In this document: piece by piece, positions 1-64,000 of the stretch
Position numbering within the stretch: the stretch's first letter is position 1
Layout of the letters: every line of letters starts with the position of its first letter
Translations under genes and position numbers: made by a program
The notes under the pieces: generated by a model
Database searches by the model: none
What the model saw: only the letters and a program-made list of their open reading frames with translations
Told to the model about the DNA's origin: nothing
Origin: a virus
IMG/VR virus record: IMGVR_UViG_3300046694_000315
Span: 42,047 to 106,046 of that record
DNA length: 64,000 bases
Direction: 5' to 3' (one strand)

Positions 1-128
1 TGCAACAGCGTGCGGCCGACCTTCACGACGGTCACCTCCTCGGGCGTCTGCTCCTTCTCGCGGGCGCCTCCCATCCGCGTCAGCAGCAGCAGCGTGTCCC
101 CGACCTTCACACCCTCAAGACCCGGCAT
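1..128 (-). CDS. Partial small hypothetical protein (5' end only)
   Basis: The first 42 codons are visible; the gene runs off the left edge. It begins MPGLEGVKVGDTLLLL and continues with a charged stretch (GGAREKEQTPEEVTVVKVGR), which resembles a small beta-barrel/KOW-like start, but no family is recognised. The ATG (126-128) is preceded by GGGGAG at good spacing, and a strong minus-strand promoter lies at 165-193, so the start is well supported. It is the last gene of the leftward accessory region within the window. Confidence 0.7.
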   Translation of the reverse strand, partial: MPGLEGVKVGDTLLLLTRMGGAREKEQTPEEVTVVKVGRTLL

Positions 129-164
129 CTCAACTCCCCTTCCGTCGTTCTCAATTACGGGATA

Positions 165-193
165 AGACTATGCGCTACCCGACCCCATGTCAA
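165..193 (-). promoter_or_regulatory. Sigma70-type promoter for the gene at 1-128
   Basis: On the minus strand a perfect TTGACA (188-193) is followed after 17 bp by TAGTCT (165-170). The context CTTGACA matches the other promoters of this region. Transcription would enter the 1-128 gene after a short leader. Confidence 0.75.
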
Positions 194-251
194 GCACTTT
201 CATACACTCGCTTGCGTGGCAGGAACCGCTGGTTCCGCTTACTCTCAAATC

Positions 252-464
252 ATGCCGAACCTGCGCGACGCCCTGATGTGGCGTACTACCCGAGCCGCTG
301 CGCTCGCCGAAGCCAAGAAGCTGAAGGCCTCCGCCCGCCGCATGGGCTACGACGTCGTGGTGCGCAGCACCCTCCGCAGGCTGGGTCCGGACTACACCTT
401 CAAGGGCCCGCCCTACGGCCTGTTCCTCGAACCCCACAGCACCCCGGACTCCTCGGACTCCTGA
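252..464 (+). CDS. Small basic hypothetical protein on the plus strand
   Basis: One of only two plausible plus-strand genes. From the ATG at 252 it encodes 70 residues, MPNLRDALMWRTTRAAALAE then KKLKASARRMGYDVVVR and a C-terminal YTFKGPPYGLF. The composition (Lys, Tyr, Phe in sensible places) looks more like a real protein than an antisense shadow. A GTG at 216 would extend it by 12 residues. No convincing SD precedes the ATG. It converges with the minus-strand gene at 469-609, four bases apart. Function unknown. Confidence 0.45.
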   Translation: MPNLRDALMWRTTRAAALAEAKKLKASARRMGYDVVVRSTLRRLGPDYTFKGPPYGLFLEPHSTPDSSDS

Positions 465-468
465 TCCG

Positions 469-609
469 TCAATCCCCGGGGGTCTCGACCGTCCGCTCGA
501 CCAGCGTCTGCTCGTACTCCGGCGGCAGCTCCCCGTGCTCCTCGTAGTACCTCCGCAGCTTCTCGATGCTCTCGTCCGTCACGCCGTTCGGACCGTGCTC
601 AATCTCCAT
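469..609 (-). CDS. 46-residue acidic hypothetical protein
   Basis: It encodes MEIEHGPNGVTDESIEKLRR followed by YYEEHGELPPEYEQTLVERT, an acidic, probably helical small protein. The ATG at 607-609 sits 4-5 bases after a strong GGGAGG, which fixes the start; a longer in-frame extension upstream lacks coding character. No family is recognised. It is separated from the rest of the minus-strand genes by the 610-1257 gap. Confidence 0.65.
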   Translation of the reverse strand: MEIEHGPNGVTDESIEKLRRYYEEHGELPPEYEQTLVERTVETPGD

Positions 610-803
610 GCCGACCTCCCTTGAGTCGGTCAATCCTCCCACTCCCCCCGTGCCCCAATTCCCCAATTCCCCGAATCCCCCGGCCACTGTGACACTGTCC
701 GGTTCCTACATTCGGTGCGCTGCGCGGCTGTCCGGGCCCCCTAGGTCTGGAATTTATGCGTTTAAGGGTAGGGGGGTGCATATTTATTCATTTGCCAGCA
801 CAC

Positions 804-821
804 TTGACAGCCCTTTGTCAA
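804..821. repeat. Palindrome TTGACA-N6-TGTCAA
   Basis: A perfect inverted repeat whose half-sites equal the -35 hexamer used by the phage promoters, so it could be back-to-back -35 boxes or a small operator. No good -10 is found at 16-18 bp on either strand. Confidence 0.5.
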
Positions 822-946
822 CTCGGACACATGGGGCACACCCTAGGCATCGCGCTTCTGACCAGTATCTGCACCCTTCACCCCTGGAGTGAGGTACGTC
901 ACAATGGGGCGCAGCGTGGCCCTATGCACACGGCCGGGCATCTGTC

Positions 947-973
947 AATAGGCAGTTTCTATGCATGCCTATT
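947..973. repeat. Inverted repeat AATAGGCA/TGCCTATT
   Basis: Eight-base arms at 947-954 and 966-973 with an 11-bp centre, inside the gene-poor gap. It has the size of an operator. No neighbouring gene depends on it in an obvious way. Confidence 0.4.
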
Positions 974-1111
974 CAGCGTTATTCATGCGCGGCCACTGCC
1001 CTATTCACCGAATTGCGCCCCTGTTTATATGTCCCGAGATATGGAGAGCGGGGCGCGGCTGTAGCAACTCGACAACCAGGGGGCCGGAGAGTTTCACGGC
1101 ATTGGGTGTGC

Positions 1112-1141
1112 GGTCGCATGGTGTGAGGTCGCATGGTGTGA
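1112..1141. repeat. Perfect tandem repeat, 15 bp x 2
   Basis: The unit GGTCGCATGGTGTGA is present at 1112-1126 and 1127-1141, immediately before a plus-strand TTGACG at 1146. The position suggests a protein-binding site upstream of the weak plus-strand ORF at 1258. Confidence 0.7.
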
Positions 1142-1257
1142 GGGGTTGACGTAGCTGTGTCTCATGTGCAGTAGCCAGCAGTGGGGAGCCTTCCCCCGGC
1201 CCCGGATCCCTCGCCTGTTGTCGGCGGCGGGCGCATGCTGGAGGGGTGAGCATCGGC

Positions 1258-1572
1258 ATGTCGTGGGGCGCGCTAGAGCACGGGCAGGCGTGGGGAGAGT
1301 TCCCGGACGTTGAACACTGCGCGCGGGCGCTGAACAGCTCTCTACGGCGCACGCTGGGCAGGATGCCGCCAGGGTGGCGGGGGTGCTACCTCAAACACTC
1401 GGTGCACTCCCTGCGCGTCGCCATGTGCACGGAGGGACTGCACGCGGTGGCGCACGGGCGTGCGTGGCGGGGGGAGGCTGGCGGGGTCTGGGTGCGCCTG
1501 TATCCACGTGGTGGAGGCAAACACGAGAAACCCCCCACCGGCCCGGTATTGGGTCGGTGGGGGGCTGCGTAG
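1258..1572 (+). CDS. Possible plus-strand hypothetical protein
   Basis: This ORF of 104 residues starts MSWGALEHGQAWGEF, with an SD-like GGAGGGG 11 bases upstream; a GTG at 1246 is an alternative start. The first 80 residues look coding, but the last 20 codons run through the hairpin terminator at 1531-1564, which is unusual. It could be a real gene with an odd end, or spurious. No family recognised. Confidence 0.3.
   Translation: MSWGALEHGQAWGEFPDVEHCARALNSSLRRTLGRMPPGWRGCYLKHSVHSLRVAMCTEGLHAVAHGRAWRGEAGGVWVRLYPRGGGKHEKPPTGPVLGRWGAA
1531..1564. terminator. Hairpin terminator
   Basis: A 10-bp GC-rich stem (CCCCCCACCG at 1531-1540 pairs with CGGTGGGGGG at 1555-1564). It lies just downstream of the stop of the minus-strand gene at 1591 and would end the leftward operon that starts near 3409. 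It could also act on plus-strand transcripts. Confidence 0.7.
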
Positions 1573-1590
1573 GGCCCTGGTGGGGTTAGC

Positions 1591-2001
1591 TCAGAAGCCG
1601 GAGCCGGGGACGCGCTTACGGGCCAGGTCGACGAACGCGCGCACGGCGTCCCGGTCGGCCACGTCGGGGGTGTCGACGTCCCACACGAGCGCGTACCGCT
1701 TGACCTCCCACGCGAGCGCGGACGTGACGTAGGGGTACGTGGTGCCGGTGGCCTCCCACTCCTCCAGGAGCGCGGAGCGGGCGGTGTGGGGGTTCATGAC
1801 GGGGCAGTCCATGACCGTGTGCGAGTCGGTGACGCTCCGCGCGGAGGGGGCGGGCGTCTCCACCTTGGGGCGGCGGTCGGCGGGCTCACCCTGGGCGACG
1901 GGGAAGGCTGCGCCAGCACGGCCGACGGTGACGCGGGCGGGGTCGGCGAACCGGGCGCGCTGCGTGCGGTAGGCCTTGACGGAGTGGCGGGCGGTGCTCA
2001 T
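1591..2001 (-). CDS. Hypothetical protein, 136 aa
   Basis: The protein has a basic N-terminal half (MSTARHSVKAYRTQRARF) and a more conserved-looking C-terminal half rich in aromatic residues (EEWEATGTTYPYVTSALAWE). An AGGAGG eight bases before the ATG supports the start. It is the last gene of the operon 3409 to 1591 and is followed by the terminator at 1531-1564. No motif was identified; the spacing of charged and aromatic residues suggests a small soluble protein. Confidence 0.75.
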   Translation of the reverse strand: MSTARHSVKAYRTQRARFADPARVTVGRAGAAFPVAQGEPADRRPKVETPAPSARSVTDSHTVMDCPVMNPHTARSALLEEWEATGTTYPYVTSALAWEVKRYALVWDVDTPDVADRDAVRAFVDLARKRVPGSGF

Positions 2002-2040
2002 TCGGGGTGCCTCCTGATGCGGTGCGGCTGGTGTGGTCGG

Positions 2041-2373
2041 TCAGTGCTGCGGGCGGCGGATCATGGTTTCCTGTGTGCCGTAGTCGCGGGTGCGGCCCTT
2101 GTTGGGCGCGAATCCGAACCGGCCGTAGAAGCGGCGCAGGCGGGCCACGCTGCCGCCAAAATCGGCGCTGGGCGTAGTGGCCAGGGGCAGGCCGTGCGCG
2201 TCGGCGTAGGCGGCCAGCGTGGCCATAACGGCGGAGCCGGTGCCGTCGTTGCGCTCACCCTTGGGGACGACCAGCCGGGACAGGATCACGAACCCGGCCG
2301 CGTTGGTCTCCAGGGAGACGCGGACGCCGGGGAAGGTGTCGGCGATGTGCTGGGCGAGGGTGTCGACGCTCAC
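2041..2373 (-). CDS. GNAT-like acetyltransferase
   Basis: The 110-residue product carries the hallmarks of a GCN5-type N-acetyltransferase: a beta strand VILSRLVVPKGERNDGTGSA matching the V-x-x-x-x-R/Q-x-x-G-x-G/A acetyl-CoA loop (here R-N-D-G-T-G-S-A), and a C-terminal RRFYGRFGF typical of the final alpha/beta motif. The GTG start (2371-2373) follows AGGAGG in the repeated CACCAGGAGG leader. Substrate unknown. It lies between small accessory genes of the same operon. Confidence 0.7.
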   Translation of the reverse strand: MSVDTLAQHIADTFPGVRVSLETNAAGFVILSRLVVPKGERNDGTGSAVMATLAAYADAHGLPLATTPSADFGGSVARLRRFYGRFGFAPNKGRTRDYGTQETMIRRPQH

Positions 2374-2417
2374 GGGGGTTGCCTCCTGGTGTGGGGCGGT
2401 TGGTGTGTGGTGGGGGG

Positions 2418-2591
2418 TTAGGCGGACGGCGGAATGATCAGCTTCGCGTCGGTGACGGGGATCAGGCACTCGGGGTAGAACGGCTGGTCGTCGCGGGTGA
2501 CGTCGAGCAGGCGCAGGAACGGGCCCTCCACCTTGATTTCGGCCGCGTTCAGCCATCCCCAGTTGCCGGAATTGATCTTGTAAGCGTTCAT
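2418..2591 (-). CDS. 57-residue hypothetical protein
   Basis: It begins MNAYKINSGNWGWLNAAEIK and ends ECLIPVTDAKLIIPPSA, a compact predominantly beta sequence. An AGGAGG eight bases before the ATG (2589-2591) fixes the start. Much longer upstream reading in this frame is a shadow of the neighbouring gene. Function unknown. Confidence 0.65.
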   Translation of the reverse strand: MNAYKINSGNWGWLNAAEIKVEGPFLRLLDVTRDDQPFYPECLIPVTDAKLIIPPSA

Positions 2592-2665
2592 GGTGTTGCC
2601 CTCCTGGGCGGTGTGGTGGAGGGGGCCGGAGCGTTCCCCCGGCCCCCGGGGATGTGGGGCGGGTG

Positions 2666-3409
2666 CTACTCGGCGAGGCCCTGCGCGGCGTGCATGGCGG
2701 CGGCCTGCTTGAGCGTGGCGCGGTACTCGGCGAGCGTGGCCGGGCGGACCGCTTCGAAGTCGCGGGCCCACTTCGGGAGGACTGCAACCTTCTGGTCCTG
2801 GAAGACTCCACCGGCCGCGATCATCGCGTGATTCTGGCCGCGCGTCTCCGTGGCCAGCGCCTTACGGGCGAGGGGGGAGAACATCAGGGAGTGCTTGCGG
2901 TAGGCCGCTTCCTCCCCGTGGCGGTCGACGCCGCGACCGGTGCCCGCGTGGCCGAAGACGTCGTGCACGGCGCGGAACATGTCGTTCACGTCGTCGGAGA
3001 AGAAGAAGTGCGAGCCGGTAACGGCGGTGGACAGGACGCGCATTCGACCGGCGGCGACGTCGTCGAAGAACGCGCGGGTTCCCTGGGCGCTCATGTCGTA
3101 GGGGTCGGCGTCCTCGACGCTCACGGAGATGCCCAGACCGCCGCGCGACGCGGGGGCCGTCATGAACTCGAACTGTCGGGCGACTTCCTGGGCCATGGCA
3201 CGCCACGCGGCCGGGGCGGTGTTGTCGATGAACGGGAGAGCGTTGTACGCCTCCGCGACCTTGGCGACGGCCGACGGGGCGACCACAACGCGGGAGTAGT
3301 CCCAGTGGTCGCGGGTGGTGAGGCCGTGGCGGGCGTTGAAGCGGCGCGCACCTTCGGCGACGGCGACGACGGGGCGGAGGGACAGGGCGGGGATGTTGGC
3401 GGTGCGCAT
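2666..3409 (-). CDS. Conserved-type phage protein with HDVFGH...HGEE motif
   Basis: The 247-residue protein has a striking HDVFGH motif (about residues 149-154) followed by R-H-G-E-E (163-167) and ATETRGQN (187-193). H-x4-H with a downstream Glu recalls the 2-His-1-carboxylate iron site of aromatic amino acid hydroxylases (HExxGH), but overall similarity to that family is not evident by eye. Proteins with this motif set are, to my memory, common in actinophages and unassigned. The start ATG follows AGGAGG. It is the first gene after the promoter at 3455-3482. Confidence 0.75.
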   Translation of the reverse strand: MRTANIPALSLRPVVAVAEGARRFNARHGLTTRDHWDYSRVVVAPSAVAKVAEAYNALPFIDNTAPAAWRAMAQEVARQFEFMTAPASRGGLGISVSVEDADPYDMSAQGTRAFFDDVAAGRMRVLSTAVTGSHFFFSDDVNDMFRAVHDVFGHAGTGRGVDRHGEEAAYRKHSLMFSPLARKALATETRGQNHAMIAAGGVFQDQKVAVLPKWARDFEAVRPATLAEYRATLKQAAAMHAAQGLAE

Positions 3410-3454
3410 TGGGGGCCTCCTGGTGTGGGGCGGTTGGTGTGTTGTTGTGTGGCC

Positions 3455-3482
3455 AACGTACCCCGGGGTTACGGCTTGTAAA
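3455..3482 (-). promoter_or_regulatory. Sigma70-type promoter for the operon 3409 to 1591
   Basis: TTTACA (3477-3482) and TACGTT (3455-3460) on the minus strand, 16 bp apart, followed by the repeated leader and the SD of the 3409 gene. The -35 deviates from the TTGACA seen elsewhere. Confidence 0.6.
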
Positions 3483-3534
3483 GCCAGTTTCCGGGATTGC
3501 TGGACAAGTCTTTATAAAGATGTGACCTAGGGCC

Positions 3535-3562
3535 CTCCCCCGGCCCGCGTGGGCCGAGGGGG
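3535..3562. terminator. Hairpin terminator after 3574-3756
   Basis: A nearly perfect stem formed by CCCCCGGCCC (3537-3546) and GGGCCGAGGGGG (3551-3562) with a four-base loop, 12 bases beyond the stop of the 3574 gene and upstream of the next promoter. Confidence 0.7.
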
Positions 3563-3573
3563 TGCCAGGCGGG

Positions 3574-3756
3574 CTAGAGGGTGCCGAACGACCGCACGGC
3601 CAGCACGTCCACGCCACGGGCGGCGTAGGCGGCACGTAGGGCCGTCTCGGCGTCGGCCAGGGTGGCGGCCCGCACGTTGCGGACGCTGGCCAGCGGGCGG
3701 GGTGTGGTGCTGCCCGGCCGGAGGGGGAAGAGCACTTGCAGCGCGTACGTGTGCAC
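3574..3756 (-). CDS. 60-residue hypothetical protein
   Basis: It starts from a GTG (3754-3756) behind an AGGAGG in the repeated leader and reads VHTYALQVLFPLRPGSTTPR, then a helical TLADAETALRAAYAARGVDV. It is the second gene of the short operon with 3789-4766 and is closed by the hairpin at 3535-3562. The pattern beta strand, helix, beta strand could be a small ferredoxin-like fold; no family recognised. Confidence 0.65.
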   Translation of the reverse strand: MHTYALQVLFPLRPGSTTPRPLASVRNVRAATLADAETALRAAYAARGVDVLAVRSFGTL

Positions 3757-3788
3757 GGCGCGGCCTCCTGGTGTGGGGCGGGTGCTGG

Positions 3789-4766
3789 CTAGCGGGCGGT
3801 GGAGACGTTGCGGAAGTGGGGAACGGCGCGGGCGTCGGCCAGGAAGCAGGCGACGCGGGCGGGGTCGCCGTTGGGCACGTGGGCGTAGTTGATGCGCTCC
3901 CCGCTCTCCGTGGTCGCCCAGACGGTGACGGGGGCCGGGGCGGCCTCCTGGGGGGCCTCCTGGGCCTCCTGGGCCTCCTTGGCGAAGCGGCCGACGGCGT
4001 GGACGACGGTGTGAACGTCGGTCCAGTTGCGGCCGACCGTGTCGAAGTGCTCCGGGGTGCGGTCGATGCGGATCACCTCACCGGCCCCGACCGTGTCGAC
4101 GATGCCCCGGCAGTACTGCTCGGCGGAGCCGTTCGTGCGGCGGAACTCCGCATCGGCGTACGGGCCCACGACGTGCCCGGCGTGGTTGCGGTAGCTCCAG
4201 AGAGTGCGGTACTCGGCGGCCCACACGTACCCGGTCACGTACTGACGCACGAACGCGAGAAGGTCGGCGCTGCCTTCAATGCCAGCGGGCATGTCCCCGT
4301 CGTAAATCGTCTCGGTGCCAAGGAAGACGTACAGGTCACGCCCGCCGTTCTCCACGATGGCGGAGACGCGGCGGCCGTCCCGGTACATCGGGTGCGCCGT
4401 GGCCAGCGAGCGTGCGCCTTCCTCGTTCGGGTAGTACGTGGCGTCATCCGGGCGGGCCTGCTCCTCGGCGGCGAGGGCGTCCTCCTCGGCCGCAGCCGCA
4501 ACGATGCTCGCGACGGTGTCCAGTCGGGGCAGGTAGTCCGGCAGGTCGGTGATAGCGCGGACGGTGTACCCGGCGCGGGTGAGCACGTGCTGTCCTTCGA
4601 TCTCCTCGGCCAGGCCCAGGCGGACCAGGGACGCGACGGTGTTCGTGCGGGCGCTGATGACCATGTGACCGCGCAGGGCGTCCGTGGGGCGCAGCAGCTC
4701 TTCCGGCAGCTCTTCCGCGTTGCGGAGGGCGATGGCCTGCGGGCGGGTGATCGTCTTGTTGTTCAT
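3789..4766 (-). CDS. Hypothetical protein, 325 aa
   Basis: The N-terminal about 80 residues (ALRNAEELPEELLRPTDALR ... VASLVRLGLAEEIEGQHVLT) look like a winged-helix module with the phage-typical G-x-A-x-x-x-x-G-x-x-x-LT ending. The centre is rich in aromatic residues, and a Gln/Glu/Ala repeat (KEAQEAQEAPQEAAPAP) links to a C-terminal beta segment. The ATG is preceded by AAGGAG. It is the first gene behind the promoter at 4805-4833. A DNA-binding role is only an inference from the N-terminus. Confidence 0.7.
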   Translation of the reverse strand: MNNKTITRPQAIALRNAEELPEELLRPTDALRGHMVISARTNTVASLVRLGLAEEIEGQHVLTRAGYTVRAITDLPDYLPRLDTVASIVAAAAEEDALAAEEQARPDDATYYPNEEGARSLATAHPMYRDGRRVSAIVENGGRDLYVFLGTETIYDGDMPAGIEGSADLLAFVRQYVTGYVWAAEYRTLWSYRNHAGHVVGPYADAEFRRTNGSAEQYCRGIVDTVGAGEVIRIDRTPEHFDTVGRNWTDVHTVVHAVGRFAKEAQEAQEAPQEAAPAPVTVWATTESGERINYAHVPNGDPARVACFLADARAVPHFRNVSTAR

Positions 4767-4804
4767 GTCGTGCGCTCCTTCGTGCGGGTGTGTTGGGAGG
4801 GCTG

Positions 4805-4833
4805 ATCTTTCCGAAGGGGGGAACCCTTGTCAA
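4805..4833 (-). promoter_or_regulatory. Sigma70-type promoter for the 4766 gene
   Basis: A perfect TTGACA (4828-4833) and AAAGAT (4805-4810) 17 bp apart on the minus strand. The -10 is weaker than in the sister promoters, but the GCTTGACAAGGG context is the same. Confidence 0.55.
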
Positions 4834-4916
4834 GCCCTTTCGGCACAACGATTTACAAGACGTTATGAAGCTGTGACCGGCGGCCGGGGCAGGCCGTGTT
4901 CCCATGGATGCCGAAG

Positions 4917-4954
4917 GGCCCCCACCGGCCAGCGGTACGCGGTGGGGGCCTTTT
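4917..4954. terminator. Hairpin terminator, copy 1
   Basis: An 11-bp GC stem (GGCCCCCACCG with CGGTGGGGGCC, 4940-4950) followed by TTTT on the plus strand, directly downstream of the minus-strand stop at 4967. The sequence, including the flanking TTTTGCATGCCCG, is repeated almost exactly at 6759-6796. Confidence 0.75.
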
Positions 4955-4966
4955 GCATGCCCGAGG

Positions 4967-6643
4967 TCAGACGGTGGGCGCGGGGGCGTCACGGCCGACG
5001 GCCAGCAGCAGACCGCCCCAACGGGCGGCACCGATGCCGTCGTTGTCCAGCCAGTCGGCACCCTCGGCGTAGGCCGTGCCGAGCAGGTCGTAGGAGTCGG
5101 CCAGGGTCATGCGCTCGACATCGTCACCGAGGCGCACCCACGCGTACTTGGAATCCATCACCGCGCGGAACCGGCTTTCCTCCTCGGCGTTCTCCGCCAT
5201 GAGCCGGACGATTCCGACCGCTCCACCGTCGAAGTACTCCAGCGGATTCCGGCCGTCGTTGCGGCTGTTGTCCGCCGCAGAATCCGACTCGCTGTTCTGC
5301 GGGGCCTCCTCGGCGATTTCCGGGGCAATCTCCTCGACGACGGGCGCGGGGGCCGGGGTCTCCTCGACGGGGGCCGGGGCGGGCGTCTCCGCCTTCTTGC
5401 GGGGGGTGCGCGGCTTCTTGGCCGGGTCGATCTCGTAGGCCTTGGGCTCCGGCACGGCGGTCTCAACCAGGGTGCAGCGGGTGAGGACGGTGGCCTTGAT
5501 GCCCTTGTACTCGTCGTGCTCCTTGACCGTGCCACGGAAGGTGACGCGCACGCCCGTGTTCTCGCCGAGGGCGTTGTTGGACGCGAACCACTTCACGATG
5601 ACGCCGGACAGTTCGTCGCGGACCTGGTAGATGGTGGTCGCGCCGTACAGGCCGTCGGTGTAGCGGATGGACTCGATCATGCCGGTGAAGGTGATCCGGG
5701 AGCCCTTGATGCCCTTGGCCTTGTCGGGCACGGTGCCGATCCACTCGGAGGGCTTCTCGTTGCGCGCCTTACGGATCAGGGTCTGCTCGTTGAAGCGGGC
5801 CCAGGCCTGCGGAGCGCTCACGAGGATGCCGAAGTTGCGCGAGGAGACGCGCTTGCCGCCAGCGATGGCCTTCAGGTTGAGGACGTACTCAGACGTGCCG
5901 CTGAAGTCGTCGGAGAGGATGAACGCGCGGATCTCGGCGGCCTTGCCCTTGGCCTCGGCAGCGAGCGGGCGCATGGCGTCGGCGAACTCCTTGTCGCGGC
6001 GGGCCTTGCCGGGGTTGATGGCGTTGCGCACGAGCGTCACGGTGGGGGTGGCGTGGTAGTCCTGGGAGCGGACGAAGCCGAAGGCCTTGACGCACGCCCA
6101 GGCGTAGGCGAGGACGGTCTCGGTGGACACGTCGCGGTCGCCTCCGCCGAAGCCGAAGAACTCCTTCTCCTCGTCGTCGTCGGCGGGGGTGGAGGGCCAC
6201 GAGATGCCGGTATCCCAGCCGAGGAAGTCCTTGATGCACTGGCGGCCGATCTGCTTCTCCTCGCCGGTCTCCTCGTTCTTGACGAGGAAGGTCTCGCGGC
6301 GCATGCGCTTCTTCTGGCAGTGGTCGCACCAGCCCTCGCGCAGGCCGTCGCGGTCGACGGAGTGGACGCCGGGCGCGGTGCGTACGATCAGGCCCGCGTT
6401 CTCGTCCCAGTCCAGGGTGGCGAGGAAGGTCCAGCCGTTGTGCTTGGGGGCCTCGCCCGTGAACTCGACGTCGTACATGATCTCGACGACCTCGAAGCCC
6501 ATGTCGTCCTTGCTCTTGACCTCGACCTCGGTGACCTTCAGGTCCAGGCGGCCGGTCAGTCCCTTCTTCGACGCGCGGGCGTTGATCTTCTCGATCTTCT
6601 CCAGCGTGTTGGTGAGCTGGAAGTGGTCGATGCGAGCAGTCAC
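4967..6643 (-). CDS. Large protein with zinc-finger and OB-like segment
   Basis: The 558-residue protein has CDHCQKKRMRRETFLV near residue 106 with a second cysteine in RQCIKDFLG (about 135), a likely metal site. It later shows ITFTGMIESIRYTDGLYGAT ... VRVTFRGTVKEHDEYKGIKA, typical of OB-fold strands, then a Pro/Ala/Lys linker. This combination suggests nucleic-acid binding. The GTG start (6641-6643) follows AGGAGG. It has its own promoter and terminator. Known in actinophages as a conserved protein, as far as I recall, without assigned function. Confidence 0.75.
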   Translation of the reverse strand: MTARIDHFQLTNTLEKIEKINARASKKGLTGRLDLKVTEVEVKSKDDMGFEVVEIMYDVEFTGEAPKHNGWTFLATLDWDENAGLIVRTAPGVHSVDRDGLREGWCDHCQKKRMRRETFLVKNEETGEEKQIGRQCIKDFLGWDTGISWPSTPADDDEEKEFFGFGGGDRDVSTETVLAYAWACVKAFGFVRSQDYHATPTVTLVRNAINPGKARRDKEFADAMRPLAAEAKGKAAEIRAFILSDDFSGTSEYVLNLKAIAGGKRVSSRNFGILVSAPQAWARFNEQTLIRKARNEKPSEWIGTVPDKAKGIKGSRITFTGMIESIRYTDGLYGATTIYQVRDELSGVIVKWFASNNALGENTGVRVTFRGTVKEHDEYKGIKATVLTRCTLVETAVPEPKAYEIDPAKKPRTPRKKAETPAPAPVEETPAPAPVVEEIAPEIAEEAPQNSESDSAADNSRNDGRNPLEYFDGGAVGIVRLMAENAEEESRFRAVMDSKYAWVRLGDDVERMTLADSYDLLGTAYAEGADWLDNDGIGAARWGGLLLAVGRDAPAPTV

Positions 6644-6682
6644 GGGGGGCCTCCTGTTGCGGGGCGGTTGTTGACGGGCACG

Positions 6683-6711
6683 ACGTTACGGGTACGCATA
6701 CCGCTTGTCAA
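6683..6711 (-). promoter_or_regulatory. Sigma70-type promoter for the 6643 gene
   Basis: Perfect TTGACA (6706-6711), 17-bp spacer, TAACGT (6683-6688) on the minus strand, followed by the repeated leader and the SD of the 6643 gene. Confidence 0.8.
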
Positions 6712-6758
6712 CCGCTTCCGCTCAACGGCTTTCCATGCTTCTATTTGCGGACACGAAA

Positions 6759-6796
6759 GGCCCCCACCGGCCAGCTCGACACGGTGGGGGCCTTTT
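6759..6796. terminator. Hairpin terminator, copy 2
   Basis: Same 11-bp stem as at 4917-4954 (arms 6759-6769 and 6782-6792, then TTTT). It follows the stop of the 6810 gene on the minus strand. Confidence 0.75.
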
Positions 6797-6809
6797 GCAT
6801 GCCCGGGGA

Positions 6810-7301
6810 CTACTCGACCCGATACAGCGACCCGCTGATGTTGCGGCGCACGAGGCGTTGCAGGTGACGCCAGCCGGTGATCCTGTCCTGCGGGGCAGGG
6901 ACGGCGTGGGCGGCCTCCCACACCGTCTGAGTGCGCCGGGCCAGCGCGGACCACTGGTTTGCGTCGATCAGCGGAGCGCAGTCCGGGCAGGCGGCCCAGT
7001 CATCCTTGTAGGCCTGCATCCGACCGGTCCTCGGGTCGATCCCGGCGAGAAATTCCGACACGGGCAGGAACCAGATTTCCGTCTCCAGATCCGTGTTGCA
7101 GAAGTCGCAGCGGCCCAGCAGTTTTCCGGTTTTCGCGTTGACCGGAACCGCCTTATGGCCCACCAGCGAATCCTGCGCGAAGTGCTCCCAGGATTCCGAT
7201 CCGTCCTTGGCCTTGATGAACGCCAGCGCCCGGTGGCAGATCTTGCAGACCATGCTCTCGTCGGGCGCGGTGTCCAGCATCCGCCGCTCTTCCTCGGTCA
7301 C
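6810..7301 (-). CDS. Zinc-ribbon-type hypothetical protein
   Basis: The product of 163 residues contains CKICHRALAF, CDFCNTDLE and a later CPDC, three CxxC knuckles that would bind one or two zinc ions. The GTG start at 7299-7301 overlaps the upstream stop as GTGA, so the two genes are translationally coupled. The sequence between the cysteines (AFIKAKDGSESWEHFAQDS) is typical of phage zinc ribbons. Function unknown. Terminated by the hairpin at 6759-6796. Confidence 0.75.
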   Translation of the reverse strand: MTEEERRMLDTAPDESMVCKICHRALAFIKAKDGSESWEHFAQDSLVGHKAVPVNAKTGKLLGRCDFCNTDLETEIWFLPVSEFLAGIDPRTGRMQAYKDDWAACPDCAPLIDANQWSALARRTQTVWEAAHAVPAPQDRITGWRHLQRLVRRNISGSLYRVE

Positions 7302-7705
7302 CGGGTGATCTCCTGGCCCGGCTTGAGGATGCGGAACTGGGTGCCGTCCTCGGCCATCAGCTCCTCGCCGTTCTCCATGTCGGTGATGTGCGCGGCCAGC
7401 TCGCCGTAGCGGAAGTCCCGGCGCTGCATCTCGTTGGTGAGGGCGCCCCAGGCGGCGTCGTGGCCGCTCTTCTCCGAGGTGCCCACCGTGCGCCATCCGG
7501 CGCCCTCGTGGTTGTCCTTGATCTGGGCCCAGTGCACCGGGGCGGTGCTCGGCGCGTTGTCGAGGTACCAGCTCCTGGCGTCCTGGAACAGCTTGGTCGT
7601 GAAGTCGGAGCTGTCCAGCGTCGGGAACTTCTCGCGGTGGCCGTCGATCAGCAGGGCGGAGACCTGCGCGAGGGTGAGGCTGATGTCGAACGTCGGCTCG
7701 CTCAT
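7298..7705 (-). CDS. Hypothetical protein, 135 aa
   Basis: It reads MSEPTFDISLTLAQVSALLI and so on, with an even mix of helix-forming and aromatic residues and a short LKPGQEITR C-terminus. AAGGAG precedes the ATG, and a perfect promoter lies upstream at 7748-7776. Coupled to the zinc-ribbon gene downstream by a GTGA overlap. No family recognised. Confidence 0.75.
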   Translation of the reverse strand: MSEPTFDISLTLAQVSALLIDGHREKFPTLDSSDFTTKLFQDARSWYLDNAPSTAPVHWAQIKDNHEGAGWRTVGTSEKSGHDAAWGALTNEMQRRDFRYGELAAHITDMENGEELMAEDGTQFRILKPGQEITR

Positions 7706-7747
7706 CGTTCGCTCCTTGTTAGGGCGGGGTGGTTGGTGACGAGGACG

Positions 7748-7776
7748 AACCTAGTCACTGCAATACGCATTGTCAA
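7748..7776 (-). promoter_or_regulatory. Sigma70-type promoter for 7705 and 7301
   Basis: TTGACA (7771-7776), 17-bp spacer, TAGGTT (7748-7753) on the minus strand. Confidence 0.75.
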
Positions 7777-7790
7777 GCGATCTCGTAAAA

Positions 7791-8009
7791 CTACTTGTCA
7801 GCGGTGTACTTCCGGCGCACGATTCGGACCGGGGGCTTCTGCACGACCATGACGTCCTGGCCGGGCTTGACGGCGACGGTCTCGACGTCCGTGGCACCGT
7901 CGGCCCGGAGCTGGTCGACGCGGTGCTGGGCGCTGGCCTTGTCGTAGCCGCATACGGACACATGCCGTACGCCCGTGGTGTCGGTCCACAGGACCTTGAT
8001 GTTGATCAC
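7791..8009 (-). CDS. 72-residue hypothetical protein
   Basis: It starts at a GTG (8007-8009) after AGGAG and encodes VINIKVLWTDTTGVRHVSVC then a helical KASAQHRVDQLRADGA and a basic tail IVRRKYTADK. The beta-helix-beta pattern fits a small single-domain protein. It is the last gene of the operon starting at 8685; the promoter of the next operon follows at once. Function unknown. Confidence 0.7.
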   Translation of the reverse strand: MINIKVLWTDTTGVRHVSVCGYDKASAQHRVDQLRADGATDVETVAVKPGQDVMVVQKPPVRIVRRKYTADK

Positions 8010-8024
8010 GGAGTGCTCTCCTGC

Positions 8025-8429
8025 TCAAGTGGTCTTGGACCAGCGGGTGTTCGAGTAGCGCTGGTACTCCTCGGGGGTCAGCCGCTCCTCGATGCGGTTG
8101 TATCCCTTGGTGCCCACCTGGGTGAAGTCGATGACCCACTCCAGGCCCTCGCGGATCAATTTCTCGCGGGTGGACACACCTCTGATGATCAGGCTGTTGG
8201 CCGTCCGGTGCCCGAGCGCGTCGTGGCCGAGGAGGTCGTGCAGCTCGGTGCCAGCGCACGAGGAACAACCGGCGTCGGACACGTACTGCTGCTCGGCCAT
8301 CTGCTCGCGGATGCGCGGGGCGAGGAAGTCGAACCACATGTGGGCTTGCGCTTTGGCCTTGGGCCTGCTCCAGCCGTGCGCAACCATGTACGCGCGCAGC
8401 TCCTCGACGATCTCAGCGTCGGTGGCCAT
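8025..8429 (-). CDS. Hypothetical protein, 134 aa
   Basis: The ATG (8427-8429) follows AGGAG. The sequence MATDAEIVEELRAYMVAHGW is followed by CSSCAGTELHDLLGHDALGH, with a CxxC and two His that could bind a metal. The longer frame upstream is a shadow of the 8443 gene. It lies in the three-gene operon behind the promoter at 8725-8753. Confidence 0.7.
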   Translation of the reverse strand: MATDAEIVEELRAYMVAHGWSRPKAKAQAHMWFDFLAPRIREQMAEQQYVSDAGCSSCAGTELHDLLGHDALGHRTANSLIIRGVSTREKLIREGLEWVIDFTQVGTKGYNRIEERLTPEEYQRYSNTRWSKTT

Positions 8430-8442
8430 GATGTGCTCCTGC

Positions 8443-8685
8443 TCAGACAAGGGTGGTGGCGTTGGCGACGTGCGGGCAGCCCTGCGCAATGTAGTCCTGC
8501 CAACTGACAATGTTGTTCCGCGTGGCCTGGATGCGGGTCATGAACAGCCGCTGCTTGCGGGCGGTCTTCTCTCCGCGCCAGCGGCGCTCCAGGGCGGCCA
8601 GTTCGCATGTGCGCTGGGAGATCAGCTTGTCCGCTGCCTTCTGCCGGTCGGCGAGGCGGTGGGAACGGAACGGGCTGGTGGCCAT
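8443..8685 (-). CDS. Basic helical hypothetical protein, 80 aa
   Basis: A highly basic, Arg/Gln/Ala-rich sequence (QRTCELAALERRWRGEKTAR KQRLF...) that is probably one long helical hairpin. GGAGG lies upstream of the ATG, and it is the first gene of its operon. Nucleic-acid binding is possible from charge alone. Confidence 0.65.
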   Translation of the reverse strand: MATSPFRSHRLADRQKAADKLISQRTCELAALERRWRGEKTARKQRLFMTRIQATRNNIVSWQDYIAQGCPHVANATTLV

Positions 8686-8724
8686 CTGCGGCGCCTCCTG
8701 GTGTGGGGTGCTCTTGCAGGAGAA

Positions 8725-8753
8725 ACGCTAAGGGGACCGCTTGAGGTTGTCAA
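8725..8753 (-). promoter_or_regulatory. Sigma70-type promoter for 8685-7791
   Basis: TTGACA (8748-8753), 17 bp, TAGCGT (8725-8730) on the minus strand. Confidence 0.8.
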
Positions 8754-8776
8754 GCGATCCCCTGATATTGCTTGCG

Positions 8777-9097
8777 TCAGTTGCCGACCAGCCTTGCGCG
8801 TGCCTCCAGCGCTCGCTGGAGCAGTGCCTGCTCGCCTTCGTCGACCATCTGCTGTTCCGCGATGAGTTGCTCAAGGGGCGGAAGCGCCAGCCGGATGCCG
8901 TCCGGCAGGCCGTCGGTCAGCTCCTTGAGCGGGGCGCCTTCGAGCGGGATCCGAACGTTGAGCCCCACGTCGGCGACGGTGATATCGAAGGACAGCACGT
9001 CGGTCAAGTAGACCGAGACGGTGCCCCCTGTGGACAGCAATTCGGTCAGCTCGTCCGTGGTGAGTTCGACCTGATCGAACTCTTCGTCGTCCGGCAT
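8777..9097 (-). CDS. Acidic hypothetical protein, 106 aa
   Basis: MPDDEEFDQVELTTDELTEL opens a strongly acidic protein with a C-terminal amphipathic helix (LEQLIAEQQMVDEGEQALLQ). The ATG at 9095-9097 overlaps the upstream stop (TGATG); a GTG one codon earlier is an equivalent choice. It ends the long operon 11409-8777 or a sub-operon of it. Function unknown; acidity could suggest a DNA mimic, without further support. Confidence 0.65.
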   Translation of the reverse strand: MPDDEEFDQVELTTDELTELLSTGGTVSVYLTDVLSFDITVADVGLNVRIPLEGAPLKELTDGLPDGIRLALPPLEQLIAEQQMVDEGEQALLQRALEARARLVGN

Positions 9098-9435
9098 CAC
9101 TCGCTCATCAGTTGTTCGGTCTCGTCGACCGTCTCGCTGACGGCGTCGAAGGCGGCCGTCCAGGCGGCGTTGACGGCCTCGTAGGGCAGCGGGTGGTCCG
9201 CGAGGTCGACGCCGGGGGGAACGGGGCCGTCAAGGGCGAACGTGCCGTCCAGCGGGTCCCACTTCAGCCCGGCCGCCGCCAGCTCCGCGTTGAACCGTGC
9301 GGAGTGCTGTCGGGCCAGCTCAGCGACCAGGGCGGCCGGAGGGCTGTCGTACCCCGCCTGGGTCTCCAGGAAGCCCGTCCACTCCTGCTGGAGGGTGGGG
9401 AGGTCGAAGCCGGGGAGTTGGTGGTTGATGCTCAT
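9097..9435 (-). CDS. Hypothetical protein, 112 aa
   Basis: It starts MSINHQLPGFDLPTLQQEWT and is moderately acidic, with a helical C-terminus (AVNAAWTAAFDAVSETVDET). It is coupled to genes on both sides by stop/start overlaps or gaps of a few bases. No motif recognised. Confidence 0.65.
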   Translation of the reverse strand: MSINHQLPGFDLPTLQQEWTGFLETQAGYDSPPAALVAELARQHSARFNAELAAAGLKWDPLDGTFALDGPVPPGVDLADHPLPYEAVNAAWTAAFDAVSETVDETEQLMSE

Positions 9436-9437
9436 GG

Positions 9438-9680
9438 TCAGTAGTCCTCATCCCATCGCTCCCCCGCGTACGTGGGGTCGAAGCCTGCCGGGGGCACGTC
9501 GGAGAAGGGGGCGTACTTGCGTACGATCTCCTCCTGCTTCTTCAGCCGCGCCGTCCAGTGGGTGGCGCAGCGCGGGAAGGACTGGCCGGTGCCGGACAGC
9601 GGGTCGCGGTACTCCACGGGGCCGCTGCACTCGCCCGTGTGGTCCTCCAGGCACTTCGGCTCTTCGTGCTGCTCGCTCAC
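9438..9680 (-). CDS. Small Cys/His-containing hypothetical protein, 80 aa
   Basis: The GTG start (9678-9680) overlaps the upstream stop as GTGA. The sequence VSEQHEEPKCLEDHTGECSG ... FPRCATHWTARLKKQEEIVR has C-x3-H, C and C-x2-H spacings typical of a single phage zinc finger that often carries GEC and CATHW. Function unknown. Confidence 0.65.
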   Translation of the reverse strand: MSEQHEEPKCLEDHTGECSGPVEYRDPLSGTGQSFPRCATHWTARLKKQEEIVRKYAPFSDVPPAGFDPTYAGERWDEDY

Positions 9681-9919
9681 TTCGGCTCCGTCTCGCGCAG
9701 GTGCTGCTCTCCGGCCGCGACGTCGCCCCACTGGGCACCGTTCTCGGCGTGGGCCAGGATCTCCTCGGCGGGGGCGTAGCCGGTCTGCTCGTCCACGCTC
9801 TTGAAGACGCCCGCGTTGTCCAACGTCTCCAGTGCGGTGATGGCGCGCTCGCTGTTGTCGCCGTCCCAGCCCTTGCGCAGCCAGGCCAGCGCCTCGATGA
9901 CGTCGTTGCTGTATGTCAT
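9677..9919 (-). CDS. 80-residue hypothetical protein
   Basis: MTYSNDVIEALAWLRKGWDG continues as an all-helical, acidic small protein. GAGGAG eight bases before the ATG supports the start. It overlaps its downstream neighbour by GTGA. No family recognised. Confidence 0.65.
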   Translation of the reverse strand: MTYSNDVIEALAWLRKGWDGDNSERAITALETLDNAGVFKSVDEQTGYAPAEEILAHAENGAQWGDVAAGEQHLRETEPK

Positions 9920-9921
9920 GG

Positions 9922-10326
9922 TCAGTTCTCCTCGTCGATGATCTCGATGACGTCCGTGCGGGACAGCATCTTCGTCGCCGCGTTGTGTCGGGCGTTCGCC
10001 TGTACCTGCACGATGCCGCCGTTCTCGACGCGGGACGTACGCAGCCAGGAGAAGGTGTCTCCGCGTACCTTGCGAACGGCCGCGAGGAACGCGTCGAAGC
10101 CGACCTGCTCCAGGGTGCCTCCGGCGGCGTCGCGGATCTCCAGGAACGCCACTGCGGTCGCTTCGGCGTTGGTGACGGCGTCCAGCACGTGCGGGGAGGT
10201 CATGCGGCTGCCGATGTTGAGCGGCGCGCGCAGCAGCTCAGCGAAGTCGTTGCGGGCCTTCTCGGCCTCCTTGACGGCGTCGCTGATGGTCCGCTCGATG
10301 TACCCGGCGGTGGCCTTGGCGTCCAT
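9922..10326 (-). CDS. Hypothetical protein, 134 aa
   Basis: A mostly helical protein (MDAKATAGYIERTISDAVKE) with a C-terminal strand-rich segment VENGGIVQVQANARHNAATK and an acidic end VIEIIDEEN. It is separated by a few bases from the genes on both sides and clearly part of the same operon. Function unknown. Confidence 0.65.
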   Translation of the reverse strand: MDAKATAGYIERTISDAVKEAEKARNDFAELLRAPLNIGSRMTSPHVLDAVTNAEATAVAFLEIRDAAGGTLEQVGFDAFLAAVRKVRGDTFSWLRTSRVENGGIVQVQANARHNAATKMLSRTDVIEIIDEEN

Positions 10327-10329
10327 GGG

Positions 10330-10473
10330 TTACTCCTGGTCTCGTATCGCTGCGTGCTTGGCAGTCTTGCGGGTGCGCTGCTTGCGGGGGCGGGAATCGT
10401 GTCCTCCGGCCGCTCCGCTGCGCCGACGTTCCTGCACGGCGCGGATGTGCTCGGGGTCCTGCTGGGCGTGCAT
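10330..10473 (-). CDS. 47-residue very basic protein
   Basis: MHAQQDPEHIRAVQERRRSG is followed by an Arg/Lys-rich tail (HDSRPRKQRTRKTAKHAAIR), so nucleic-acid binding is plausible. The ATG (10471-10473) follows AGGAGG. It lies just after the hairpin at 10491-10527, which separates it from the 10543 gene. Confidence 0.6.
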   Translation of the reverse strand: MHAQQDPEHIRAVQERRRSGAAGGHDSRPRKQRTRKTAKHAAIRDQE

Positions 10474-10490
10474 GGGTGCCTCCTGGGGCT

Positions 10491-10527
10491 GGTACGGGAG
10501 ATACCAGGTTATTGGTCCTCCCGTACC
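10491..10527. terminator. Hairpin between 10543 and 10473 genes
   Basis: A 10-bp stem GGTACGGGAG/CTCCCGTACC with an inner ACCA/TGGT extension, in a 69-bp gap between two co-oriented genes. There is no U-tract, so it may be a partial terminator or mRNA-stabilising structure. Confidence 0.55.
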
Positions 10528-10542
10528 GCTTCCCAACTACGG

Positions 10543-11409
10543 CTACCTGCGGTCGGCGCGCTTCTTGGCCTCGGCGAGGACGGTCTCGGTGTCCTTGCCC
10601 TCCTTGTGGGCGACGGCCTTGGCGACGTCGTCCAGGGACTCCTTGCGGTAGGAGGGGTGCGCGCCGCCCTTGTTCCAGAAGTAGTAGTCCGTGAGCCAGC
10701 CACGGGCCGCGTGCAGGGTCTCCAGGGTGTCGTACGCGTCGTGGGCCGGGTGGACCTTGACGACCACGCCGTTGCGGACGACCTGGCGCTCGGGGTAGTG
10801 GCCCTTGAAGACCTTCAGCGGGGTGCCGTCGGGGTTGGCGATGGCCTTGGCGGCCTTCTTCGCCTCGCGCTCGGCCTTCTTGGCTTCGCGCTCCAGGCGG
10901 GCAGCCTTCTTGTCGACGGACTCCAGCCGGGTCTTGCGCTTGAGGGTGTCGGTGGGGGCCCAGGGGAAGCAGCGGGTGCATGCCTTCTCCCCGGCCAGCT
11001 CGACGAGGTCCTCGGCCGTCATGCCGGACTGCTCGACCAGCCACGCGTACTGGGTGGTGGGGAAGCAGGTGTCGCAGTACTGGTCCTTGTGGACGTGGCC
11101 GTTGGTGTTGTCGACGAGGTAGTACCGGGTCCAGCGGCGCGAGTGGTACCTGGCCTCGCGGGGGTAGATCTCGCCCTGGAGGATCTCCTGGATGCGCTCC
11201 TGGAGGGTCTCGATCTCGGCGACCAGCTCGGCGCGGCGCTCCGGCGAGCGGCTCGGCAGGAGGGAGTCGTAGGAGCCGGGCTCGGTGTCGTCGATGATGT
11301 TGATGAACTGCTGGGCGCGGTGCTGCTGGGCGGTCAGGTCGGCGGTCTTGACGTAGGCCGCGTACAGCGCGGTGTCGATCTCGGCCGGGGTGGCGTTGGT
11401 GAGGTCCAT
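10543..11409 (-). CDS. Cys-rich and coiled-coil hypothetical protein, 288 aa
   Basis: The N-terminal half holds two CxxC knuckles in similar contexts (YCDTCFPTTQ and ACTRCFPWAP), likely a zinc site. It is followed by a Lys/Glu/Ala repeat region (EREAKKAEREAKKAAKAIAN), probably a coiled coil, and a C-terminal segment with NKGGAHPSYRKESLDDVAKA. The ATG (11407-11409) follows AGGAGG in the repeated leader. Its promoter is embedded in the 3' end of the upstream gene. Function unknown. Confidence 0.75.
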   Translation of the reverse strand: MDLTNATPAEIDTALYAAYVKTADLTAQQHRAQQFINIIDDTEPGSYDSLLPSRSPERRAELVAEIETLQERIQEILQGEIYPREARYHSRRWTRYYLVDNTNGHVHKDQYCDTCFPTTQYAWLVEQSGMTAEDLVELAGEKACTRCFPWAPTDTLKRKTRLESVDKKAARLEREAKKAEREAKKAAKAIANPDGTPLKVFKGHYPERQVVRNGVVVKVHPAHDAYDTLETLHAARGWLTDYYFWNKGGAHPSYRKESLDDVAKAVAHKEGKDTETVLAEAKKRADRR

Positions 11410-11449
11410 CGTGTTGCCTCCTGGTGTGGAGCGGTTGGTGACAGGTACG

Positions 11450-11478
11450 ACCTTACGGGGGCGCCTACTGCTTGTCAA
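11450..11478 (-). promoter_or_regulatory. Sigma70-type promoter overlapping the end of the 11465 gene
   Basis: TTGACA (11473-11478), 17 bp, TAAGGT (11450-11455). The -35 lies inside the last codons (Leu-Asp-Lys-Gln-stop) of the upstream gene. Confidence 0.8.
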
Positions 11479-11800
11479 GCGAAATGGGGTTACCGCTTGC
11501 GTCGATGTACTGCTCGATGTCGTAGCCCATGTTCAGGCTGTTCAGCCGCTTCGCGCCGATCGACTTCACGCGCAGTTCCAGGCGCTTGGTCCAGTCGGCG
11601 ACGTCGGCCGGGGAGACCGGACCGATCTCGCACTGGCGCAGCCAGAGGATGGGGTCGAAGCGGTCGCTGGTGCCGGTGAGGGCGTCGGCGATGTTGTAGG
11701 CGATGTTGCGGCGGGCGTTGAAGTCCTGGTCGTCGGAGTCGGCGATGGCTGCGGACAGGGTCTCGTAGTCGCTGCGGCTCATGTTGCGGGGCGCGGGCAT
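11465..11800 (-). CDS. Hypothetical protein, 111 aa
   Basis: MPAPRNMSRSDYETLSAAIA starts a helical protein with RNIAYNIADALTGTSDRFDP and a C-terminal YDIEQYIDASGNPISLDKQ. GGAGGAG lies upstream of the ATG. Its last codons double as the -35 box of the next operon. No family recognised. Confidence 0.7.
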   Translation of the reverse strand: MPAPRNMSRSDYETLSAAIADSDDQDFNARRNIAYNIADALTGTSDRFDPILWLRQCEIGPVSPADVADWTKRLELRVKSIGAKRLNSLNMGYDIEQYIDASGNPISLDKQ

Positions 11801-11842
11801 GGCGGGCTCCTCCTGGTGCGGGGATTGATGTTCGCGGGAACA

Positions 11843-11885
11843 GTACGGGCCGCCCGGCTCAGGTGTCGAGTCGGACGGCCCGTAC
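11843..11885. terminator. Hairpin terminator after 11904
   Basis: A 10-bp stem GTACGGGCCG/CGGCCCGTAC, about 20 bases beyond the minus-strand stop at 11904. Confidence 0.6.
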
Positions 11886-11903
11886 GCAGGGGGTGCGTAT
11901 GGA

Positions 11904-12137
11904 TCACGTGGTGGGGCGGGTCAGGTGGTAGAACTTGCTGCCGTGGACGCGGATGGTGTACCGGGTCGCGTCGGAGGACTCCACGAGCCGCGCCCTGTCG
12001 TAGATGGCGAGGTCCTTCCATGCCTGCTCGGCATCGGCCGGGACCATCTGGGCCGAGCTGGGGTCGTAGCCCAGGATCTCGGTGAACTCTGCCTTGATCT
12101 GGAGCATCTTCTTCGAGCCCCGGGGGATGGTGCGCAT
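11904..12137 (-). CDS. 77-residue hypothetical protein
   Basis: It reads MRTIPRGSKKMLQIKAEFTE then ILGYDPSSAQMVPADAEQAW and a beta-rich end RYTIRVHGSKFYHLTRPTT. AGGAG precedes the ATG (12135-12137). It is the second gene of the operon that begins with the DUF2786-like gene. Function unknown. Confidence 0.7.
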   Translation of the reverse strand: MRTIPRGSKKMLQIKAEFTEILGYDPSSAQMVPADAEQAWKDLAIYDRARLVESSDATRYTIRVHGSKFYHLTRPTT

Positions 12138-12154
12138 GGGTGTCTCCTGTCTGT

Positions 12155-13009
12155 TCAGGCGGCGATGCGGGTGCGGCTGCCACCGATGGCGTGCTGGCTG
12201 CTGAGGCGGGCGGACTGCGCGGCGCTGTCTCCGGCGCGGCGGGCGGAGGTGCTGTAGGTGGTGCTGTTGGCGCCCTTCCAGGAGCCACGGGCCCTGGAGG
12301 TCTTCGAGTAGTAGTCGTGGACCTCCTTCTGCTTGTCCGCGAGGACGAGGGCGGCGGAGACCTCGATCTCGTACTCGACGCCGTTGTCCTTGCCGATGCT
12401 GGGGACGGTGTAGGTGTTCTTCTTGGCCTCCTCCAGGGCCTCCTGGCGGGCCGACCACAGGCGGGAGGAGATGCGGCGGGTGAAGGCGTCGTAGAAGTTG
12501 GCGCGGGCGGTGCGGCCGTCCATGGGCTTGGTGACGGTCTGGTAGTCCCACTCGCCCCAGTACGCGTCCCAGACCTTCTTCTTGCCGGTCACCTGCTCCT
12601 TCTTGTACTCGCCGGTCTTCAGCCAGGCGTTGGCGGACTCGGTCATCTGCACGAGCAGGGAGGCGTAGAGGGCCTCGACGACCTCGATGTCGCTGGGCAT
12701 CCCGAAGGCGATGACGTAGGTGGAGTTCATCGCGATGTTCAACTGGACGTCGTTGTTGTCGGCGACGGCCATGAACAGTTCGACCAGGCGGGCGTTGTTG
12801 TTCTTGCGGGGCTGGCCGATGGTGATGCGCTTGTGGGTGGGCTGCTCGCGCTGCTCCCGCTTGGCGGTGTGCTGGCGGGCTACGGCCAGGTCGATGCTGG
12901 TGAGGGTGGCCATGGCCTGCGCCTTGCGCATGTAGGCCTCGGCCTCTTCGGGGGTGGAGGCGTTCTCGGCCTTGTTGAGGATCTTGGCCAGCTTGTCGAG
13001 GGTGCTCAT
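12155..13009 (-). CDS. DUF2786-family protein
   Basis: The N-terminus MSTLDKLAKILNKAENASTP EEAEAYMRKAQAMATL matches the DUF2786 pattern (K-x-x-K-L-L-x-x-A-x-x-x-x-x-x-E-A-x-x-x-x-x-K-A-Q-x-L/M). A long variable domain follows, with a Gly/Ser/Thr-rich C-terminus. DUF2786 proteins are common in actinophages and of unknown function. The ATG at 13007-13009 follows GGAGGAG in the repeated leader. It has its own promoter. Confidence 0.75.
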   Translation of the reverse strand: MSTLDKLAKILNKAENASTPEEAEAYMRKAQAMATLTSIDLAVARQHTAKREQREQPTHKRITIGQPRKNNNARLVELFMAVADNNDVQLNIAMNSTYVIAFGMPSDIEVVEALYASLLVQMTESANAWLKTGEYKKEQVTGKKKVWDAYWGEWDYQTVTKPMDGRTARANFYDAFTRRISSRLWSARQEALEEAKKNTYTVPSIGKDNGVEYEIEVSAALVLADKQKEVHDYYSKTSRARGSWKGANSTTYSTSARRAGDSAAQSARLSSQHAIGGSRTRIAA

Positions 13010-13049
13010 GTGGTGCTCCTCCTGGTGTGAGGCGGTTGGTGTGTGGTGA

Positions 13050-13078
13050 ACGCTACGGGCTCGGGGAACCCTTGTCAA
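13050..13078 (-). promoter_or_regulatory. Sigma70-type promoter for 13009-11904
   Basis: TTGACA (13073-13078), 17 bp, TAGCGT (13050-13055) on the minus strand. Confidence 0.8.
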
Positions 13079-13097
13079 GCGATTCCCCGAAGTCGTT

Positions 13098-13613
13098 TTA
13101 CACGCTGGCGAGGCTGCCGAAGCGGACGCCGTGCTGGGCGTACGAGTCGGTGAGCAGGAGGCCGACCTCGGGGCCCATGACCTCGCGCACCATGTGCAGG
13201 AAGGTGCTGGCGAACGCGGGGCCGTGGGCCTCGCCGTGGTTGGCCAGGTGGTGGCTCAGTTCGTGCAGGATGACGATCTCCCGCAGGGCCCAGCCGCTGC
13301 TGTTCGTGCGGTCGGGGATGGCCAGGGTGCGGGTCAGGGGCTCGTAGTGGGCGAAGCGCCGTCCCGCCCGGCGTCGCACGTGGACCGGCAGGACGGTGCG
13401 CTCGGGCCACATGTCCTTGACCCAGTTGAGGCCGAGGACGGCGTCGATGTAGCGCTGGATGGACTCCAGGTCGCCGAACTTGCGCTCCAGGGGCACCAGC
13501 AGGCTGGAGCCGTAGAAGTCGAAGGTGGGCACGTCGGCCTTGGCGAGGGATTCGAGGATGTCGCGGACGAAGTACTCGGCGTCGTAGACGCGCTGGCGCT
13601 GGTTGTCTCGCAT
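13098..13613 (-). CDS. Putative zinc metallohydrolase (TIGR04338-like)
   Basis: The 171-residue protein contains ILHELSHHLANHGEAHGPAF (about residues 116-135), a HExxH zinc motif with a third His ligand nine residues on, as in a small family of actinobacterial and phage metallohydrolases of unknown substrate. No signal peptide is seen, so it acts in the cytoplasm. It follows the 13616 gene closely (stop and start within a few bases). Assignment rests on the motif. Confidence 0.8.
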   Translation of the reverse strand: MRDNQRQRVYDAEYFVRDILESLAKADVPTFDFYGSSLLVPLERKFGDLESIQRYIDAVLGLNWVKDMWPERTVLPVHVRRRAGRRFAHYEPLTRTLAIPDRTNSSGWALREIVILHELSHHLANHGEAHGPAFASTFLHMVREVMGPEVGLLLTDSYAQHGVRFGSLASV

Positions 13614-13615
13614 GG

Positions 13616-13969
13616 TCAGACCTCCTTGCCGGTGAGGGCGGCGAGGACCCGGCGCTTGGCCTCGGCGAGGCCGTGCTGGAATCCCTCGGCGCGGATCACG
13701 GCACCGATGCGCGCGGCTTCGCGGCGGGCGCTGCGCTCGGGCATGCCTCCGTCCTCCAGCCGGACGGCGAGGTCGTTGATCTCCAACTGGGCGGTGCGGC
13801 CGTTGAGGCCGACGACGGGGCGGCCCTTGTCGCGGCCCGCGTTGTAGACGTCGTCGAGGGCGCGGCGCAGGTCGTCCATGTTGAGGTCGTCGCCCTGGCC
13901 CACGAGGTTGAAGACCTCGGTGTACTTGGCTTCGAGGGCGAGGTAGTCGCGGACGCTGCTGTCGGCCAT
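13616..13969 (-). CDS. Hypothetical protein, 117 aa
   Basis: It encodes MADSSVRDYLALEAKYTEVF followed by DDLNMDDLRRALDDVYNAGR and a basic C-terminal helix. GGAGGAG precedes the ATG. It is the first gene behind the promoter at 14015-14042. The helical pattern and the central GRDKGRPVVGLNGRTAQLEI suggest a soluble DNA-related protein, but no family is recognised. Confidence 0.7.
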   Translation of the reverse strand: MADSSVRDYLALEAKYTEVFNLVGQGDDLNMDDLRRALDDVYNAGRDKGRPVVGLNGRTAQLEINDLAVRLEDGGMPERSARREAARIGAVIRAEGFQHGLAEAKRRVLAALTGKEV

Positions 13970-14014
13970 GTCGTGCTCCTCCTGTTGGGGGCGGTTGGTG
14001 TTTCGACATGGGAA

Positions 14015-14042
14015 ACAATACTCAGGAAGCGATACTCGTCAA
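14015..14042 (-). promoter_or_regulatory. Sigma70-type promoter for 13969-13098
   Basis: TTGACG (14037-14042), 16 bp, TATTGT (14015-14020) on the minus strand. It is the rightmost member of the left-arm promoter cluster. Confidence 0.7.
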
Positions 14043-14119
14043 GCCGTATCCGGGAAGCAGTAAGCCGTGAGCTGCGTCACACGCGGCCCACGGCTTAACC
14101 TGGTTGACTTGCTCTGGAA

Positions 14120-14518
14120 TTACTTGCTAGATGTTGGCGTTTCCGTGACCGTTTCCTTCGGGCACGGAATCTTGACCTGCACGGAATGCGTGTGCGCCAG
14201 CCCGTATACGGGGGCGTACGGCGTGGCCGAGGACGTAGGTGCGGGCACTGCGGGCGAAGGCCCGACCACGAGCGATACCTTGCACGTGCCCGGGGATTCC
14301 GGCTTCGTTGCTTCCGGTGTCGGCTCGGGCAGATACCTGGTCACCGTTGACACGGGCTGCGGCGAGGAATCCCCTTCGTATTCCGGAGAATCCGACTGGG
14401 AATTCTCGGTATGAAGCCCGGGGAAATCCGACTGGGCAACCGCTGAGATCCCGAATGCCGGTACGGCGAGAATTCCGATTGCCGCAAGGGCGACTTTGAT
14501 GCGCTGGATTCCGTTCAT
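14120..14518 (-). CDS. Secreted or membrane-anchored hypothetical protein
   Basis: MNGIQRIKVALAAIGILAVP AFGISAVAQ is a signal peptide or membrane anchor, followed by a low-complexity Pro/Ser/Thr/Glu region and a short C-terminal segment with HTHSVQVKIPCPKETVTET. Probably exported. The start overlaps the upstream stop as ATGA. It carries the first Leu-His-Thr motif (GGTATGAAG at 14408). Function unknown; a role at the cell envelope is an inference. Confidence 0.7.
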   Translation of the reverse strand: MNGIQRIKVALAAIGILAVPAFGISAVAQSDFPGLHTENSQSDSPEYEGDSSPQPVSTVTRYLPEPTPEATKPESPGTCKVSLVVGPSPAVPAPTSSATPYAPVYGLAHTHSVQVKIPCPKETVTETPTSSK

Positions 14519-14664
14519 ACCAGCACCGTACCGAAGCCCTCGCAGTGGACACAGTCGGCGCCGTCGCGGTCTTCACCGGACCCGTAGCACCTCTTGCAGT
14601 CGATCTCCTCTGCCGCGCCCTCGCCGGTTTCGGCGGGAGACACTGCATGCACGTGTGCGCTCAT
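14515..14664 (-). CDS. 49-residue zinc-finger protein
   Basis: A small gene encoding MSAHVHAVSPAETGEGAAEE then CKRCYGSGEDRDGADCVHCE GFG. The two CxxCxGxG-like knuckles resemble half of a DnaJ central zinc finger and are common in tiny phage proteins. The stop overlaps the ATG of the 14518 gene. A weak SD (AGGAAGG) lies rather far upstream, so coupling to the 14677 gene is possible. Confidence 0.7.
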   Translation of the reverse strand: MSAHVHAVSPAETGEGAAEEIDCKRCYGSGEDRDGADCVHCEGFGTVLV

Positions 14665-14676
14665 GAGAAGTACTAA

Positions 14677-16215
14677 CTAACCTTCCTGGTTGATGTAAGT
14701 TGGTACGTCGACGATTTCGGCGTCGATGAAACCGGTAGAGGCTTCGATCATCCGGTCCGCCGAGAGAGGCCTGTCGAGCGCTGTCATCTGTTCCCCGGCG
14801 TCCCGGCCGAAGATACGGCTGATCATACCGGCCCCGCCGCCATTCCCCTTAGCCTCCAGTTTCACGGAGAAGGAGTCCTGCTCCAGTTCCGTCTTCACCT
14901 TCACGAGTTTCTGGAGCCGGTCGATCTCGCCGGAGAGGTTCGGATCCGCGTAGCCACCGGTCATATCCTCGACCATCTTCATGAAGAGGACCCGCTGCGC
15001 CTGCATCTCGATGAGCGAGTTCTGGAGCGACTGCATCTGCTGCTTGCTCTTCACTTCGACCGGGATGTCGTACGCGCAGTTGGCATTCTGGTCGAAGGCC
15101 GGGCACTTCGAGGACAGGAAGCAGGACGAGCAGGCGCGCATGGACTGGCTGCGCACGGTCAGGAGGGGGATGTCCCGCTCCTTGTTCACGCCGTCCTCGG
15201 GGTCGGTGTAGACCTCCTTCTCCTGCACCAGGCCGATGACCGGCAAGTTGGTACGCGGGCGGTCTCTGCGGACGGCCGGAGTTGTCACCGGGTTGAGCGT
15301 TTTTCCGTCCTCCGTACCAACTTCGGTGCCCTGCATTTGAGAGAAACTCGAAAGTACCCCTCCGGCAGAAGTAGTAACTGCTTGGGCTTCCTGCGGCCGG
15401 TGCTGGTCGATCGAGGCCGCCAACTGCTGCCACGACCAGATGGTGAACCGCAGGACCTCGTCGTTCTCTCCGGCCTCGATACGGTCGGCGTCGAAGCCCG
15501 CTTCGGTGAACAGAGTGCGGTGCCTTTTCCGCGCCTGGTCCTTGTACTTCTTCGGGTAGCGCTTCAATTCCCGGCCGGTCCACACAATGGTGTCACCGTA
15601 CTGGGAAGGGGAAAGCCAGGACGTCGAGGCGACGCTGTCCCAGTTCACGGCAGCCATTTCCGCAGGCTTAGTCATGGCCACTCCGTGGAGTAGCGTGCCG
15701 TATTTCCGGGTGATCTCGTTGAGAACCGGGGTGAGATTCCGGCCGTCGAGATCCGTCTGCGTCACACCGACCCGCTTATACCTCTGGGCGAGTTTATCGA
15801 GTTCGTCGACTCCCCATTCCGAATGCCATATCGGAAGGAACTTGTCTTCCGGCAGGTCCTCGTAGAAGTCCTCTCGCCGGGCCTCGATCCATTCCCGTCC
15901 GAGAACGACAGCGTCGAACTCGGACACCATATGAAGGGAATCGATATTCTGCTGGACGAACGCTTCGTAATGCGCGGCGATGTCCTTCAGTTCGCCGATC
16001 GAGTACTTGTCGTCGTCGGCCTTGTTGACCGTGTAGGCGCCGGAGTCCAGGAACACCTTCTGGTTTTCGAGGTAGTTGTCCTCGATCAGCCAGGGGCGGG
16101 TGAACTTGGTCCGGCGCCGCAGGCCCATGTACGAGAGGGAGACGGTTTCGACGCCTTCCTCGGCCAGCATCTTGCGCCAGCCGGGAATCTCGGATCCGCC
16201 GAGGAAGAGGTGCAC
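14677..16215 (-). CDS. DpdA/queuine-TGT-like protein with Cys-rich C-terminus
   Basis: The N-terminal about 250 residues carry VFLDSGAYTVNK (compare DSGGF in tRNA-guanine transglycosylases and DSGAF in phage DpdA), LPIWHSEWGVDELDKLAQRY and LHGVAMTKPAEMAAVNWDSV with STSWLSPSQYG, a pattern I associate with the TIM-barrel TGT/DpdA family that inserts 7-deazaguanines into DNA. The C-terminal half has RACSSCFLSSKCPAFDQNAN CAYDIPVEV, four Cys that could bind zinc, and a helical tail. It carries a motif variant decoded Leu-His-Met at 15930. No queC/D/E/F genes were seen in the window. Confidence 0.6.
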   Translation of the reverse strand: MHLFLGGSEIPGWRKMLAEEGVETVSLSYMGLRRRTKFTRPWLIEDNYLENQKVFLDSGAYTVNKADDDKYSIGELKDIAAHYEAFVQQNIDSLHMVSEFDAVVLGREWIEARREDFYEDLPEDKFLPIWHSEWGVDELDKLAQRYKRVGVTQTDLDGRNLTPVLNEITRKYGTLLHGVAMTKPAEMAAVNWDSVASTSWLSPSQYGDTIVWTGRELKRYPKKYKDQARKRHRTLFTEAGFDADRIEAGENDEVLRFTIWSWQQLAASIDQHRPQEAQAVTTSAGGVLSSFSQMQGTEVGTEDGKTLNPVTTPAVRRDRPRTNLPVIGLVQEKEVYTDPEDGVNKERDIPLLTVRSQSMRACSSCFLSSKCPAFDQNANCAYDIPVEVKSKQQMQSLQNSLIEMQAQRVLFMKMVEDMTGGYADPNLSGEIDRLQKLVKVKTELEQDSFSVKLEAKGNGGGAGMISRIFGRDAGEQMTALDRPLSADRMIEASTGFIDAEIVDVPTYINQEG

Positions 16216-16241
16216 GGTTTGGTTCTCCGAATCTGCTTGGG

Positions 16242-16925
16242 TTACTTCGGGGGCTGGACGGCGCTCTTGGGGAAGAGGCCGGGCTGGGTGACGCGGGGCT
16301 TCTTGGCGGCCGGAGCGCCTGCGGCGGGCTTCTGCCGGGGGCCCGGCGACGCGGCCATCCCGAACTGCTGCGGGGAGCGGACCTGGCTCGGGCCGAACAG
16401 TCCGGCCTGGACCACGCGCTGCGGCTTGGCGGCCGGTGGCGGCGTCTGCGGGGCCGACTGGACGGGGGTGCCAGAGGTGCTGGCGTGGGTGCCGAACGCG
16501 GAGTGGAAGTCGTCCCAGGCCCCGCCGGAGGGCTTGCTCTGCGCCTGGATGCCGTTCATCCGGGCGTTGAAGGTATGAAGGAGGTCGGAGGCCGCGCCGG
16601 AGTGCTGGGCATGCCAGGCGTCGAGGCTGGAGGAGTGGTCCTCGCGCACCCGCTGGATGTCGGCCTGGTTCTTGATGCCGTTGGCGATTCCCTCGCGGCT
16701 CATCACGCGAGCGTGCATGCTGCTGTCCTGGGCCGGGGCGCTCTGCTGGCCCTGTCCCTTGACGCGGATCTTGATGCGGGAGTTGGCGGGCTGCTGGCCG
16801 TTCTTGGCGTTCTCCAGGTCGCTGACGCGCTGCTCGACGCTGCGGCGCGAGCCGGGGAACTGGAGGGGCTGGAGGTAGCGGTCGCGGATCTGGGTCGCGA
16901 TGGAATGGAAGACGGAGCCACTCAT
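16242..16925 (-). CDS. Hypothetical protein with Pro/Ala/Gln-rich C-terminus
   Basis: The N-terminal half (MSGSVFHSIATQIRDRYLQP) is basic and helical; the C-terminal half is Ala/Pro/Gln-rich with two similar short segments, VVQAGLFGPSQVRSP and VTQPGLFPKSAVQPP, suggesting a peptide repeat that may bind a partner. The ATG overlaps the upstream stop (ATGA). It carries a Leu-His-Thr site (16572). A structural or scaffold role is only a guess. Confidence 0.65.
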   Translation of the reverse strand: MSGSVFHSIATQIRDRYLQPLQFPGSRRSVEQRVSDLENAKNGQQPANSRIKIRVKGQGQQSAPAQDSSMHARVMSREGIANGIKNQADIQRVREDHSSSLDAWHAQHSGAASDLLHTFNARMNGIQAQSKPSGGAWDDFHSAFGTHASTSGTPVQSAPQTPPPAAKPQRVVQAGLFGPSQVRSPQQFGMAASPGPRQKPAAGAPAAKKPRVTQPGLFPKSAVQPPK

Positions 16926-17221
16926 GGCCGTATGTCCCTTCTCAGGAAGTAGAGGTAGCGGTGTCCGGCCACGAAGGAGGCCAGGAAGCCGACGCTGATC
17001 AGCGACCGCGCGGACGTGCTCGACGCCAGGAACACGGCGGTGAAGACGGTCACGTTGGTGCTGTAGACGAAGAGGGTGGCGGCGAGCCATCGCTCTGCGG
17101 CGCCGAGCTGGCGCCAGGCGGGGATCGTCGCGCGCAGAAGCAGGGCCGCGAACGCTGCTCCGGTGAGGACGGAGAGGATGCGGGCGATGCCGATGAACAG
17201 GACATAGCCGTTGCTGGTCAC
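16922..17221 (-). CDS. Small membrane protein, three or four TM segments
   Basis: VTSNGYVLFIGIARILSVLT GAAFAALLLRA, WLAATLFVYSTNVTVFTAVF and SLISVGFLASFVAGHRYLYF are hydrophobic stretches long enough to span the membrane; the C-terminus is basic. The GTG start overlaps the upstream stop (GTGA). It could be a holin or another inner-membrane protein; no signature decides. Confidence 0.65.
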   Translation of the reverse strand: MTSNGYVLFIGIARILSVLTGAAFAALLLRATIPAWRQLGAAERWLAATLFVYSTNVTVFTAVFLASSTSARSLISVGFLASFVAGHRYLYFLRRDIRP

Positions 17222-17712
17222 AGGATCTCCATGTGTGGGCGCTGATCTTCTTCGCGTAGTGCTCGCTGCCTCTCCACTTCGTCCACCAGGGCCGACCAGG
17301 GGGTGACGCTCTCCTGGTAGTCGGGGCGGAAGCGTGGGGAGGAGTAGTTGGGGTGTAGGTAGTTGAGGACCCCGACCCCGTGGGCCATGACGTGGGCGGC
17401 GATCTCCGGGTCGGGCTCGATCAGCAGCTCGACGTGGCATCCGGCCTGCCGTAGCCGGGAGATCTGGCGCATCCTTCGTTCGGCCGGGTCCTCGGGATCC
17501 CGCAGGTGCGCGGGGATGAGGTAGGGGTGCTTGTTGAAGCCGTTGACGCGCAGCCAGTGCTTGACCGGCTCGACGTCGGTGTTGTCGGTGATGAGGGCGA
17601 CCCGGTAGGTCTCCATCAGGCCCCAGTACAGGCGCTGGCCCTGGTGGATGACGGCTTCGCCGACCTCCTTGGACAGCACGCCCTCAACGACGATGGCGAC
17701 GGTTGCAGTCAT
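17218..17712 (-). CDS. HAD-like hypothetical protein
   Basis: The N-terminus MTATVAIVVEGVLSKEVGEA resembles the first strand and loop of HAD phosphatases (DxDGVL), but the catalytic Asp pair is replaced by V-E, and a later VALITDNTDVEPVKHWLRVN GF matches the second HAD motif (T/S-x-N). It is therefore either a degenerate HAD protein or a look-alike. The C-terminal HGVGVLNYLHPNY is unusual. It overlaps its downstream neighbour by four bases. Confidence 0.6.
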   Translation of the reverse strand: MTATVAIVVEGVLSKEVGEAVIHQGQRLYWGLMETYRVALITDNTDVEPVKHWLRVNGFNKHPYLIPAHLRDPEDPAERRMRQISRLRQAGCHVELLIEPDPEIAAHVMAHGVGVLNYLHPNYSSPRFRPDYQESVTPWSALVDEVERQRALREEDQRPHMEIL

Positions 17713-17718
17713 CGTCGA

Positions 17719-18579
17719 TCACCCGTGCCGGTGTTCGATCAGGCCCTCACGGTGGGCCTTCTCATGGGCGCGGACGGCCTTGCGCTGGTCGTGCTCCAGG
17801 AAGCGGGGACTCATCCCGTGGGCCTGGATCAGGTGCTCGTGCACGGCGTCGAGGTTGGTGTGGGTCTTGATCTTGGGTTCGACGGGGGCGGTCTTCTCGA
17901 ACTGGTCGAGGTTGAGGACGTGGGCCCCGACATGGGTGTCTCCCCGGCCGCGCGCTTCGGCGAGCCGGTGGTGCGCGTCGGCGACGTACGGTGTGCCGCC
18001 CTGGATGACCACCTTCACGTGCGGGTGGTCGGGGGCCAGCGGGCCGGTGATGTAGGAGTGTGAGCCGGTCTCGTACGAGGTCTGGCCGGTGTGCAGGACG
18101 GCGCTGGTGCTGATGCTCTGGAACTTGGCGTGCTTGTTCCAGAAGGCCTCGTTGCCGTGGCTCATCTGCGGGCCGTGCTTCTCGTACCACTTGTCGTCGA
18201 TCTTGGTGTCGACGACGTTGCCGTGCCCGTCGAGGTGCCCGAACTGCTGCGGGGAGTGCGGCGGGCCCATGACCATCTGCCCCTCGGACTGGGGGTAGTT
18301 GGTGCGCTCCTCGTCATGGATGAGCGTCTCGTCACGGGCGGCGCCGAGCGAGGTGACCTTGGTGAACATCCCGCCGCTGTGAGGCGTGGGATGCCCGATA
18401 TGAAGTGCGCCGGGCTTGGCCTGGAGATGCAGCGGCGTGTCCTTGGTCAGGTGGTAGGCCGCGCGGAGCGCGGTCTGCTTCTGGCCTTGGGCGGAGACCC
18501 TGCTGCCCAGGGGGACCGGGAGGGCGGTCTGCTCGAACTGTGGACCGGCGGTGTCCGGCTTACTGCGGGAAGGTGCCAT
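17719..18579 (-). CDS. ParB-like domain protein
   Basis: The C-terminal half contains HPHVKVVIQGGTPYVADAHH RLAEARGRGDTHVGAHVLNL, matching the ParB/sulfiredoxin fold signature (strand, D/A-x-HHR, A-A-x-x-x-G, strand). The N-terminal half is His/Thr/Gly-rich, with GQTSYETGSHSYITGP. Such proteins in phages are often morphogenesis-associated or nuclease-like. The ATG overlaps the upstream stop (TGATG). It carries a Leu-His-Ile motif variant at 18397. Confidence 0.55.
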   Translation of the reverse strand: MAPSRSKPDTAGPQFEQTALPVPLGSRVSAQGQKQTALRAAYHLTKDTPLHLQAKPGALHIGHPTPHSGGMFTKVTSLGAARDETLIHDEERTNYPQSEGQMVMGPPHSPQQFGHLDGHGNVVDTKIDDKWYEKHGPQMSHGNEAFWNKHAKFQSISTSAVLHTGQTSYETGSHSYITGPLAPDHPHVKVVIQGGTPYVADAHHRLAEARGRGDTHVGAHVLNLDQFEKTAPVEPKIKTHTNLDAVHEHLIQAHGMSPRFLEHDQRKAVRAHEKAHREGLIEHRHG

Positions 18580-19571
18580 CACGCTCTCCTGTAGGGGGTG
18601 TTCCAGAGGGCCGCCTTGGCCAGGGCCACGGCAGCGTCATCGAGGGGAGCCCCGTACAGATCCGTTTCTTGTGCTTTGCGGGCCTCGGTCTCCGCCGTGG
18701 CGAGGGCGCTCAGGGCCTGGACGGTCCCGGCTTCCTTGTGTGCCTGCCAGCGGAAGTTGTAGTAGTCGCCGTAGCCCTCGCCGGTCCCGGAGAAGGCCAT
18801 GCGGCGGCTGAGGTGGATGTCGTCGAAGAGGGCCTTGGCCTGCTCGGTGACGATGCGCTGGGAGTCCATGGCGTTCTTCCAGGCCGGGCTGTTCTCCACG
18901 GACTGGGCGGCCTGGGAGCGCAGCAGGCCGTAGCGCTTGACGAGCAGCTCGGCCTGCTTCTGCTCGGCTTCGACGGCGGTCTTCCACTCGGCCGGGTAGA
19001 GGCTGCGCGGGTCGTCCGGCAGCTCGGGCGGGGTGATGTCCCAGCGGTCGGCGGTGAGGTTGTAGGCCGCGTAGGGGTGAATTGCGGCGATGCTGTGCGA
19101 GGTCGTACCCGGGTTCAGGTAGTAGGTGACCTCGTACGTCTGGCCGTGGAAGTTCGTGTTCGCGGTGGACGGCCACAGGTTCCGCTTGAGGTCTGTGTTC
19201 AGGAGGTCCGCGAATTCCGTTTCGCTGATTCCCTGGAAGGTGGGATTGGCCTCGTAGAACTTCGGGAAGTCGACGCCGAAGAGGACGTCGAGGTCGCCGT
19301 TTCCTCGGTCTCCGGCCCACTGGTAGGAGATGCCGGAGCCTGCGAGCCAGGCCGCTGACCAGGTGCGGGCGCCCTTGTAGCGGGCGTCGAGGAAGTTGTT
19401 CAGGATGCCGAGGATGTGGTCGCGAACGTCGGGCTTGATGTGCTTGCCGTCGAAGATGTGCGGGTCCAGTCCGCGCTGCGGCGTGCTGAAATAGCCGGAT
19501 GCCCCCGCGTGAATGTCGGGCTGTGCTCCCTGGCTTACTGCTCGATTGAGGTAGAACTCGTATCCGGCCAT
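18579..19571 (-). CDS. Nucleotidyltransferase-like protein, 330 aa
   Basis: AGSGISYQWAGDRGNGDLDV LFGV (about residues 76-99) has the G-S followed by D-x-D arrangement of the nucleotidyltransferase superfamily. The C-terminal part is helical with many Ala and Glu. Two Leu-rich strands and an NFHGQTYEVTYYLNPGTTSH segment precede it. It may modify RNA or a protein. The gene begins after the terminator at 19597-19631; I see no clear promoter in the gap. Confidence 0.6.
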   Translation of the reverse strand: MAGYEFYLNRAVSQGAQPDIHAGASGYFSTPQRGLDPHIFDGKHIKPDVRDHILGILNNFLDARYKGARTWSAAWLAGSGISYQWAGDRGNGDLDVLFGVDFPKFYEANPTFQGISETEFADLLNTDLKRNLWPSTANTNFHGQTYEVTYYLNPGTTSHSIAAIHPYAAYNLTADRWDITPPELPDDPRSLYPAEWKTAVEAEQKQAELLVKRYGLLRSQAAQSVENSPAWKNAMDSQRIVTEQAKALFDDIHLSRRMAFSGTGEGYGDYYNFRWQAHKEAGTVQALSALATAETEARKAQETDLYGAPLDDAAVALAKAALWNTPYRRA

Positions 19572-19596
19572 GGTTTCGATTCTAGCTGGAATAGGG

Positions 19597-19631
19597 AAAG
19601 CCCCCGATTCTGCAATTGAATCGGGGGCTTT
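19597..19631. terminator. Strong hairpin terminator
   Basis: A perfect 14-bp stem AAAGCCCCCGATTC/GAATCGGGGGCTTT with a 7-base loop, beyond the stop of the 19649 gene. Confidence 0.85.
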
Positions 19632-19648
19632 AGTAGTTGCTATTTCTC

Positions 19649-20038
19649 TCAGAGTTTGAGAGAAGCGCGGAGTTGGGCCTCCTGGGCCTGCCGCTGCATC
19701 GCCTGTCCGACCATCATCATCTGCTGCTGGGTGCGCTGGGCCGTCTCCATGACGGTGAGGTCCTTCTGGACCACGGCGACGGCGCCGTAGATGTCGTCGG
19801 GGGTGGCTCCTCGCCGGGGGACGAACTTCTGGGTCAGGTCGCTGGTGGCGACGACTGCGCCGTCCAGGCCGACCGCGACGAGGAACGCCGTGGTGACCGG
19901 GGTGCCGATCTCGTCTTCGGCGGGCGGGTGCTCGTCCGCCATCTTGGCCAGGGCCTCACGCTGCTCGGGCGTGAGGTCGTCAGTATGAAGCGCGCTGCTG
20001 TCGCTGCTGGGGGTCTGGCCGAGGATCGGGATGCTCAT
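19649..20038 (-). CDS. Hypothetical protein, 129 aa
   Basis: MSIPILGQTPSSDSSALHTD carries the Leu-His-Thr site near its N-terminus (19982). A central GTPVTTAFLVAVGLDGAVVA TSDL looks like a beta hairpin, and the C-terminus is a long Gln-rich helix (TAQRTQQQMMMVGQAMQRQA). No family recognised. It ends at the terminator 19597-19631. Confidence 0.7.
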   Translation of the reverse strand: MSIPILGQTPSSDSSALHTDDLTPEQREALAKMADEHPPAEDEIGTPVTTAFLVAVGLDGAVVATSDLTQKFVPRRGATPDDIYGAVAVVQKDLTVMETAQRTQQQMMMVGQAMQRQAQEAQLRASLKL

Positions 20039-20066
20039 GTGTGCTCCAGGTATGTGTCGGGTGGGG

Positions 20067-20552
20067 TTACTTGTAGAGTCCGGCCTTCTCGCGGGCGCTC
20101 TGCACGACGAGGGAGTGGACCGGGCAGAACTCGCAGAGGTAGCGGTCCTGGGCGGACTTGTACTTCGGCAGGCCTGCCGCCTTGCGCTCGGCTGCGGTGT
20201 CCGGCGTGAGGCGCTTGGAGCCGGTCTTGTAGTCGCCGCAGCCGGGGTTGCGGGCGTGGGCCTTCCAGCAGGCGTGGGCGTCTTCCTGGAAGGTGTTCTT
20301 CGCCTCGTAGAAGGTGGTGTCGAAGCCGGTGTGGCCGGTCTTGTCCCTGATCTGGGCGATGATCGCGTCGCGGGTGCTGGGGCTGTCCCAGTGCTTCTTC
20401 TCCACGCGAAGCATCGGGTGCGCGACGTGGTTGGGGTGCTTCTGCACGAGTGCTTCCAGGAGGAAGTCGGCGCGGGGGTCGCCCTCGTAGTCGGGCAGTT
20501 CCTCCATCGTGCCGCAGGTCTTGCAGAGAAGAAGCCGTATGTGCTCGGCCAT
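20067..20552 (-). CDS. Zinc-binding hypothetical protein, 161 aa
   Basis: CKTCGTMEELPDYEGDPRAD near the N-terminus, a central C in ACWKAHARNPGCGDYKTG, and CEFCPVH near the C-terminus give several Cys/His pairs for metal binding. The last CEFC-x-VHSLVVQ is reminiscent of Fe-S or zinc sites in phage nucleases. Function unknown. Confidence 0.65.
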   Translation of the reverse strand: MAEHIRLLLCKTCGTMEELPDYEGDPRADFLLEALVQKHPNHVAHPMLRVEKKHWDSPSTRDAIIAQIRDKTGHTGFDTTFYEAKNTFQEDAHACWKAHARNPGCGDYKTGSKRLTPDTAAERKAAGLPKYKSAQDRYLCEFCPVHSLVVQSAREKAGLYK

Positions 20553-20566
20553 GGTGTCCCTTCGAA

Positions 20567-21172
20567 TCAGTACCAGTTAGTGGCCTGGGAGTGTGCCCAG
20601 GCGGTGCAGGGTGTCCCGTATACCGCCTCGATGTATCCGAGTCCCCATCGTATCTGGGTTATTGCATTGGTTTGCCAATCCGAACCGGCGGAAGCCATCT
20701 TCGAGGCCGGTAGTGCCTGGGGTATTCCGTAGGCGCCGGAGGAGGGGTTGGTGGCGGTGACGCGCCAGTTGGACTCCTTCTCCCACAGCAGGTCCAGGCA
20801 GGCGAACTGGGTGGCTCCGACCTTGGCGAGGGCGTAGGCCTTCGGGGAGGTCGTGGCGACGACGGTGTGCGTCGGCGTTGGGGACGCGCGGGGCGTCTTC
20901 GTCGGTTTTGGCTGGTGGGAGTGGGTGGCGCTGGCGGTCGGCTTGGGGGTCTTGGTGACCTTGGGGGTGGGCGCCGGAGCCGCCGAGGTATGAAGCGAGG
21001 GACGCGTCAGGGACCGGTTGGCGGTGTCCGGAGCTGCTCGGGTGACGGTCGGCGCTGCGGCGATGCCGCTGTAGTCGACGGGCTGGCCCTGGCCGGTGAT
21101 GGAGATGGCCGATACGACGGAAGCCGTAACGAGGATGGCGGACGCTGCTGCTGCTGCGACGCGGTAGCGCAT
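20567..21172 (-). CDS. Secreted lytic-transglycosylase-like protein
   Basis: MRYRVAAAAASAILVTASVV is a signal peptide or anchor, followed by about 80 residues of Pro/Thr/Ala/Lys linker and a C-terminal domain FACLDLLWEKESNWRVTATN PSSGAYGIPQALPASKM. The E-S-x-W ... G-A-Y-G-I-P-Q pattern matches the goose-lysozyme/SLT-like fold with its catalytic Glu. It would cleave peptidoglycan outside the membrane. The Leu-His-Thr site (20987) lies in the linker (RPSLHTSAAP). A GTG four codons upstream is an alternative start, but GTGAGG serves better as the SD. Confidence 0.75.
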   Translation of the reverse strand: MRYRVAAAAASAILVTASVVSAISITGQGQPVDYSGIAAAPTVTRAAPDTANRSLTRPSLHTSAAPAPTPKVTKTPKPTASATHSHQPKPTKTPRASPTPTHTVVATTSPKAYALAKVGATQFACLDLLWEKESNWRVTATNPSSGAYGIPQALPASKMASAGSDWQTNAITQIRWGLGYIEAVYGTPCTAWAHSQATNWY

Positions 21173-21264
21173 GCGGTGCCTCACTTTCGGGGACGTTCTT
21201 GCTCTTAGAACGTAACATCCCCACTACGGCATTGGAAGCCGTAATGGGGATGACGTTGTTCAGA

Positions 21265-22131
21265 TCACGCCTTGACGGTGAACAGACCGCTGGCCTTGGC
21301 CAACTTCGTCAGCGATGCCAGGCCCGGAGCACCCTTGGCGTCGTCGCCCGTGTAGCCGCTCTTCCGGCGGAAGAGGTCGTAGCCGTCCTGCGTCTTGGTG
21401 CCCCAGGAGCCGTCCACCCACCGCGCGTCGAGGTAGCCCAGCGCCGACAGCGCCTTCTCGACGAGCAGCACGTCCGCCTTGTGGGTCGTGTGGCCGGTGG
21501 CCGCCGGGAGGTCCGCCTTGCGGGCCGCGACGACGTTGGAGACGTCCACGACCGGCTTCGCAGCGGGCTTCGGAGCCGGAGCCGGGGCGGCCGGAGCCGC
21601 CGGGGTATGAAGCGAAGGGTTCTGCGACTTCCACGCCGGGTCGGCCGACTCGATGCCGTCCGGGTATTCCGGGTAGCCATATCCGTAGACATGCGCGTCG
21701 GTCCGGACGTGGGTCTTGGCGTAAACGCCATCCCCCTCTGCCGAACCGTTTATGTTCGTATTGCCTTCTACGCTGAAGACGTGAGTCGCGTCGAATCCGA
21801 TAACGACCCCGGTGTGCTCACCTCCGCCCGGCCCGTAGAAGATTTGACTGCCGATCGCGGGGTACGCACTGAATCGCTTCCGGGCCTTGTACCAGGAAAC
21901 GCCGGTCGCGCACGAGGCGGTAACCGGGTAGGAGCCCTTCGGCAGGCCCGCCGTCTGGAAGGCCCACGCAGCGAATACCGCGCACCAGGCGCCTTCCGCG
22001 TCGTCGACCCACTCCAGGCCCGGGACCTTGTCGGCGTACTTCTCGTGGTTGTTCCAGTGGCCGTTGGAATAGCCCTCGTGGTATCCCACCTCGGCATTTA
22101 CGACCTTGGTGAGATTGTCGGTCAGAGACAT
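21265..22131 (-). CDS. Endolysin: CHAP amidase/peptidase with peptidoglycan-binding domain
   Basis: The N-terminal about 150 residues form a CHAP domain, with catalytic Cys in EGAWCAVFAAW (C50) and His in GGGEHTGVVIG (about 107). A Pro/Ala linker with NPSLHTPAAPAAP follows, and the C-terminus (VEKALSALGYLDARWVDGSW GTKTQDGYDLFRRKSGY) is a PG-binding-1-like repeat. It cleaves peptidoglycan cross-bridges at lysis. The linker holds the Leu-His-Thr site (21604), in almost the same context as in the neighbouring transglycosylase. No holin is adjacent. Confidence 0.88.
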   Translation of the reverse strand: MSLTDNLTKVVNAEVGYHEGYSNGHWNNHEKYADKVPGLEWVDDAEGAWCAVFAAWAFQTAGLPKGSYPVTASCATGVSWYKARKRFSAYPAIGSQIFYGPGGGEHTGVVIGFDATHVFSVEGNTNINGSAEGDGVYAKTHVRTDAHVYGYGYPEYPDGIESADPAWKSQNPSLHTPAAPAAPAPAPKPAAKPVVDVSNVVAARKADLPAATGHTTHKADVLLVEKALSALGYLDARWVDGSWGTKTQDGYDLFRRKSGYTGDDAKGAPGLASLTKLAKASGLFTVKA

Positions 22132-22133
22132 AT

Positions 22134-22382
22134 TCAGAATCCTGCCTGCGATGGTGGGGTCTGCACGTAGTTCGGGGTGTGGACCGGCTGGCCGTCGGGA
22201 CGGATCTTGACCTCGTCCTCGTGGCGGCCGTACCACACGTCGCTGAGGTCCAGGCGGGCCCGCGTCGTTGCGGACGTCGTCACGCCGATACCGCCACGGT
22301 CGACGATGATCTTCTTGTACTTGCCGTCGGTCGCGCCCTCGTTGAGTTCTGCGTTCATGGACCGGGACTGGGCGTAAGCCAT
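22134..22382 (-). CDS. Hypothetical protein, 82 aa
   Basis: MAYAQSRSMNAELNEGATDG KYKKIIVDRGGIGV is followed by a Thr/Arg-rich section and HTPNYVQTPPSQAGF. It is sandwiched in a tight operon of small genes just before the endolysin; its ATG overlaps the upstream stop (TAATG). No family recognised. Confidence 0.7.
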   Translation of the reverse strand: MAYAQSRSMNAELNEGATDGKYKKIIVDRGGIGVTTSATTRARLDLSDVWYGRHEDEVKIRPDGQPVHTPNYVQTPPSQAGF

Positions 22383-22546
22383 TACTTCGCTCGCTTTCCG
22401 TTACCGTTCGCGCCCCGGCGATCGTTGAAGATGGCCAGTGGCTTAGCGGCACCGGTCGAACCCTCTTGTACCGTGCGCTTGCTGTTGTCAGACATTCCAG
22501 GGCGCCGCTTGTCGTCTGCGCGGTGCGGCTTTCTGTGCTTGGCCAT
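22382..22546 (-). CDS. 54-residue very basic protein
   Basis: MAKHRKPHRADDKRRPGMSD continues to a C-terminus NDRRGANGNGKRAK. It overlaps both neighbours by stop/start fusion (TGATG upstream, TAATG downstream), which makes it a convincing gene despite its size. Its charge suggests nucleic-acid binding. Confidence 0.7.
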   Translation of the reverse strand: MAKHRKPHRADDKRRPGMSDNSKRTVQEGSTGAAKPLAIFNDRRGANGNGKRAK

Positions 22547-22836
22547 CAAAAGCCCCCAAGGGTCGGCCTTGAACTTCCAGAATAGCCACCTATACTGCCC
22601 ACTCCGTTAGTCGGAGCTGCGAAGAGGCTATTCACGTCGAGCACGTCCTCAATTCCGAGGGCCGTGGTCCGGTATCCGTACTTCGGAGGAAACAAAGGAC
22701 GGACGACAGGGGCGGGTGCTGCCTGCATGGCGAGCACGTCACCCGGGATATCGGCGACGCCGAGCGCGTCCGTGAGAATCCGCTCAGGAAGAGAGGCCCA
22801 CGGACGCGTACGGTCGTATATGGAATCCGCTTGCAT
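22546..22836 (-). CDS. Hypothetical protein, 96 aa
   Basis: MQADSIYDRTRPWASLPERI is followed by a Pro/Ala/Val stretch (AMQAAPAPVVRPLFPPKYGY) and a Gly/Ser end (SIGGYSGSSRPTLGGF). The ATG overlaps the upstream stop as TGATG. No motif recognised; likely a structural or regulatory small protein. Confidence 0.7.
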   Translation of the reverse strand: MQADSIYDRTRPWASLPERILTDALGVADIPGDVLAMQAAPAPVVRPLFPPKYGYRTTALGIEDVLDVNSLFAAPTNGVGSIGGYSGSSRPTLGGF

Positions 22837-24095
22837 CAGAACAACTTCTGCTGGCCCGGGTGGACCTCGGTATGAAGTCCGTTGCCCTTGCCGTAGGTGT
22901 TCAGCGAGGAGTCGTGGTTGTCGCCTCGGCGGCGCTTCTCCTCCGACCACTGCGCGGACTGCATGTTGGTCAGGGAGTTGAGGCCACGCTCCTGCATCAC
23001 GTTGCGGGCGACGTGGTCGTGGAAGGCGTGGATGCCCTTGATGCCCATGTAGGCCTGCTGGCTGCCGGAACCCTTCTTGTCCTCCAGGTGCGGGGCGAAC
23101 GCGCCGCCACCGGAGTGGGTGTCGGACACCCAGAACTGCGAGGAGCCGTGGGGGTCGACCCACGAGTTGTGGTAGGCGCCGACCTTCTCACCGGCCGTCG
23201 GCTTCCACGCGTTCGACAACTGCTTGCCGTTGAGGACCTGGTTCGTCACGTCGATGGCGAGGGCGTGGTTACGCGGGTAGCCGTTGACCGGGTAGGCGCG
23301 GGTGTCGCCTTCCTTCTTCACCAGTTGCGTGAACTGCTTGCCCGACTTCGAGGTGACGGTCTTCTCGACCTTGTCCTCGCGCGGGACGTAGTAGTCCGGG
23401 TGGTAGTGGTAGTCGGCGCCGGTCTTCCCGGACTTCGCCCACTTGATCGCGTGGCTGGCCGCCTCGTCGTTGGGGTAGACCGCCTTGCCCGTCTCCTTGT
23501 CCGGCCGCACGAAGACGTTCTGCGGGGACGTGATGGCGTTCGCAGCGGCCTGGACGCCGAAGGGCACCCCGTTCTCCTTCGCGGACGTCTTCAGGCGCGC
23601 ACGAGGGGACAGGGAGCCGTCACGGGTGTGGTCCTGGGCCGGGCTGTAGAACGAGTCGTGGTGCCCACCCTCGTGGGCGTAGGCACGGTCGACCTGCGCG
23701 GCCAGCGCGCGGTGCGCGGACTCGGGGGTGACACCGAACTTGGCGGCCGACCGCAGCACGCGGGACTGCTCGGCGGGCGTGTGGTCCTCCCACCGACGGT
23801 TGACCGGCATCATGTCCTTGACCGGGTTCATGGTGTGCTGGCCGTGCCAGACATCAGATCCCTCCGGGCCCGCCAACTCCATCTGGCCGTGGAGGTTCGG
23901 AGCCTTGTCGGTGTTGCCCATCAGCCGGTACGACTGGCGGGGACTGGCACCGGCACCGGGCTTGTCCTGGATGGTCTGGAACCGCTCGGGGTTGGCGGCC
24001 TCGTAGGACTGCCGCTTGGCCGACGCGTCCTTGACGGTCTTGTTGTAGGTGCGGGTATCCGCAGCCTTCTGTGCGGGGGTCTTGCTCGCAGCCAT
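22836..24095 (-). CDS. Hypothetical protein, 419 aa
   Basis: A hydrophilic His-rich protein: AYAHEGGHHDSFYSPAQDHT about residue 145, a Tyr-rich centre (GADYHYHPDYYVPREDKVEK) and KGIHAFHDHVARNVMQERGL near the end. Its gene order with 24100 and 22546 suggests a conserved block. The Leu-His-Thr site lies 11 codons before the stop (22869). His-rich segments could bind metal; function not recognised. Confidence 0.7.
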   Translation of the reverse strand: MAASKTPAQKAADTRTYNKTVKDASAKRQSYEAANPERFQTIQDKPGAGASPRQSYRLMGNTDKAPNLHGQMELAGPEGSDVWHGQHTMNPVKDMMPVNRRWEDHTPAEQSRVLRSAAKFGVTPESAHRALAAQVDRAYAHEGGHHDSFYSPAQDHTRDGSLSPRARLKTSAKENGVPFGVQAAANAITSPQNVFVRPDKETGKAVYPNDEAASHAIKWAKSGKTGADYHYHPDYYVPREDKVEKTVTSKSGKQFTQLVKKEGDTRAYPVNGYPRNHALAIDVTNQVLNGKQLSNAWKPTAGEKVGAYHNSWVDPHGSSQFWVSDTHSGGGAFAPHLEDKKGSGSQQAYMGIKGIHAFHDHVARNVMQERGLNSLTNMQSAQWSEEKRRRGDNHDSSLNTYGKGNGLHTEVHPGQQKLF

Positions 24096-24099
24096 CGGG

Positions 24100-24654
24100 C
24101 TACCTCCACTGGTCTGGGGAGTTGTGGGGGGACGCCGACGGCAGCAACTTCCGCAGCCGTTCGGAGCGCACAGGGTCGATGTCGGCCATGACCTCGGCGA
24201 CGCCGTACTTCTGCTGGAGAGCGGCCATCTCTGCCGGGGACAGGGCGTTGACCTTGCCGCCGTGGGCGAGGCGCTCGGTGATGTCGCCCTTCTGCGTCCA
24301 CTTCAGGCCCCGGGCCTGGTAGACCAGACCGGCCTGCGGGTTGACGGATCCGACGTCGGGCCACACGTAGTCGCCGGGGTCGATCTTGTCGCCCTTGTGC
24401 ACGCCCCTTTGATAGGAGCGGTCGGTGAGGCGCTTCTGGACGCCCTGGAGCACTCTGTCCTGGCGCCGGTCGTTGATGGTGCCGAGATATCCGTCGGGAT
24501 ACTCGGCGGAAGGGACGCGGGCACCCATGGCAGCACGCCGGGCGTCCAGCGGATCGCGGAAGGAAAGAGCATCTGTACCTGCTCCGCCATTCGCACGAAC
24601 CGGGGCGCCCGGCTGACCTATGCCCATAGGTGGCAGGTATTGCCAGTTAGACAT
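24100..24654 (-). CDS. Hypothetical protein, 184 aa
   Basis: It begins MSNWQYLPPMGIGQPGAPVR and has a central DRRQDRVLQGVQKRLTDRSY and a C-terminal RLAHGGKVNALSPAEMAALQ QKYGVAEVMADIDPVRSERL. Polar, no membrane segment, no cysteine pair. It forms a tight unit with the 419-aa gene. Function unknown. Confidence 0.7.
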   Translation of the reverse strand: MSNWQYLPPMGIGQPGAPVRANGGAGTDALSFRDPLDARRAAMGARVPSAEYPDGYLGTINDRRQDRVLQGVQKRLTDRSYQRGVHKGDKIDPGDYVWPDVGSVNPQAGLVYQARGLKWTQKGDITERLAHGGKVNALSPAEMAALQQKYGVAEVMADIDPVRSERLRKLLPSASPHNSPDQWR

Positions 24655-24667
24655 GGCTGCCTACGAC

Positions 24668-25009
24668 TCACATTCCCTGTCGGTACTGACGCCGGAGGTA
24701 GAAGTCGCGGTTACCGATGGCGGAAGGGACCGTCACGGTGTTGCGCTGGACGAGGCCAGCCTCGGCGGCATTCGCCTGGTAAAGGACAGCGGTCGGCCGC
24801 AGGGAGGCGCCGTTCCGCTCCAGGATGTTGGGGCGGTGGGAAGCGGTAGCCGCCTCCAGGAATCCACCCTTGGACTGGTTCTTCTTCGGGACGGACCGGC
24901 CCTTGATGGGCTTGGCCACATTCCCGACCCGGGACGCTGCGGTACCCATGGTCGGACGCAACGACGGGTCATTCGTCGTCACGAGGTTGTCGCTCTTCTT
25001 CTTCGCCAC
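24668..25009 (-). CDS. Basic hypothetical protein, 113 aa
   Basis: The GTG at 25007-25009 follows AAGGAG and gives VAKKKSDNLVTTNDPSLRPT. Lys/Arg/Asn-rich with low hydrophobicity and a C-terminal RNTVTVPSAIGNRDFYLRRQ YRQGM. It could be an RNA- or DNA-binding or disordered virion protein. The longer upstream frame is a shadow of 25020-25298. Confidence 0.65.
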   Translation of the reverse strand: MAKKKSDNLVTTNDPSLRPTMGTAASRVGNVAKPIKGRSVPKKNQSKGGFLEAATASHRPNILERNGASLRPTAVLYQANAAEAGLVQRNTVTVPSAIGNRDFYLRRQYRQGM

Positions 25010-25019
25010 TTCTGGCTCC

Positions 25020-25298
25020 TTAGCCGCCGAGGGTTCGGTACGGGTTCTTGTCGATCCACAGCCGCTTGTCGTACGTCTGGGAGGACGCGCCATTTGCAGA
25101 CGGCGCGAATCCTCCGCCGATACGCTTTCGGTCGTAGTCCTGGGAGCCCAGACCGTTGGCGGAACCGCGTACCTGGGTCTCGTCGAAGACTGAGGTCGGC
25201 GTGAATCGCTGGGTATGGACCGGCTGGGCCGACGGGTACTTCGTTTCCATGGCACCGGTCGAAAAGGACCCATTTCGTCCGTCCGATACACCATTCAT
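25020..25298 (-). CDS. Hypothetical protein, 92 aa
   Basis: MNGVSDGRNGSFSTGAMETK opens a Gly/Ser/Asn-rich sequence with the near-repeats GSANGLGSQDYDRKRIGG and PSANGASSQTYDKRLW. The repeated S-A-N-G-x-x-S-Q-x-Y-D-x-R pattern hints at an internal duplication. GGAGG lies upstream of the ATG. Confidence 0.65.
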   Translation of the reverse strand: MNGVSDGRNGSFSTGAMETKYPSAQPVHTQRFTPTSVFDETQVRGSANGLGSQDYDRKRIGGGFAPSANGASSQTYDKRLWIDKNPYRTLGG

Positions 25299-25356
25299 TT
25301 CGCCTCCGTGGGATCCTTCCCAGTGTAAAGACGGAATGGCGGCGGTTTAGAACTCG

Positions 25357-25659
25357 TCAGTGGACGAGGATCCGCAGGAGGATCGCGCTGATTTCTCCGG
25401 CATCGGGGGTGTTCACCGTGGTGAATCCGGGTCGGGTATCGAGGACGATTCCCCGGGGGGCGACGAAACTGTTGGCGATGGCGATTGCCTTGACGCCCTG
25501 GTTCACTGCTCCGGCTCCGATGGCCCGCAGGGTGACGCGCTTGCCGTCGTAGACGGCGTGAGAGATGGCGCTGGCCACGCTGGCGGCGGACGACGAACTC
25601 TTGACCCGGAGGATGACCTCGTTACCGGCCCCCTCGTCGGCGTCGAACTGAACTCCCAT
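25357..25659 (-). CDS. SpoVS-like protein
   Basis: The 100-residue sequence follows stage V sporulation protein S closely: VILRVKSSSSAASVASAISH then VTLRAIGAGAVNQGVKAIAI ANSFVAPRGIVL. The G-A-G-A-V-N-Q-x-V-K-A-I-A-I-A...F-V-A-P-x-G core is the family signature. SpoVS has an Alba-like fold, binds nucleic acid and influences sporulation in Bacillus. In a phage of a sporulating actinomycete it could affect host development or phage gene expression. A possible weak promoter lies upstream but no clear SD-adjacent alternative start. Confidence 0.8.
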   Translation of the reverse strand: MGVQFDADEGAGNEVILRVKSSSSAASVASAISHAVYDGKRVTLRAIGAGAVNQGVKAIAIANSFVAPRGIVLDTRPGFTTVNTPDAGEISAILLRILVH

Positions 25660-25730
25660 TTGTTTCTCCTGTTGCTCCGATTTGCATCACATTTTGAGAA
25701 TACGGAGCGGCGGGAATCTTGTGTTAATGA

Positions 25731-25770
25731 CAACAGGCCCCGGGGCGTCGTCTCCACCCGGGGCCTGTTG
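25731..25770. terminator. Hairpin terminator after 25783
   Basis: A perfect 14-bp stem CAACAGGCCCCGGG/CCCGGGGCCTGTTG, about a dozen bases beyond the stop of the HNH gene. Confidence 0.85.
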
Positions 25771-25782
25771 CGAATCGAGTTG

Positions 25783-26190
25783 CTACTTCTCTGCGTACCA
25801 GGAACCTATTGCCTGTGCGGGTGGGGTTTCGAGGTACGACTTGGCCCGCTCGAAGAATGCGGGATCATCGCGGGCGTGGCCTAGGAGGTTGTTGCAGGGG
25901 CGGCATAGCAGTCCCCGGACAAGCAGGGTTTTGTGGTCGTGGTCGACCGAAAGGCGCCGGGTGGCTCCGGTGGCCCGTCGGCAGATCGCGCACTTCCCGC
26001 CCTGCGCCGCGTAAAGGGTGTCGTAGGTCCCGTCTCCGAGTCCGTACGTGGCCTGTACGCGCTTCTGGTGGGCGGCCGTGCTGCGGCGCTGCTTCTCTTC
26101 GCGCCAGTGCGTGGCGCACCGTGGGCCGGGGTTGGGCGCTGGGCGCTTGCTCCCCGGCTCGCAGTCCTTGCAGACCTTGGGGGTGGTCAC
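25783..26190 (-). CDS. HNH endonuclease (recombination endonuclease VII type)
   Basis: CAICRRATGATRRLSVDHDH KTLLVRGLLCRPCNNLLGHA R matches the endonuclease VII family: a Cys pair, D-H-D-H catalytic strand, and C-R-x-C-N-x-x-L-G. An additional N-terminal CKDCEPGSK and CATHW form a small zinc site. T4 gp49-like enzymes resolve branched DNA before packaging; phage relatives may also be homing or nicking enzymes. The GTG start overlaps the upstream stop (GTGA). Confidence 0.88.
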   Translation of the reverse strand: MTTPKVCKDCEPGSKRPAPNPGPRCATHWREEKQRRSTAAHQKRVQATYGLGDGTYDTLYAAQGGKCAICRRATGATRRLSVDHDHKTLLVRGLLCRPCNNLLGHARDDPAFFERAKSYLETPPAQAIGSWYAEK

Positions 26191-26789
26191 GCGAAGGCCA
26201 GGATGTCCCTGACCTTGGTATGAAGGTCTTCGAGGGTGCCGTCGTTGATCAGGCGGACGTCGAACCACTTGTCGGGCAGGGGCTTCTCGGACTTGTGGTC
26301 GTTGACCGCACCGACGCCGGGCCGCTCGATCTTGACGAGCATGCCGAGGCGGGAGTCGATGGCGTGGTGCTCGTTCTCGAACCGCAGGTCGGTGAAGACG
26401 TACTTCTTGTCCTTGTCCAGGCCCTTGAAGGCGGCGTCGACCCACACGTTCTGGTCGATCATCTCGCGGCCGACTTCGGTGCCGATGACCTGGAGCATCC
26501 GGCGGATCTCGGGGTAGGCGCGCTTGGCCTCGTCCCACCCGATGGTGTCCACGATGTCCTTCACGCGGATGTCCTGGCCGTCGGTGCCGAAGAGCACGAC
26601 GGGGTTGAGGACGTACAGGGCCTCGCGGAGTTTGTCGGCGAAGGCGACGCGGGTGTAGCCGTAGTCGGCGAGGATCTTGGCGACGGCGTCCTTGCCCGCG
26701 CCGGGGAAGCCGTGGAGGCCGATGAACTGCGGGAGCCAGGACTCGACGATGTCGTGGCCGTCGGTGGTGTTGGTGGTGGCGGTGCTCAC
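26187..26789 (-). CDS. Deoxynucleoside monophosphate kinase-like
   Basis: The protein of 200 residues has the P-loop GLHGFPGAGKDAVAKILADY (about 24-43), V-A-F-A-D-K-L-R-E and VFTDLRFENEHHAI, the pattern of phage dNMP kinases (T4 gp1-like), which phosphorylate dNMPs for DNA synthesis. With ThyX and NrdJ nearby it completes a nucleotide supply set. The Leu-His-Thr site lies 9 codons from the stop (26217). Confidence 0.8.
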   Translation of the reverse strand: MSTATTNTTDGHDIVESWLPQFIGLHGFPGAGKDAVAKILADYGYTRVAFADKLREALYVLNPVVLFGTDGQDIRVKDIVDTIGWDEAKRAYPEIRRMLQVIGTEVGREMIDQNVWVDAAFKGLDKDKKYVFTDLRFENEHHAIDSRLGMLVKIERPGVGAVNDHKSEKPLPDKWFDVRLINDGTLEDLHTKVRDILAFA

Positions 26790-27157
26790 TGGTTTTCTCC
26801 GTTGTTCGTGCGGGGGTCGGTGATGCTGCGCTCGATGTGGTCGCGGACGATGGGGATCTCCCAGATCGCCCGGCGGGCGGTGTCGACCTTGGCGTTGCGC
26901 TTGTTCTCCAGGTGGACGAGGGTGCTGAACTGGCCCTGCCAGCGGCCGGTCATCCAGTCGGTCTTCTCGATCAGCGGGGTGACCTTGTCGACGAGGGCGA
27001 GGGCCTGCTCCTCGGTCTCTTTGAGGCGCCTGCGCTGCATGACCAGTTCGTCTAGGCGCTTGTCGAGTTCGGCCCGCGTGGTGACCAGGCCCCAGGCGGC
27101 GACCAGGACGACCGCGCTGTAGACAGTGACGACGAAGACGAGCACGTAGTTGTTCAT
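26786..27157 (-). CDS. Membrane-anchored coiled-coil protein
   Basis: MNNYVLVFVVTVYSAVVLVA AWGLV is one N-terminal TM segment, followed by a helical coiled coil (RAELDKRLDELVMQRRRLKE TEEQALALVDK). The topology resembles phage spanin- or Rz-like or DUF948-like proteins; the role is unknown. It overlaps the dNMP kinase start by four bases. Confidence 0.7.
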   Translation of the reverse strand: MNNYVLVFVVTVYSAVVLVAAWGLVTTRAELDKRLDELVMQRRRLKETEEQALALVDKVTPLIEKTDWMTGRWQGQFSTLVHLENKRNAKVDTARRAIWEIPIVRDHIERSITDPRTNNGENQ

Positions 27158-27315
27158 CGGTGCATCACGCACCGGGCGGGCACGTCCTTGACGGAAAAGG
27201 GCCCGAACCACGAGCACGGGGCCGAGGCGTGGAACCAGATGCTTCCCAGGACGAAGACGGCGAGGACGGTCCCTACGAGGATCCCGCTCAGGGCGTCGTC
27301 GGATCTCCTGCTCAC
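27154..27315 (-). CDS. 53-residue single-TM protein
   Basis: VSRRSDDALSGILVGTVLAV FVLGSIWFHASAP has a TM segment at residues 10-28 and a short Cys-containing tail. The GTG start (27313-27315) overlaps the stop of thyX (GTGA), and the stop overlaps the next ATG. Convincing by position; function unknown. Confidence 0.65.
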   Translation of the reverse strand: MSRRSDDALSGILVGTVLAVFVLGSIWFHASAPCSWFGPFSVKDVPARCVMHR

Positions 27316-28016
27316 GGGCAGACCCTTCCGTTGTTGGTGTACGCGATGTAGGTGAGGGGGAAGTGCTCGGCGAACGCCTCCTCCATGTCCTGCGCGACCT
27401 TCTCGATCTCCTGCTGGGGGAAGGAGGGGAAGGTGGCGGAGGGGACGCGCGTCCGCAGGCTGAGGAAGTGCATCAGGCTGCGGGGGTTGCAGGTGGCGTA
27501 GAAGGAGGTGAACAGGCCGACCGGGAGGACGTCGCGGGCGATCTCCTTGGCGACTCCGGCCTTGAGCATCCGCTGGTACGCGGACCATGCGGTGCGGTAG
27601 GCCTGCTCGTGCTCCCAGCGGGTGATGCCGTACTGCTCGTAGGTGCCGTCCACGAAGGTGTAGGCGCCGGGCTTGCCCTCCTGCACGAGCGGGCGCTTGC
27701 GGTCGGGGATGTAGAAGACCGGCGCCAACTCCCTGTATCTGCCTGAAGTTTCGTTGTAACTCCAACCAGCGCGGTGACGCATGAACTCGCGGGCCACGAA
27801 GATCGGGGCCTCGACGAGGAAGGACAGTTGTCCGTGCTCGAAGGGGCTGCCGTGCCGGTCCCGCATCAGGTAGTTGATCAGGCCGGAGGCCTCCCCCGAC
27901 TCCGCCGCAGCAGAGCCGAGGGTGGACACGCGGGCCGCCTGGCAGATCTTCGCGTCGGACCCGGCCAGGTTGTCCAGGTCGAGCGTCGCGGTGATCTCGG
28001 AGCGCTGGGCGATCAC
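27312..28016 (-). CDS. thyX: Flavin-dependent thymidylate synthase
   Basis: The 234-residue protein has the ThyX signature REFMRHRAGWSYNETSGRY (about 77-95) and an N-terminal YLMRDRHGSPFEHGQLSF that contacts FAD and dUMP, and RNPRSL-like CNPRSLMHFLSLR. It converts dUMP to dTMP with methylene-tetrahydrofolate and FAD. The GTG start (28014-28016) overlaps the stop of the RNA ligase gene. No Leu-His-Thr site is present in this gene. Confidence 0.93.
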   Translation of the reverse strand: MIAQRSEITATLDLDNLAGSDAKICQAARVSTLGSAAAESGEASGLINYLMRDRHGSPFEHGQLSFLVEAPIFVAREFMRHRAGWSYNETSGRYRELAPVFYIPDRKRPLVQEGKPGAYTFVDGTYEQYGITRWEHEQAYRTAWSAYQRMLKAGVAKEIARDVLPVGLFTSFYATCNPRSLMHFLSLRTRVPSATFPSFPQQEIEKVAQDMEEAFAEHFPLTYIAYTNNGRVCP

Positions 28017-28696
28017 TTGGCGGACACCTTGCTCTTGGGCGCTTCGTCGTTCTTGATCGTGGCCTTGAAGAAGGCTCCGGCTGCGTCGTGCCATACGACG
28101 ACACCCTCGGGGTCCTTGAAGCCGGGAGCGATGAAGGAGCCGTCCGACTCCAAGGTATGAAGCGCGATGTTCACGGCGTAGTTCAGGTCGTTGCCGTTGG
28201 CGACCAGGATGACCGGTACGACGGTGACCTCCGGCGGGGCGGGGACGGCCTTGGGGAAGGTCTCCAGGTACTTGTCGGTGACCTCGGCGTCGCGGATGTC
28301 GTACCAGCGGTTGACGTTGAAGAGGGCGAAGCGCCTGTCGTCGAGGCCGTAGCCGGACTGGATGCCCTTGCCGAACCACTCGCCGTAGTGCTTGCCCTCG
28401 CCGAGCGCGGTGAGTGCGTCGGCGTTGTCGTAGACCCACTTGGCGAAGCCGAAGTTGTCGGCTTCCAGGGTCAGCCAGCGGTTCCGGCTTCCGGCCCGGA
28501 CGAGGTAGGTGTTGCCGTCGCTGCCTCCGGCGAGGATGCCGGTGGGGTCGGTGGCCTGGAACAGGTCGGGCTCGTCGACCTTGGTGACCTCGATCAGGCC
28601 GTTGGTGCCGTTGATCTTCTCAGTGAGCACGACCTTGCGGTGCAGTCGCGGGATGGGCCGGAACTTCGGGTAGTCGCTGGACTTGAGGATGGTCAT
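28013..28696 (-). CDS. RNA ligase (Rnl2-like)
   Basis: The nucleotidyltransferase motif I is seen as VLTEKINGTNGLIEVTK (K27-x-x-G30), with later RAGSRNRW, a FGFAKWVYDN section, EGVVVWHD (motif IV) and FFKATIK (motif V). This arrangement matches ATP-dependent Rnl2-type RNA ligases, which repair nicked RNA such as cleaved tRNA. No polynucleotide kinase gene is next to it. The Leu-His-Thr site (28154) lies near motif IV. Confidence 0.85.
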   Translation of the reverse strand: MTILKSSDYPKFRPIPRLHRKVVLTEKINGTNGLIEVTKVDEPDLFQATDPTGILAGGSDGNTYLVRAGSRNRWLTLEADNFGFAKWVYDNADALTALGEGKHYGEWFGKGIQSGYGLDDRRFALFNVNRWYDIRDAEVTDKYLETFPKAVPAPPEVTVVPVILVANGNDLNYAVNIALHTLESDGSFIAPGFKDPEGVVVWHDAAGAFFKATIKNDEAPKSKVSAK

Positions 28697-28703
28697 GTGG
28701 TGG

Positions 28704-29129
28704 TCAGTCCCCTTCGTGGGCCGTGTAGAGGTCGAGAGGTACTCCGAAGCGGGGGCCTTCCGGGGTGTCGATCTCCCGTCCGGCGCTTACCGCTTCCTTC
28801 TTACGGATACGAAACACTACTTCCCGACGGTTGTCAACGTACTCGATCCAATCGATTGACGAGCGGATCATCGGGAGTTCCACGTCCAGGTCGTACAGCA
28901 CGTAGCCCTCCCACAGGACGGACGAGTCGGTGATGCCGACGTGCTGGTACAGCCGCAGCAGCCAGTCCTGCTGACCGACCTTGTAGACGTGCCCGCCGTA
29001 GCGGAGGTGGACCGGGTCGCGGTGGCTGGACAGGCAGGTACGCGGCGCTCCCGTACGGAACTGGGGGCGCCACGTCCACGGCGGCCGGGGCTGCTCGATC
29101 CGGCTGATGGTCCTCTGCACGCGCCTCAT
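28704..29129 (-). CDS. Hypothetical protein, 141 aa
   Basis: A mixed alpha/beta protein with Trp/Tyr-rich strands (GGHVYKVGQQDWLLRLYQHV and SSVLWEGYVLYDLDVELPMI) and a C-terminal PEGPRFGVPLDLYTAHEGD. The N-terminus is very basic (MRRVQRTISRIEQPRPPWTW). It lies between the nuclease-associated and ligase genes. No family recognised. Confidence 0.7.
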   Translation of the reverse strand: MRRVQRTISRIEQPRPPWTWRPQFRTGAPRTCLSSHRDPVHLRYGGHVYKVGQQDWLLRLYQHVGITDSSVLWEGYVLYDLDVELPMIRSSIDWIEYVDNRREVVFRIRKKEAVSAGREIDTPEGPRFGVPLDLYTAHEGD

Positions 29130-29635
29130 GCGTTCATCCGCCCGGCGCGGTTCTCCCGGTCGCCACGGCCGACCCGGCGGGTCAGTTCACGGCTCAGGAG
29201 GGTGTTCTTGCGGTCGGCGCTGTCGTAGACGGCCTGGAGCATCTTCCGGTACGCGTAGGCGGCCGTCTTGGCGTCCTGGGCGGCCACGTACTCCGGGTCC
29301 TCGTAGGCCATGGCCTTGGCGGCCGTCACTGTCTTCTGGTTGGAGTTGCGGACGGCGGATAGGGCCTTATGTGCTTCGAGTGTGTCGACGGACGACTTTT
29401 CGTCCACCTCCGCCGCTGCCAGCCGTGCTCCCGTGTACTCCACCCACGCGGTCGTCCTGGTGAACAGGCTCATCAGTTCGCTGTCGCTTAGTGCGGTGGG
29501 ATCCTCCGGCAGTTCGGGCGCGTCGCCGTCCGGCTTCGGGGGCAGGTACAGGTCCTCGCGCTCCAGTTTCCTGGTCGCCTTCTGGCTGGGCGACTGCACC
29601 GCTTCCCAGCCCTTCCTCGCTACCGCTCGTGTCAT
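29126..29635 (-). CDS. Helical hypothetical protein, 169 aa
   Basis: MTRAVARKGWEAVQSPSQKA is followed by an acidic-proline linker (PPKPDGDAPELPEDPT) and a long helical region with many Ala/Lys/Glu. Codon third positions are GC-rich, so this frame is the real one where it overlaps the tail of the 29367 ORF. GGGAG precedes the ATG. Function unknown. Confidence 0.65.
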   Translation of the reverse strand: MTRAVARKGWEAVQSPSQKATRKLEREDLYLPPKPDGDAPELPEDPTALSDSELMSLFTRTTAWVEYTGARLAAAEVDEKSSVDTLEAHKALSAVRNSNQKTVTAAKAMAYEDPEYVAAQDAKTAAYAYRKMLQAVYDSADRKNTLLSRELTRRVGRGDRENRAGRMNA

Positions 29636-30563
29636 CGGTGGTGGTCTCCCAGCAGGTGTTGAAGAACGGACAGTCCTTGCAGACCTTGGTGTCCTGGCCG
29701 GTGAACTCCGGCCGTGGTGGTGGCTTGCCCTTCTTCAGGGCGTATTTGATGTCCAGGGCCGTCTCGAACAGAGGCTCTGCGATCTCCGGGTTGTACTTGA
29801 CGACGAATTCCTTGTGGGCCTGCGTCGCCTTGTACTCGTAGAGGAAGATCACCTTGTCGAACGGCAGGCCCATCTCCTTGCACAGCCGGAGATAGATCTG
29901 CGTCTGGCGTATGTGGCTGCCGAAGGGGCGCCGGAGCGCCTTCCACAGGCCGTCCGTGTCGATGACGGTCTTGCCGTCCTCGGTCTTCACGGTGAACTGC
30001 CGCAGCAGCTCGGGATTGTCGAACCGGACGGTGCCGTTACCGATGGACTTGACCTCCACGAGGGCGTTCAGGTCCTCGATGGCCCCGTCCTCGTGCCCGG
30101 CGATCAGGAACTCGCTCTCCGCCTGAAGCGGCACCTCGCGGTACTCCAGGAAGACCGGGAGGGTCGCGAGGTCGGTGCGGTCGCGGCAGGACGGGCAGGC
30201 GATGCGTCCGGCGGTGCCCATCTCCCAGTAGTCGCAGACGGGGCACTTCCACTTCCCCCACAGGCGGCCCATCTGCTGGAGCCACGTCTGCCACTTCGCG
30301 TGGATGGCGTGGCCCTCCATGAAGACCGTCTCCAGTTGCGCGGAGAAGTTCCGGCTCTTCTCGGGGGAAGCCCCCGCCAGCCTGTAATAGGTCTGACGGG
30401 GGCACCAGTCGCTCTTCGCCATCTCGGAGGGGTGGATGATGTCCTGCCGCCGGTCGGTCGGCTTGTCGTGCTCCTCCAGGAGGTGCTTGTGGATGTCGCC
30501 GAGGAGGACGGAATTACTCTTCTTCGTCTCCGCCAGCGACGCGATCCGGCCAGATGGCTTCAA
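29367..30563 (-). CDS. Cas4/RecB-like PD-(D/E)XK exonuclease
   Basis: The core reads IIHPSEMAKSDWCPRQTYYR LAG, then GHEDGAIEDLNALVEVKSIG (D and E-x-K of the catalytic site), QTQIYLRLC, and the C-terminal CKDCPFFNTCWE, which with the N-terminal Cys gives a Cas4-like four-Cys Fe-S site. It also has an internal CPVC/CPSC zinc ribbon. It probably processes DNA ends during recombination. The start is uncertain: the ORF overlaps whiB, and a TTG at 30561-30563 after AAGGA is my choice. The last about 89 codons overlap the next gene in a low-quality frame. Confidence 0.7.
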   Translation of the reverse strand: MKPSGRIASLAETKKSNSVLLGDIHKHLLEEHDKPTDRRQDIIHPSEMAKSDWCPRQTYYRLAGASPEKSRNFSAQLETVFMEGHAIHAKWQTWLQQMGRLWGKWKCPVCDYWEMGTAGRIACPSCRDRTDLATLPVFLEYREVPLQAESEFLIAGHEDGAIEDLNALVEVKSIGNGTVRFDNPELLRQFTVKTEDGKTVIDTDGLWKALRRPFGSHIRQTQIYLRLCKEMGLPFDKVIFLYEYKATQAHKEFVVKYNPEIAEPLFETALDIKYALKKGKPPPRPEFTGQDTKVCKDCPFFNTCWETTTDDTSGSEEGLGSGAVAQPEGDQETGARGPVPAPEAGRRRARTAGGSHRTKRQRTDEPVHQDDRVGGVHGSTAGSGGGGRKVVRRHTRST

Positions 30564-30888
30564 GGGTTTCCTTGCTCGGGGCACGGTCGAAACTCCACTC
30601 GTTCTTGGGCACGAACCTCCTGATGTAGGCCCGCTCCAGGACGGTGAGGCCGCCCCAGATTCCGTAGTGCTCGTTGTTGACGAGCGCGAATTCCAGACAC
30701 TGTTCCCGGAGGGGGCAGACCCTTTCGGTATAGGTGCCGTTGCAGATGTGCTTGGCCTGGGTCTCGCTCCCGTTACCGTCCCCGAAGAAGTCGTCGTGCT
30801 CCCGCGTCGGCCGGAACTTGCGGCACGAGGCTTCCTTTTCAGGATTACCCCCACCATCCCACTCAGGGGCATTCAGTCGGAGGTGCAT
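30514..30888 (-). CDS. whiB: WhiB-family transcriptional regulator
   Basis: The 124-residue protein carries the actinobacterial WhiB features: Cys residues at about 22, 49, 58 and 64, then EHYGIWGGLTVLERAYIRR (the G-[IV]-W-G-G turn) and a basic C-terminus. WhiB proteins bind a 4Fe-4S cluster and sigma factor region 4. The spacing between the second and third Cys is 8 residues here instead of the usual 2. The ATG overlaps the upstream stop (TAATG); a GTG two codons earlier is possible. Phage WhiB proteins can antagonise host WhiB regulators. Confidence 0.9.
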   Translation of the reverse strand: MHLRLNAPEWDGGGNPEKEASCRKFRPTREHDDFFGDGNGSETQAKHICNGTYTERVCPLREQCLEFALVNNEHYGIWGGLTVLERAYIRRFVPKNEWSFDRAPSKETLEAIWPDRVAGGDEEE

Positions 30889-31232
30889 TACCACGGCAGT
30901 ATCTCCTCGGCGTCCATTTCCGGATGCGCCAAGGTATGAAGCGCCAGGAAAGTCTCTTCGGACATCGTGATCCAGTTTCTTCCACCGGACATCTGAGTCC
31001 CGAAGAGCATTTCCCTGCCGTCGACCAGGGCTTGCTTCTCTGCGGTGATCAGTTCCTTTTCCTTGAGCGAGTACGATCCCTTACTGGTGACCTTGTACTC
31101 GATCGAATAATCCGGGGTGCGGACGTCGTTCTTTCGCACCCAGCCGTTGCCGCTACCTGCGTTCACCGTCCCGCCGAGGAGTTGCGCTCCCCGCCGCTCC
31201 TGCCTCTGGCTCTTCTTCAACATGTCCGCCAT
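30888..31232 (-). CDS. PD-(D/E)XK resolvase-like nuclease
   Basis: RQERRGAQLLGGTVNAGSGN GWVRKNDVRTPDYSIEYKVT matches a minimal PD-(D/E)XK fold: E, then D in KNDV, then E-Y-K, as in archaeal Hjr-type and phage Holliday-junction resolvases. About 114 residues, the size of such enzymes. It sits between recA and the Cas4-like nuclease, fitting recombination. The Leu-His-Thr site is 13 codons from the stop (30933). Confidence 0.7.
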   Translation of the reverse strand: MADMLKKSQRQERRGAQLLGGTVNAGSGNGWVRKNDVRTPDYSIEYKVTSKGSYSLKEKELITAEKQALVDGREMLFGTQMSGGRNWITMSEETFLALHTLAHPEMDAEEILPW

Positions 31233-31365
31233 AAGAGGCCTCCAGGAGTGTGGCGAGAAGCGTGAACTTCTCGTGGGACCGGTCCTGGCGCCGGGAGTAC
31301 CGGACGCCGAGGACCAGGATGTAAACGGCTGCTACGACCAGCAGCGAGGAGAGCACGGCCACCAT
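31153..31365 (-). CDS. 70-residue single-TM protein
   Basis: MVAVLSSLLVVAAVYILVLG VRYSRRQ is a TM segment with a positive inside flank, then a helical tail. The ATG overlaps the stop of recA (TGATG). Its 3' end overlaps the resolvase start by about 80 bases, which is unusual; either the resolvase starts later (Met-Leu-Lys at codon 4) or the overlap is real. Confidence 0.6.
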   Translation of the reverse strand: MVAVLSSLLVVAAVYILVLGVRYSRRQDRSHEKFTLLATLLEASYGGHVEEEPEAGAAGSATPRRDGERR

Positions 31366-32543
31366 CAGGCGGCCTGGGTATGAAGCCCGTCGGCCTCTTC
31401 CGGCTTCGGCCGTCGGCTGACCTTCTTGGTCCCGGAATTCTCGGCGGCCTCCAGGTCCTCCTCGGAAATGGAGCGCTCGTCGGCGTGGAGAGAAGCGGCG
31501 AGCACCTTCTCGTACAGGAATTCCTGGAGGTCCAGGTCCTCGCGAATGGCGGCGAGGGTGTTTTCCTTGCTGTGCCAGCGAAGGACGGGCTTTCCCTTGT
31601 CGTCGTATTCGCCGTTGTCGATCTCGTAGTAAGCGCCCTTGCGCTTGATGACGTCGAAGAGGATCCCCATGATCATGATTTCCTTCGTGGTGTCGAAGTC
31701 ACCACGGACGAAATTCAGGTACGGGGCGGAACGGAAGTAGGCGTCGATCGTGGCGATCTGCTGGGGGGCCGCCGACTTGTTCTTGATGGTCTTTACCTTG
31801 ATGACCTGGCCGACGTTGACCTTGCCCTTTCCGGGCCGGGCTTCCTGAATCCATTCGTCGCGCCGGACTTCCACCCGGGTGTAGAACGCGTAGTTCTTGG
31901 CGTTTCCGCCGGGGGTCGTGGTCGGCGTGCCGTGCGGGGAGAACTTGCCGATGGCGTCGCGGTACTGGTTGATGACGATGCCGAGCAGCGGGCGGTCGTC
32001 GGGGTCGGTCATGCTGCGCTTCGTCGCCGCGCCGGACTTGCGGAAGAACTTGCCGGTGAGGCGTGCGCCGAGGGCCATGGTGGCCTCGTCCATGTCCTTC
32101 TCGGACTCCTCGTCCGGGATGAGCGCCGGGTAGGAGTCGAGGACGATCATGTCGACGGAGCGGGACGTCGCGAAGTCGAGCATGGTCTGGTAGGCGAACT
32201 CCATGGCCTGGGTGGGGACGACGATCACGCGGTCGTTGTCGACGCCGAGGGCCTCGGCCTGGTCGGTGTCGTAGTGCTCGGCGGCGATCCACAGGCAGGT
32301 GAAGTTGGGGTCCTTCTTCTGGTTGGCGGCCAGCGTCTTGTAGACGATGAAGGTCTTGCCGTGGGACTCGCGGCCGATGACCTCGACCCACTGGTTGCCC
32401 GGCCAGCCTCCGCCGAGGGCGATGTCCAGGGAGAGGGAGCCGGAGGTGAAGCGCTTGGCGACGCGCATCTCGGAGGCGAAGCAGACGGCGCCCGGGTGGG
32501 TCTTGTTGATCTTTGCGAGGAGGGCGAGGGCTTCCTTGTTCAC
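31365..32543 (-). CDS. recA: RecA-like recombinase
   Basis: The 392-residue protein has Walker A GRESHGKT (about 57-64; RecA has GPESSGKT), the Walker B DMIVLDSYPALIP, GIVINQYRDAIGKFSPHGTP TTTPGGNA (loop 2 with the GG-A element), and V-K-N-K-S-like KTIKNKSAAP. It catalyses strand exchange. The GTG start at 32541-32543 lies two bases after the stop of the leader ORF 32546-32578, so translation is likely coupled. A second Leu-His-Thr site is four codons from the stop (31377). Confidence 0.88.
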   Translation of the reverse strand: MNKEALALLAKINKTHPGAVCFASEMRVAKRFTSGSLSLDIALGGGWPGNQWVEVIGRESHGKTFIVYKTLAANQKKDPNFTCLWIAAEHYDTDQAEALGVDNDRVIVVPTQAMEFAYQTMLDFATSRSVDMIVLDSYPALIPDEESEKDMDEATMALGARLTGKFFRKSGAATKRSMTDPDDRPLLGIVINQYRDAIGKFSPHGTPTTTPGGNAKNYAFYTRVEVRRDEWIQEARPGKGKVNVGQVIKVKTIKNKSAAPQQIATIDAYFRSAPYLNFVRGDFDTTKEIMIMGILFDVIKRKGAYYEIDNGEYDDKGKPVLRWHSKENTLAAIREDLDLQEFLYEKVLAASLHADERSISEEDLEAAENSGTKKVSRRPKPEEADGLHTQAA

Positions 32544-32545
32544 GC

Positions 32546-32578
32546 TCAACAGGGGCCCCCGTAGGTATGAAGTCGCAT
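32546..32578 (-). CDS. Leader mini-ORF MRLHTYGGPC upstream of recA
   Basis: Ten codons, ATG at 32576-32578 after AGGAG with a 9-base spacer, stop TGA two bases before the GTG of recA. Its third to fifth codons are CTT CAT ACC, the conserved motif. The frame of the motif is defined by this ORF and not by the longer recA-frame reading, in which it would be Thr-Ser-Tyr. Confidence 0.7.
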   Translation of the reverse strand: MRLHTYGGPC

Positions 32579-32622
32579 GTGGTGTTACTCCTGATCCGAT
32601 AACCGCGAAGCGGTAACGAAGA

Positions 32623-32663
32623 ACCGGTAGTTCCAATACCATATCGGTGAAGGAACTACCGGT
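32623..32663. terminator. Hairpin between the SNase gene and recA
   Basis: A perfect 12-bp stem ACCGGTAGTTCC/GGAACTACCGGT with a 17-base loop, downstream of the stop at 32697; a second small hairpin (32600-32615) follows. No U-run, so it may be a partial terminator or a control element for the recA leader. Confidence 0.65.
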
Positions 32664-32696
32664 CCACTCATGTATCAACTAGTCAGACGAAGATCT

Positions 32697-33080
32697 TCAG
32701 GGAATTTGCCGAGGCCACGGCGGCAGAGGCTTCGGCCCGTTGCCGTCCCACGGAGCCAGCCACTGCTGCTCGATGAGGTGGGAGACCGCGTCCCGACCGT
32801 CCCGCAGGGTGATGGTCGCGAGGTACCGGCCGCCGAACTTGTCCGGGTCGACGTCACGGCCCACCTTGTGCGAGCGGACAACCACCTGACTGCCCACCGG
32901 CAGGAGAGCGGACAGGTTCGCCCGCGCCTCCTTGCCTCCCGGCTCCTTCAACTCCCGGGCGTTGCCGCCGTGCAGCCGTATGTGGAAGTCGTGCTTCCAG
33001 GTATCGACGCCGAGGTCCAGGTTCACCGTCACCGTGTCGCCGTCGTGCACGTCGGTGACGACCGCGTTGTACTCGTACAT
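32697..33080 (-). CDS. Staphylococcal nuclease-like protein
   Basis: The 127-residue protein shows the SNase pattern: VTDVHDGDTVTVNLDLGVDT (D-G-D-T metal site), FHIRLHGGNARELK (R-L-x-G-x-x-A-x-E) and a later SHKVGRDVDPDKFGGRYLAT. It would cleave DNA or RNA in a Ca2+-dependent way. The ATG overlaps the stop of the reductase gene. Confidence 0.82.
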   Translation of the reverse strand: MYEYNAVVTDVHDGDTVTVNLDLGVDTWKHDFHIRLHGGNARELKEPGGKEARANLSALLPVGSQVVVRSHKVGRDVDPDKFGGRYLATITLRDGRDAVSHLIEQQWLAPWDGNGPKPLPPWPRQIP

Positions 33081-35044
33081 CAGTTACTCACCAGGTCGAC
33101 GACCTCACAGCCACCGGCCGCCGAGCACGCCAGTTCCTGGGAGCCCACGGTCTGGTCGTAGGTCTCGTAGAAGGCCAGGTCCGACCACTCGACGCGGTAC
33201 TCCTGGGCGGCCAGCGCCTCGTACTCCTCCTGCGTGATCTCCTCGTACGGAGCCTGCACGTAGGTGTGGTCGCTGAAGGGGAGGAAGGAGACGCCGGAGA
33301 TCTCGTCCAGGTGCTTCCAGACCCACTCGCCGACCTCGTCCCACTCATGCTCGCGCACCGAGATCGTCACCGACGGCTTGTGCTCGCACCAGTACCGCTG
33401 GTACGCCAGCCAGATCTCCAGGTGCTCGATCGCCGAGACGTCCTCACGCACCAGAGCGTCTTCCCCGGCCCGCTGGACGAAGGTGAACACCCACGCGGCG
33501 CTGTTGTAGGCGTCCTCCTCGTGCGGGATCCCGGCGTCGATCAGGACGAACGCGATGGGGTCCTTCTTGTCCACCCGCACGCGCCGCTTGTAGAAGCGGG
33601 CGTGCTTGGTATGAAGCCCGCTCTCACAGTCGACCAACTGCGAGACGGTGCCGGAGGGCTTCACACAGGTGATCGCGTCCGAGGACGGGATGCCGATGCG
33701 CCGGGCCTCCTTCTCGTTGGCGATGCGGGCCGTCAGGCGCAGGTCGGTCAGCGCGAGCGCGGTGAGCCCATCGCCCTTGCTGCCGTTGGTGAACTGGTTG
33801 CCGAAGACGCCGGTGAGGGAGACGCCCAGCAGCCGCTCCTCCTCTGCGTTCTTGCGCCACTCATCGCGCAGGTACGGGTAGTCCGTGAGCGTGCTCTGCC
33901 AGGTGCCCAGGATGGCCGCGAGAGCGACCTTGCGCTCCAGGTCCTCCACGGTGTCCTGCGGCCGTACGACGACCTCGGAGAGGTTGCAGAAGGAGAATGG
34001 CCGGAGAATGATCTCCGAGCACGGGTTGGTCCCGTAGTCGGTGTCGGCCGAGCGGTGCCCGTACTTCGCGGCCTGCCGCTGGGCTGCACCACGGTGGAAG
34101 ATGCCGCGCTCGCCGGAGCCGGACGCCACCAGCGACGCCCACTCCTTGTTGAAGTCCTCGTAGCGCAGGCCGTCGTCGTAGACGGCGGAGTTGTTGGCGA
34201 GGGCGCGGTAGCCGTGGTCCTTCCACCACTCGCCCGACTTGGCCTGCGCCATCTCCTGGTCGTCCAGGTCGGACAGGGAGATCATCGCGGACCGGCGGAC
34301 GCCGCCGACCACCACGACGGAGGCTATCTTGCAGGCGATGTCGTGGACCTCGATCGGGCGGAACTGTCGGCCCTTGGCGCCCTCGAACATGTCGACGGTG
34401 AACTGGAAGAGGTCCTCCAGCGGACCCGGGCCGGAGGCTCGCCCTCCGAAGGTATGAAGTCGGGCCCCGGCCGGGCGCACCTTGGACAGGTCCCAGGCGA
34501 CGCGCTTGCCGCTCCAGAGGTTGGTCAGCAGCGCCCGGAAGGCCAGCGCCCAGCCCTCCTTGGAGTCCTCGACGGGGATGTACTCGCGCTCCTCGAACTC
34601 GATGACGTCGGGGACGGCGGGCAGTTGGTCGGTGTAGCGGCGCTCGACGGAGTAACCCACGCCCGTGCCGTTCATGAGGATGTAGAGGAGTTCGTCCAGG
34701 GCGCGCGGGTCCTGGAGCGGGAGGTAGGAACAGTTGAAGCCCGCGATGTTCGAGCGGTCCAGGGCGGCACCGGCCGTCATCACCGCGCGCATGGACGGCA
34801 TGACCTCGTGGTCGAGGACGGCCTGGCGGACGGCTTCGACGACCCCCTGCTCGGGGGTGTAGTCGTGCTTGTTCTTCAACTGTCCGAGCATGAAGCCGAA
34901 GTAGCGGTCGACGGTCTCGGTCCAGGTCTCGCGGCGGTTGCGCTCCTCGTCCCAGCGGGCGTACCGGGACTTGGCGATGAAGGAGCGGTAGGGGTCGGCG
35001 ATGTCGCCGGTCGGAGTGAGCAGGGAGGTCACCAGGAAGTCCAT
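33080..35044 (-). CDS. nrdJ: Adenosylcobalamin-dependent ribonucleotide reductase (class II)
   Basis: The 654-residue protein has the class II features: IAGFNCSYLPLQDPRALDEL, NGTGVGYSVERRY, GARLHTFGGRASGPGPLEDL, GVRRSAMISLSDLDD, TNPCSEIILRPFSFCNLSE (radical Cys), VKPSGTVSQLVDCESGLH and a C-terminal ELACSAAGGCEVVD. It most resembles the monomeric B12-dependent triphosphate reductases. Two Leu-His-Thr sites (33608 and 34451) occupy otherwise ordinary positions of conserved segments. Confidence 0.9.
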   Translation of the reverse strand: MDFLVTSLLTPTGDIADPYRSFIAKSRYARWDEERNRRETWTETVDRYFGFMLGQLKNKHDYTPEQGVVEAVRQAVLDHEVMPSMRAVMTAGAALDRSNIAGFNCSYLPLQDPRALDELLYILMNGTGVGYSVERRYTDQLPAVPDVIEFEEREYIPVEDSKEGWALAFRALLTNLWSGKRVAWDLSKVRPAGARLHTFGGRASGPGPLEDLFQFTVDMFEGAKGRQFRPIEVHDIACKIASVVVVGGVRRSAMISLSDLDDQEMAQAKSGEWWKDHGYRALANNSAVYDDGLRYEDFNKEWASLVASGSGERGIFHRGAAQRQAAKYGHRSADTDYGTNPCSEIILRPFSFCNLSEVVVRPQDTVEDLERKVALAAILGTWQSTLTDYPYLRDEWRKNAEEERLLGVSLTGVFGNQFTNGSKGDGLTALALTDLRLTARIANEKEARRIGIPSSDAITCVKPSGTVSQLVDCESGLHTKHARFYKRRVRVDKKDPIAFVLIDAGIPHEEDAYNSAAWVFTFVQRAGEDALVREDVSAIEHLEIWLAYQRYWCEHKPSVTISVREHEWDEVGEWVWKHLDEISGVSFLPFSDHTYVQAPYEEITQEEYEALAAQEYRVEWSDLAFYETYDQTVGSQELACSAAGGCEVVDLVSN

Positions 35045-35064
35045 TCAGTAGGTAAGGGGGGCGC

Positions 35065-35526
35065 TCAGACGGATCCGTCAGCCCGGATGAACGCGCCAGG
35101 GTTGTAGTTGCTCTGTCCGCCTCGGCCGCCAGCGGCGGTCTGCTTGGCGGGGGTGGCCGGGCCGTCTCCGGTGCTGCCGGACGGAAGGCCTGCGGTGCTC
35201 TGGGTGAAGCGCGGGTTGTAGCCGCACGTGTAGCACTGGGCCATGGCGTTGGGCTGGCCGATGGGCTTGAAGTACTCGCCGCCCTGGCAGTCGGGGCAGC
35301 GGGTGTCCTGCTTGGTGACCATCGCTCGGGCCGGAGCCTTGCCCTGGGGCTGCTCTGGCACTGTCTGCGGGGCTTGTGCCGGGGTGGGGTAGGGCTGCTG
35401 TCCAGAGGCCCACCAGGGGGCGCCAGACGGCTGCTGTGGTTGCTGCTGCGGCACCGGGGCCGGGGCCGGGGCCGGGGCGGCCGGTCGAGCAGCCGCCCCC
35501 AACTTGTTAGCCCAGAAGTTGCTCAC
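35065..35526 (-). CDS. Pro/Gln-rich zinc-ribbon protein, 153 aa
   Basis: MSNFWANKLGAAARPAAPAP is followed by about 50 residues of Pro/Gln/Ala, then CPDCQGGEYFKPIGQPNAMA QCYTCGYNPRF, a CxxC...CxxC zinc ribbon, and a Gly/Ser-rich end. Similar proteins occur near phage replication genes, but I cannot name the family. It overlaps the 35507 gene by 20 bases. Confidence 0.7.
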   Translation of the reverse strand: MSNFWANKLGAAARPAAPAPAPAPVPQQQPQQPSGAPWWASGQQPYPTPAQAPQTVPEQPQGKAPARAMVTKQDTRCPDCQGGEYFKPIGQPNAMAQCYTCGYNPRFTQSTAGLPSGSTGDGPATPAKQTAAGGRGGQSNYNPGAFIRADGSV

Positions 35527-35971
35527 CGAACTGCACTCCTTCTGCGTACGTGATGATTCCCATGTCGAAGAGGTTGGCGAGAATTGCCACCACCCCGGCG
35601 CGCAGAACAGAGGAGTGATGCCGCTGGAGAGCGACGGCCGTTTCCTCGTCCGCTGAAATACCGGAGTTAACCAGCATAGCCGAGGCAGTAATGCCGGAAA
35701 CCAATGGGACGAGGAGGTCCAGCATTTCCTTGACCGGCCGGACCTCGTTGAGCCTTTCGTGACTGGCCCGGTGCTCCATTTCGGAGACGTCGGGACTGTC
35801 CGGGGTCAGTTTCATGAGGGGGATCATGCCCGGGACGTCGGGGCACGGGACGATGTCCCAGAGCAGACGCTTGACGAGCATCTGCGGGGTGAAGATGTCG
35901 ACCTGGGGCTCCTCCTCCTCCCCGAATTCACCCTCGTCGTCCTTGCCCTTGTTTCGGTTGAAGAATCCCAT
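35507..35971 (-). CDS. Hypothetical protein, 154 aa
   Basis: MGFFNRNKGKDDEGEFGEEE begins an acidic, mainly helical protein with MLDLLVPLVSGITASAMLVN and VVAILANLFDMGIITYAEGV; the second region is hydrophobic but lacks a clear TM boundary. It directly follows polA and is coupled to 35065. Function unknown. Confidence 0.7.
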   Translation of the reverse strand: MGFFNRNKGKDDEGEFGEEEEPQVDIFTPQMLVKRLLWDIVPCPDVPGMIPLMKLTPDSPDVSEMEHRASHERLNEVRPVKEMLDLLVPLVSGITASAMLVNSGISADEETAVALQRHHSSVLRAGVVAILANLFDMGIITYAEGVQFGEQLLG

Positions 35972-37951
35972 TTACTTTGCCTCCGACCAGCGGTCCACGA
36001 TCTTCACGTCGGAAGACAGCGGCACCTTGAGCAGTTTCTGGATGTCCTCGCCGAGCATGGCTTCCTTCACCAGAGCGGCGGCTTCCTCGGCGCGGTCCTC
36101 CGGAGCGAGCACCACGAGTTCGTCGTGCACGGAGAGGATCAGCCGGATCTCGTCCGGCAGGATGTTGTTCAGCCGGATCATGGCCAACTTGATCAGGTCG
36201 GCCGCACTGCCCTGGATCAGCGAGTTCACTGCCTGGCGCTCGGCTCCCATTCGCAGGCCGTTGTTCTGCGAGAGGATGAGCGGAAGGCGGCGCTTGCGGC
36301 CGAGCAGCGTGCGGATGTACGGAGGGCGCCGCGACCGGCAGACCCGTACGACTTCCTCCTTGAAGCGGTAGATCTCGGGGAACAACTTCCGGTGCATCTC
36401 CATGAAGCGCTTGGCGTCCTTGAGGGAGATCTTCGCCATGCTGGCGACCTTGTCCGGACCGGCGCCGTAGACGACAGCGAAGTTGATTCCCTTGGCGACC
36501 TGACGGAAGTCGATGCACTCCCGGTCGCCTGCCTTCACCCGCCGGACGAATTCCTGCGGGTCGATTCCCATCAGCGCGGCAGCGGTGGCCGAGTGAGGGT
36601 CGACGCCGTTGTGGAATCCCTTGTACAGATCGCCTCGGCCGATGAAGTGCGCGAGCACCACGAGTTCGATCTGTCCGTAGTCCGCGACGACCAGTTTGTA
36701 TCCGGCCGGTGCCACGAACAGTCCACGGATTCGCTTACCGAGTTCCGTGTCCGGACGGGGGATGTTCTGGAGGTTGGGTTCCCGGCAGGAGAATCGGCCC
36801 GTCACCGTTCCGTACTGGACGAAGTCGGCGTGGATCCGGCCGTCGAATATCCGGCACGGCTTCTTCGGGTCGTCCTCGATACCGAGGTAGGACAGCGGGT
36901 AGTCGAGCAGCTTGCTGACTTCGGCGTACTCCAGCAGCTTCTTGACGACCGCGTTGTTCTCGTGCTTTTCCAGGCTGTCGGCGTCGGTGGAGTAGTCCTT
37001 CCACTCCAGCTCCTGCCCGGCGTCCCGCTTCTTCTTGCCGCCGTCGGTCGGCTTGGTGGGGCGCAGGCCCTGGCCGCCGTCCTTCTTGGGCGCGTACAGC
37101 ACCTCGGCCTTCTGGGCCGGGGCGTTGAGGTTGAACTGCTTGCCCGCTGCGCGGTAGATGTCCGCTTCGATGTCCACCAGGCGCTCGGACATGTCGCGGA
37201 CCAGCTCGCGCATGGCCTGCTCGTCGACCGGTGCTCCGGTGATGCCCATGTCGAGCAGCACGCCGAGGACGTCCTCTTCCAGGCGCCGGACGTTGACCAG
37301 GGACTGGTCGTTGATCCGCTTCTGGAACTTCTTCCACAGCAGGTAGGTGTACTTCGCGTCCATGTACGCGTAGTGGGCGACCTTGGAGAAGGGGTGGGCC
37401 TCGACGCACTTGCCGACGTTCTCGGTGTCGTAGTCGACCTTGTAGTAGCGCTTGACGAGTTCCTTGAGGCCCTTCTGTTTCATATTTTCGTCCAACAACC
37501 ACTGCAAAACGATGGTGTCGGAGTACTTCGGGGGTGCGATCTCGCCCCAGTACTTCGCCGTGGAGATGAGGTCGAAGGTCGCGTTGTGCGCGATCTTGAT
37601 CTTGTCCTCGGCGAAGAACAGCGGCTTGAGGATGGAGAACACCTCGGAGGGGAGCATCTGCTCCGGCGGGGCGTCGTAGACGGCCGGGATGGCGTCGAAC
37701 TTCCCGGTGATCTTGTTCTTCTTCTTCGTGGCCTTGCTCAGCAGGACGTCGCCGTTGGGGTGGCCGAACGGGATGGCGTAGGCCTCGCCGTCGGTGGCCA
37801 GGCTCAGCCAGTTGGCGACGTTCTGGGTCGGGACACCTCGGTTGGCGCCGAAGGTCTCGATGTCGAAGGAGAAGGCCGACGCGCTCATGAAGCGGTCGAC
37901 CACGGTATGAAGTCGGTCGGGGGTGAGGATGACGCTGTTGCGGATGGCCAC
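35972..37951 (-). CDS. polA: Family A DNA polymerase
   Basis: The 659-residue protein has an N-terminal 3'-5' exonuclease (AFSFDIETFG, IAHNATFDLI, AHYAYMDAKYTYLLW) and the polymerase motifs A (KLVVADYGQIELVVLAHFIG), B (RQVAKGINFAVVYGAG) and C (ILSVHDELVV). There is no 5'-3' exonuclease domain. It copies the phage genome. The Leu-His-Thr site is at codons 14-16 (37904), immediately N-terminal of the exonuclease. Confidence 0.93.
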   Translation of the reverse strand: MAIRNSVILTPDRLHTVVDRFMSASAFSFDIETFGANRGVPTQNVANWLSLATDGEAYAIPFGHPNGDVLLSKATKKKNKITGKFDAIPAVYDAPPEQMLPSEVFSILKPLFFAEDKIKIAHNATFDLISTAKYWGEIAPPKYSDTIVLQWLLDENMKQKGLKELVKRYYKVDYDTENVGKCVEAHPFSKVAHYAYMDAKYTYLLWKKFQKRINDQSLVNVRRLEEDVLGVLLDMGITGAPVDEQAMRELVRDMSERLVDIEADIYRAAGKQFNLNAPAQKAEVLYAPKKDGGQGLRPTKPTDGGKKKRDAGQELEWKDYSTDADSLEKHENNAVVKKLLEYAEVSKLLDYPLSYLGIEDDPKKPCRIFDGRIHADFVQYGTVTGRFSCREPNLQNIPRPDTELGKRIRGLFVAPAGYKLVVADYGQIELVVLAHFIGRGDLYKGFHNGVDPHSATAAALMGIDPQEFVRRVKAGDRECIDFRQVAKGINFAVVYGAGPDKVASMAKISLKDAKRFMEMHRKLFPEIYRFKEEVVRVCRSRRPPYIRTLLGRKRRLPLILSQNNGLRMGAERQAVNSLIQGSAADLIKLAMIRLNNILPDEIRLILSVHDELVVLAPEDRAEEAAALVKEAMLGEDIQKLLKVPLSSDVKIVDRWSEAK

Positions 37952-37987
37952 GGGCGGTACCTCCTGGCGGTGTGGTGGGGAAGCTGA

Positions 37988-38022
37988 GGGGGAGGCCCCG
38001 GCGTGGTGCCAGAACCTCCCCC
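37988..38022. terminator. Hairpin after the SSB-like gene
   Basis: An 8-bp stem GGGGGAGG/CCTCCCCC with a 19-base loop in the gap between 38032 and 37951. Confidence 0.5.
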
Positions 38023-38031
38023 GGAGGCCGA

Positions 38032-38844
38032 TCAGTCGTTCAGGATCTCGCGGGCGATCGTCTTGAGTTCGTTGCGCGTGTTCACCTGGAGGACGTCCTC
38101 GTCGTAGGCCTTGTCGTCGAACTCCTCCAGGTCGTCCTCGGTGAGGGGCTCGATGTCCCAGTCGTCGGCGAGGTCGCGCTCCTTCACGGGGGTGATGTAG
38201 TAGGTGGTCTTGTTGTTCTTGCTCTGCTTGGAGACGGAGAAGTAGAGGTCGTCCCGGTTGATCGGGGCGGTCTTCTTGTCCTTGGAGTAGTTCTTGAGGA
38301 TGTCCGCGACCATCGGGCCGAACTGCCAGATCTTGATCTGCGGGTCGTCGGGGTCGGTGAAGTCCACGACGTTGAAGCAGACCTGCTGGGAGGGCTTGTC
38401 ACCCGCGTCGTCGCACAGCGGGCAGCGGGACTCCAGGCACGTCCAGGACCGCTTGCCCTTGCGCTCGATCCAGTGCTGGAGGAAGACCAGGAACGGCTCC
38501 TCGTCAAGGATCTTCACGACCACGGCCTCGCCGGTCACCTTGAAGTTCTCGGGGAAGGAGGACGTGGCGCTCTTGGTCTTCTCGTACGAGCCCCAGCCCT
38601 TGCCGCCGACCTTCGGGGCGGGCTCGTCGTCCTCGTCGTCGTCCTCCTCCTGGGAGCGGCGCGAGCGGCGGGAGGCGGGGGCCTCCTCGGTATGAAGCGA
38701 GTCGCGGCGCGAGCCCCGGCGGGAGCCGCGACGCGGCTGGTCGTCCTCGTCGTCGTCCGGGAGGTTGCTGTCCTCCGGCTCGTCGGCGGGGGTGTACGCC
38801 TCGGTGGACGCAGCGGTGCGGCGGCGGGTGAGGGTGCGGGGCAT
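38032..38844 (-). CDS. Single-stranded DNA-binding-like protein with zinc motif
   Basis: An Arg/Ser/acidic N-terminal third (SRRGSRRDSLHTEEAPASRR) precedes a core with VVVKILDEEPFLVFLQHWIE and CLESRCPLCDDAGDKPSQQV CFNVVDFTD, then an acidic C-terminus (DLEEFDDKAYDEDVLQ). OB-like core, zinc Cys and acidic tail recall T4 gp32-type phage SSBs. The Leu-His-Thr site (38689) lies in the disordered N-terminal region. Confidence 0.65.
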   Translation of the reverse strand: MPRTLTRRRTAASTEAYTPADEPEDSNLPDDDEDDQPRRGSRRGSRRDSLHTEEAPASRRSRRSQEEDDDEDDEPAPKVGGKGWGSYEKTKSATSSFPENFKVTGEAVVVKILDEEPFLVFLQHWIERKGKRSWTCLESRCPLCDDAGDKPSQQVCFNVVDFTDPDDPQIKIWQFGPMVADILKNYSKDKKTAPINRDDLYFSVSKQSKNNKTTYYITPVKERDLADDWDIEPLTEDDLEEFDDKAYDEDVLQVNTRNELKTIAREILND

Positions 38845-39083
38845 CAGGTGTTCTCCTGCTGGTAGAGATGGATGTACGACTTGTCCTCGGCTGTGTTCAG
38901 CCGGGCCTCTTCGACGTCGGCGGCCAGCGCGGTGGCCAGGTACTCGGAGGCGAAGTTTTCGAGGGTGTCGGCGCTCTGCGGTCCGGGGAGGTCATCGGAG
39001 TCGACCTCGATCTCGGCGCCGAACTCGACCCACTCGAAGTTGCCCATGCTGACGTGGTGCTTGGCGCTGCGGGTGATCTTCAC
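38844..39083 (-). CDS. 79-residue hypothetical protein
   Basis: From a GTG (39081-39083) overlapping the upstream stop: VKITRSAKHHVSMGNFEWVE FGAEIEVDSDD, beta-rich and then a helix. The stop overlaps the ATG of the SSB-like gene. Actinophages often carry such a protein beside replication genes. Function unknown. Confidence 0.7.
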   Translation of the reverse strand: MKITRSAKHHVSMGNFEWVEFGAEIEVDSDDLPGPQSADTLENFASEYLATALAADVEEARLNTAEDKSYIHLYQQENT

Positions 39084-39541
39084 TGCTCGGCCAGCCTCTT
39101 GAAGAGGTCGATGACGCGGGCGGTGAAGTTGGTGCCCTTGATCGGCTTCTGGTGGGAGACCAGGACGCCTTCCTCGTGCGCGATGCGGACGATGCCCTCG
39201 ACCTGTTCGCGGGTGTAGAGGCGGCGACGGCCGCGCACGTCGTCGTCCCGTCCGGGTGACTGGAAGGTGGACTTGGGGATGATCCCCTCGCGCTCCCACT
39301 TGCGGATGGTCACCGGCTGGCGGCCCAGGGCCCGGCCGAGTTGGCCGACGGTGAAGAACTCGGTCTCGACGCCGCCCACGTTGTACCTGCGGGGCTTGGC
39401 GTCCCAGTCGGCCGCCGACGGGGCGGCCTTGGTATGAAGTCCGTTGCGGTTCTGGTGGCGGACGATCGGCTTGGTGGAGCCGGGGTAGAACTGCTCCCCG
39501 ATCTCGGCGAAGTCCTGCTCGATGCTGGCGAGGCTGCTCAT
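39080..39541 (-). CDS. MerR-like helix-turn-helix protein
   Basis: TEFFTVGQLGRALGRQPVTI RKWEREGIIPKSTF (about 62-95) and RRRLYTREQVEGIVRIAHEE form a MerR/excisionase-type winged helix. The N-terminal third contains RNGLHTKAAPS with the conserved motif (39431). Likely a DNA-binding regulator or recombination accessory. No drug-binding domain is present. Confidence 0.75.
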   Translation of the reverse strand: MSSLASIEQDFAEIGEQFYPGSTKPIVRHQNRNGLHTKAAPSAADWDAKPRRYNVGGVETEFFTVGQLGRALGRQPVTIRKWEREGIIPKSTFQSPGRDDDVRGRRRLYTREQVEGIVRIAHEEGVLVSHQKPIKGTNFTARVIDLFKRLAEQ

Positions 39542-39554
39542 GTGGTGGTTCTCC

Positions 39555-40031
39555 TCAGCCCTGGAGCGGCTTGAAGGCGTACGAGACGTTCTCGGTGAAC
39601 AGGGCGTCGAGTTCCTCGTCGGAGATGACGCCCTCCTGGTTGAGGACGTACAACTCGTCCTGGTCCAGGACCGTGGTGGTGACTTCCTTGTAGACGCGGT
39701 CGCGGATGCCCTTCTCGTTGACCAGGGTCTCGACGGCGTCCTCGTCCAGGCCGACGGAGGTGCGCTTCTCGCGCTTGACCTCGGTGAAGCGCTGGCCGTT
39801 GACCTCGATGGGCGCCGGGAGTTTCCAGAACTTGGAGCCCTTCTCGTCGGTCTCCCCGGTGGCGTCCACGAAGGCGCTGATCTCGTCGCGCAGGTGGTTC
39901 TTGCGGGTGACGACCTGGGTCTCCTGGAACTTCAGGACCAGGAACTGCCGGACCTTCTCGATGGGGTTCTCGGGGTCGAGGTTGATGGGCTTCTCGACTC
40001 GGCGGGTGGTACGTCTCTGGACGGTAGCCAT
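39555..40031 (-). CDS. Hypothetical protein, 158 aa
   Basis: MATVQRRTTRRVEKPINLDP followed by KKxxFLVLKFQETQ-like segments and a charged helix-rich C-terminus (LDQDELYVLNQEGVISDEEL). Promoter at 40080-40108 upstream. No family recognised. It has no Leu-His-Thr site. Confidence 0.7.
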   Translation of the reverse strand: MATVQRRTTRRVEKPINLDPENPIEKVRQFLVLKFQETQVVTRKNHLRDEISAFVDATGETDEKGSKFWKLPAPIEVNGQRFTEVKREKRTSVGLDEDAVETLVNEKGIRDRVYKEVTTTVLDQDELYVLNQEGVISDEELDALFTENVSYAFKPLQG

Positions 40032-40079
40032 AGAGCGGGTGCTCTCTTTCTTCCGGAGTAGTTGGTCGATCGAGTAGTG

Positions 40080-40108
40080 ACTCTACACTACGGAATCACT
40101 GTTGTCGA
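40080..40108 (-). promoter_or_regulatory. Sigma70-type promoter for 40031
   Basis: TCGACA (40103-40108), 17 bp, TAGAGT (40080-40085) on the minus strand, in the 94-bp gap after the DUF4258-like gene. Confidence 0.6.
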
Positions 40109-40125
40109 TTCATGATTACGGCTTC

Positions 40126-40503
40126 TTAGTACGTAACCTCGTCGACTCGCGAGGGGACCGACTGGCCCAACCGGGTGGTGCGGCGGTCGGCGTACCGGCG
40201 GGCGTCGGCGTCCGTCTGGTCGCGGCGCACGTCCGTCTCTGCAACGTCCTGGTAGACGGTGACGACGCGCTTCTCGGCCGGGTCCACGATGGCCACGAGG
40301 TCCCCCCGAACGTGCCGAACCTGTCCAGGAACGCGGCCCGAGGGGTAGGTATGAAGCGGCTCGTTGGCCGCGAGAAGAACGTCCGCGCTGGTCCAGCCCT
40401 TGGCTGCGGCCTGCTGCTGCGCGTGGTGGGTCAGCCGGTAGGTCGGCGCGTCGGTGACTGGCGCGGACCAGGTGATGCCGAGGCATTCTGCGATGGTGGC
40501 CAT
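40126..40503 (-). CDS. RelE-like DUF4258 protein
   Basis: YRLTHHAQQQAAAKGWTSAD VLLAANEPLHT followed by RHVRGDLVAIVDPAEKRVVT VYQD fits the DUF4258 pattern (Y-x-L-T-x-H-A, V-x-x-A, two C-terminal strands), a family with a BECR/RelE-like fold. RelE toxins cleave mRNA on the ribosome; DUF4258 function is not established. The start ATG is followed by an unusual extension EVTY at the C-terminus. Its own promoter is at 40549-40577. It contains a Leu-His-Thr motif (40348). Confidence 0.65.
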   Translation of the reverse strand: MATIAECLGITWSAPVTDAPTYRLTHHAQQQAAAKGWTSADVLLAANEPLHTYPSGRVPGQVRHVRGDLVAIVDPAEKRVVTVYQDVAETDVRRDQTDADARRYADRRTTRLGQSVPSRVDEVTY

Positions 40504-40548
40504 CTCGGTCTCCTCTGTTCGATTTGCTGTTCGAACCTTGTGAGGAAG

Positions 40549-40577
40549 ACACTACGTAGCACTCCGGCATATGTCAA
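40549..40577 (-). promoter_or_regulatory. Sigma70-type promoter for 40503
   Basis: A perfect TTGACA (40572-40577), 17 bp, TAGTGT (40549-40554) on the minus strand. It is one of few such promoters right of 14 kb. Confidence 0.75.
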
Positions 40578-40604
40578 CGACTTTGCGTCATCCATTTGAC
40601 AAGT

Positions 40605-40739
40605 TCACCAGAGGTCGGCGACAGCACCACGCCGAGCCAGGCGGACGGGGGTCAGATCCCAGTCCTCCTGCTCCTCGGGAGGGCGTATGACATCCTCCAG
40701 CCCCTCACGGAGCAGGACGTCGAGCGGTTCTTCTCGCAT
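40605..40739 (-). CDS. 44-residue acidic hypothetical protein
   Basis: MREEPLDVLLREGLEDVIRP PEEQEDWDLTPVRLARRGAV is a plausible small protein between the SNF2 helicase and the promoter of the DUF4258 gene. It has a poor SD. It may be the last gene of the replication operon. Confidence 0.45.
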   Translation of the reverse strand: MREEPLDVLLREGLEDVIRPPEEQEDWDLTPVRLARRGAVADLW

Positions 40740-40804
40740 AGCTTGATATTGACATGCCGCTACGGCTTTAGAACCACTCGACGTCCGCCATGAGATCCTG
40801 AAAG

Positions 40805-42448
40805 TTACGCCGCTTCCAGGCACTGCGTCAGGGTCACCAGGTCGTTCTCGATGCGCCCCTTGTCGTCCGCACCACGACCGTCGGTAATGGCCGAACCCAC
40901 CCGCCTCTTGTGCGCGAGCATGGCGTACTTCCTGGGCTCCGTGGTGCCCTGCGTGATCGCGTTCAGCACGTAGATGTTCTTGAACAGGCTGCTGGCGCGG
41001 TCGTGCCTCTTGTTGATCTGGTCCTGCTTGCCGGACGACCAGGCCAGGTCGTAGTTGATCAGGTAGTTCGCCATCCACAGGTCGGTGCCGAAGGCTCCGG
41101 CGTGGCTGGAGAGGAACACCCGGCAGCCCTCCTCCGTCTCGAACCGGCTCGCCGCGTAGGCCTTGGCCCCGGCGCTCATCCGGCCCGTGTACGTGACGGC
41201 CACACCCTCCGGCAGACGCTCGGCGATCAGGTCGAGCATGTCCGGGTTGACCGAGAAGACGATCACCTTGTTCTTCGGCGTGGCCAGGATGTCCGTCACT
41301 GTCTCTACCACCGCGTCCAGTTTGGGGGTAGCGGTGACATCGTCGAGCACGCCGTCCTGCCACACCTCATAGGCGTACTTCGAGCCGGGCCAGGTCTTCT
41401 TCACGGCACCGCCCTGCCTCGCCTGCTCGCTCTCCTCGTACCGTTGCCCGGACATCACGATGAGGTCCGGGTGGTTCAGCAGCATGTCGAGCGCCTGCAT
41501 GCGGGACATGATCTTGCCCTGCTGGCTGTTCTCGTTCGGGGTGTCCCCGCCGTGGTAGTGGGCGAACAGGTCGAAGTCCGTCGTGTTGGGTCCGAGCGCG
41601 TGCAGCTCGGCCAGCAGGTCGGCGGAGATCCGCTTGTAGGCCTTCTTCGTCTTGGGGTCCAGCGTCACCGGGATGGTGCTCTCCTGGACCTGCGGAAGGT
41701 ACGGCTTGACGTCGTCGTCCATGCGGGTCTTGCGCACCATAGCGTCGGCCAGTTTGGCGTGCAGGACGGGCAGATTCTTGTAGTGCTGCACGCCTCCGAA
41801 CTTGTTGCGGACGATGTAGGTCTTGTCGTACAGGTCGAACCGGCCCAGCACGGTGTCGTCGACCCACTGCATGATGCTGAACAACTCCTCCGGCCGCCCG
41901 TTCTCCACCGGGGTGCCGGTGAGCGCGTAGCGGTACGGCGCGGTGAGCCGCTTGATCTTCCGTGTGCGCTGGGCCTTGAACGTCTTGATGGCAGTCGCCT
42001 CGTCCAGCACGATGCACTCGGGCTTGATCCGGCGGACGTAGTTCCAGTCGTTGACGACGTTCTCGTAGCCCATGATCACGAAGTCCGGCCGGTACGTCTT
42101 CACCTTGACGTACTGACCGGCCCGCTTCTTGGTGTCGCCGTCGATGAGGATGCAGTAGTCCTCCGTCGGCACGGTGATCTCCTGGGTCTGGCCGTCCTCG
42201 CGCACCTTGATGACCCGGGTGGGAACGTCGGTGAGTTTGGCGATCTGCTTGGCCCACTGGTACTTCAGCGAGGCCGGGACCACGATGACGGCGGTCTCGA
42301 CCTCGCCCTCGGCCAGCAGCTCCTCGATGGCGGCCAGGGCGATGGGCGTCTTGCCCAGGCCCATCTCGTAGGCGATGAGGAGCGACCCGCGCTCGACGGC
42401 GCGGGCCACAGCATCCTCCTGGTACGGGTGCAGGTCGATGTTCAGCAC
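40805..42448 (-). CDS. SNF2/DEAD-type helicase
   Basis: The 547-residue protein carries Q-like LHPYQEDAVARAV, Walker A YEMGLGKTPIALAA (about 27-40), Walker B CIVLDEATAIKTF, ALTGTPVENG (motif III) and C-terminal SSHAGAFGTDLWMANYLINY DLAWSSGKQDQINKRHDRAS (motifs V and VI). It is a SNF2-type translocase that probably acts on replication or recombination forks. The GTG (42446-42448) lies inside the end of the HNH gene. Confidence 0.88.
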   Translation of the reverse strand: MLNIDLHPYQEDAVARAVERGSLLIAYEMGLGKTPIALAAIEELLAEGEVETAVIVVPASLKYQWAKQIAKLTDVPTRVIKVREDGQTQEITVPTEDYCILIDGDTKKRAGQYVKVKTYRPDFVIMGYENVVNDWNYVRRIKPECIVLDEATAIKTFKAQRTRKIKRLTAPYRYALTGTPVENGRPEELFSIMQWVDDTVLGRFDLYDKTYIVRNKFGGVQHYKNLPVLHAKLADAMVRKTRMDDDVKPYLPQVQESTIPVTLDPKTKKAYKRISADLLAELHALGPNTTDFDLFAHYHGGDTPNENSQQGKIMSRMQALDMLLNHPDLIVMSGQRYEESEQARQGGAVKKTWPGSKYAYEVWQDGVLDDVTATPKLDAVVETVTDILATPKNKVIVFSVNPDMLDLIAERLPEGVAVTYTGRMSAGAKAYAASRFETEEGCRVFLSSHAGAFGTDLWMANYLINYDLAWSSGKQDQINKRHDRASSLFKNIYVLNAITQGTTEPRKYAMLAHKRRVGSAITDGRGADDKGRIENDLVTLTQCLEAA

Positions 42449-42735
42449 TGGGAGTACTGCCGATCGAACTGCCCCCGTGTGCGCGGTCGGCGGGCGAAGG
42501 GGACGCCCGGGGTGTAGTGCCCCTCCTGGATGTGGTCGGGGTTGGCGCACATCCGCCGGGTACACGCGCGGTGCTTCTGCCCGGCGCCTCCGGTGATGAA
42601 CGACAGCAGGCTCTGGCCCCGGTAGGTAGGCCGCGTCGCGGTCGACTGGAAGATCAGGCATGCGGAGTCCGGGTCGGGCTCGACGCGGTCCCAGAAGGCC
42701 TGTCCCAGGTGCTCGTAGCCTTCAGGCGCCAGCAT
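42442..42735 (-). CDS. HNH-type endonuclease, small
   Basis: MLAPEGYEHLGQAFWDRVEP then SLLSFITGGAGQKHRACTRR MCANPDHIQEGHYTPG. The C-x4-C-x-N-P-x-H pattern matches the HNH_3-type fold. It overlaps the helicase start by a few bases and its own start overlaps the 42722 gene. It may be a free-standing homing-like nuclease. Confidence 0.65.
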   Translation of the reverse strand: MLAPEGYEHLGQAFWDRVEPDPDSACLIFQSTATRPTYRGQSLLSFITGGAGQKHRACTRRMCANPDHIQEGHYTPGVPFARRPRTRGQFDRQYSQC

Positions 42736-42919
42736 TCGCGGCCTCCTGGTGGGTCATGTGGAAGCCACGGCACCTGGGGCACTCGTAGACGCGCACCGGC
42801 AGGAACTCGCGGGTGCTGTCCTTCTTGCGCTGGATCCGCTGCATGTCGAGCAGCGCGGAGACGCGGTCGGGGAAGCGGCGCTTGCCGCAGGTATGAAGTC
42901 GGCGCTTGTTGTAGGGCAT
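42722..42919 (-). CDS. 65-residue zinc-finger protein
   Basis: MPYNKRRLHTCGKRRFPDRV is followed by YECPRCRGFHMTHQE, giving one early Cys and a CxxC with two His. The Leu-His-Thr codons are numbers 8-10 (42890). Small RNA- or DNA-binding protein by appearance. Confidence 0.65.
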   Translation of the reverse strand: MPYNKRRLHTCGKRRFPDRVSALLDMQRIQRKKDSTREFLPVRVYECPRCRGFHMTHQEAANAGA

Positions 42920-42929
42920 GACGGGCTCC

Positions 42930-43886
42930 TTAGAACCGTGCGAGGACGGATGAGTAGGCGTTGTCGACGGCGTAGGTGATCTCGCTGTCGGTCATGTCTC
43001 CGGGGTCCTTGGCGGACGTGTGGGAGTAGTCGAGGAAGCGCAGGGTCAGGCCTCGTCCGACCCACTCCTTGCGCAGCCGGGCGCAGGCCTCGACTCCGGC
43101 CTTGTCGTTGTCCAGGGCGATGACGACGGTGTCGAAGTGGTCGCGGATCAGGGACATCTGGGCGTCGGAGACTCCGGCGCCGAAGGCGGCCAGCCCGGCC
43201 TTGTATCCCGCCGCGCGCAGCCGGGCCACGTCGAGGGGCGACTCGACCAGGATGGCCAGGTCGTCCTCGTAGGTATGAAGCCCGAAGAGGGTCTTGGACT
43301 TCGTCATGGAGTTGGGCCGGTTGCGGAAGTAGCGGGAGTTCTTCTCCTGCCAGCCCCAGAGCATGCCGGTGTCGGGGCAGCGCACCGGGACGATCCACAT
43401 GTCGCGCTTGGGATCCCAGAGCACTCCGGCGGCCTCGGCGTCCTGGGGGAAGAACATGCGCTCTGCGCAAGCGGCCAGCGGCGGGGTCACGTACAGGGCC
43501 AGCGAGGCCTCATTGATGTGCTTGGTCGTGTCGACCTGGCTCGGCTGCTTCTTCGCCAGGAACTTCTTCACCCGCTCGATGCCGCCGCGCCCGCGCACCC
43601 ACACCGCCGCGTCGCTGTACGGGATGTCGAGCACGTCCTTGACCAGGACGACGAACGGGCCCCGGTAGCCGCAGGAGAAGCAGTTGAAATAGCCAGCGTC
43701 GGAGTTGATAGAGAAGGATGGGTGCTTGTCTTTCTTTCCCGTCCGCGCCTCGTGCATGGGGCACGGCATATGAATCTCGTCGCCGTTCACCTTGTAGTCG
43801 AGACCGATCTCGTCCAAGCAGGCGGTGACGTTTCCCGGAATGGGGGTGCCTACTGCGTCCCAGCCCTTGGCTTTCGCTCGGACCAT
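42930..43886 (-). CDS. DnaG-like primase
   Basis: The 318-residue protein has an N-terminal zinc finger (PCPMHEARTG ... GYFNCFSCGYRG; C42, H45, C69, C72) and a TOPRIM core with AILVESPLDVARLRAAGYKA GLAAFGAG and FDTVVIALDNDKAGVEACAR. It makes RNA primers. It is short for a primase; no DnaB-interacting helical domain is evident. The Leu-His-Thr site (43272) lies just before the TOPRIM strand. The ATG overlaps the upstream stop (TAATG). Confidence 0.88.
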   Translation of the reverse strand: MVRAKAKGWDAVGTPIPGNVTACLDEIGLDYKVNGDEIHMPCPMHEARTGKKDKHPSFSINSDAGYFNCFSCGYRGPFVVLVKDVLDIPYSDAAVWVRGRGGIERVKKFLAKKQPSQVDTTKHINEASLALYVTPPLAACAERMFFPQDAEAAGVLWDPKRDMWIVPVRCPDTGMLWGWQEKNSRYFRNRPNSMTKSKTLFGLHTYEDDLAILVESPLDVARLRAAGYKAGLAAFGAGVSDAQMSLIRDHFDTVVIALDNDKAGVEACARLRKEWVGRGLTLRFLDYSHTSAKDPGDMTDSEITYAVDNAYSSVLARF

Positions 43887-44134
43887 TACTGATACCTCTT
43901 TTCCACATGCTTCAGGTAGTCGTACATTTCCCACGCCTGCGGCCCCCGGTCAGCCCAGGTTCCGTAGGTGAGGACCCTGATATGCCCGAGGCCCCTGATC
44001 CGGTGCATTTCGCTGGCGTATATCAGATTCTGGTCACGGGGATTACGGTTGTTCTCCCGGCACCAGAACAGGAACTCCCGGTAGTTCCCGGCGAGGACCA
44101 CCAGGCGGGGCTCAGAAGGCGCCGACGTATCCAT
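43886..44134 (-). CDS. 82-residue hypothetical protein
   Basis: MDTSAPSEPRLVVLAGNYRE FLFWCRENNRNPRDQNLIYA is a phage-typical small Rossmann-like segment (V-V-L-A-G-N-x-x-E-F) also seen in proteins of unknown role. It overlaps the DnaB-like stop by 23 bases and joins the primase start. Confidence 0.65.
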   Translation of the reverse strand: MDTSAPSEPRLVVLAGNYREFLFWCRENNRNPRDQNLIYASEMHRIRGLGHIRVLTYGTWADRGPQAWEMYDYLKHVEKRYQ

Positions 44135-45377
44135 CGGTGTTCTCCTCGTCCATGGCGAAGGGGTCCTCGTTGAGTTCCTCGAACTTGCCGGTCTCCCAGT
44201 CCCACTGGCAGTAGGTCTCCAGGGGCGGGCAGTTACGGGCCAGGACGACCTTGATCTTGTTGATGTTCGCGTCCTCCGTGGACTCGACACCGAGGATCAC
44301 GTCGGAGTCCTGGGCGAAGGAGGACGAATATCCGATGGAGTCAGACGTGATGCCCTTCTTCTTGTTCATCTTCCATTCCAGGACCTGCGTGGAAATGACG
44401 ATCGGGAGTTGCAGGTTCTTCGCCATGCGCTTGAATCCTCGGGTGAGGTTGGTAAGCGCCTGGCTGGATCCCTGAGCCTCGCCGAGTTCGTCCTGCATCA
44501 TGTAGATGCCGTCCACGAATACGATCGTCGGCTTGATGTGGTCGATCTTCGACTGCACACCGGTAAGCGTCGTCGCATTCATGGAGTCCGAGGAAAGGAA
44601 GAACGAAGGCATAGCCTCCAGTTCCCGCAAGGCCCTTTCGAGTTTGTCCCACTCGGCCTTCTTGAGCGTTCCATTCCTCAGCCGGGCGTGGGAAATCCCC
44701 GCGCGAATGGCGTCGAAGCGTTCCTCCTGCTCCTCGTTGCTCATCTCGAAGCCGATGAACAGCGGGCGCTCGCCGTGCAGGTGGGCGGCCATGGCGGCCA
44801 GCAGGAGCAGCGTCGACTTACCGGCCTTCGGCGGGCCGACGAAGGTGACCAACTGCTCCTTCTGGAGGCCCTGGGTGGCCCTGTCGATCGTCGTAAAGCC
44901 GGTGGGGATCCCCCGGAGCCCGTCGGGCAGGTCCTTGAGCGTGAGGTACCGCGCGAGGCGCTGCTGGCCGGTCTCCGTCAGGTCAGTGTCGCGGGCGTTG
45001 GGTACGGCCGAGGCGATGTCCGCCAGGGTCTTGTGCAGGGCCGCCATCGCGGCCAGCGCGTCGCCCTCTTCGTGTGCGTCGACCGAGTCGGCCAGGCCCT
45101 GCTCCAGCAGGGCCAAAGTATGAAGTTCCCGCAGCCGGTCGGTCAGCACGTTCATGCTGTCCTCGACCTTGACGAACTTGTAGGTGGGGAAGTCCGTCTT
45201 GATCGTGGCCAGGGACGGCACCTCACCGTAGGTGCCCTTGTGCCGCAGGATCGCCTTGAAGACGGCCCGGTTGTCCGGGTCGCCGAAGAAGTCGGGGGTG
45301 ATGCCCGCGTCCGCGACGTCAGTCAGGTCCTTGTCCTGGATGACGCGGGAGACGAGCAGCCGCTCGAAGTCCGCCAC
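44112..45377 (-). CDS. dnaB: DnaB-like replicative helicase
   Basis: The 421-residue protein has a DnaB N-terminal helical domain (residues 1-125) and a RecA-type core: Walker A FVGPPKAGKSTLLLLA (about 180-192), FIGFEMSNEEQEERFDAIRA, Walker B TIVFVDGIYMM, ISTQVLEWKMNKKKG. It unwinds the fork with primase and the DnaC-like loader from the same operon. The Leu-His-Thr site (45117) is in the N-terminal domain. GTG start adjoins the upstream TAG. Confidence 0.9.
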   Translation of the reverse strand: MADFERLLVSRVIQDKDLTDVADAGITPDFFGDPDNRAVFKAILRHKGTYGEVPSLATIKTDFPTYKFVKVEDSMNVLTDRLRELHTLALLEQGLADSVDAHEEGDALAAMAALHKTLADIASAVPNARDTDLTETGQQRLARYLTLKDLPDGLRGIPTGFTTIDRATQGLQKEQLVTFVGPPKAGKSTLLLLAAMAAHLHGERPLFIGFEMSNEEQEERFDAIRAGISHARLRNGTLKKAEWDKLERALRELEAMPSFFLSSDSMNATTLTGVQSKIDHIKPTIVFVDGIYMMQDELGEAQGSSQALTNLTRGFKRMAKNLQLPIVISTQVLEWKMNKKKGITSDSIGYSSSFAQDSDVILGVESTEDANINKIKVVLARNCPPLETYCQWDWETGKFEELNEDPFAMDEENTDGYVGAF

Positions 45378-45820
45378 TACATGGCTCCGATCAGGGTGGT
45401 GGGTACGGCCGGGAGCATGCGCCCCTTGCTGCCGTAGATCAGGTGGTGTTCGTTGTCGAAGATCGCTGCGACGTCCGGCATGTGTGCCAGGCGGCGGGCC
45501 AGCTTCTTCGGCTCGTCGGCCCAGATGCGGCCGATGGGCAGGCCCTCGATGTCCAGGCGCCATTCCAGGGCCTCGGCGAACTCGTCGCCCAGGTAGGTGA
45601 TGACGTCGACCGAGTACCGGTGGCGCCAGACCGTGTCCCAGATGACGTGGGCCAGCGGCTCGTTGATCTCGTAGGCCTTCACCGCGCGCTTCCACTGGTG
45701 AGCGCGGCGGGCCACGGCTTCGCCAGCTCGGGTACGTGCGGTGGGCAGGTTGCCCAGGAGGCCTTCGAAGACGACGACCAGGCGCGGGGAGACCTCGTTG
45801 CTTATGTCCCCGCCCTGCAT
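45377..45820 (-). CDS. HAD-like hypothetical protein, 147 aa
   Basis: MQGGDISNEVSPRLVVVFEG LLGNLPTARTRAGEAVARRA then VDVITYLGDEFAEALEWRLD and VAAIFDNEHHLIYGSKGRML. The strand-loop-strand pattern with DVITYLGD and AAIFDNE is HAD-like, but the first motif is V-F-E-G rather than D-x-D, as in 17218. It sits between DnaC and DnaB genes. Confidence 0.6.
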   Translation of the reverse strand: MQGGDISNEVSPRLVVVFEGLLGNLPTARTRAGEAVARRAHQWKRAVKAYEINEPLAHVIWDTVWRHRYSVDVITYLGDEFAEALEWRLDIEGLPIGRIWADEPKKLARRLAHMPDVAAIFDNEHHLIYGSKGRMLPAVPTTLIGAM

Positions 45821-46065
45821 CAGGTTCGCTCCGCGTCCGCGCGGAGCCAGATATGAAGCCGGTTGCCCCGGACCTCGCGCCGGTCGCTGTAGCGGAAGGG
45901 CCGGAAGCCGAGACTCTTGGCGCGGGCCCAGGCCAGGCGCTTCAGCATGCTGACGGTGTGCTGCTGCTCGGGGAACCTGCCGGTGATCGTCGACAGGATC
46001 TCGTCTTTGTAGACAACTGACAAAATCTCGTCCTCGAAGGGGAGGACCATCTGCTCATGCTGCAC
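45820..46065 (-). CDS. Hypothetical protein, 81 aa
   Basis: MQHEQMVLPFEDEILSVVYK is followed by a basic helix (MLKRLAWARAKSLGFRPFRY) and ends with RLHIWLRADAERT, which carries the Ile variant of the motif (45850) ten codons from the stop. It overlaps the DnaC stop by 11 bases. Function unknown. Confidence 0.65.
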   Translation of the reverse strand: MQHEQMVLPFEDEILSVVYKDEILSTITGRFPEQQHTVSMLKRLAWARAKSLGFRPFRYSDRREVRGNRLHIWLRADAERT

Positions 46066-46714
46066 GGCGGTCTCCTCCGACGATCGTGAGGTGGGTGAAG
46101 GCCTCCTGGATGAAGGAGCCCATCGTGGGGTTGTAGACGGCGCCCCACTCCCGGGGCGGGAGGTTCGAGGTGACCAGGGTGGGCAGGGCCTCGCGGTGAC
46201 GCTGGCGCAGGAGGGTGTCGAGCAGGCCTTCGGCGTAGCCGGTCTTGGTGCGGTGCTCCTTGCCGACGTCGTCCAGGAGGAGGACGGGGGCCTTCTCGGC
46301 CGCCACGATCTTGTCCTGGATCTCCCACCAGCGGGCGACGGCTTCGGGCTCGTGCCGGTCCTGGAGGCCCATCTTCTCGATGGAGTCCTTCACGAAGTCG
46401 GCGTAGGCCAGCCAGTGGACCGGCAGGCGCTTCTCGAAGTAGACCTCCAGCAGGGTGGCCGTGGCCAGGGAGGTCTTGCCGGTGCCGGGAGGGCCGACGA
46501 ACAGCAGGCCCTTGCCGATCTGGGACCAGTCCTCGGGGTACTGGTCGAGCGGGCGCTTGTCGGTGACGTAGTGGTCGCGCAGGTTGTCGAGCCAGGTCTG
46601 GCAGGCGGCGCGCGGCGCGGCGTCCGCCACGGTATGAAGCCGCAGGTGGCGGTAGTGCGCCGGGATGCCGTACTCCTTCAGGCGCAGGGCGTGGACCCGG
46701 GGGTCTGTCGCCAT
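46055..46714 (-). CDS. dnaC: DnaC-like helicase loader (AAA+)
   Basis: The 219-residue AAA+ protein has Walker A FVGPPGTGKTSLATATLLE (about 72-90), Walker B VLLLDDVGKEHRT, LVTSNLPPREW (sensor 1) and a terminal R-finger-like GDRR. DnaC-type loaders deliver DnaB. The Leu-His-Thr site (46631) is at codons 26-28. The ATG follows AGGAGG, after an upstream terminator. Confidence 0.88.
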   Translation of the reverse strand: MATDPRVHALRLKEYGIPAHYRHLRLHTVADAAPRAACQTWLDNLRDHYVTDKRPLDQYPEDWSQIGKGLLFVGPPGTGKTSLATATLLEVYFEKRLPVHWLAYADFVKDSIEKMGLQDRHEPEAVARWWEIQDKIVAAEKAPVLLLDDVGKEHRTKTGYAEGLLDTLLRQRHREALPTLVTSNLPPREWGAVYNPTMGSFIQEAFTHLTIVGGDRRAA

Positions 46715-46796
46715 GGTCGGTACCTCCTGTGGTGGTGGGTCAACGCTCAGCAGGCTACCACAGTTATTGCTTCTCGGATACGCCTTTGGAATGCGT

Positions 46797-46828
46797 AAGG
46801 GGCGGACCGCCGCAGCAGCCCGCCCCTT
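46797..46828. terminator. Hairpin terminator after the initiator gene
   Basis: A 9-bp stem AAGGGGCGG/CCGCCCCTT, between the stop of the 46837 gene and dnaC. Confidence 0.7.
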
Positions 46829-46836
46829 CGGGTCGG

Positions 46837-47820
46837 TCAGGACCAGTAGTCCTCGTTGAACCGGTTGTCCTCCATCGCACTGACGGCCTTGCCCAGTCGC
46901 TGGGTCAGCAGCCCACGGGCGGCCAGGAAGTCCTTCCAGGCGACCACGTTGTCCGAGCGCTGCCAGGACGACGACCAGTAGGTGATGATCATCTGGCGGA
47001 TCTCGTCCCGCTCCGTGCCCTGTGCCATCCACCGGCCGAAGTTGCCGGTGAGGGCGGAGAGGTTGGTCGTGCCGGGTACCGGGTGGCCCACCTCCTGGGC
47101 CCTCTTGTCGAAGAACAGGGCCAGTTCCTCTGACGGCCGCGTGGAGCGCTTCCTGGGAGGTCGCTGGACCGGAGGGGCCGGGATGTCCTGCGAGGCCGGG
47201 AGATCGCCGTAGAGACTGAACGACGGGGCGCTCTCCTCCAGGGACTGGGAGACCACGAACGCCGGGTCGAGTTCCCTCTCCGCCTGAGCCTGCTCTTCGG
47301 CCACCTGCTTCCGGGACTTCTTCCGGCCGCCACGCTTGGGTGCCGCGACGGCCCCCCAGCCCTTGGCTCCTGGCCTGGTCACAGGTTCGTCTTGCAGGGC
47401 GTCGCCCTGGAGATACGAAGTATCTCTATTACTTCTAGTAGGGATATTGGGGTTGGGTGAAAACTTCGACACAGGGGGTGCAGATTCTGCACTGCTCAGG
47501 GGTGCAGAATCTGCACTCGGGGAGGTCACCGACCACTCCGCCACCGGCTTGATACGCCGGACCACGGACTTGTAGCGCAGGGCTTCCACGGGCACCTCGT
47601 CGTCCGGCACGTGCTCGACGACCCCCTGCTCCTCCAGGGTCGCCAGCGAGGCGTACGCCTGCCGCTTGGAGACGCGCGCCTTGCCCGCGATGGTGTCGGC
47701 GGACTCCCAGCACATGCGGTGGGTGTCGTTGGCGGCGTCGGCCAGCGCGAGCAGCACCAGGCGGGTGGCCAGGCGCGTGTCGGAGTACGAGAACACCTCG
47801 GACATGATCAGGATGCTCAC
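46837..47820 (-). CDS. Replication initiator-like protein (winged helix)
   Basis: The N-terminal about 100 residues (VLLALADAANDTHRMCWESA DTIAGKARVSKRQAYASLAT LEEQGVVE) are a helix-turn-helix of the replication-initiator or DnaD/RepA type. A Ser/Pro/Ala linker, a basic patch (KRGGRKKSRKQVAEEQAQAE) and a C-terminal helical domain (SALTGNFGRWMAQGTERDEI) follow. Gene order before dnaC and dnaB supports an initiator. The linker DNA holds paired repeats. The GTG start (47818-47820) overlaps the stop of the leader ORF. Confidence 0.75.
   Translation of the reverse strand: MSILIMSEVFSYSDTRLATRLVLLALADAANDTHRMCWESADTIAGKARVSKRQAYASLATLEEQGVVEHVPDDEVPVEALRYKSVVRRIKPVAEWSVTSPSADSAPLSSAESAPPVSKFSPNPNIPTRSNRDTSYLQGDALQDEPVTRPGAKGWGAVAAPKRGGRKKSRKQVAEEQAQAERELDPAFVVSQSLEESAPSFSLYGDLPASQDIPAPPVQRPPRKRSTRPSEELALFFDKRAQEVGHPVPGTTNLSALTGNFGRWMAQGTERDEIRQMIITYWSSSWQRSDNVVAWKDFLAARGLLTQRLGKAVSAMEDNRFNEDYWS
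47411..47425. repeat. Palindrome AGATAC-GAA-GTATCT
   Basis: A perfect 6-bp-arm palindrome inside the initiator gene, within a locally AT-rich stretch (about 47410-47470), beside the paired 15-bp repeats. Confidence 0.55.
47478..47516. repeat. Paired inverted 15-bp repeats in the initiator gene (origin candidate)
   Basis: GTGCAGATTCTGCAC (47478-47492) and its reverse complement GTGCAGAATCTGCAC (47502-47516), each almost palindromic itself, encode Ser-Ala-Asp/Glu-Ser-Ala repeats in the linker. With the AT-rich stretch next to them this resembles the lambda O layout, where iterons lie inside the initiator gene. Confidence 0.55.
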
Positions 47821-47864
47821 TCGGCGACTCCGAGGAAGCGATAAGTATGAAGCGATATCCCCAT
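47817..47864 (-). CDS. Leader mini-ORF MGISLHTYRFLGVAE upstream of the initiator
   Basis: Fifteen codons with ATG at 47862-47864 and the stop TGA overlapping the GTG of the initiator gene (GTGA). Codons 5-7 are CTT CAT ACT, the dispersed motif (plus strand AGTATGAAG at 47844). A weak purine-rich GAGAGAG lies 8 bases upstream. It is the translated leader of the initiator gene. Confidence 0.65.
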   Translation of the reverse strand: MGISLHTYRFLGVAE

Positions 47865-47881
47865 GCTAGGGTCTCTCTCAT

Positions 47882-47917
47882 CTCGGGGTTTGTGGTGGGC
47901 CTCGGGGTGTGGTGGGC
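47882..47917. repeat. Imperfect tandem 18-bp repeat upstream of the leader ORF
   Basis: CTCGGGGTTTGTGGTGGG and CCTCGGGGTGTGGTGGGC follow each other between the terminator 47916-47975 and the leader ORF. They could be an operator for the initiator transcript; no sigma70 promoter is recognised here. Confidence 0.5.
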
Positions 47918-47975
47918 AAAGGCCCCCGGCAGTGGCTTGTAGGTCTTGAACCTCGCCAGCGCCGGGGGCCTTTGC
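47916..47975. terminator. Hairpin terminator after 47981
   Basis: A 15-bp stem GCAAAGGCCCCCGGC/GCCGGGGGCCTTTGC with a 30-base loop, adjacent to the stop of the 47981 gene. Confidence 0.75.
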
Positions 47976-47980
47976 GTTAC

Positions 47981-49219
47981 TCACTCCGAGTCGAAGTCGA
48001 GGCCCTTCTCCTCGATCTCCGCCCGCGTCAACTGGACGACCTTCTGTCCGGCCGGGATCCGGCCACGGCCGCGACGGCTGTAGTTGCCCTCGTCGTCGAC
48101 CAGGTAGGCGAACGTCTTGGTCTCGTCACGCGGACGGCCACGGCGACGGCGCGGGGTCGACTCCTCTTCCTCCTGCTCCTCGGCGGCCGGAGCCTCCGAG
48201 GCCTTCTCCTGCTGGGCGGCGTCGCCCAGGGTATGAAGCGCCTTTCGGAGCAGTTCGGTCAGCGGGCGCTCGCGCACGTCGGCCTGGTTGATGACCGCGT
48301 TGCGCTCGTCCTCCAGTCGGAAGGCGTTGTAGGCACCCTCCAAAGCGGCGCGCACGAGGAGCAGGTCGATCTCCGTGTCCGGGACCGCCTTGGCGGCCTC
48401 CTGCTGCGCCTTGTGCTGCGCTCGGGCGACCTCCTGCTCCAGGCTCTCCTGGTTCTGGATGTCCTCCTCGACCGGGTCTGCCTCCGGCTCGGGCTCCGGC
48501 TGGGCCTTGCGGCGACCGCGACGCTTCGGCGCCTCCGGCTCGGGCTCCGGCTGCGGCTCCGGCTGCGCTTCCGGCTCGTCCTCCGTCAGCGGCTCCTCTT
48601 CCACCTCGACCGGCTCCGGCTCGGCACGGCGACCGCGACGGCGGCCACGCTTCGGCGCCTCCGGCTCGGGCTCCGGCTCGGGCTCGGGAGCGGCCTCGGC
48701 CTCGGGCTCGGGCTCGGGCTCGGGCTCGCTGGCGAAGGAGATGTCGTCGAGTCCGGCCGTGAGGTCCTTCGCCTTGATCCCGGCGGCCTCGGCCGCGTCC
48801 AGAAGGAGTTCGGCTTCCTCGCTGCCCTCGTCGCCCCACAGGAGGATGACGTGGGCGTCGCCGACGCTGTCGGCCTTCTTCAGCAGGTCGACGATCCCGG
48901 CGGTGACGTTGGCCGTGCGCACGACCTCCTCGGCGTCCTTGAGGATGGAGTCCACGGCCCGGCTCTTCTCGCCGTCGGTGACCGCGATGAACGGGATGTC
49001 CGCGTACTCCGACCACTCCAGCACGGCCTCCAGGCCGTCGGACAGGTGCTTCTTGGTGATCGGCAGGATGAGGGTGACTTCCCGCTCGGTGGGCTCGGGG
49101 AAGCCGTCGGCGTCGTCCTCGCCCAGGCCGACGAAGTCGTTCAGCAGAGCCTTGACGTTGTCGATGTCGGTGTCGGCGGAGCCAGCGAAGGCGAGGGCGA
49201 TGGGGTCGGTGCTGCTCAA
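47981..49219 (-). CDS. Acidic/AT-hook DNA-binding protein
   Basis: The first about 150 residues form an alpha/beta domain ([20 protein letters not shown] ... VILLWGDEG), then long EPEPEPEA repeats alternate with AT-hook-like patches: [26 protein letters not shown] and [11 protein letters not shown]. The layout suggests a nucleoid-type or chromatin-modulating protein. The start is taken as TTG (49217-49219) after GGAG. Promoter at 49269-49297. The Leu-His-Thr site (48230) is in the C-terminal third. Confidence 0.7.
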
Positions 49220-49268
49220 GTCTGCTCCAGGTGTGGTGTGTTTGCCGCCTTGATCGGCGACGAGGAAG

Positions 49269-49297
49269 ACGTTACCGGTTACGGCTTCTAAAAGCAA
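49269..49297 (-). promoter_or_regulatory. Sigma70-type promoter for 49219
   Basis: TTGCTT (49292-49297), 17 bp, TAACGT (49269-49274) on the minus strand; the -10 equals that of the 6643 promoter. Confidence 0.55.
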
Positions 49298-49326
49298 GAA
49301 ATCCCCGCTTGTCTAGCGGAGATTTC
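49298..49326. terminator. Hairpin terminator after the 49341 gene
   Basis: An 11-bp stem GAAATCCCCGC/GCGGAGATTTC with one mismatch, 15 bases beyond the stop at 49341. This is probably the end of the tail operon. Confidence 0.7.
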
Positions 49327-49340
49327 AAGTGGCTTGACAA

Positions 49341-49625
49341 TCAGGGCAGGTCGGGGACCCTCCGGCCGGTGGACGGATGCCTGCGGGGAAGTCTCAGCGG
49401 CGGTGCCTCCGTCCCCCCGCGCACCTGGAGATGCAGCAGCGCCACCGCGCCCGCAGCCGCCACGGCGGCCAGCCACGGGACAGGCAGCCGCTGGGCCTCA
49501 TAGGCCAGGCCGACCACAGCGAGCGGCTGGAGCCCGGCCGGAAGGGAGAAGGGCAGGACGACGAGCAGCCACTCCCACGCCGTGAACGTGGCGAGGGCGA
49601 TCAGCGCGAAACGCAACCAGTCCAT
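49341..49625 (-). CDS. Membrane protein, two or three TM segments
   Basis: MDWLRFALIALATFTAWEWL LVVLPFSL, GLQPLAVVGLAYEAQRLPVP and WLAAVAAAGAVALLHLQV are hydrophobic stretches; the C-terminus is basic and Pro-rich. It immediately follows the holin-like gene and may be a second holin or lysis regulator. Confidence 0.6.
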   Translation of the reverse strand: MDWLRFALIALATFTAWEWLLVVLPFSLPAGLQPLAVVGLAYEAQRLPVPWLAAVAAAGAVALLHLQVRGGTEAPPLRLPRRHPSTGRRVPDLP

Positions 49626-49628
49626 GGC

Positions 49629-50156
49629 TCAGACCGCCGACGCGGTGAGGTCGATGGACTTCGACAAGGCGGCAGCCGGGCCCGGGACCTCGGCCACGTC
49701 CGCGACTGCCTGTGGCAGGGTGCGCCGCAGGACGGACTCCAGGGCCGTGACGATCTGCTGGACGGCCTCTGCGCTCAAGGCGTTGCTGCTGGCCGGGACG
49801 ACGGCGCTCTCCTCGACGTACTCCTCGACGGTCCCGGACGGGATATGAAGCCGGATCTCCGCCTCCGCGATCAGCGTGTTCTGGAGCCGGGCGAACCAGG
49901 AGTACTTCTTCAGCAGCGAGTGGTAGAAGGTCGTGCCGGACACCCACGCCAGGAACGCGGCGACGACGGCGGGCGCCCAGTAGAAGTGCTGGGGGTGCGC
50001 CTGGTAGACGGCCCAGAATCCGGTGGCAACCGCTAGGACGGCATGCGCCGCTCCCTTGACTGTGCTGTTGGTGGACGGCTTGGAGAACAGAGCGACCACG
50101 GCCGGTAGGCCCAGGCCGACGACGAGGGAGGACACGTCGGCGTAGTTGGTGAACAT
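49629..50156 (-). CDS. Holin-like membrane protein, 175 aa
   Basis: MFTNYADVSSLVVGLGLPAV VALF, KGAAHAVLAVATGFWAVYQA and FYWAPAVVAAFLAWVSGTTF are TM segments, followed by a long soluble tail. This is the size and topology of large actinophage holins. It lies at the end of the tail operon, the usual lysis position, though the endolysin is at 21.3 kb. It carries a Leu-His-Ile variant (49842). Confidence 0.6.
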   Translation of the reverse strand: MFTNYADVSSLVVGLGLPAVVALFSKPSTNSTVKGAAHAVLAVATGFWAVYQAHPQHFYWAPAVVAAFLAWVSGTTFYHSLLKKYSWFARLQNTLIAEAEIRLHIPSGTVEEYVEESAVVPASSNALSAEAVQQIVTALESVLRRTLPQAVADVAEVPGPAAALSKSIDLTASAV

Positions 50157-50179
50157 GCTTGTCCTTTACGGGTTGGTGG

Positions 50180-51400
50180 TTACTGGGTGGGGAGTACGGC
50201 ATATTGCGGAATCGCGGCACTGATTCCCAAAGGCGTATTCTCGTCGAGCAGTGTGCGGATGAGGTAACTCCGCTCGACCCGGTTCTCGTAGTAGTAGGAG
50301 CGGGTCAGGTTCGTCGTACCGCCGGTCTCCCACAGATAGTCCGCGCCCATGGAGCCGTCGAAGTAGTCCCGTACGGCCGCGCCCTCTTCGATCAGCACAC
50401 CGTCGACCCAGAAGATGCTCGCCAGGCCCGGCGTCATCGTGCCGTGCAGAACGTTCATACCGAGGTACAGCGTGGACGTAGTCGGGGTGAAGGTGACCAT
50501 CATCGTGCGCCAGCGCTTGTTGCCCGGGTCGATGGCGTTGGCTGCCTGCGCCCACGTCTTGGAGGCGTGCTGAGTCGACCCGGCTCCTGCCCACGGTGCG
50601 ATGGCCCCGCAGCCCTGCGCGATGGCCACCTTCGCCGAGAACGTGTACGTGCGGCCCGGGATCAGTCCGGACACCGGGAAGGCGATCCCCGAGTCAGCAG
50701 GAGCCCCCGCTGGGACCGTCACCTTGAGGGCCTGCGTGCCCTTCCAGCAGAAGGCGTCCGCCGCGAGGGTCGCCGTCCCGGTGGACCCGTACCCAGTGAT
50801 GCCGGACTCGAAGTTGGGGTTGCTCGCGTAGTTGAGCCGGGTCGGCTTGATGACGACCTGGATCGTGCGGGCGTTCTGGTAAGCGCTCGGACCGGTCGCG
50901 CCCAGGGGAAGCGGCTCGAACTGCACCGCGTCGAGGATCTGGTGCTTGTTCGCCGACATGCTGGTGAACTTGAACCCGACGGCCGCGTACGCCGCCCTCT
51001 TCCAGGCGTAGCCGCCACCGGATACGGGGTAGTCGGCCGGGCCGGTGAATGCGGCGTACTGGCGCGTGTAGGAGCCCGCAGCACCCGAGGTGAGTGCACC
51101 GCTGGTGATGCCGACGCGTGCCATGGCCGGGTCGACGCCGAGGTAGGGGTAGTGGGCGAAGTCCTTGAACGCTGCGGCCGGTGACTTGACGCCCGCCTTG
51201 AGATGACCCTGCACCACCACCTGCCCGGCCATCGGCCTGAGCGGCTTGGGGCGCGGGATCTTGATGGCGAGGCGGCCGTCGATCTTGACGTCGCCGTCCA
51301 GCCGGGGACCGTACGTCTTGAACTGCTTGATGACGATGCCACCGGAGACCCCGAAGACCGGCGCGAAGTCGTCGTCGTTGACGAAGGTGATGTTCGGCAT
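50180..51400 (-). CDS. Tail protein with carbohydrate-binding domain
   Basis: The centre NYASNPNFESGITGYGSTGT ATLAADAF ... GLIPGRTYTFSAKVAI matches the jelly-roll CBM_4_9 pattern (N-P-x-F-E-x-G, G-x-x-Y-T-F-S-A/V). Probably a minor tail or fibre protein that contacts the cell wall. Its ATG is 1 base from the upstream stop. No Leu-His-Thr site. Confidence 0.75.
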   Translation of the reverse strand: MPNITFVNDDDFAPVFGVSGGIVIKQFKTYGPRLDGDVKIDGRLAIKIPRPKPLRPMAGQVVVQGHLKAGVKSPAAAFKDFAHYPYLGVDPAMARVGITSGALTSGAAGSYTRQYAAFTGPADYPVSGGGYAWKRAAYAAVGFKFTSMSANKHQILDAVQFEPLPLGATGPSAYQNARTIQVVIKPTRLNYASNPNFESGITGYGSTGTATLAADAFCWKGTQALKVTVPAGAPADSGIAFPVSGLIPGRTYTFSAKVAIAQGCGAIAPWAGAGSTQHASKTWAQAANAIDPGNKRWRTMMVTFTPTTSTLYLGMNVLHGTMTPGLASIFWVDGVLIEEGAAVRDYFDGSMGADYLWETGGTTNLTRSYYYENRVERSYLIRTLLDENTPLGISAAIPQYAVLPTQ

Positions 51401-53382
51401 CAGGTGACCGCCATTCCGACCTTGGTGGCAGTACTGAGAGTCGCGTCAGTGATCGAGAGCACCTGTGTTCCGTTCCTTTTCACGATGATGTTCGAGCCGG
51501 AGTAGGAGACCGTGACGCGGTCGCCGTCGGTGAAGGTCTGCGAGTACGGGAAGGTGGCTGCGACCGCACCGGAGGCGATGCGATACAGGGCGGTGCGCCC
51601 GGCTCGCCAGTAGTTGGTTGCGTCCTGGAGCCGGAAGACGACGCCCTGCTTGAGGGTGTTGCCGGGGTTGGTCAGGAACGTCGCCGACACCGTGCCGTCC
51701 GCGTGGCCGGGGATCGTGGCGATCGAGGCCGTGGCGCCGACCGGGTAGGCCGAGCCGCCCCCGTACCCACCGGAGGTCCACTGGCCCAGCGTCTCGGTCC
51801 AGGAGGCCGCACCGAGGTCCGTGGTGCGTGCGGTCCAGTCGGCCCAGCCCTGGGTGAAGGAGTCGAAGACGTTGTAGGCCGGGACCGCATCGGAGTACAG
51901 CGCGGTGATCAGGGCACCGTGGTCGTCGTAGTACTCGACGAACGGGTACACCGCGACCCGCTCGCCGGAGTAGGCCTGCGTGTAGCCGGACAGGCACATC
52001 TGGACACGCTCGTCGTACCCGAGCGGCTGCCACTGCGCGTTCGCGGTCGGGGTGTCCGGCGGGGTGACGTTGATGCTCGCCGTGAGGGCCTGGTACACGC
52101 GGCCGTGGAACACCACGAGGTCGCCGGGCTGGTAGTAGACGTCGTTGTCCCAGTCCTGGGAGGCGTACGGCAGCGGAATGCCGAACAGCACCGGCTGCTG
52201 CGGGTCCATCGTGGACTGCCCGGAGATGCGGCCTACCGAGCGCACGCCCATCGTGGCGACCGCGCTGCCGGAGTTGGTGTTGCGCACCCACAGGGCGTTC
52301 CCAGCGTTGTCGTCGGGGTTGGTCGGGTTCTGCACACCGATGCCCACCAGGACGCCGTTGGTTCCCGGGGTGACGCCTGCGGTGAAGGAGATCTCCTCCC
52401 ACCCCGCCACGTGCCCGTTGCTGTCCACCAGCGTGGTGTCGGTGCCGTAGGTGACCGAGTTCCAGTAGGTGTTGTTCGCGGCCGTGCCGGAGGGCTTCTG
52501 CGCCGTGCCATAGGCGCCGCTGCTGTTGGCCTTGTAGAGGTAGGTGCCGAACGCGACGATCTCCCCCGAGGCGTAGTTCACCCCGGAGTCCCACTGCGGG
52601 AAGGTGGGGTGGTCGAAGTCGGCCTGGTCGTCGGAGAGCATGAGGTTGCCGCCCAGACGCAGGTCGGCGTCGTAGCCGGTGGTCTCGGAGATGATCGAGC
52701 GGATCTGCTCCAGGGTGCCCTTCTGCCGCCCGAGGGTGGCTGCGTCCCGCACGCGCTGGCGGAAGAGGTAGGCCGGGGTGGACGCCTCGTACTGGATCCC
52801 GAACTGCTCGGCGATCTGCGCGACGCTCTCGTAGCGCGTGCGCATGGCGTCGTTGGTGTACCGGTTGGAGTCGTAGTAGCTCTTCACCATGTCGAAGCCG
52901 AAGCCGAAGATGGCGAGGAACGGGGCCAGGTAGGGGTTGAGCGTGTTGGAGTCGTCGGTGACGTTGTTGCCGGGGGCGACGTCGACCTTGTAGTAGTCCG
53001 GGACCAGCGAGTACAGCAGGTCGGCGTAGCCGTTGTCCTTCGGCATGAGGGTCGAGACGGTACCTGCGCGGCTCCACCGGCCGGAGGCCTTGATGAAGAC
53101 GGTGTAGTACAGCCAGTGTCCACCGACAACTCCCTTGTCGATGAAGGAAGTTGCGGTGTGCGTCTGGTCGAGGAGGATCTCGCCGTCGTTCTCGTTGACC
53201 GCCCAGCCGTAGCGGTTGCGGATCAGCCGCAGGGTGTCCCACGTTCCGGCCGGGGCCTTCCAGTCCAGGAGCACGGTGGAGTAGTCCACGGGCGTGGCTG
53301 TGAACGGGCTGACGTCGAACTCGGGATGGATGTCCGTCCCGTACTTCGAGAGCCCGTAGAAGGAGATGCCGTAGGTTCCCAC
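51400..53382 (-). CDS. Tail protein with P2 gpI-like domain, 660 aa
   Basis: LLYSLVPDYYKVDVAPGNNV and a following helical block with YESVAQIAEQFGIQYEASTP AYLFRQRVRDAATLGRQKGT resembles P2 gpI/tail baseplate-associated proteins. The C-terminal half is a beta-rich GxTxW-type fibre with two carbohydrate-type repeats (YLYKANSSGAYGTAQKPSG, VYQALTASI). It connects baseplate and fibre. Confidence 0.7.
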   Translation of the reverse strand: MGTYGISFYGLSKYGTDIHPEFDVSPFTATPVDYSTVLLDWKAPAGTWDTLRLIRNRYGWAVNENDGEILLDQTHTATSFIDKGVVGGHWLYYTVFIKASGRWSRAGTVSTLMPKDNGYADLLYSLVPDYYKVDVAPGNNVTDDSNTLNPYLAPFLAIFGFGFDMVKSYYDSNRYTNDAMRTRYESVAQIAEQFGIQYEASTPAYLFRQRVRDAATLGRQKGTLEQIRSIISETTGYDADLRLGGNLMLSDDQADFDHPTFPQWDSGVNYASGEIVAFGTYLYKANSSGAYGTAQKPSGTAANNTYWNSVTYGTDTTLVDSNGHVAGWEEISFTAGVTPGTNGVLVGIGVQNPTNPDDNAGNALWVRNTNSGSAVATMGVRSVGRISGQSTMDPQQPVLFGIPLPYASQDWDNDVYYQPGDLVVFHGRVYQALTASINVTPPDTPTANAQWQPLGYDERVQMCLSGYTQAYSGERVAVYPFVEYYDDHGALITALYSDAVPAYNVFDSFTQGWADWTARTTDLGAASWTETLGQWTSGGYGGGSAYPVGATASIATIPGHADGTVSATFLTNPGNTLKQGVVFRLQDATNYWRAGRTALYRIASGAVAATFPYSQTFTDGDRVTVSYSGSNIIVKRNGTQVLSITDATLSTATKVGMAVT

Positions 53383-53385
53383 TGC

Positions 53386-54021
53386 TTACGCCTCCCGCAG
53401 CATCGCGGCGCTCAGTTGCAGGCTCTGAAGCGACAGCGTCTTGCCCGTGAGGGGGTGGTAGACGGACAGGTCGATGGCCTTGCCTGCGGTGACCCAGCCC
53501 TGCCAGCCGATGTGCATGTGGCTGTTGCCGTCGGAGATCGGCGGGAGGTCCTGAGACATGACCGTCGAGCCGCCGACGGCGATGTTGATCTGCCGGTCGG
53601 CGCCGGTCGCGAGGGAGCCCTTGGCGTTGTACCAGAGCACGCGGCCGAAGACGATCCACCAGCCGGAGCGGTTGGCGGTGATCGAGTGCCCGTTGAACAG
53701 TCCCTCCGGGTCGAAGGACGCGGCTGGTCTGGCGAAGGAGATCACCTTGGTGGCGTCGCCCTTGACGGTGTCGGCGGACTTGGAGAGGTAACAGGCCGGT
53801 ATGCCCTTGCCACGCTGCACCGCGTCGAGGCGGGTGGCGACGGAGGCCCAGGTGTTGGTCTTCATCTTCAGCGCGGTGTCCTGGTGCGGGTTGATGCCCA
53901 GGGTCTGCTGAATCGCCACGACCTCGTCCTGGAGGTTGTTCACGTGGCTGGCGTCGATGTCCTCGACGAGGTTCTTGTGGACGGTGAACGACTTGTACTG
54001 GTGCGGGTAGACGGCGGCCAT
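53386..54021 (-). CDS. Tail fibre-like protein, 211 aa
   Basis: MAAVYPHQYKSFTVHKNLVE DIDASHVNNLQDEVVAIQQT LG is a typical short coiled segment of tail proteins, and the C-terminus is beta-rich with HMHIGWQGWVTAGKAIDLSV YHPLTGKTL. The ATG overlaps the stop of the J-like gene (TGATG). Probably a distal fibre or accessory tip protein. Confidence 0.65.
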   Translation of the reverse strand: MAAVYPHQYKSFTVHKNLVEDIDASHVNNLQDEVVAIQQTLGINPHQDTALKMKTNTWASVATRLDAVQRGKGIPACYLSKSADTVKGDATKVISFARPAASFDPEGLFNGHSITANRSGWWIVFGRVLWYNAKGSLATGADRQINIAVGGSTVMSQDLPPISDGNSHMHIGWQGWVTAGKAIDLSVYHPLTGKTLSLQSLQLSAAMLREA

Positions 54022-55493
54022 CAGCCGATCCCTCCGGTCATGGTGATGTTGGAGATGTCTCCGACCTTGGGGATTTCCCAGGCGCGGAAGACAACGTCGG
54101 CGGTGCCGGTCTGTGCGGCGTCGGCTCGGGCGATCATCGGGATGCTGGCGTAGCGCACGCCGTCGACCGCGAGCAGGGCCTTGTAGAAGTCGGAGAGGGT
54201 CAGGCGCATACCGAAGTCGACGTTGGCGAACGACAGCATGTTCTTGAGTGCCTGCTGCACGTCGTAGAGGACCGAGGCTCGGGAGTAGCGGGGCCAGCAC
54301 TCGACGACGATGGGGTTGGCGGCGGTGCCGATGTTCACGCCGACCACGGAAGGGCCCGCGACGGTGACGGTGGCTCCGGCCAGCGCCTTGGACTGGAGGG
54401 TGCTCTGGACGTTCTGGAGGTTGGTCGCGCTGGGCTGGCCTCCGTCGGAGCCGATGACGTACACCGAGACGCTGGTGTACGTCGAGGCGACCGCGTTGGC
54501 ACGGACGATGCCCGGGATGGTCAGCGCGAGGTCGGAGAAGTCCTGGAGGGTGACGCAGCGGTCCTGGGTGCGGAAGATGCGCGGGGCGTTGGCGCGGATC
54601 TGGTCGTTGGTCTCGGGGTCGGCCCCGCCGGTCATGGCCGAGGAGATCGCACCGCCGTCCGCGTTCTGAGCGATGGTGACGCCCGGCAGGTTGGAGGCGG
54701 ACAGCGCGTTCACGACGCCCGCGTTGACGTTGCCGATCGCTCCTCCACCCACGCGGTAGGTCGCGTAGATGGTCAACTGGTTCGTCGGGATAGCACCGTT
54801 CAGGTTGTCGCCGAAGCGGATCCACGTGGCGCCGGAGTCGTCGAGGAACGTCGTGAAGACGCGGTCGGAGGGGTCGGCGTCGACCAAGTACGTGATGTAC
54901 GTCCACTCGGTCAGGGTGTCGACGTCGTCCACGAAGACCTGCACGGTGCCGTTGATGACGGGCACGTCGGGCAGCCGGAACTCCTGCACGGGCAGACCCG
55001 AGCTGGTGCCGACGTTGACCTGGGTGCGAGTGACTCCCTGGGTGACGGGGACCGTGGCCTTGCCGCCGTTGACGGGCACGAGGATGTCCGAGTCGGTCTC
55101 GTACGTGATCGGAGCGTCGATGGCCTCGATGTAGTCGGTGACGACCTGGGTGCCCGCAGGCACGAGGACGGCCGGGCCCGGGTTGGACGTCTGGAAGGTG
55201 ACCGTGCCGGTGGCCGGGACGCCGTTGCTCGGGGTGTAGCCGAGCAGGTCGGCGATCTGGAGCAGCGACAGGCGCTGCGTCGCGGTCGGCAGGAACGCTT
55301 CCTGCTGGAGCCGGTCGCCGTAGTAGGACAGGCTGTCTCCGAGGTAGGAGAACAGCTCGACCATGAGCACACCGAAGTCGCCCTCGGAGCCGGGCACCCA
55401 CTGCGGGAACTTGCGGGCGGCGTAGTCCATCAGGGAGGCCTTGAAGCCCTCGTAGTCCCTGCTGGTGTAATCGATCGCCGGTACGTCAGCCAC
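54021..55493 (-). CDS. Baseplate J-like protein
   Basis: The 490-residue protein starts MADVPAIDYTSRDYEGFKAS LMDYAARKFPQW and has SYYGDRLQQEAFLPTATQRL, GATWIRFGDNLNGAIPT and QIRANAPRIFRTQDRCVTLQ DFSDLALTIPGI, matching gpJ/T4 gp6-type wedge proteins. It overlaps the gp25-like gene by eight bases. It would form the baseplate wedge. Confidence 0.88.
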   Translation of the reverse strand: MADVPAIDYTSRDYEGFKASLMDYAARKFPQWVPGSEGDFGVLMVELFSYLGDSLSYYGDRLQQEAFLPTATQRLSLLQIADLLGYTPSNGVPATGTVTFQTSNPGPAVLVPAGTQVVTDYIEAIDAPITYETDSDILVPVNGGKATVPVTQGVTRTQVNVGTSSGLPVQEFRLPDVPVINGTVQVFVDDVDTLTEWTYITYLVDADPSDRVFTTFLDDSGATWIRFGDNLNGAIPTNQLTIYATYRVGGGAIGNVNAGVVNALSASNLPGVTIAQNADGGAISSAMTGGADPETNDQIRANAPRIFRTQDRCVTLQDFSDLALTIPGIVRANAVASTYTSVSVYVIGSDGGQPSATNLQNVQSTLQSKALAGATVTVAGPSVVGVNIGTAANPIVVECWPRYSRASVLYDVQQALKNMLSFANVDFGMRLTLSDFYKALLAVDGVRYASIPMIARADAAQTGTADVVFRAWEIPKVGDISNITMTGGIG

Positions 55494-55905
55494 TGATGAC
55501 CTCGCTTACGGTGCCGCCCACACGGACCACGGCGGTGTTGGTCTGGAGCGACAGGCTGGAAGGGGACGACCCGGCCTCGCGGCGCATGTAGTCGACCTCG
55601 ATACGAGCGAGGGACAACTGAGAGGCGTCCGGAATCGGGGTCGCCTTCTGGAGAACCACGCCGGGCTCATACGTATTGAACGCAGCCGTCACGGCGCGGC
55701 TGATTTCCTGAGCGACAAAGGACGCATCAGGGTCGAAAAGCAGATCAGCCACGGGAACCCCGTAATCCGGGAGCATGACCCGCTCCCCCGGCTGAGTGCC
55801 GACGAGTGCGTGTACATGCTGGGCGATCTGCCTGTCCGGACTCGTCTCGACGGCGATAGTCCCGTCGGACGCTAGGCGAAATGGAACTGCAATCTCGGTA
55901 GGCAT
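55486..55905 (-). CDS. gp25-like baseplate wedge protein
   Basis: MPTEIAVPFRLASDGTIAVE ... SPDRQIAQHVHALVGTQPGE RVMLPDYGVP matches the GPW/gp25 family (R-x-M-x-P-x-Y-G). The start codon and first seven codons form one arm of the perfect inverted repeat at 55884-55945. SD GGGAG lies in the hairpin loop. Confidence 0.85.
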   Translation of the reverse strand: MPTEIAVPFRLASDGTIAVETSPDRQIAQHVHALVGTQPGERVMLPDYGVPVADLLFDPDASFVAQEISRAVTAAFNTYEPGVVLQKATPIPDASQLSLARIEVDYMRREAGSSPSSLSLQTNTAVVRVGGTVSEVISG

Positions 55906-55945
55906 GCTTGCATTCTCCCAGGAATGCCTACCGAGATTGCAGTTC
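55884..55945 (-). promoter_or_regulatory. Perfect 22-bp inverted repeat enclosing the gp25-like start
   Basis: Arms 55884-55905 and 55924-55945 are exactly complementary, with an 18-base loop. In the mRNA the 5' arm lies between the stop of the 55948 gene and the SD, which sits in the loop, and the 3' arm contains the ATG and codons 2-7 of the gp25-like gene. It would sequester the start codon. Confidence 0.85.
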
Positions 55946-55947
55946 GG

Positions 55948-56124
55948 TCAGGATGCCGGAACGATGTCCGTTACGTGGTTGCCGCACTGACTGCACAGAG
56001 CCCGGTATGCCGGTTCTGTTACGTTGGCGTACATATCCACGGTGAAGGAGACGCCTTCCATGGAGCACTCCGCTGTGCGACACGTGACAATCATCGTCAC
56101 CGGTATCGGTTCTTCTTCGTTCAT
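55948..56124 (-). CDS. 58-residue zinc-ribbon-like protein
   Basis: MNEEEPIPVTMIVTCRTAEC SMEGVSFTVDMYANVTEPAY RALCSQCGNHVTD has C-x4-C and C-x2-C, a likely zinc ribbon. It starts one base after the spike stop and ends at the hairpin that masks the next gene. Such small genes occur in phage baseplate operons. Function unknown. Confidence 0.7.
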   Translation of the reverse strand: MNEEEPIPVTMIVTCRTAECSMEGVSFTVDMYANVTEPAYRALCSQCGNHVTDIVPAS

Positions 56125-56125
56125 A

Positions 56126-58591
56126 TCAACTTGCCATAACTATGTAGTCGACGCCGGTGGCCGTTGTATTCGTTCTGGTGAGCCAGATCGTAACTGAGTC
56201 CGTTGTCACGCCGGTACATCCGACGCCCGTCACCGACGTTCCGGGAACTGTGGTGGAAGGCGTCGCGATTGCTCTCGGACTACTGCCCGTAAGGCCGAGC
56301 CCCGTTACCGTCACCGACGTCGGAGTATTCGCGGCGCTGGGGGTGATCGTCACGCGGCCGGTAACGATATTCGCAGCGGCCAGGACACCGGATACCTGTA
56401 GCGCGTCAGCGCCAATTTCCGCCCCCGTGTAGGCGCCGTTGTAAGACAGGAGGATGTATGGGGTGTCTGCGGTGTCGTTTACGTTCGGCGGAGCGATAAA
56501 CATCGACCTGGAATCGGCTGAGCCGTCGACCGAGATGAGTCCGGGAGCGTCCGTGGCGGTGGCGCCGTAGAACAGCAACTCGGCGAAGTTCGCAGGGTTG
56601 TTCGAGTTCATCTCGACGCGGGCACCCGACGCGGCGCTTCGGACGGTTGCACCAGTGATGGTGGACGTACCGGTGATCGTGACACCGTTGATCGTCTTGC
56701 CATTGATGGCGTTCGCGTCGAGTTTGTCGGCGGTGATAGACCCGGCCACGACCAGCGCGTTGTCCACGGCCTTGCGCATCTTGGCGTTGGTGACGAGCCA
56801 GTACCCGGCCGCCGTCGTCGGTGTCGTCTGTGACGGGCCTACACCGAACGTCGCCAGGTACTTCCCGGCCGGGATCGTGATCTGGCCGCTGATCTTGATC
56901 CAGGTTGTTGCCGCCGACGGAGCGAGGCTTGCGGTAGCGGGCCAGGTGGTGTTGGCGCCTGCTGCGTCCGACGTCGCCAGGAAGAACCGCAGGCTGCTGT
57001 TGCAGGTGCTGGAGGCGGCCACCCACGCCTCGACGTAGTAGGTCTCCCCCGGCGACACCGGCATGGCGTTCAGCGTTCCGGCGCTGTGCTTCCACGTCAG
57101 GTCGGTGTTGAGGCTGGTCTGCGAGATGAGTTTCGCGACCCACGAGGCTGGGGCCCCTGCCGTCACGCTGGGGTCGGTGGAGGCCGTCCGGACGACGTTG
57201 GTGCCCCAGTTCCAGGCGCTGCTGTTCTGCGTGAACTGGGGGTCCAGGAGGATGTTCGACGTATCTCCGATGACCAGCTTGTCCGTGGTGATGGACCGGG
57301 CCCCGATGACGGATGCGCTGATGGTGCCGGTGGTGATCGAGCCGCCGTTGATCGTCGTGGTGGTCGGGATGGTGCCGTTGTTCAACTGGTTGGCCGGGAT
57401 GCTGACGCCCGAGCCGATGGAGCCGGTGACCGTGGTCGCCGAGGACGCGGAACCTGACGTCGTCGCGGAACCTGCCGTGGCTGCGGAGGAGACCTGCCCG
57501 GAGACGTTCGTGCCGGAGATGACGAGGTTGGTCGCGTCGATCTGTGACGCTGTCAGCCTGCCGACGGTGATCTTGGAGGCATCGATGGACGCGATGACGC
57601 CGGACTCAGCGGTGATCGTCCCGGCCGCCATCTGGTTGGCGGTGACCGAGTTGGCTGCGATGTCCCCGGTGCCTGCCTGGTGCGCCGTGCCGGAGTTCGC
57701 GGCCGACGGCGCGGAAGCGATGGCGACCTTGGAGTAGGCCACCAGCCGGTAGCTGTACGCGGAGGCGTAGTTCTGGACGGAGTCGTAGAGGAAGTCCGCG
57801 CCGGGCAGCGTGCCGACGACGACCGGGTTGGAGAAGGCCGGATCGGTGTCCCGCTGCACCTGCACGTGGGAGAAGATCGCAGGCATCGCGAAGCCGGAGA
57901 CGTCCTTGCCGTCCCAGGTGACGCGCAGGCCGCCGAGCACGCCGGTAACCCCCGGGGCGGAGGGCACCGGAGGTGGGGTCGAGGACGAGGCGCTGGTGAT
58001 GTGCGCGGACGCCCACAGGGAGACGTTGCTGGAGATGTCGACTGCCTGCACGCGGACCATGACGTCCACGCCGGTATGAAGCCCGTCGAGGACGACGAGG
58101 GTGTCCTGGGTGACCAGCCCGCCGGACCAGTTCGTGCCGTCGTAGGAGTACTGGAGGACGTAGTGGGCGAGGTCGGTGAGGTTGGTGCCGTCCTGGTTCT
58201 CCGTCGGCGCGGTCCAGCTCGCCTGCACGCGGGCCAGGGTGGCACCCTCGTTGGTGACGTACTGCACCGTGGTGAGGGTCAGCGCGGTCGGTTCCTTGGG
58301 CGGGAGAACGTCCAGTGTGTCCCCGGTCGGCAGACCGTCGACCGCGTCCTGGACGTCCTTGATGCCCAGCGGGGAGTAGACCGGCTTCGTGATGTCCCCG
58401 CCCGAGAACTGCACCCACAGGGTCTGGCCGACCGGAGGCACCGTGTTCGTCGGGGATGCCGGAACGGCCCACGCACTTTCCGCGCTTCCCAGGACCTGCG
58501 GAATCAGCAGGGTAACCCGCGCCTCATTCAGCGGGTCCTGGTTATTGGAGACACTTCCCCGGTATATGCCCAGCATCGGCTCAGCCGACAT
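56126..58591 (-). CDS. Baseplate spike/OB protein with FN3 and fibre domain, 821 aa
   Basis: The N-terminal GIYRGSVSNNQDPLNEARVT LLIPQVLGS resembles gp5/VgrG OB-fold entries (R-x-x-V-x-x-P-x-V-x-G). Two fibronectin III domains follow (VQASWTAPTENQDGT ... YSYDGTNW; GVTGVLGGLRVTWDG), then repeated A-x-x-I-x-A-x-x-I segments (collagen/beta-helix-like fibre) and a C-terminal beta sandwich. It probably forms the tail tip. The Leu-His-Thr site (58073) is in the first FN3. Confidence 0.78.
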   Translation of the reverse strand: MSAEPMLGIYRGSVSNNQDPLNEARVTLLIPQVLGSAESAWAVPASPTNTVPPVGQTLWVQFSGGDITKPVYSPLGIKDVQDAVDGLPTGDTLDVLPPKEPTALTLTTVQYVTNEGATLARVQASWTAPTENQDGTNLTDLAHYVLQYSYDGTNWSGGLVTQDTLVVLDGLHTGVDVMVRVQAVDISSNVSLWASAHITSASSSTPPPVPSAPGVTGVLGGLRVTWDGKDVSGFAMPAIFSHVQVQRDTDPAFSNPVVVGTLPGADFLYDSVQNYASAYSYRLVAYSKVAIASAPSAANSGTAHQAGTGDIAANSVTANQMAAGTITAESGVIASIDASKITVGRLTASQIDATNLVISGTNVSGQVSSAATAGSATTSGSASSATTVTGSIGSGVSIPANQLNNGTIPTTTTINGGSITTGTISASVIGARSITTDKLVIGDTSNILLDPQFTQNSSAWNWGTNVVRTASTDPSVTAGAPASWVAKLISQTSLNTDLTWKHSAGTLNAMPVSPGETYYVEAWVAASSTCNSSLRFFLATSDAAGANTTWPATASLAPSAATTWIKISGQITIPAGKYLATFGVGPSQTTPTTAAGYWLVTNAKMRKAVDNALVVAGSITADKLDANAINGKTINGVTITGTSTITGATVRSAASGARVEMNSNNPANFAELLFYGATATDAPGLISVDGSADSRSMFIAPPNVNDTADTPYILLSYNGAYTGAEIGADALQVSGVLAAANIVTGRVTITPSAANTPTSVTVTGLGLTGSSPRAIATPSTTVPGTSVTGVGCTGVTTDSVTIWLTRTNTTATGVDYIVMAS

Positions 58592-59729
58592 TGATATCCT
58601 CCAAAAGGCTCGACTCCCAGAACTGCTTGTTTCTCAGAACAGCCGGGACGCTGTCGAACTTGAAACGCTTGTTCGCATCGCTTCGGAATGTTACCGCGTA
58701 GGGCTGATCCCTTTCCGCATCCACCGTCGTGGTGAACAGCAGTCCGGAGTTGTCCTTGCTGCGGTTGATGATGTGCTTTGTCGACGTGACCATCCACCGA
58801 CCCTGACGGTCAGAGGAAATCGACGAACCGGAAATACCGATGAGCGTTCCCGGGGAAACCTTCGACGTGCCGTATACCGTCGCCTGAATGGTGATCCATC
58901 CTTGCGAAGCCAGCGTGCGCGCTTCCATGAGTGCCTGGGCGTCCGCGTAGTTGTCGACCGCGCGGGACGTGGTGATCGTGTTCAGGAACGAGGACGCTCC
59001 GGTCTTCGCCGAGGACGACGCCTGAATGACCCGGCCGGTCTTTGCGTCCAGGCCGGAAATGGCGGACGTGCCGGTAGTTCCGTTGGCCCGGGGAATCATC
59101 GTGCCCGCCAGGATCGTCATGTCCTGGAGGGTGTCGTACTTGCCGGGCCGCTGGCTCTTCGTGAACACCGGAATGTCCTGGGCCTTCTGCCCGAGGAGCA
59201 GAATTCGCGGGTCCAGGAAGTACAGCGTCGTGCCTTCCACCCAGAAACGGAAACCCGTCTCGGCCGCAAGGTCGGACACCAACTTGAAATCGGACTGGCC
59301 CGACTGCGCCCAGTAGGTGAGGCGCCGGGCGCTCGGGGAGATAACCGTGCGCAGCCCGTTCTCCCGGCCCACCTGCCGCACGATCGACGTCGGGGAGACG
59401 TTCTTCCACGACCGGGTGCGCTGGGTGTTCATGGGCAGCGATGTCCCGATGCAGACGTACCGGGTGGTGACGGTCTGGTTGGCGGAGGTGGCCATCACGC
59501 TGGAGTGGTGTACGTAGCCGTACCAGCGCGACATGTCGTTCGGGGACCGGCCGTAGTCCAAGACCACGGGGGCCAGCTCGGGGTAGGCGGTCCGGCCGAT
59601 GGGCGTGGACACGTCGATGATGGCCATGGCATGGACGCCATAGCCTTCGCGGACCTCGACCCGGTAGATGTAGTCGGTCACCCGGTCCGAGCCGATGGCC
59701 AGCCGGGTGACAGGCGGCTGCTCAGACAC
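58581..59729 (-). CDS. Baseplate hub (gpD/gp27-like), 382 aa
   Basis: The centre contains FHDRVR-like SWKNVSPTSIVRQVGRENGL RTVISPSARRLTYWAQSGQS DFKLVSDLAAETGFRFWVEG TTLYFLD, a phage late control D/hub pattern. The GTG start overlaps the LysM gene, and the end overlaps the spike gene. It connects the tube and the spike. Confidence 0.8.
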   Translation of the reverse strand: MSEQPPVTRLAIGSDRVTDYIYRVEVREGYGVHAMAIIDVSTPIGRTAYPELAPVVLDYGRSPNDMSRWYGYVHHSSVMATSANQTVTTRYVCIGTSLPMNTQRTRSWKNVSPTSIVRQVGRENGLRTVISPSARRLTYWAQSGQSDFKLVSDLAAETGFRFWVEGTTLYFLDPRILLLGQKAQDIPVFTKSQRPGKYDTLQDMTILAGTMIPRANGTTGTSAISGLDAKTGRVIQASSSAKTGASSFLNTITTSRAVDNYADAQALMEARTLASQGWITIQATVYGTSKVSPGTLIGISGSSISSDRQGRWMVTSTKHIINRSKDNSGLLFTTTVDAERDQPYAVTFRSDANKRFKFDSVPAVLRNKQFWESSLLEDINVG

Positions 59730-59994
59730 TGGGGACCCGCACGATCTGCCCCGGGGTGATCACGGTCCAGTCCATGATCTCCGGGTTCGCGTCGGCGATG
59801 TGCCACCACATACCGGGGTCGCCGTAGTACTGCTGCGCGAGCAGGTCGATACGGTCAGCCGAAGTCAACTGGTGGTAGGTGAAGTTGAACGTCCACTCGC
59901 GCTGCTGGCCGGGCACAACCGTGAGGTTGGTGCCCCGGCTGGAGGCAACGAGGGTGAGCGTGGAGTCTGCGTAGCGGGAGTTGTTGGTGATCAC
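59722..59994 (-). CDS. LysM-type tail protein, 90 aa
   Basis: REWTFNFTYHQLTSADRIDL LAQQYYGDPGMWWHIADANP EIMDWTVITPGQIVRVP is a LysM-like repeat of the tail protein X/gp53 type, with the typical Y-G-D-P-x-x-W-W-x-I-A-x-A-N-P. GTG start overlaps the upstream stop (GTGA). Confidence 0.85.
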   Translation of the reverse strand: MITNNSRYADSTLTLVASSRGTNLTVVPGQQREWTFNFTYHQLTSADRIDLLAQQYYGDPGMWWHIADANPEIMDWTVITPGQIVRVPSV

Positions 59995-60794
59995 CGTCCG
60001 GCCTTTCCGCTCTTGGCCGCCTGCTCGGAGGCAGACAGCGGGTCGCCCCAGTTGCCTGCGCGAGGGCCGATGAAGCCGGGCTTGGCCTCGTACTTGTTGC
60101 CTCCCTGCGGCGTCGGCAGGAGCGTCACGGTGACCGTGACCTGCGCGCGAGAGGGGATCATCTCCTGGGTCCAGTGGGTGTACTGGAGGTCCAACTGCTG
60201 GATGACGCCGTAGTAGGACAGCGACGTGCCGATCACGACGTACACCGGCACGTAGGTCATGGGACCGGCCGGGCCGTTGGTGTAGGTGCCCTTCGAGAAC
60301 GCCTTCTTGTAGGCGTCCGCGTCGGAGCTGCTGTCGTCGGTGACCGGCATCGGGGTGGCGATACCGGTGATCTTGTAGAGGGCGAGGATGTCGTAGGCCA
60401 CGCCGAAGGAAGGCACCATCGTGGCCGCCTCCCCGTACAACTTCGAGGAGTCCCACAGTTCGTAGGTGCGGTCGAAGAGCAGGCTGAACGACAGCGTCTG
60501 CTGAAGTGGGAGCAGCGTCTGCCCGGCGGTGACGTCGTCCTTGTTCACCGCGTTCGGGTCGGACAGGACGTTGGTGTCGATGCCGTGGGAGATGCTGATC
60601 GTGCTCGGGTTGTAGAGGAAGTTGCAGCGCTGGCGGGCGCCGTTCACTCCCTTCTCCTGGATGATGAATCCCCGGGTCAACTTCTTTCCGCCCGACCCGG
60701 TAACCCAGTCGACTCCGCCCAGGTTCTGGGTGAACGGAATGCTGGTGATTCGCGGGTCGAAGGGACCGTTGTCGGTTATCTTGCTGGCGGCCAT
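59991..60794 (-). CDS. Contractile-injection tube/tail-tip protein, 267 aa
   Basis: RQRCNFLYNPSTISISHGID and QQTLSFSLLFDRTYELWDSS, then PVYVVIGTSLSYYGVIQQLD LQYTHWTQEMIPSRAQVTVT VTLLPTP resemble CIS-tube proteins that precede LysM proteins in contractile tails (F-N-P-x-S-x-S, F-L-x-D, V-x-x-V-x-V-x-L). The ATG overlaps the stop of the leader ORF 60794-60823 (TAATG). Confidence 0.7.
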   Translation of the reverse strand: MAASKITDNGPFDPRITSIPFTQNLGGVDWVTGSGGKKLTRGFIIQEKGVNGARQRCNFLYNPSTISISHGIDTNVLSDPNAVNKDDVTAGQTLLPLQQTLSFSLLFDRTYELWDSSKLYGEAATMVPSFGVAYDILALYKITGIATPMPVTDDSSSDADAYKKAFSKGTYTNGPAGPMTYVPVYVVIGTSLSYYGVIQQLDLQYTHWTQEMIPSRAQVTVTVTLLPTPQGGNKYEAKPGFIGPRAGNWGDPLSASEQAAKSGKAGR

Positions 60795-60823
60795 TACGCG
60801 ACCGCCCGAGTATGAAGTCGCAT
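60794..60823 (-). CDS. Leader mini-ORF MRLHTRAVA between tape measure and tube gene
   Basis: Nine codons: ATG at 60821-60823, stop TAA overlapping the ATG of the tube gene. It begins two bases after the stop of the tape measure gene and exactly fills the intergenic gap. Codons 3-5 are CTT CAT ACT. Like the recA leader it begins ATG CGA CTT CAT AC. Confidence 0.65.
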   Translation of the reverse strand: MRLHTRAVA

Positions 60824-60825
60824 TG

Positions 60826-63800
60826 TTAGTTACCTGCCGCGATGAGGTTGATTCGGTTGTCCTCGGCGATGGCCGTCATGATCTGCTGAGCAGCGTCACG
60901 GGCCGACTGGGAGTCCATGGCACCTTGCACCTTCACGGTGATCGCACCGGCATTGAAGTGCAGGGTGGCCGCGCCACCCTTGGCATGAAGCCCGCCGACG
61001 CCGTTGCTCAGTGGCGTGTTGCCGGACAGCGCGGCACGCACAGCCTCAGCCTGGTAGGCCGGGATGATCATCTCGCCCTTGTGGACGCGGGCCGTCTGGT
61101 CGACGTCGATGTTGGTCGAGCCGACCGCGTATCCCTTGTATGCACCGCCGTTGGCCATGGCCTTGATGCCCGGCACATTGTCCAGGCTGTGGTAGCGGGA
61201 TTCCGCGTAGCGCACGCCCGCGATGATGTTGTCGACCGGGTTCCAGATGTCCTTGTGACCCTTGAGCGAATACGCGTTGAACGTCGAGTCGATGGTCTGC
61301 ATGATGCCCTTGGACGGGTGGCCCGCCTTGGCATTGGAGTCGGTGCGGTTGATCGCCCGGGGGTTGCCGCTGGACTCGTGCATGATCATCGTGTTGACGA
61401 TGGACTCGTTGTGCTTGGTGTCCTGCTTGAGGATCCCGAGCGCGGACTTGATCCACTTGGCTACGTTGCCCTTCGGCATCGCCCCCGTGGGGACGTCGCT
61501 GGAGGAGTCGTCCGAGGCGGCGTCCTTGCTGGCCGTGCTGGAGCCGGTGCTGATCTGGGCCGTGGAGATTCCGGCCGCGATGGCATCGACTTCCTCGGTG
61601 GATCCGTACGCGCCGGTATCACCGCCGAAGCCCATGCTGGAAAGCCGGTTGGAGCCGGACCCGGCGGTGTCCTCGGTGTCGCTGCCGACGTCGCTCATGC
61701 TGCCGACGGATCCGAGGATCCGCACGGCGTTGGTGAACTCGCTCGGCTTGAAGGAGCGGACACGCACCACGGCACCCGTGTGCGGCGCCTCGATCAGCCT
61801 GCCGCCACCGATGCACATCACGACGTGGTGCGCGGGGTCACCGTTGAACATCAGGTCACCGGGGCGCACGTCGCTCATCTTGACCTTCTTACCGGCCCGC
61901 TGCTGCTGCGCGGCGGTGCGGGGCAGGGAGACACCGATCTGCCTGAAGGAGTACTGGAGCAAGCCGGAGCAGTCGAAGCCCTTCGGCGTGCTGCCGCCCC
62001 AGACGTACTTCACACCGAGGTACTTCATGGCAACCTTGATGACGGCCGCAGCAGTCTTGCCCGCGCCCGATGTTCCTGTGGCCTTCGCACCGGACGTCTT
62101 GCTGCCGGTTGCCGCAGCCGCGCCGCCAGCCGTGGCACCGCCGAAGAAGTTGCTGACGATGCCCACTCCCGCGCCGATCGTTCCGCCGACAGCGGCACCG
62201 ACAGCGGTACCGATGACGGGGACGACGGAGCCGACCGCAGCACCGGCGAGAGCGCCGGTACCGGCGTCCACCGCGACGTGGCCCCACTTGTTGCCCGTCC
62301 CGCCCTTCTTGCTGACCTTGTCGACGACCTTCGAGCCGAAGTGGTGGGTGAGGTAGGCACCAGCACCGTAGGCGCCAGCAGCCCCCACAGCGCCCGCACT
62401 CAGGTCCAACGCACCCGCAGCGCCTGCGACACCGGGTATACGCCCCATCAGGCCGCCAGCGCCTCCGCCGCTACCCATCAGACCGCTGCCGAGCCGCATG
62501 GCTCCACTGAGACCGCGCGCAGCGCCCCAGGCACCCACACCGGCACCGAGGCTGGAGCCGAGCACCGAACTGGCGCCTCCGACTGCGCCCATCGCCGTGG
62601 ACAGGCCGGTTGCCTTGAGGACGCCCTGGAGCGCGGTGGAGAATTGGTCCAGGTACTTCGTCGCCGTCTGGAGACCTGCGGTGAATCCGTCGTTCTCGTT
62701 GACGTCCTGGTTGCGCAGGGTTCCCGCGCGGGTCATCAGGGTGTTGGCGGTCGACCCACCGATGCCCAGCTTCCCGAGGGCGGACTGAGCGGAGTTCTTC
62801 TCCTCCTGCGTCTTGCCGTTGTCGCGCTTGTTGGCCAGGTTGACGTAGGTCTGTGCGGACGCGCCGGAGACCTGCGCGAGCATCATGCCCTTGAGTTCGC
62901 CCCGGACCAGTTCGAGGGTCTTGGGGTCCAAGGTCCGGGAGAGGGACTGCATGATGCCGGACTGGTCGTTGTCGAGCGTTCCGGCGATCTGCTCCTTGGT
63001 CTTCAGGTTCTTGAGGTTCGGCCACCGGGCGAGTGCCTGTTGGGCGATCTGTCGCGGGGACTGCTTCTGCCCGTTCTTGATCGTCGCGATGCCAATGGCC
63101 TGCATCCCGTAGTACGTGCCAGCCGTCCACGCGGCGGCCGTTCCCTGGGCACGCTGCGTCTCGGACATGCCCGGGTTCATGTAGCCCGAGGTGCCCTTGA
63201 CGTAGTTCCACTGCTGGTTGAAGGAGGATGATCCCGCCGACAGACCCGTACGGGTCATCGTGCCGTAGGCCGTCGCCGCGTCCTGGGTCGACTGGGCGGT
63301 GAAGTTGTTCTTGAAGCCCTGGTCTCGCAGGGTGTGCCAGGACGAGGAGGAGCCCTGTGCCGCCTGGTAGGCGGTCGTCTGCATGACGACCTGGTCGGGC
63401 AGCTTCTTCTGGCCCCACGCGACGACGCTGGACAGCGTGCTCTTGAGGCCGCCGTTGTTCGAGCGTCGGCCGCCGTTGTTGGCTGCACCGCCACCCAGGC
63501 GGGGGGTGTTGCCGCCGCTGTTGCCGCTGTTGTTGCCGCCCTGGCCGCCGTTGTTGGCCGCGCCGCCACCCTGGTTGCCGTTGGTGGAGAAGCGCGCACC
63601 GCCCCCGTTGCCGGTGGGCGAGCCCGTACCGCCCTGACCGCCGTTGGTGCGGCCGTGAGCGTAGTTGCTGGTGCCGTTCCAGACGTCACCCAGCGCAAGG
63701 CCGAGACCCCGGGAGCGGGACATCTGCCCGACTCCGGTGTTTACACCCTTGAGGCCCTTGTTCAAGTCGTTGATGGTGCGCGTAAGGGCAGAGATCGCGT

Positions 63801-63858
63801 CCTGGGCATTGTTCCAGCCCAAGAGCGGTCCCTGCCCCGCCACGTTGTTGCTAGCCAT
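60826..63858 (-). CDS. Tape measure protein with SLT and NlpC/P60 domains
   Basis: About 1010 residues. The N-terminal third is Gly/Asn-rich (GGQGGNNSGNSGG), the middle helical with a Gly/Ala-rich hydrophobic region, then YVWGGSTPKGFDCSGLLQYS FRQ (NlpC/P60: Cys, then HHVVMCIGGG) and an SLT domain IMHESSGNPRAINRTDSNAK AGHPSKGIMQTIDSTF. Both domains would let the tail cross peptidoglycan. The length sets tail length. ATG at 63856-63858 after GAGG; an upstream in-frame start is possible. A Leu-His-Ala variant lies near the C-terminus (60982). Confidence 0.9.
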   Translation of the reverse strand: MASNNVAGQGPLLGWNNAQDAISALTRTINDLNKGLKGVNTGVGQMSRSRGLGLALGDVWNGTSNYAHGRTNGGQGGTGSPTGNGGGARFSTNGNQGGGAANNGGQGGNNSGNSGGNTPRLGGGAANNGGRRSNNGGLKSTLSSVVAWGQKKLPDQVVMQTTAYQAAQGSSSSWHTLRDQGFKNNFTAQSTQDAATAYGTMTRTGLSAGSSSFNQQWNYVKGTSGYMNPGMSETQRAQGTAAAWTAGTYYGMQAIGIATIKNGQKQSPRQIAQQALARWPNLKNLKTKEQIAGTLDNDQSGIMQSLSRTLDPKTLELVRGELKGMMLAQVSGASAQTYVNLANKRDNGKTQEEKNSAQSALGKLGIGGSTANTLMTRAGTLRNQDVNENDGFTAGLQTATKYLDQFSTALQGVLKATGLSTAMGAVGGASSVLGSSLGAGVGAWGAARGLSGAMRLGSGLMGSGGGAGGLMGRIPGVAGAAGALDLSAGAVGAAGAYGAGAYLTHHFGSKVVDKVSKKGGTGNKWGHVAVDAGTGALAGAAVGSVVPVIGTAVGAAVGGTIGAGVGIVSNFFGGATAGGAAAATGSKTSGAKATGTSGAGKTAAAVIKVAMKYLGVKYVWGGSTPKGFDCSGLLQYSFRQIGVSLPRTAAQQQRAGKKVKMSDVRPGDLMFNGDPAHHVVMCIGGGRLIEAPHTGAVVRVRSFKPSEFTNAVRILGSVGSMSDVGSDTEDTAGSGSNRLSSMGFGGDTGAYGSTEEVDAIAAGISTAQISTGSSTASKDAASDDSSSDVPTGAMPKGNVAKWIKSALGILKQDTKHNESIVNTMIMHESSGNPRAINRTDSNAKAGHPSKGIMQTIDSTFNAYSLKGHKDIWNPVDNIIAGVRYAESRYHSLDNVPGIKAMANGGAYKGYAVGSTNIDVDQTARVHKGEMIIPAYQAEAVRAALSGNTPLSNGVGGLHAKGGAATLHFNAGAITVKVQGAMDSQSARDAAQQIMTAIAEDNRINLIAAGN

Positions 63859-64000
63859 TTTCCGCCTCAGCACTTCGCCTATGTCGCTGCGCCCTGAACC
63901 ACTTCACCCAGTGAAGACGCTCGCGCACGGTCAACCGGCGAATCTCGCTGAGGCTCCACGCCGGACTTAGTTCGACTAGTTGCTCGTATTCGAAGTACGT
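63851..64000 (-). CDS. Partial tail assembly chaperone-like gene (3' end)
   Basis: The visible C-terminal 49 residues include LSPAWSLSEIRRLTVRERLH WVKWFRAQRHRR, the W-x-x-x-E-I-R-x-L-T-x-x-E-R-x-x-W pattern often found in the gene just upstream of phage tape measure proteins (chaperone C-terminal region, sometimes made by -1 frameshift). The stop overlaps the tape measure ATG region. The 5' part is outside the window. Confidence 0.65.
   Translation of the reverse strand, partial: TYFEYEQLVELSPAWSLSEIRRLTVRERLHWVKWFRAQRHRRSAEAENG

Follow-up and report, generated by a model that had tools for sequence, protein, structure and literature searches.

A frame-locked codon pair with a downstream hairpin, dispersed through a large phage genome, and its possible role in ribosome pausing

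The motif, its genes and its reading frame

The window analysed here, a stretch of 64,000 nucleotides, was taken from a 106,046-bp virus record, of which it covers positions 42047-106046. The record comes from a large myovirus-type phage whose nearest isolates are Streptomyces phages, e.g. BRock, Alone3 and GiJojo (DNA polymerase ~52% identical); on examination, none of these three isolates has the sites described below. Nearly all genes of the window are on the minus strand. A string count of the plus strand gives 30 occurrences of TATGAAG and none of CTTCATA. One of the 30, at position 4864 (CTTCATAAC), is intergenic and off-consensus and was not counted; the other 29 are on the minus strand and all read CTT CAT A.. 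in a gene or a mini-ORF, the same figures that an earlier note on this DNA had reported. The longer form GGTATGAAG has 21 copies in the window against 0.3 expected, as that note had also stated (21 where fewer than one was expected). The core of the motif as described there stands, but several features had been missed: a purine usually precedes the motif, the third codon takes the form AYC, AYT or ACG, a hairpin lies at a fixed distance downstream, and one letter is switched genome-wide in some relatives. The earlier observation is thus confirmed, and is larger than first stated.

The elements, all on the minus strand, begin in the window with CTTCATACC and its downstream hairpin (14380-14416), in a reading frame that was missed by the gene caller; this element is conserved in the other genomes covering it. 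Elements follow at residue 94 of a 512-aa gene (CTTCATATG; 15900-15936), residue 116 of a 227-aa gene (16544-16580), residue 59 of a 286-aa gene (CTTCATATC; 18369-18405), residue 17 of a 129-aa gene (19954-19990), residue 60 of a 201-aa gene (20959-20995), residue 174 of a 288-aa gene (21576-21612) and, near the C-terminus, residue 407 of a 419-aa gene (22841-22877). Among genes of recognizable function, the element is found in the deoxynucleotide monophosphate kinase (residue 189 of 200; 26189-26225), RNA ligase (residue 179; 28126-28162), RecA (residue 387 of 392; 31349-31385), an NrdJ-type reductase (residues 477 and 196; 33580-33616 and 34423-34459), DNA polymerase (residue 14; 37876-37912), a MerR-like gene (residue 35; 39403-39439), DNA primase (residue 203; 43244-43280), a DnaB-like helicase (residue 85; 45089-45125), a DnaC-like loader (residue 26; 46603-46639) and a baseplate-V-like protein (residue 171; 58045-58081). 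Others are at residue 98 of a 114-aa Holliday-junction-resolvase-like gene (30905-30941), residue 50 of a 270-aa gene (38661-38697), residue 50 of the gene of a putative BECR-fold protein discussed below (40320-40356), residue 8 of a 65-aa gene (42862-42898), residue 70 of an 81-aa gene (CTTCATATC; 45822-45858), residue 328 of a 412-aa gene (48202-48238) and residue 103 of a 175-aa gene (CTTCATATC; 49814-49850). In all, this codon pair is found in one and the same frame in some 40 genes and tiny reading frames of the phage. Site density is highest in the region of replication and nucleotide metabolism, where the spacing is more even than random (P 0.008); the structural genes have few sites, and one stretch of small genes, at roughly 38-56 kb of the record, has none.

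Does the motif have a polarity relative to the DNA or to the message? In the whole record CTTCATA occurs 43 times on the minus strand, or 42 if the off-consensus copy is left out, and once on the plus strand; CTTCATAY has 42 copies on the gene-rich strand of the 106-kb record. The earlier statement that the opposite orientation is not used holds in the window, and the one exception in the whole record belongs to a plus-strand gene, where it is in frame and close to the N-terminus. A genuine opposite-strand copy in other genomes is likewise in frame in a plus-strand gene. Because these opposite copies are in frame in plus-strand genes, orientation follows the sense of the message and not the DNA strand, and a replication-strand, packaging or primase signal is rejected since orientation tracks gene sense. 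A search for an antisense small RNA with the complementary motif found none, the sole opposite copy being the plus-strand gene.

The reading frame is strictly kept. Over 16 related contigs from IMG/VR, 423 of the 427 copies in called genes are in sense orientation and frame 0, the remainder being one in sense frame 2, where the gene call is doubtful, and three antisense; the unequal use of frames noted earlier for the window holds across these contigs. Outside called genes there are 62 copies, of which 36 are in mini-ORFs; the mini-ORFs around intergenic copies are 6-24 codons long and each supplies a start codon. Examples are GTG GTT CGG CTT AAT ACC TAA and ATG AAG ACC ATC CGG CTT CAT ACC TAG. 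In the window, a 10-codon mini-ORF, MRLHTYGGPC, lies just upstream of recA (32536-32572) and reads ATG CGA CTT CAT ACC TAC GGG GGC CCC TGT TGA; a 15-codon mini-ORF (MGISLHTYRFLGVAE) is at 47816-47852, and a 9-codon mini-ORF, MRLHTRAVA, precedes a 267-aa tube-like gene (60781-60817). Frame 0 is found in all 66 non-homologous site clusters. One might suspect codon usage, but usage favours frame +1 (Phe-Ile-Pro, expectation 0.143) over frame 0 (0.025), and the outgroups offer silent-change opportunities for the motif in every frame (4/6/3 in G016 and 7/13/20 in BRock), of which frame 0 alone is used. The frame lock is therefore not a by-product of codon usage.

The downstream hairpin and the ribosome

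Folding of a 32-nt segment beginning 9 nt after the motif start gives a mean energy of -11.3 kcal/mol for sites of the CTT CAT form (the H group; n=220) and -11.8 kcal/mol for those of the CTT AAT form of some relatives (the N group; n=171); neighbouring windows give about -7. The start of the stem peaks at index 11, counted from the C of CTT, and a perfect stem of at least 5 bp begins there at 43% of H sites and 51% of N sites; the MerR-like element has a perfect 7-bp hairpin at this position. One representative was also taken from each of the 66 non-homologous clusters. In this set perfect stems of at least 5 bp at index 11 are found in 36% versus 3% of controls, the mean energy is -11.2 versus -6.4 to -7.7, and the probability of being unpaired is 0.72-0.88 over CAT A and drops from 0.50 at index 10 to 0.22 at index 11. 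The sequence of stem and loop varies from site to site, and at the Holliday-junction-resolvase-like gene the hairpin sequence differs between H and N. Among orthologs, stem pairs are kept in 78% versus 61% for chance hairpins; covariation is weak, double changes being kept at 0.55, only slightly above the 0.45 of controls. About a third of sites have no clear hairpin. In many cases, among them some mini-ORFs and RecA, where the stop codon is inside the hairpin span, the hairpin straddles or follows a stop codon; it therefore need not be translated, whereas CTT CAT must be.

Why should a hairpin start at this distance? A stem-loop placed 11-12 nt downstream from the first nucleotide of the P site blocks binding of tRNA to the A site (PMC7282821). 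If CTT is taken as the P-site codon, the distance from motif to hairpin equals this known blocking distance, and CAT or AAT becomes the exposed A-site codon; the frame lock thereby finds a first natural explanation. The stimulatory stem-loops of dnaX and HIV are placed alike and pause the ribosome there (PMC7282821). They occur once per gene, however, and before a slippery heptamer, whereas the codons here are fixed, non-slippery and lineage-specific, and number about 40 per genome. Inhibition by such stem-loops is largely independent of codon identity (PMC7282821), so the fixed codons need a separate reason.

Might the element be a recoding signal, the codon pair and hairpin driving +1 or -1 frameshifting or hopping to yield truncated or alternative proteins? 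The codons and spacing do suit the layout of a -1 frameshift signal, in which the stem-loop lies 5-9 nt 3' of the heptamer and 11-12 nt from the P-site codon, as does a stem starting at index 11. But neither CTT CAT A nor CTT AAT A fits the X XXY YYZ pattern of a slippery heptamer, a +1 slip of tRNA-Leu would not work in N (UUA), the downstream lengths of the other frames follow no pattern, and copies are also present in 6-codon mini-ORFs. We regard recoding as very improbable.

A second alternative is a site for an RNA-binding protein, which would bind the unpaired motif and hairpin of the nascent mRNA and act on transcription or mRNA decay, either in the manner of nut sites (boxA-boxB) or as an RNA-level repressor, the frame being incidental. 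In λ nut sites, as here, an unpaired motif (boxA) is followed by a hairpin (boxB) in the sense RNA; they differ in being few in number, in lying outside translated frames and in having no frame lock. The fixed distance, the unpaired motif and the sense orientation would all be accounted for, and a one-letter specificity switch is typical of RNA-protein sites. What such a protein leaves unexplained is frame 0 in all 66 non-homologous clusters and the start codons that precede intergenic copies; a search of the window with Rfam covariance models, moreover, gave no match at gathering score. This alternative seems unlikely to us, though it deserves to be kept in mind.

The earlier note had suggested that the signal is read on the translating ribosome, and the frame lock in the 66 clusters, the mini-ORFs, the orientation with gene sense and a hairpin at stalling distance from CTT all lend support to this branch of its proposal. 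On the ribosome-pausing reading, the element in the mRNA would be an unpaired CUU-CAU (H) or CUU-AAU (N), then A-Y, then a stem-loop at 11 nt after the C of CUU. A ribosome with CUU in its P site would meet the stem at the mRNA entry channel, so that tRNA binding would be hindered and the CAU or AAU codon left exposed in the A site. A lineage-specific factor may then read the exposed codon and either cut the mRNA in the A site or prolong the arrest. On balance, we lean towards this reading as a whole.

A one-letter switch among relatives

At the same orthologous sites, phages of the H group have CTTCATAC and those of the N group CTTAATAC. The sites fall into 89 orthologous clusters, 35 shared, 33 H-only and 21 N-only, a tally in which a few members are chance matches, e.g. 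one low-quality antisense match. The change from C to A is coordinated at the 35 shared clusters, which include polymerase codon 14, the RecA C-terminus, NrdJ, the MerR-like gene and the mini-ORF before recA. At H-only sites N phages often retain the residues with other codons. Thus the primase has CTGCACACC, which keeps LHT and loses the motif, the gene of the putative BECR-fold protein keeps QHT with CAGCACACC, the DnaB-like helicase also has QHT, and residue 477 of the reductase is in an LHQ without the motif. Where His is needed N phages use CTGCAC (CTG CAC ACC for LHT) and the motif is lost. At N-only sites, H phages show CTGAACACC or similar.

The persistence of residues with other codons at group-specific sites indicates that the nucleotides, and not the peptide, are under selection. 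The suggestion in the earlier note that the peptide matters fares less well: the groups read LHT, LNT and VHT, and a conserved peptide is rejected. LHT kept with other codons and without the motif was in fact one of the outcomes that the note itself had set against its proposal; it weighs on the peptide branch and not on the ribosome branch. Sites arise by silent changes where the residues already suit.

Which form came first? The outgroup G016 (67% polymerase identity) has nine [C/G]TTCATAC copies, all in sense orientation and frame 0; this third clade, with its [C/G]TTCATAC form, reads VHT, and its ortholog of the 270-aa gene has GTTCATACC. G024 (62% polymerase identity) has H-type sites. 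In outgroup sequence, LHA stands at the site in the deoxynucleotide monophosphate kinase and LEE at that in DNA polymerase. The forms in G016 and G024, together with the decay pattern in which N sites keep LHT or QHT, make it likely that the H form is ancestral. This bears on a simple cause of the frame lock that we considered: CTTAATA has TAA in one frame and TTA-ATA in a second, and only frame 0 is open for N. Stop codons are rejected as the general cause because H is likely ancestral and because no use is made of the H-type opportunities that other frames offer.

H and N phages are mixed in the polymerase gene tree and cleanly separated in the NrdJ tree. Every contig is uniform for H or N, except for one RecA site in L029/L030, and this uniformity despite the mixed polymerase tree argues that something in the genome keeps the sites matched to it. 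Is that something a DNA-binding repressor? The elements might be transcriptional stoperators, asymmetric DNA sites at which a lysogenic repressor blocks RNA polymerase, H and N being immunity groups. In the Cluster A mycobacteriophages L5 and Bxb1, stoperators are dozens of short, asymmetric, dispersed sites in one orientation relative to transcription, with a group-specific consensus (PMC3029335), and the same behaviour is seen in the 30-45 transcription-oriented sites here with their coordinated change of specificity; a tyrosine integrase and an XRE regulator are also present. Cluster A stoperators, however, are 13-bp DNA sites that lie mainly between genes and for which neither frame lock, fixed hairpin nor mini-ORFs are known, whereas in-gene copies here keep frame 0 and intergenic ones are mostly in mini-ORFs. 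The Cluster A repressor is known; here none was found; the XRE-DUF5753 regulator, whose copy in an N phage is 93% identical to the H copy, does not track the site variants, and no other protein does so cleanly. We consider stoperators acting on transcription improbable.

In a further genome, G022, we observed a strong in-frame CTT-CTA(-G) pair, 47 copies versus 2.4 expected, which has no hairpin and was for this reason not counted.

Possible roles and candidate factors

The fixed codons and their one-letter switch call for a reader, which we infer to have access to the A site. Spread over some 40 spaced sites, such elements would allow one factor to control the phage mRNAs. The purpose could be timing of gene expression, with timed mRNA turnover as an alternative, or the silencing and immunity of lysogens, in which case the elements would be to translation what stoperators are to transcription; many weak, message-oriented sites with specificity groups do have a stoperator-like appearance, here at the level of translation. 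The presence in the phage of a tyrosine-integrase-type gene and of an XRE regulator makes a role in lysogeny, whether silencing or immunity, plausible. Going further, one may imagine a genome-wide translational control code, in which one factor and the A-site codon at ~40 hairpin-paused in-frame elements form translational stoperators, and lineages split into specificity (possibly immunity) groups by changing the codon everywhere. This extended proposal is a tentative one, with chances that we put somewhat below even.

We know of no described system in which frame-locked elements of codons and hairpin are spread by the dozen through a viral genome, nor of one that changes a single codon at all such elements in step, and the papers searched describe none. 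If the mechanism sketched here is true, one factor would control a whole genome via the elongating ribosome; a pause or cut is predicted with CUU in the P site and CAU or AAU in the A site, and the H and N groups offer a ready-made specificity switch for finding the factor. The question is relevant, too, to the reasons why phages have genes for tRNAs, RNA-repair enzymes and RelE-like proteins.

Supply of tRNA is itself a conceivable basis of the switch, the middle codon suiting phage tRNAs (a class-II tRNA-His in H, tRNA-Asn in all) under attack on host tRNA. A tRNA-His(GUG) is found in four H genomes and no N genome, and the phage has Pnkp, RNA ligase and RlaP repair genes. But the H genomes G011 and G021 are without tRNA-His, for which reason this tRNA was also dropped as a factor, and the fixed CUU, the AY and the hairpin would go unexplained; we think a tRNA-supply element very improbable.

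None of the phage proteins separates H from N cleanly, including in a residue-by-residue analysis of H/N association. The Holliday-junction-resolvase-like protein (30888-31232) and the product of 45377-45820 looked H/N-specific, and were rejected as N-like versions of both are present in the H contigs L029 and L037. The XRE-DUF5753 regulator fails as noted above, a plus-strand 99-aa gene beside the tRNAs resembles a membrane protein, and a 116-aa gene confined to N phages is missing from one of their genomes, G020.

There remains as a putative factor a 125-aa protein (40126-40503, minus strand), a tentative RelE/colicin E5-like member of the BECR fold. It is present in all motif-bearing clades and has no match in BRock or other clades that lack the motif, nor in G025, G026 or the prophage loci tested; its presence could simply track phylogeny, and we offer it as a lead and not a finding. 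It has no Pfam hit and no clean set of H/N residues. Its predicted structure (pLDDT 74.6, with a core above 90) follows the helix-helix-sheet plan of the BECR fold, and its best fold matches are weak (CdiA-CT, E 0.012; colicin E5, E 0.14). Enzymes of the RelE type cut A-site codons (PMC11980606). RelE/ParE nucleases would likewise act on the A-site codon of a paused ribosome, with the difference that known RelE-type enzymes read about one codon and the elements here are an 8-mer with a hairpin. T4 RegB offers a kindred comparison. Colicin E5 cleaves the anticodons of tRNA-Tyr, His, Asn and Asp, and the correspondence of these targets with the CAU and AAU codons is no more than a suggestive coincidence.

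In-frame codon pairs of two relatives

The related phage genome G022 (stretches L149-L153) has an in-frame codon pair of its own, CTT-CTA, distinct from the CTT CAT A-Y element and strong, with 47 copies observed against 2.4 expected; the heptamer CTTCTAG is present there in 27 frame-0 copies. No hairpin was found at the CTT-CTA pairs of this genome. Another relative, G023 (L161-L164), is enriched for GTT-CAT (7 versus 0.4 expected) and for CTT-CAT (5 versus 0.3), and at these pairs the A-Y third codon or the hairpin is mostly absent. It is possible that they represent a decayed or a precursor state.

Phage tRNAs, tmRNA and RNA repair

The window's own phage encodes an 86-nt tRNA with the His anticodon GUG (L002:8973-9058), with orthologs in stretches L047, L058 and L091. 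This tRNA-His has the G-1:C73 pair, yet its body belongs to class II and carries a long variable arm. The tRNA is confined to H-type genomes, those with the CTT CAT form of the element, and is absent from two of these. A complete RNA-repair set, comprising a Pnkp phosphatase/kinase, a T4-Rnl1-like ligase, a second RNA ligase and RlaP, adjoins five tRNA genes (L001-L002, which are record positions 1-40000, plus the window), a combination fitting a defence against host tRNA nucleases. G022 encodes 18 tRNAs and, in addition, a tmRNA (G022:76915-77282, in L152) with the predicted tag GNVEKVDFLSGSRDLVLA.

AGCT avoidance and the ThyX-type region

The tetranucleotide AGCT is nearly missing from G022 (L149-L153), G023 (L161-L164) and the outgroups G024 (L159-L160) and G016 (L081-L083), with 0-4 copies observed versus 117-343 expected. 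Depletion is milder in the window genome (118 observed versus 282 expected). Codon-pair swaps accompany the loss of AGCT, with GAA-CTG standing for GAG-CTG and AAG-TTG for AAG-CTG among the examples, and the depletion seems to reflect evasion of a restriction system. Within window positions 20000-44000, DNA-level similarity to known phages is found only at 27312-28016, where the region of a ThyX-type thymidylate synthase matches small Streptomyces phages at about 75% identity.

Follow-up and report, generated by a model that had tools for sequence, protein, structure and literature searches.

The proteins of the HicA family are mRNA interferases with a dsRBD fold, and the palindromic elements of Rickettsia are in-frame insertions in genes. 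In E. coli, HicA had been thought to be independent of the ribosome but was found to prefer cutting sites just ahead of a codon's first base (PMC8546651); such cutting by codon position would fit a target locked in codon phase. In recoding sites a stem lies at the distance of the ribosome's mRNA entry, and a stem starting 11 nt downstream is comparable (PMC5009743). Here we describe a short motif that, together with an RNA hairpin, is carried at about 40 places by a single virus, in one reading frame and inside translated RNA.

One of these places is the junction between two tail genes in the window, i.e. the whole 64,000-nucleotide stretch analysed, which belongs to a record of 106 kb (Table 1). 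The upstream gene terminates AAC TAA; two bases (CA) follow, and the mini-ORF then runs on the minus strand from 60823 to 60794 as ATG CGA CTT CAT ACT CGG GCG GTC GCG TAA, its stop overlapping the ATG of the tube-like gene in TAATG, exactly as the initial annotation had described this nine-codon frame. The "tape measure" gene carries lysozyme domains (NlpC/P60 and SLT) and its neighbours match baseplate and contractile-injection families, so that the phage is probably contractile-tailed and related to Borockvirus. In related contigs the mini-ORF reads MRLHTWAVA, MNRLHTWAAE, MRLNTWVAV, MRLNIWAAA, MRLNTWLAV or MTLLHTWTAE, and all four third bases are seen in its CGN arginine codon, while in relatives devoid of it the stop and start overlap directly, again as TAATG. 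It is a block of about 30 bases, wholly there or wholly missing among relatives, and in this it is an exception to the pattern of substitution described below. The mini-ORF is best considered a carrier, which would get the element translated in a gene gap while keeping the TAATG stop/start coupling of the tail genes.

The initial annotation had also remarked that the mini-ORF repeats the opening of the recA leader. This 14-base match is real: the 106-kb record has ATGCGACTTCATAC at exactly two places, the junction and window positions 32578-32565 ahead of recA, where it opens the leader mini-ORF. By itself such a pair of 14-mers is unremarkable in 64 kb; the related contigs, in which the junction mini-ORF recurs, show that it is not due to chance. 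The initial annotation would have been refuted had no other genome of the group carried the unit in gene gaps, and other genomes of the group do have it, both between the two tail genes and ahead of recA. In G008 the leader forms part of recA proper, as a fusion (MPLNTCAGGPDKEALAL). In gene gaps, the copy is carried in phase by a mini-ORF with its own start, whose stop usually overlaps or touches the next start; a third mini-ORF of this kind is present in the window, and further ones (VTLNTCPREGDPR and VVRLNT, each followed by a stop) are found in relatives.

The unit had been delimited as ATG-CGA followed by the motif, and this boundary has to be corrected, because most copies lie inside genes and are preceded by other codons, ATG-CGA being incidental. 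The actual unit is CTT-[C/A]AT-A[C/T] followed by a GC-rich hairpin, typically from base 12; below, genomes are called C-type or A-type after the fourth base. In the window, CTTCATAC is found 25 times on the minus strand and never on the plus strand, and in the 106-kb record 35 sense copies stand against 1 antisense copy, with about 0.5 expected. An unbiased 8-mer scan ranked CTTCATAC or CTTAATAC, with their overlapping neighbours, first in eight of eight genomes of the group (in G008, for example, 37 copies versus 0.1 expected); the same scan gave no enrichment of the motif in the related Borockvirus-like phages BRock, GiJojo and Alone3, and the element is missing from named relatives in public phage collections. 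When codon pairs were counted, CTT-CAT was observed 42 times versus 0.59 expected, and CTT-AAT 32 times versus 0.49 in an A-type genome. Codon bias was discarded as an explanation, the next-best codon pair being enriched 8.7-fold versus 71-fold.

Altogether, the eight genomes hold 304 copies, corresponding to 82 site clusters, with genes called by a simple codon-usage script on contigs that are mostly metagenomic fragments. The occurrence of CTTCATAACG at window position 4870 and one copy in G005 were considered chance matches, and one CTTCATACC (G000 19445, LHTAPTDEIEPP), which has no hairpin and is unchanged in A-type contigs, was not counted as an element. Positions 1-14000 of the window belong to an 18-kb stretch free of elements (genome 38-56 kb), and G008 has a similar gap of about 15 kb.

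Table 1. Features of the window connected with the repeated element (window coordinates).
Feature	Position	Strand	Remarks
Upstream gene, 1015 aa	60826-63873	-	NlpC/P60 + SLT domains, tape-measure PHROG matches
Mini-ORF MRLHTRAVA-stop	60794-60823	-	gap between lysozyme-domain tape-measure-like and tube-like genes; element in codon phase 0
Element core CTTCATACT	60809-60817	-	codons Leu-His-Thr
Junction hairpin GGCGGTC-GCGTAAT-GGCCGCC	60786-60806	-	spans mini-ORF end and start codon of next gene
Downstream gene, 267 aa	59991-60794	-	CIS_tube (PF19266)
Element in baseplate gene 56126-58591	58073-58081	-	hairpin 58050-58071
Core in gene 49629-50156	49842-49850	-	LHI; without clear hairpin
Element in gene 47981-49297	48230-48238	-	hairpin 48212-48229
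Third mini-ORF MGISLHTYRFLGVAE-stop	47817-47864	-	core 47844-47852; TGA overlaps GTG of gene 46837-47820; counterparts in G006, G008
Element in AAA/helicase-loader-like gene 46055-47032	46631-46639	-	hairpin 46611-46631
Element close to end of gene 45820-46065	45850-45858	-	hairpin 45828-45847
Element in DnaB-like helicase gene 44112-45695	45117-45125	-	hairpin 45095-45114
Core in primase-like gene 42930-43934	43272-43280	-	
Element in small gene 42722-42919	42890-42898	-	hairpin 42875-42888
Core in gene 40126-40503	40348-40356	-	
Element in gene 39080-39541	39431-39439	-	hairpin 39410-39428
Element in gene 38032-38844	38689-38697	-	hairpin 38671-38686
Core in DNA polymerase A gene 35972-37951	37904-37912	-	VILTPDRLHTVV; LNT in A-type relatives
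Element in ribonucleotide reductase gene 33080-35044	34451-34459	-	hairpin 34431-34449
Second element, ribonucleotide reductase gene	33608-33616	-	hairpin 33584-33599; missing by substitution in G006, G008
recA leader mini-ORF MRLHTYGGPC-stop	32546-32578	-	core 32564-32572; TGA overlaps a recA TTG start; AGGAG upstream
Element, recA 3' end	31377-31385	-	hairpin 31357-31374 across stop/start TGATG
Core close to end of gene 30888-31232	30933-30941	-	
Element in RNA-ligase gene 28013-28696	28154-28162	-	hairpin 28136-28151
Element close to end of gene 26187-26789	26217-26225	-	hairpin 26194-26216
Element close to end of gene 22836-24095	22869-22877	-	hairpin 22853-22866
Element in gene 21265-22452	21604-21612	-	hairpin 21586-21601
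Core in gene 20567-21184	20987-20995	-	
Element in gene 19649-20038	19982-19990	-	hairpin 19954-19976
Core in gene 17719-18582	18397-18405	-	LHI
Core in gene 16242-17090	16572-16580	-	
Core in gene 14677-16215	15928-15936	-	LHM; LNM in A-type G008
Core	14408-14416	-	hairpin 14386-14407

Nearly all copies lie inside genes, where the motif is read as CTT-[C/A]AT-A[C/T]N, that is Leu-His/Asn-Thr or, less often, with Ile or Met in third place, and all of the 304 copies except the two chance matches have the same phase in the translated frame. The lone opposite-strand copy of this genome (G000) is in phase within an opposite-strand gene of 48 codons, and that of G006 is, by its sequence, likewise in phase in an opposite-strand gene. 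Since copies are in phase both in genes and in gap mini-ORFs, and the opposite-strand copy is in phase in a gene of its own strand, orientation and phase follow translation and not DNA direction. Most sites lie inside genes, with some excess in the last 20 codons (41 of 235 sites versus 22.5 expected). An opposite-strand, Streptomyces-type pair formed by a DUF5753 helix-turn-helix regulator and a DUF397 protein was also noticed within the phage (L179:4328-5427, plus strand).

Downstream of the motif the RNA is predicted to fold more strongly (mean MFE -12.4 kcal/mol, against -8.2 for control codons taken from the same genes). The best stem begins 11 nt after the first C in 89 of the 304 sites, versus 9.3 expected, a P value of 1e-49 that should not be taken literally because orthologous copies are not independent. 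Perfect 6-bp stems at offsets 9-12 number 64, versus 0-1 at two control offsets. Among stem mismatches G-U outnumbers A-C (31 versus 6; in the control, 6 versus 12), and the 7-bp stem at the junction is paired in 97.1% of cells in 10 relatives, with changes from G-C to C-G and from C-G to U-A. The preference for G-U and the covariation of the junction helix point to the sense-strand RNA as the molecule that would fold. The hairpin sequences of different sites are unrelated to one another. A hairpin is typical, not universal: a strong stem lies close to where it is expected in 18 of the 29 window sites, compared with 17.8% of control positions, and about 11 of the 29 are without it.

The fourth base of the motif is a single letter, C or A, at every site of a given genome. 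Counts over 34 contigs of the group gave 76 A and 37 C sites, with no contig mixed. Both types have in common 32 orthologous site clusters, each copy with the letter of its type, so that the letter was changed in place at many sites; examples are VILTPDRLHTVVDRF versus VILTPDRLNTLVERF in the DNA polymerase and NIDSLHMVSEF versus NIDSLNMVSEF. In a core tree of 66 families the three A-type genomes form one clade, which falls between two C groups, so that C types are not grouped. Orthologues without a site show plain substitutions, with unchanged length and conserved downstream residues (LHTKHARF versus LHPKHARF, for instance), so that the element is selected and not inserted. Regarding the proposal of a mobile or selected module, selection is therefore supported, well past the two copies first noticed, and mobility is not. 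A mobile in-frame insertion (palindromic element, byps) was rejected on the same grounds, and translational bypass was rejected because residues 3' of the site show the same conservation whether or not an orthologue has it.

A letter switched genome-wide suggests a trans-acting reader. A phage guide RNA was excluded, the sole perfect complement of CTTCATAC in the genome being one opposite-strand site, and a special tRNA was excluded as well, since the class II tRNA with a His anticodon is found in just three of five C-type genomes. The body of this tRNA, which was called as His(GTG), is of class II and resembles that of a leucine tRNA, long variable arm included; the tRNA is confined to three C-type genomes (L179:9073-9158, minus strand; L192:2237-2322; L212:9573-9658). 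Rfam gave tRNAs and a c-di-AMP riboswitch and nothing else. Riboswitches are uncommon in phages; this one (RF00379, 68 bits; L179:10000-10133, minus strand, genome about 29900-30033, outside the window) precedes a gene for a secreted NlpC/P60-type protein, between phage tRNA genes, and G006 and G008 have a similar leader.

Of the 98 gene families that could be tested across eight genomes, just two are clearly split by letter type. The largest gap of all, 21 points, belongs to a 64-aa protein (L179:6814-7008), and a gap of 12.6 points to an 81-aa HicA-like protein (L179:1545-1790) encoded about 21 kb to the left of the window. The HicA-like allele matches the letter at every typable locus; the short locus L236 is ambiguous, and the locus of G015 (L238) is motif-free although the gene is present. 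In the distant contig G018, a HicA-like gene is accompanied by CTTCATAC in 8 sense and 0 antisense copies. The HicA-like protein is the leading candidate reader, on a correlation only, which, given that the three A-type genomes form one clade, rests on effectively one letter change and could be wrong.

The HicA-like protein matches PF07927 with an E of 5e-5 and 23.7 bits, under the cut-off of 27; all 7 members match the toxin phrog_353, and PADLOC gives a HicA-like match with E 0.0016. Its model (pLDDT 71) has the order alpha-beta-beta-beta-alpha (H20-31, E35-38, E43-47, E53-58, H64-76), and among the best VIA matches the HicA chains 4p78, 5yrz, 6hpb and 6g26 align with Z 4.2-4.7 and rmsd 2.9-3.3 over 56-60 residues, weak values tied with unrelated folds. 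G40, G41, N42, H43 and W46 are invariant in 13 homologues, and the conserved histidine after the glycine turn, H43, is what we take to be the putative catalytic residue. Searches of genomes and named phages gave no matches for this protein. None of eight genes near it, both flanking genes included, matched HicB, and we consequently speak of a solitary HicA-like protein and not of a HicAB member. The 64-aa protein has a confident small beta-beta-alpha-beta fold (pLDDT 84), with no RNA-binding match in Pfam, no clear fold match in the PDB search and no counterpart in named phages. It is directly adjoined by a 79-aa protein present only in C-type genomes (L179:6585-6824, minus strand).

The spacing of the stem, close to the distance of mRNA entry, and the codon phase together argue that the element acts on the translating ribosome. 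When the P site of the ribosome is occupied by CUU and the A site by [C/A]AU, the hairpin would meet the mRNA entry, a geometry that we infer; the translating ribosome, slowed, might then be presented with the motif or be the place where it is cut, and a phage-encoded protein with type-specific recognition would read the motif and so control or cut phage mRNAs. We give slightly less than an even chance to this reading as a whole, an mRNA element that is translated and recognised, on the ribosome, by a type-specific RNA-binding protein of the phage, with the HicA-like protein as the leading candidate; the type-specific protein reader, its HicA identity, its action on the ribosome and its effect on mRNA fate are all parts that we infer. 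It is also possible that the reader is another phage protein, for example the type-specific 64-aa protein, alone or with the HicA-like one, and that it binds, influencing mRNA stability or localisation, and does not cut. We judge this rather unlikely: the family has the largest type gap of the 98, the protein folds confidently and G015 keeps a HicA-like gene without the motif, but the 64-aa protein shows neither an RNA-binding Pfam match nor a clear fold match and is absent from the named phages searched.

The ribosome could in principle respond to the signal without any dedicated factor, by a programmed pause or by +1 recoding where CUU-MAU-A precedes a stem. The 7-nt core CUU-NNN-N and the geometry are similar to those of the +1 shift sites CUU_AGG_C and CUU_AGU_U, and phase and hairpin agree with this. 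However, the +1 frame shows neither a stop nor an open-frame signature, and the frames after the site resemble controls (median distance to the +1 stop of 47 codons versus 37 in the control); conserved residues run on in frame downstream, and a one-letter switch at all sites would be hard to explain lacking a specific reader. We consequently hold a ribosome-only signal to be improbable. Frameshifting as such, +1 or -1, was rejected, its frame signature being absent and the -1 stop in A-type sites being merely the TAA within CTTAATA. An RNA antitermination or processing site independent of translation, a nut-like box with its hairpin, would share the box-plus-hairpin layout on the RNA strand, but it would not require the fixed codon phase, which extends to gap mini-ORFs. 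The phase of A-type copies could be explained by the TAA stop or TTA codon of other phases, but the 37 C-only clusters are also in phase 0, bar chance matches, so that we regard this possibility as quite improbable. Least probable is a polar DNA signal (Chi-, KOPS- or packaging-like) confined to the coding strand because nearly all genes point one way. The strong strand bias over the whole genome would suit it, but the orientation of the motif follows genes, opposite-strand copies being in phase in opposite-strand genes, the codon phase is fixed and the hairpin favours G-U over A-C on the sense strand.

Returning to a translated element with a phage reader, the in-frame tag with its hairpin points to an undescribed system by which the phage marks its own messages; a search of the open literature, with most subscription journals outside it, gave no description of an RNA element that is spread over a genome, locked in codon phase and accompanied by a hairpin, and that has two dialects, each genome-wide. 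In its most specific form, which is tentative and which we consider more doubtful than probable, there would be a self-recognition code in the translated genes of this phage family, whose phase-locked 7-nt motif and hairpin would be recognised on the ribosome by an RNase of HicA type or an RNA-binding protein, encoded by the phage, and whose mutually exclusive dialects CUUCAUA and CUUAAUA would have changed together with the reader at dozens of sites. If the reader were a HicA homologue, dozens of natural substrates defined in position, frame and structure would bear directly on whether HicA acts at the ribosome and, if so, in what way. About 30 conserved sites changed in step with a candidate partner protein would also be a clean case of co-evolution between an element and its reader.

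Several known systems share some of these features. Rickettsia palindromic elements also place hairpin-containing sequences, read in frame, in many genes, whereas the sites described here arise by substitution and their hairpin sequences are unrelated. The frameshift sites of Ty1 (CUU_AGG_C) and EST3 (CUU_AGU_U) have a 7-nt core with in-frame CUU first and a stem at about the mRNA-entry distance (PMC5009743); here, a frame-shifted product is unsupported, dozens of sites occur per genome and two letters are fixed genome-wide. The SAS/ESAS of Cluster K mycobacteriophages are short oriented repeats with many copies per actinophage genome, with inverted repeats in about half and sequence variation between subclusters (PMC3203893). 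The SAS, however, is a 13-bp repeat near translation starts (PMC3203893), while the motif described here is translated, phase-locked and followed by a hairpin, and membership among the SAS was rejected, most sites being inside genes and not at starts. With RegB endoribonuclease and its GGAG sites, T4 too encodes a means of controlling phage mRNAs that relies on a short RNA motif (PMC3014915). The sites of RegB are found within the ribosome-binding sites of early mRNAs and have no codon phase, whereas the present sites are inside translated frames, in all gene classes, with a hairpin. With the HicA mRNA interferases (PF07927) the candidate reader shares, in its model, the alpha-beta-beta-beta-alpha order, and it has an invariant GGNH...W, and E. 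coli HicA has a bias for codon position (PMC8546651). The candidate differs in its Pfam score, under the cut-off, and in the lack of a recognised HicB beside it; the specificity known for HicA proteins is short and ill-defined, whereas here a 7-nt core with a hairpin recurs in the phage's own genes.
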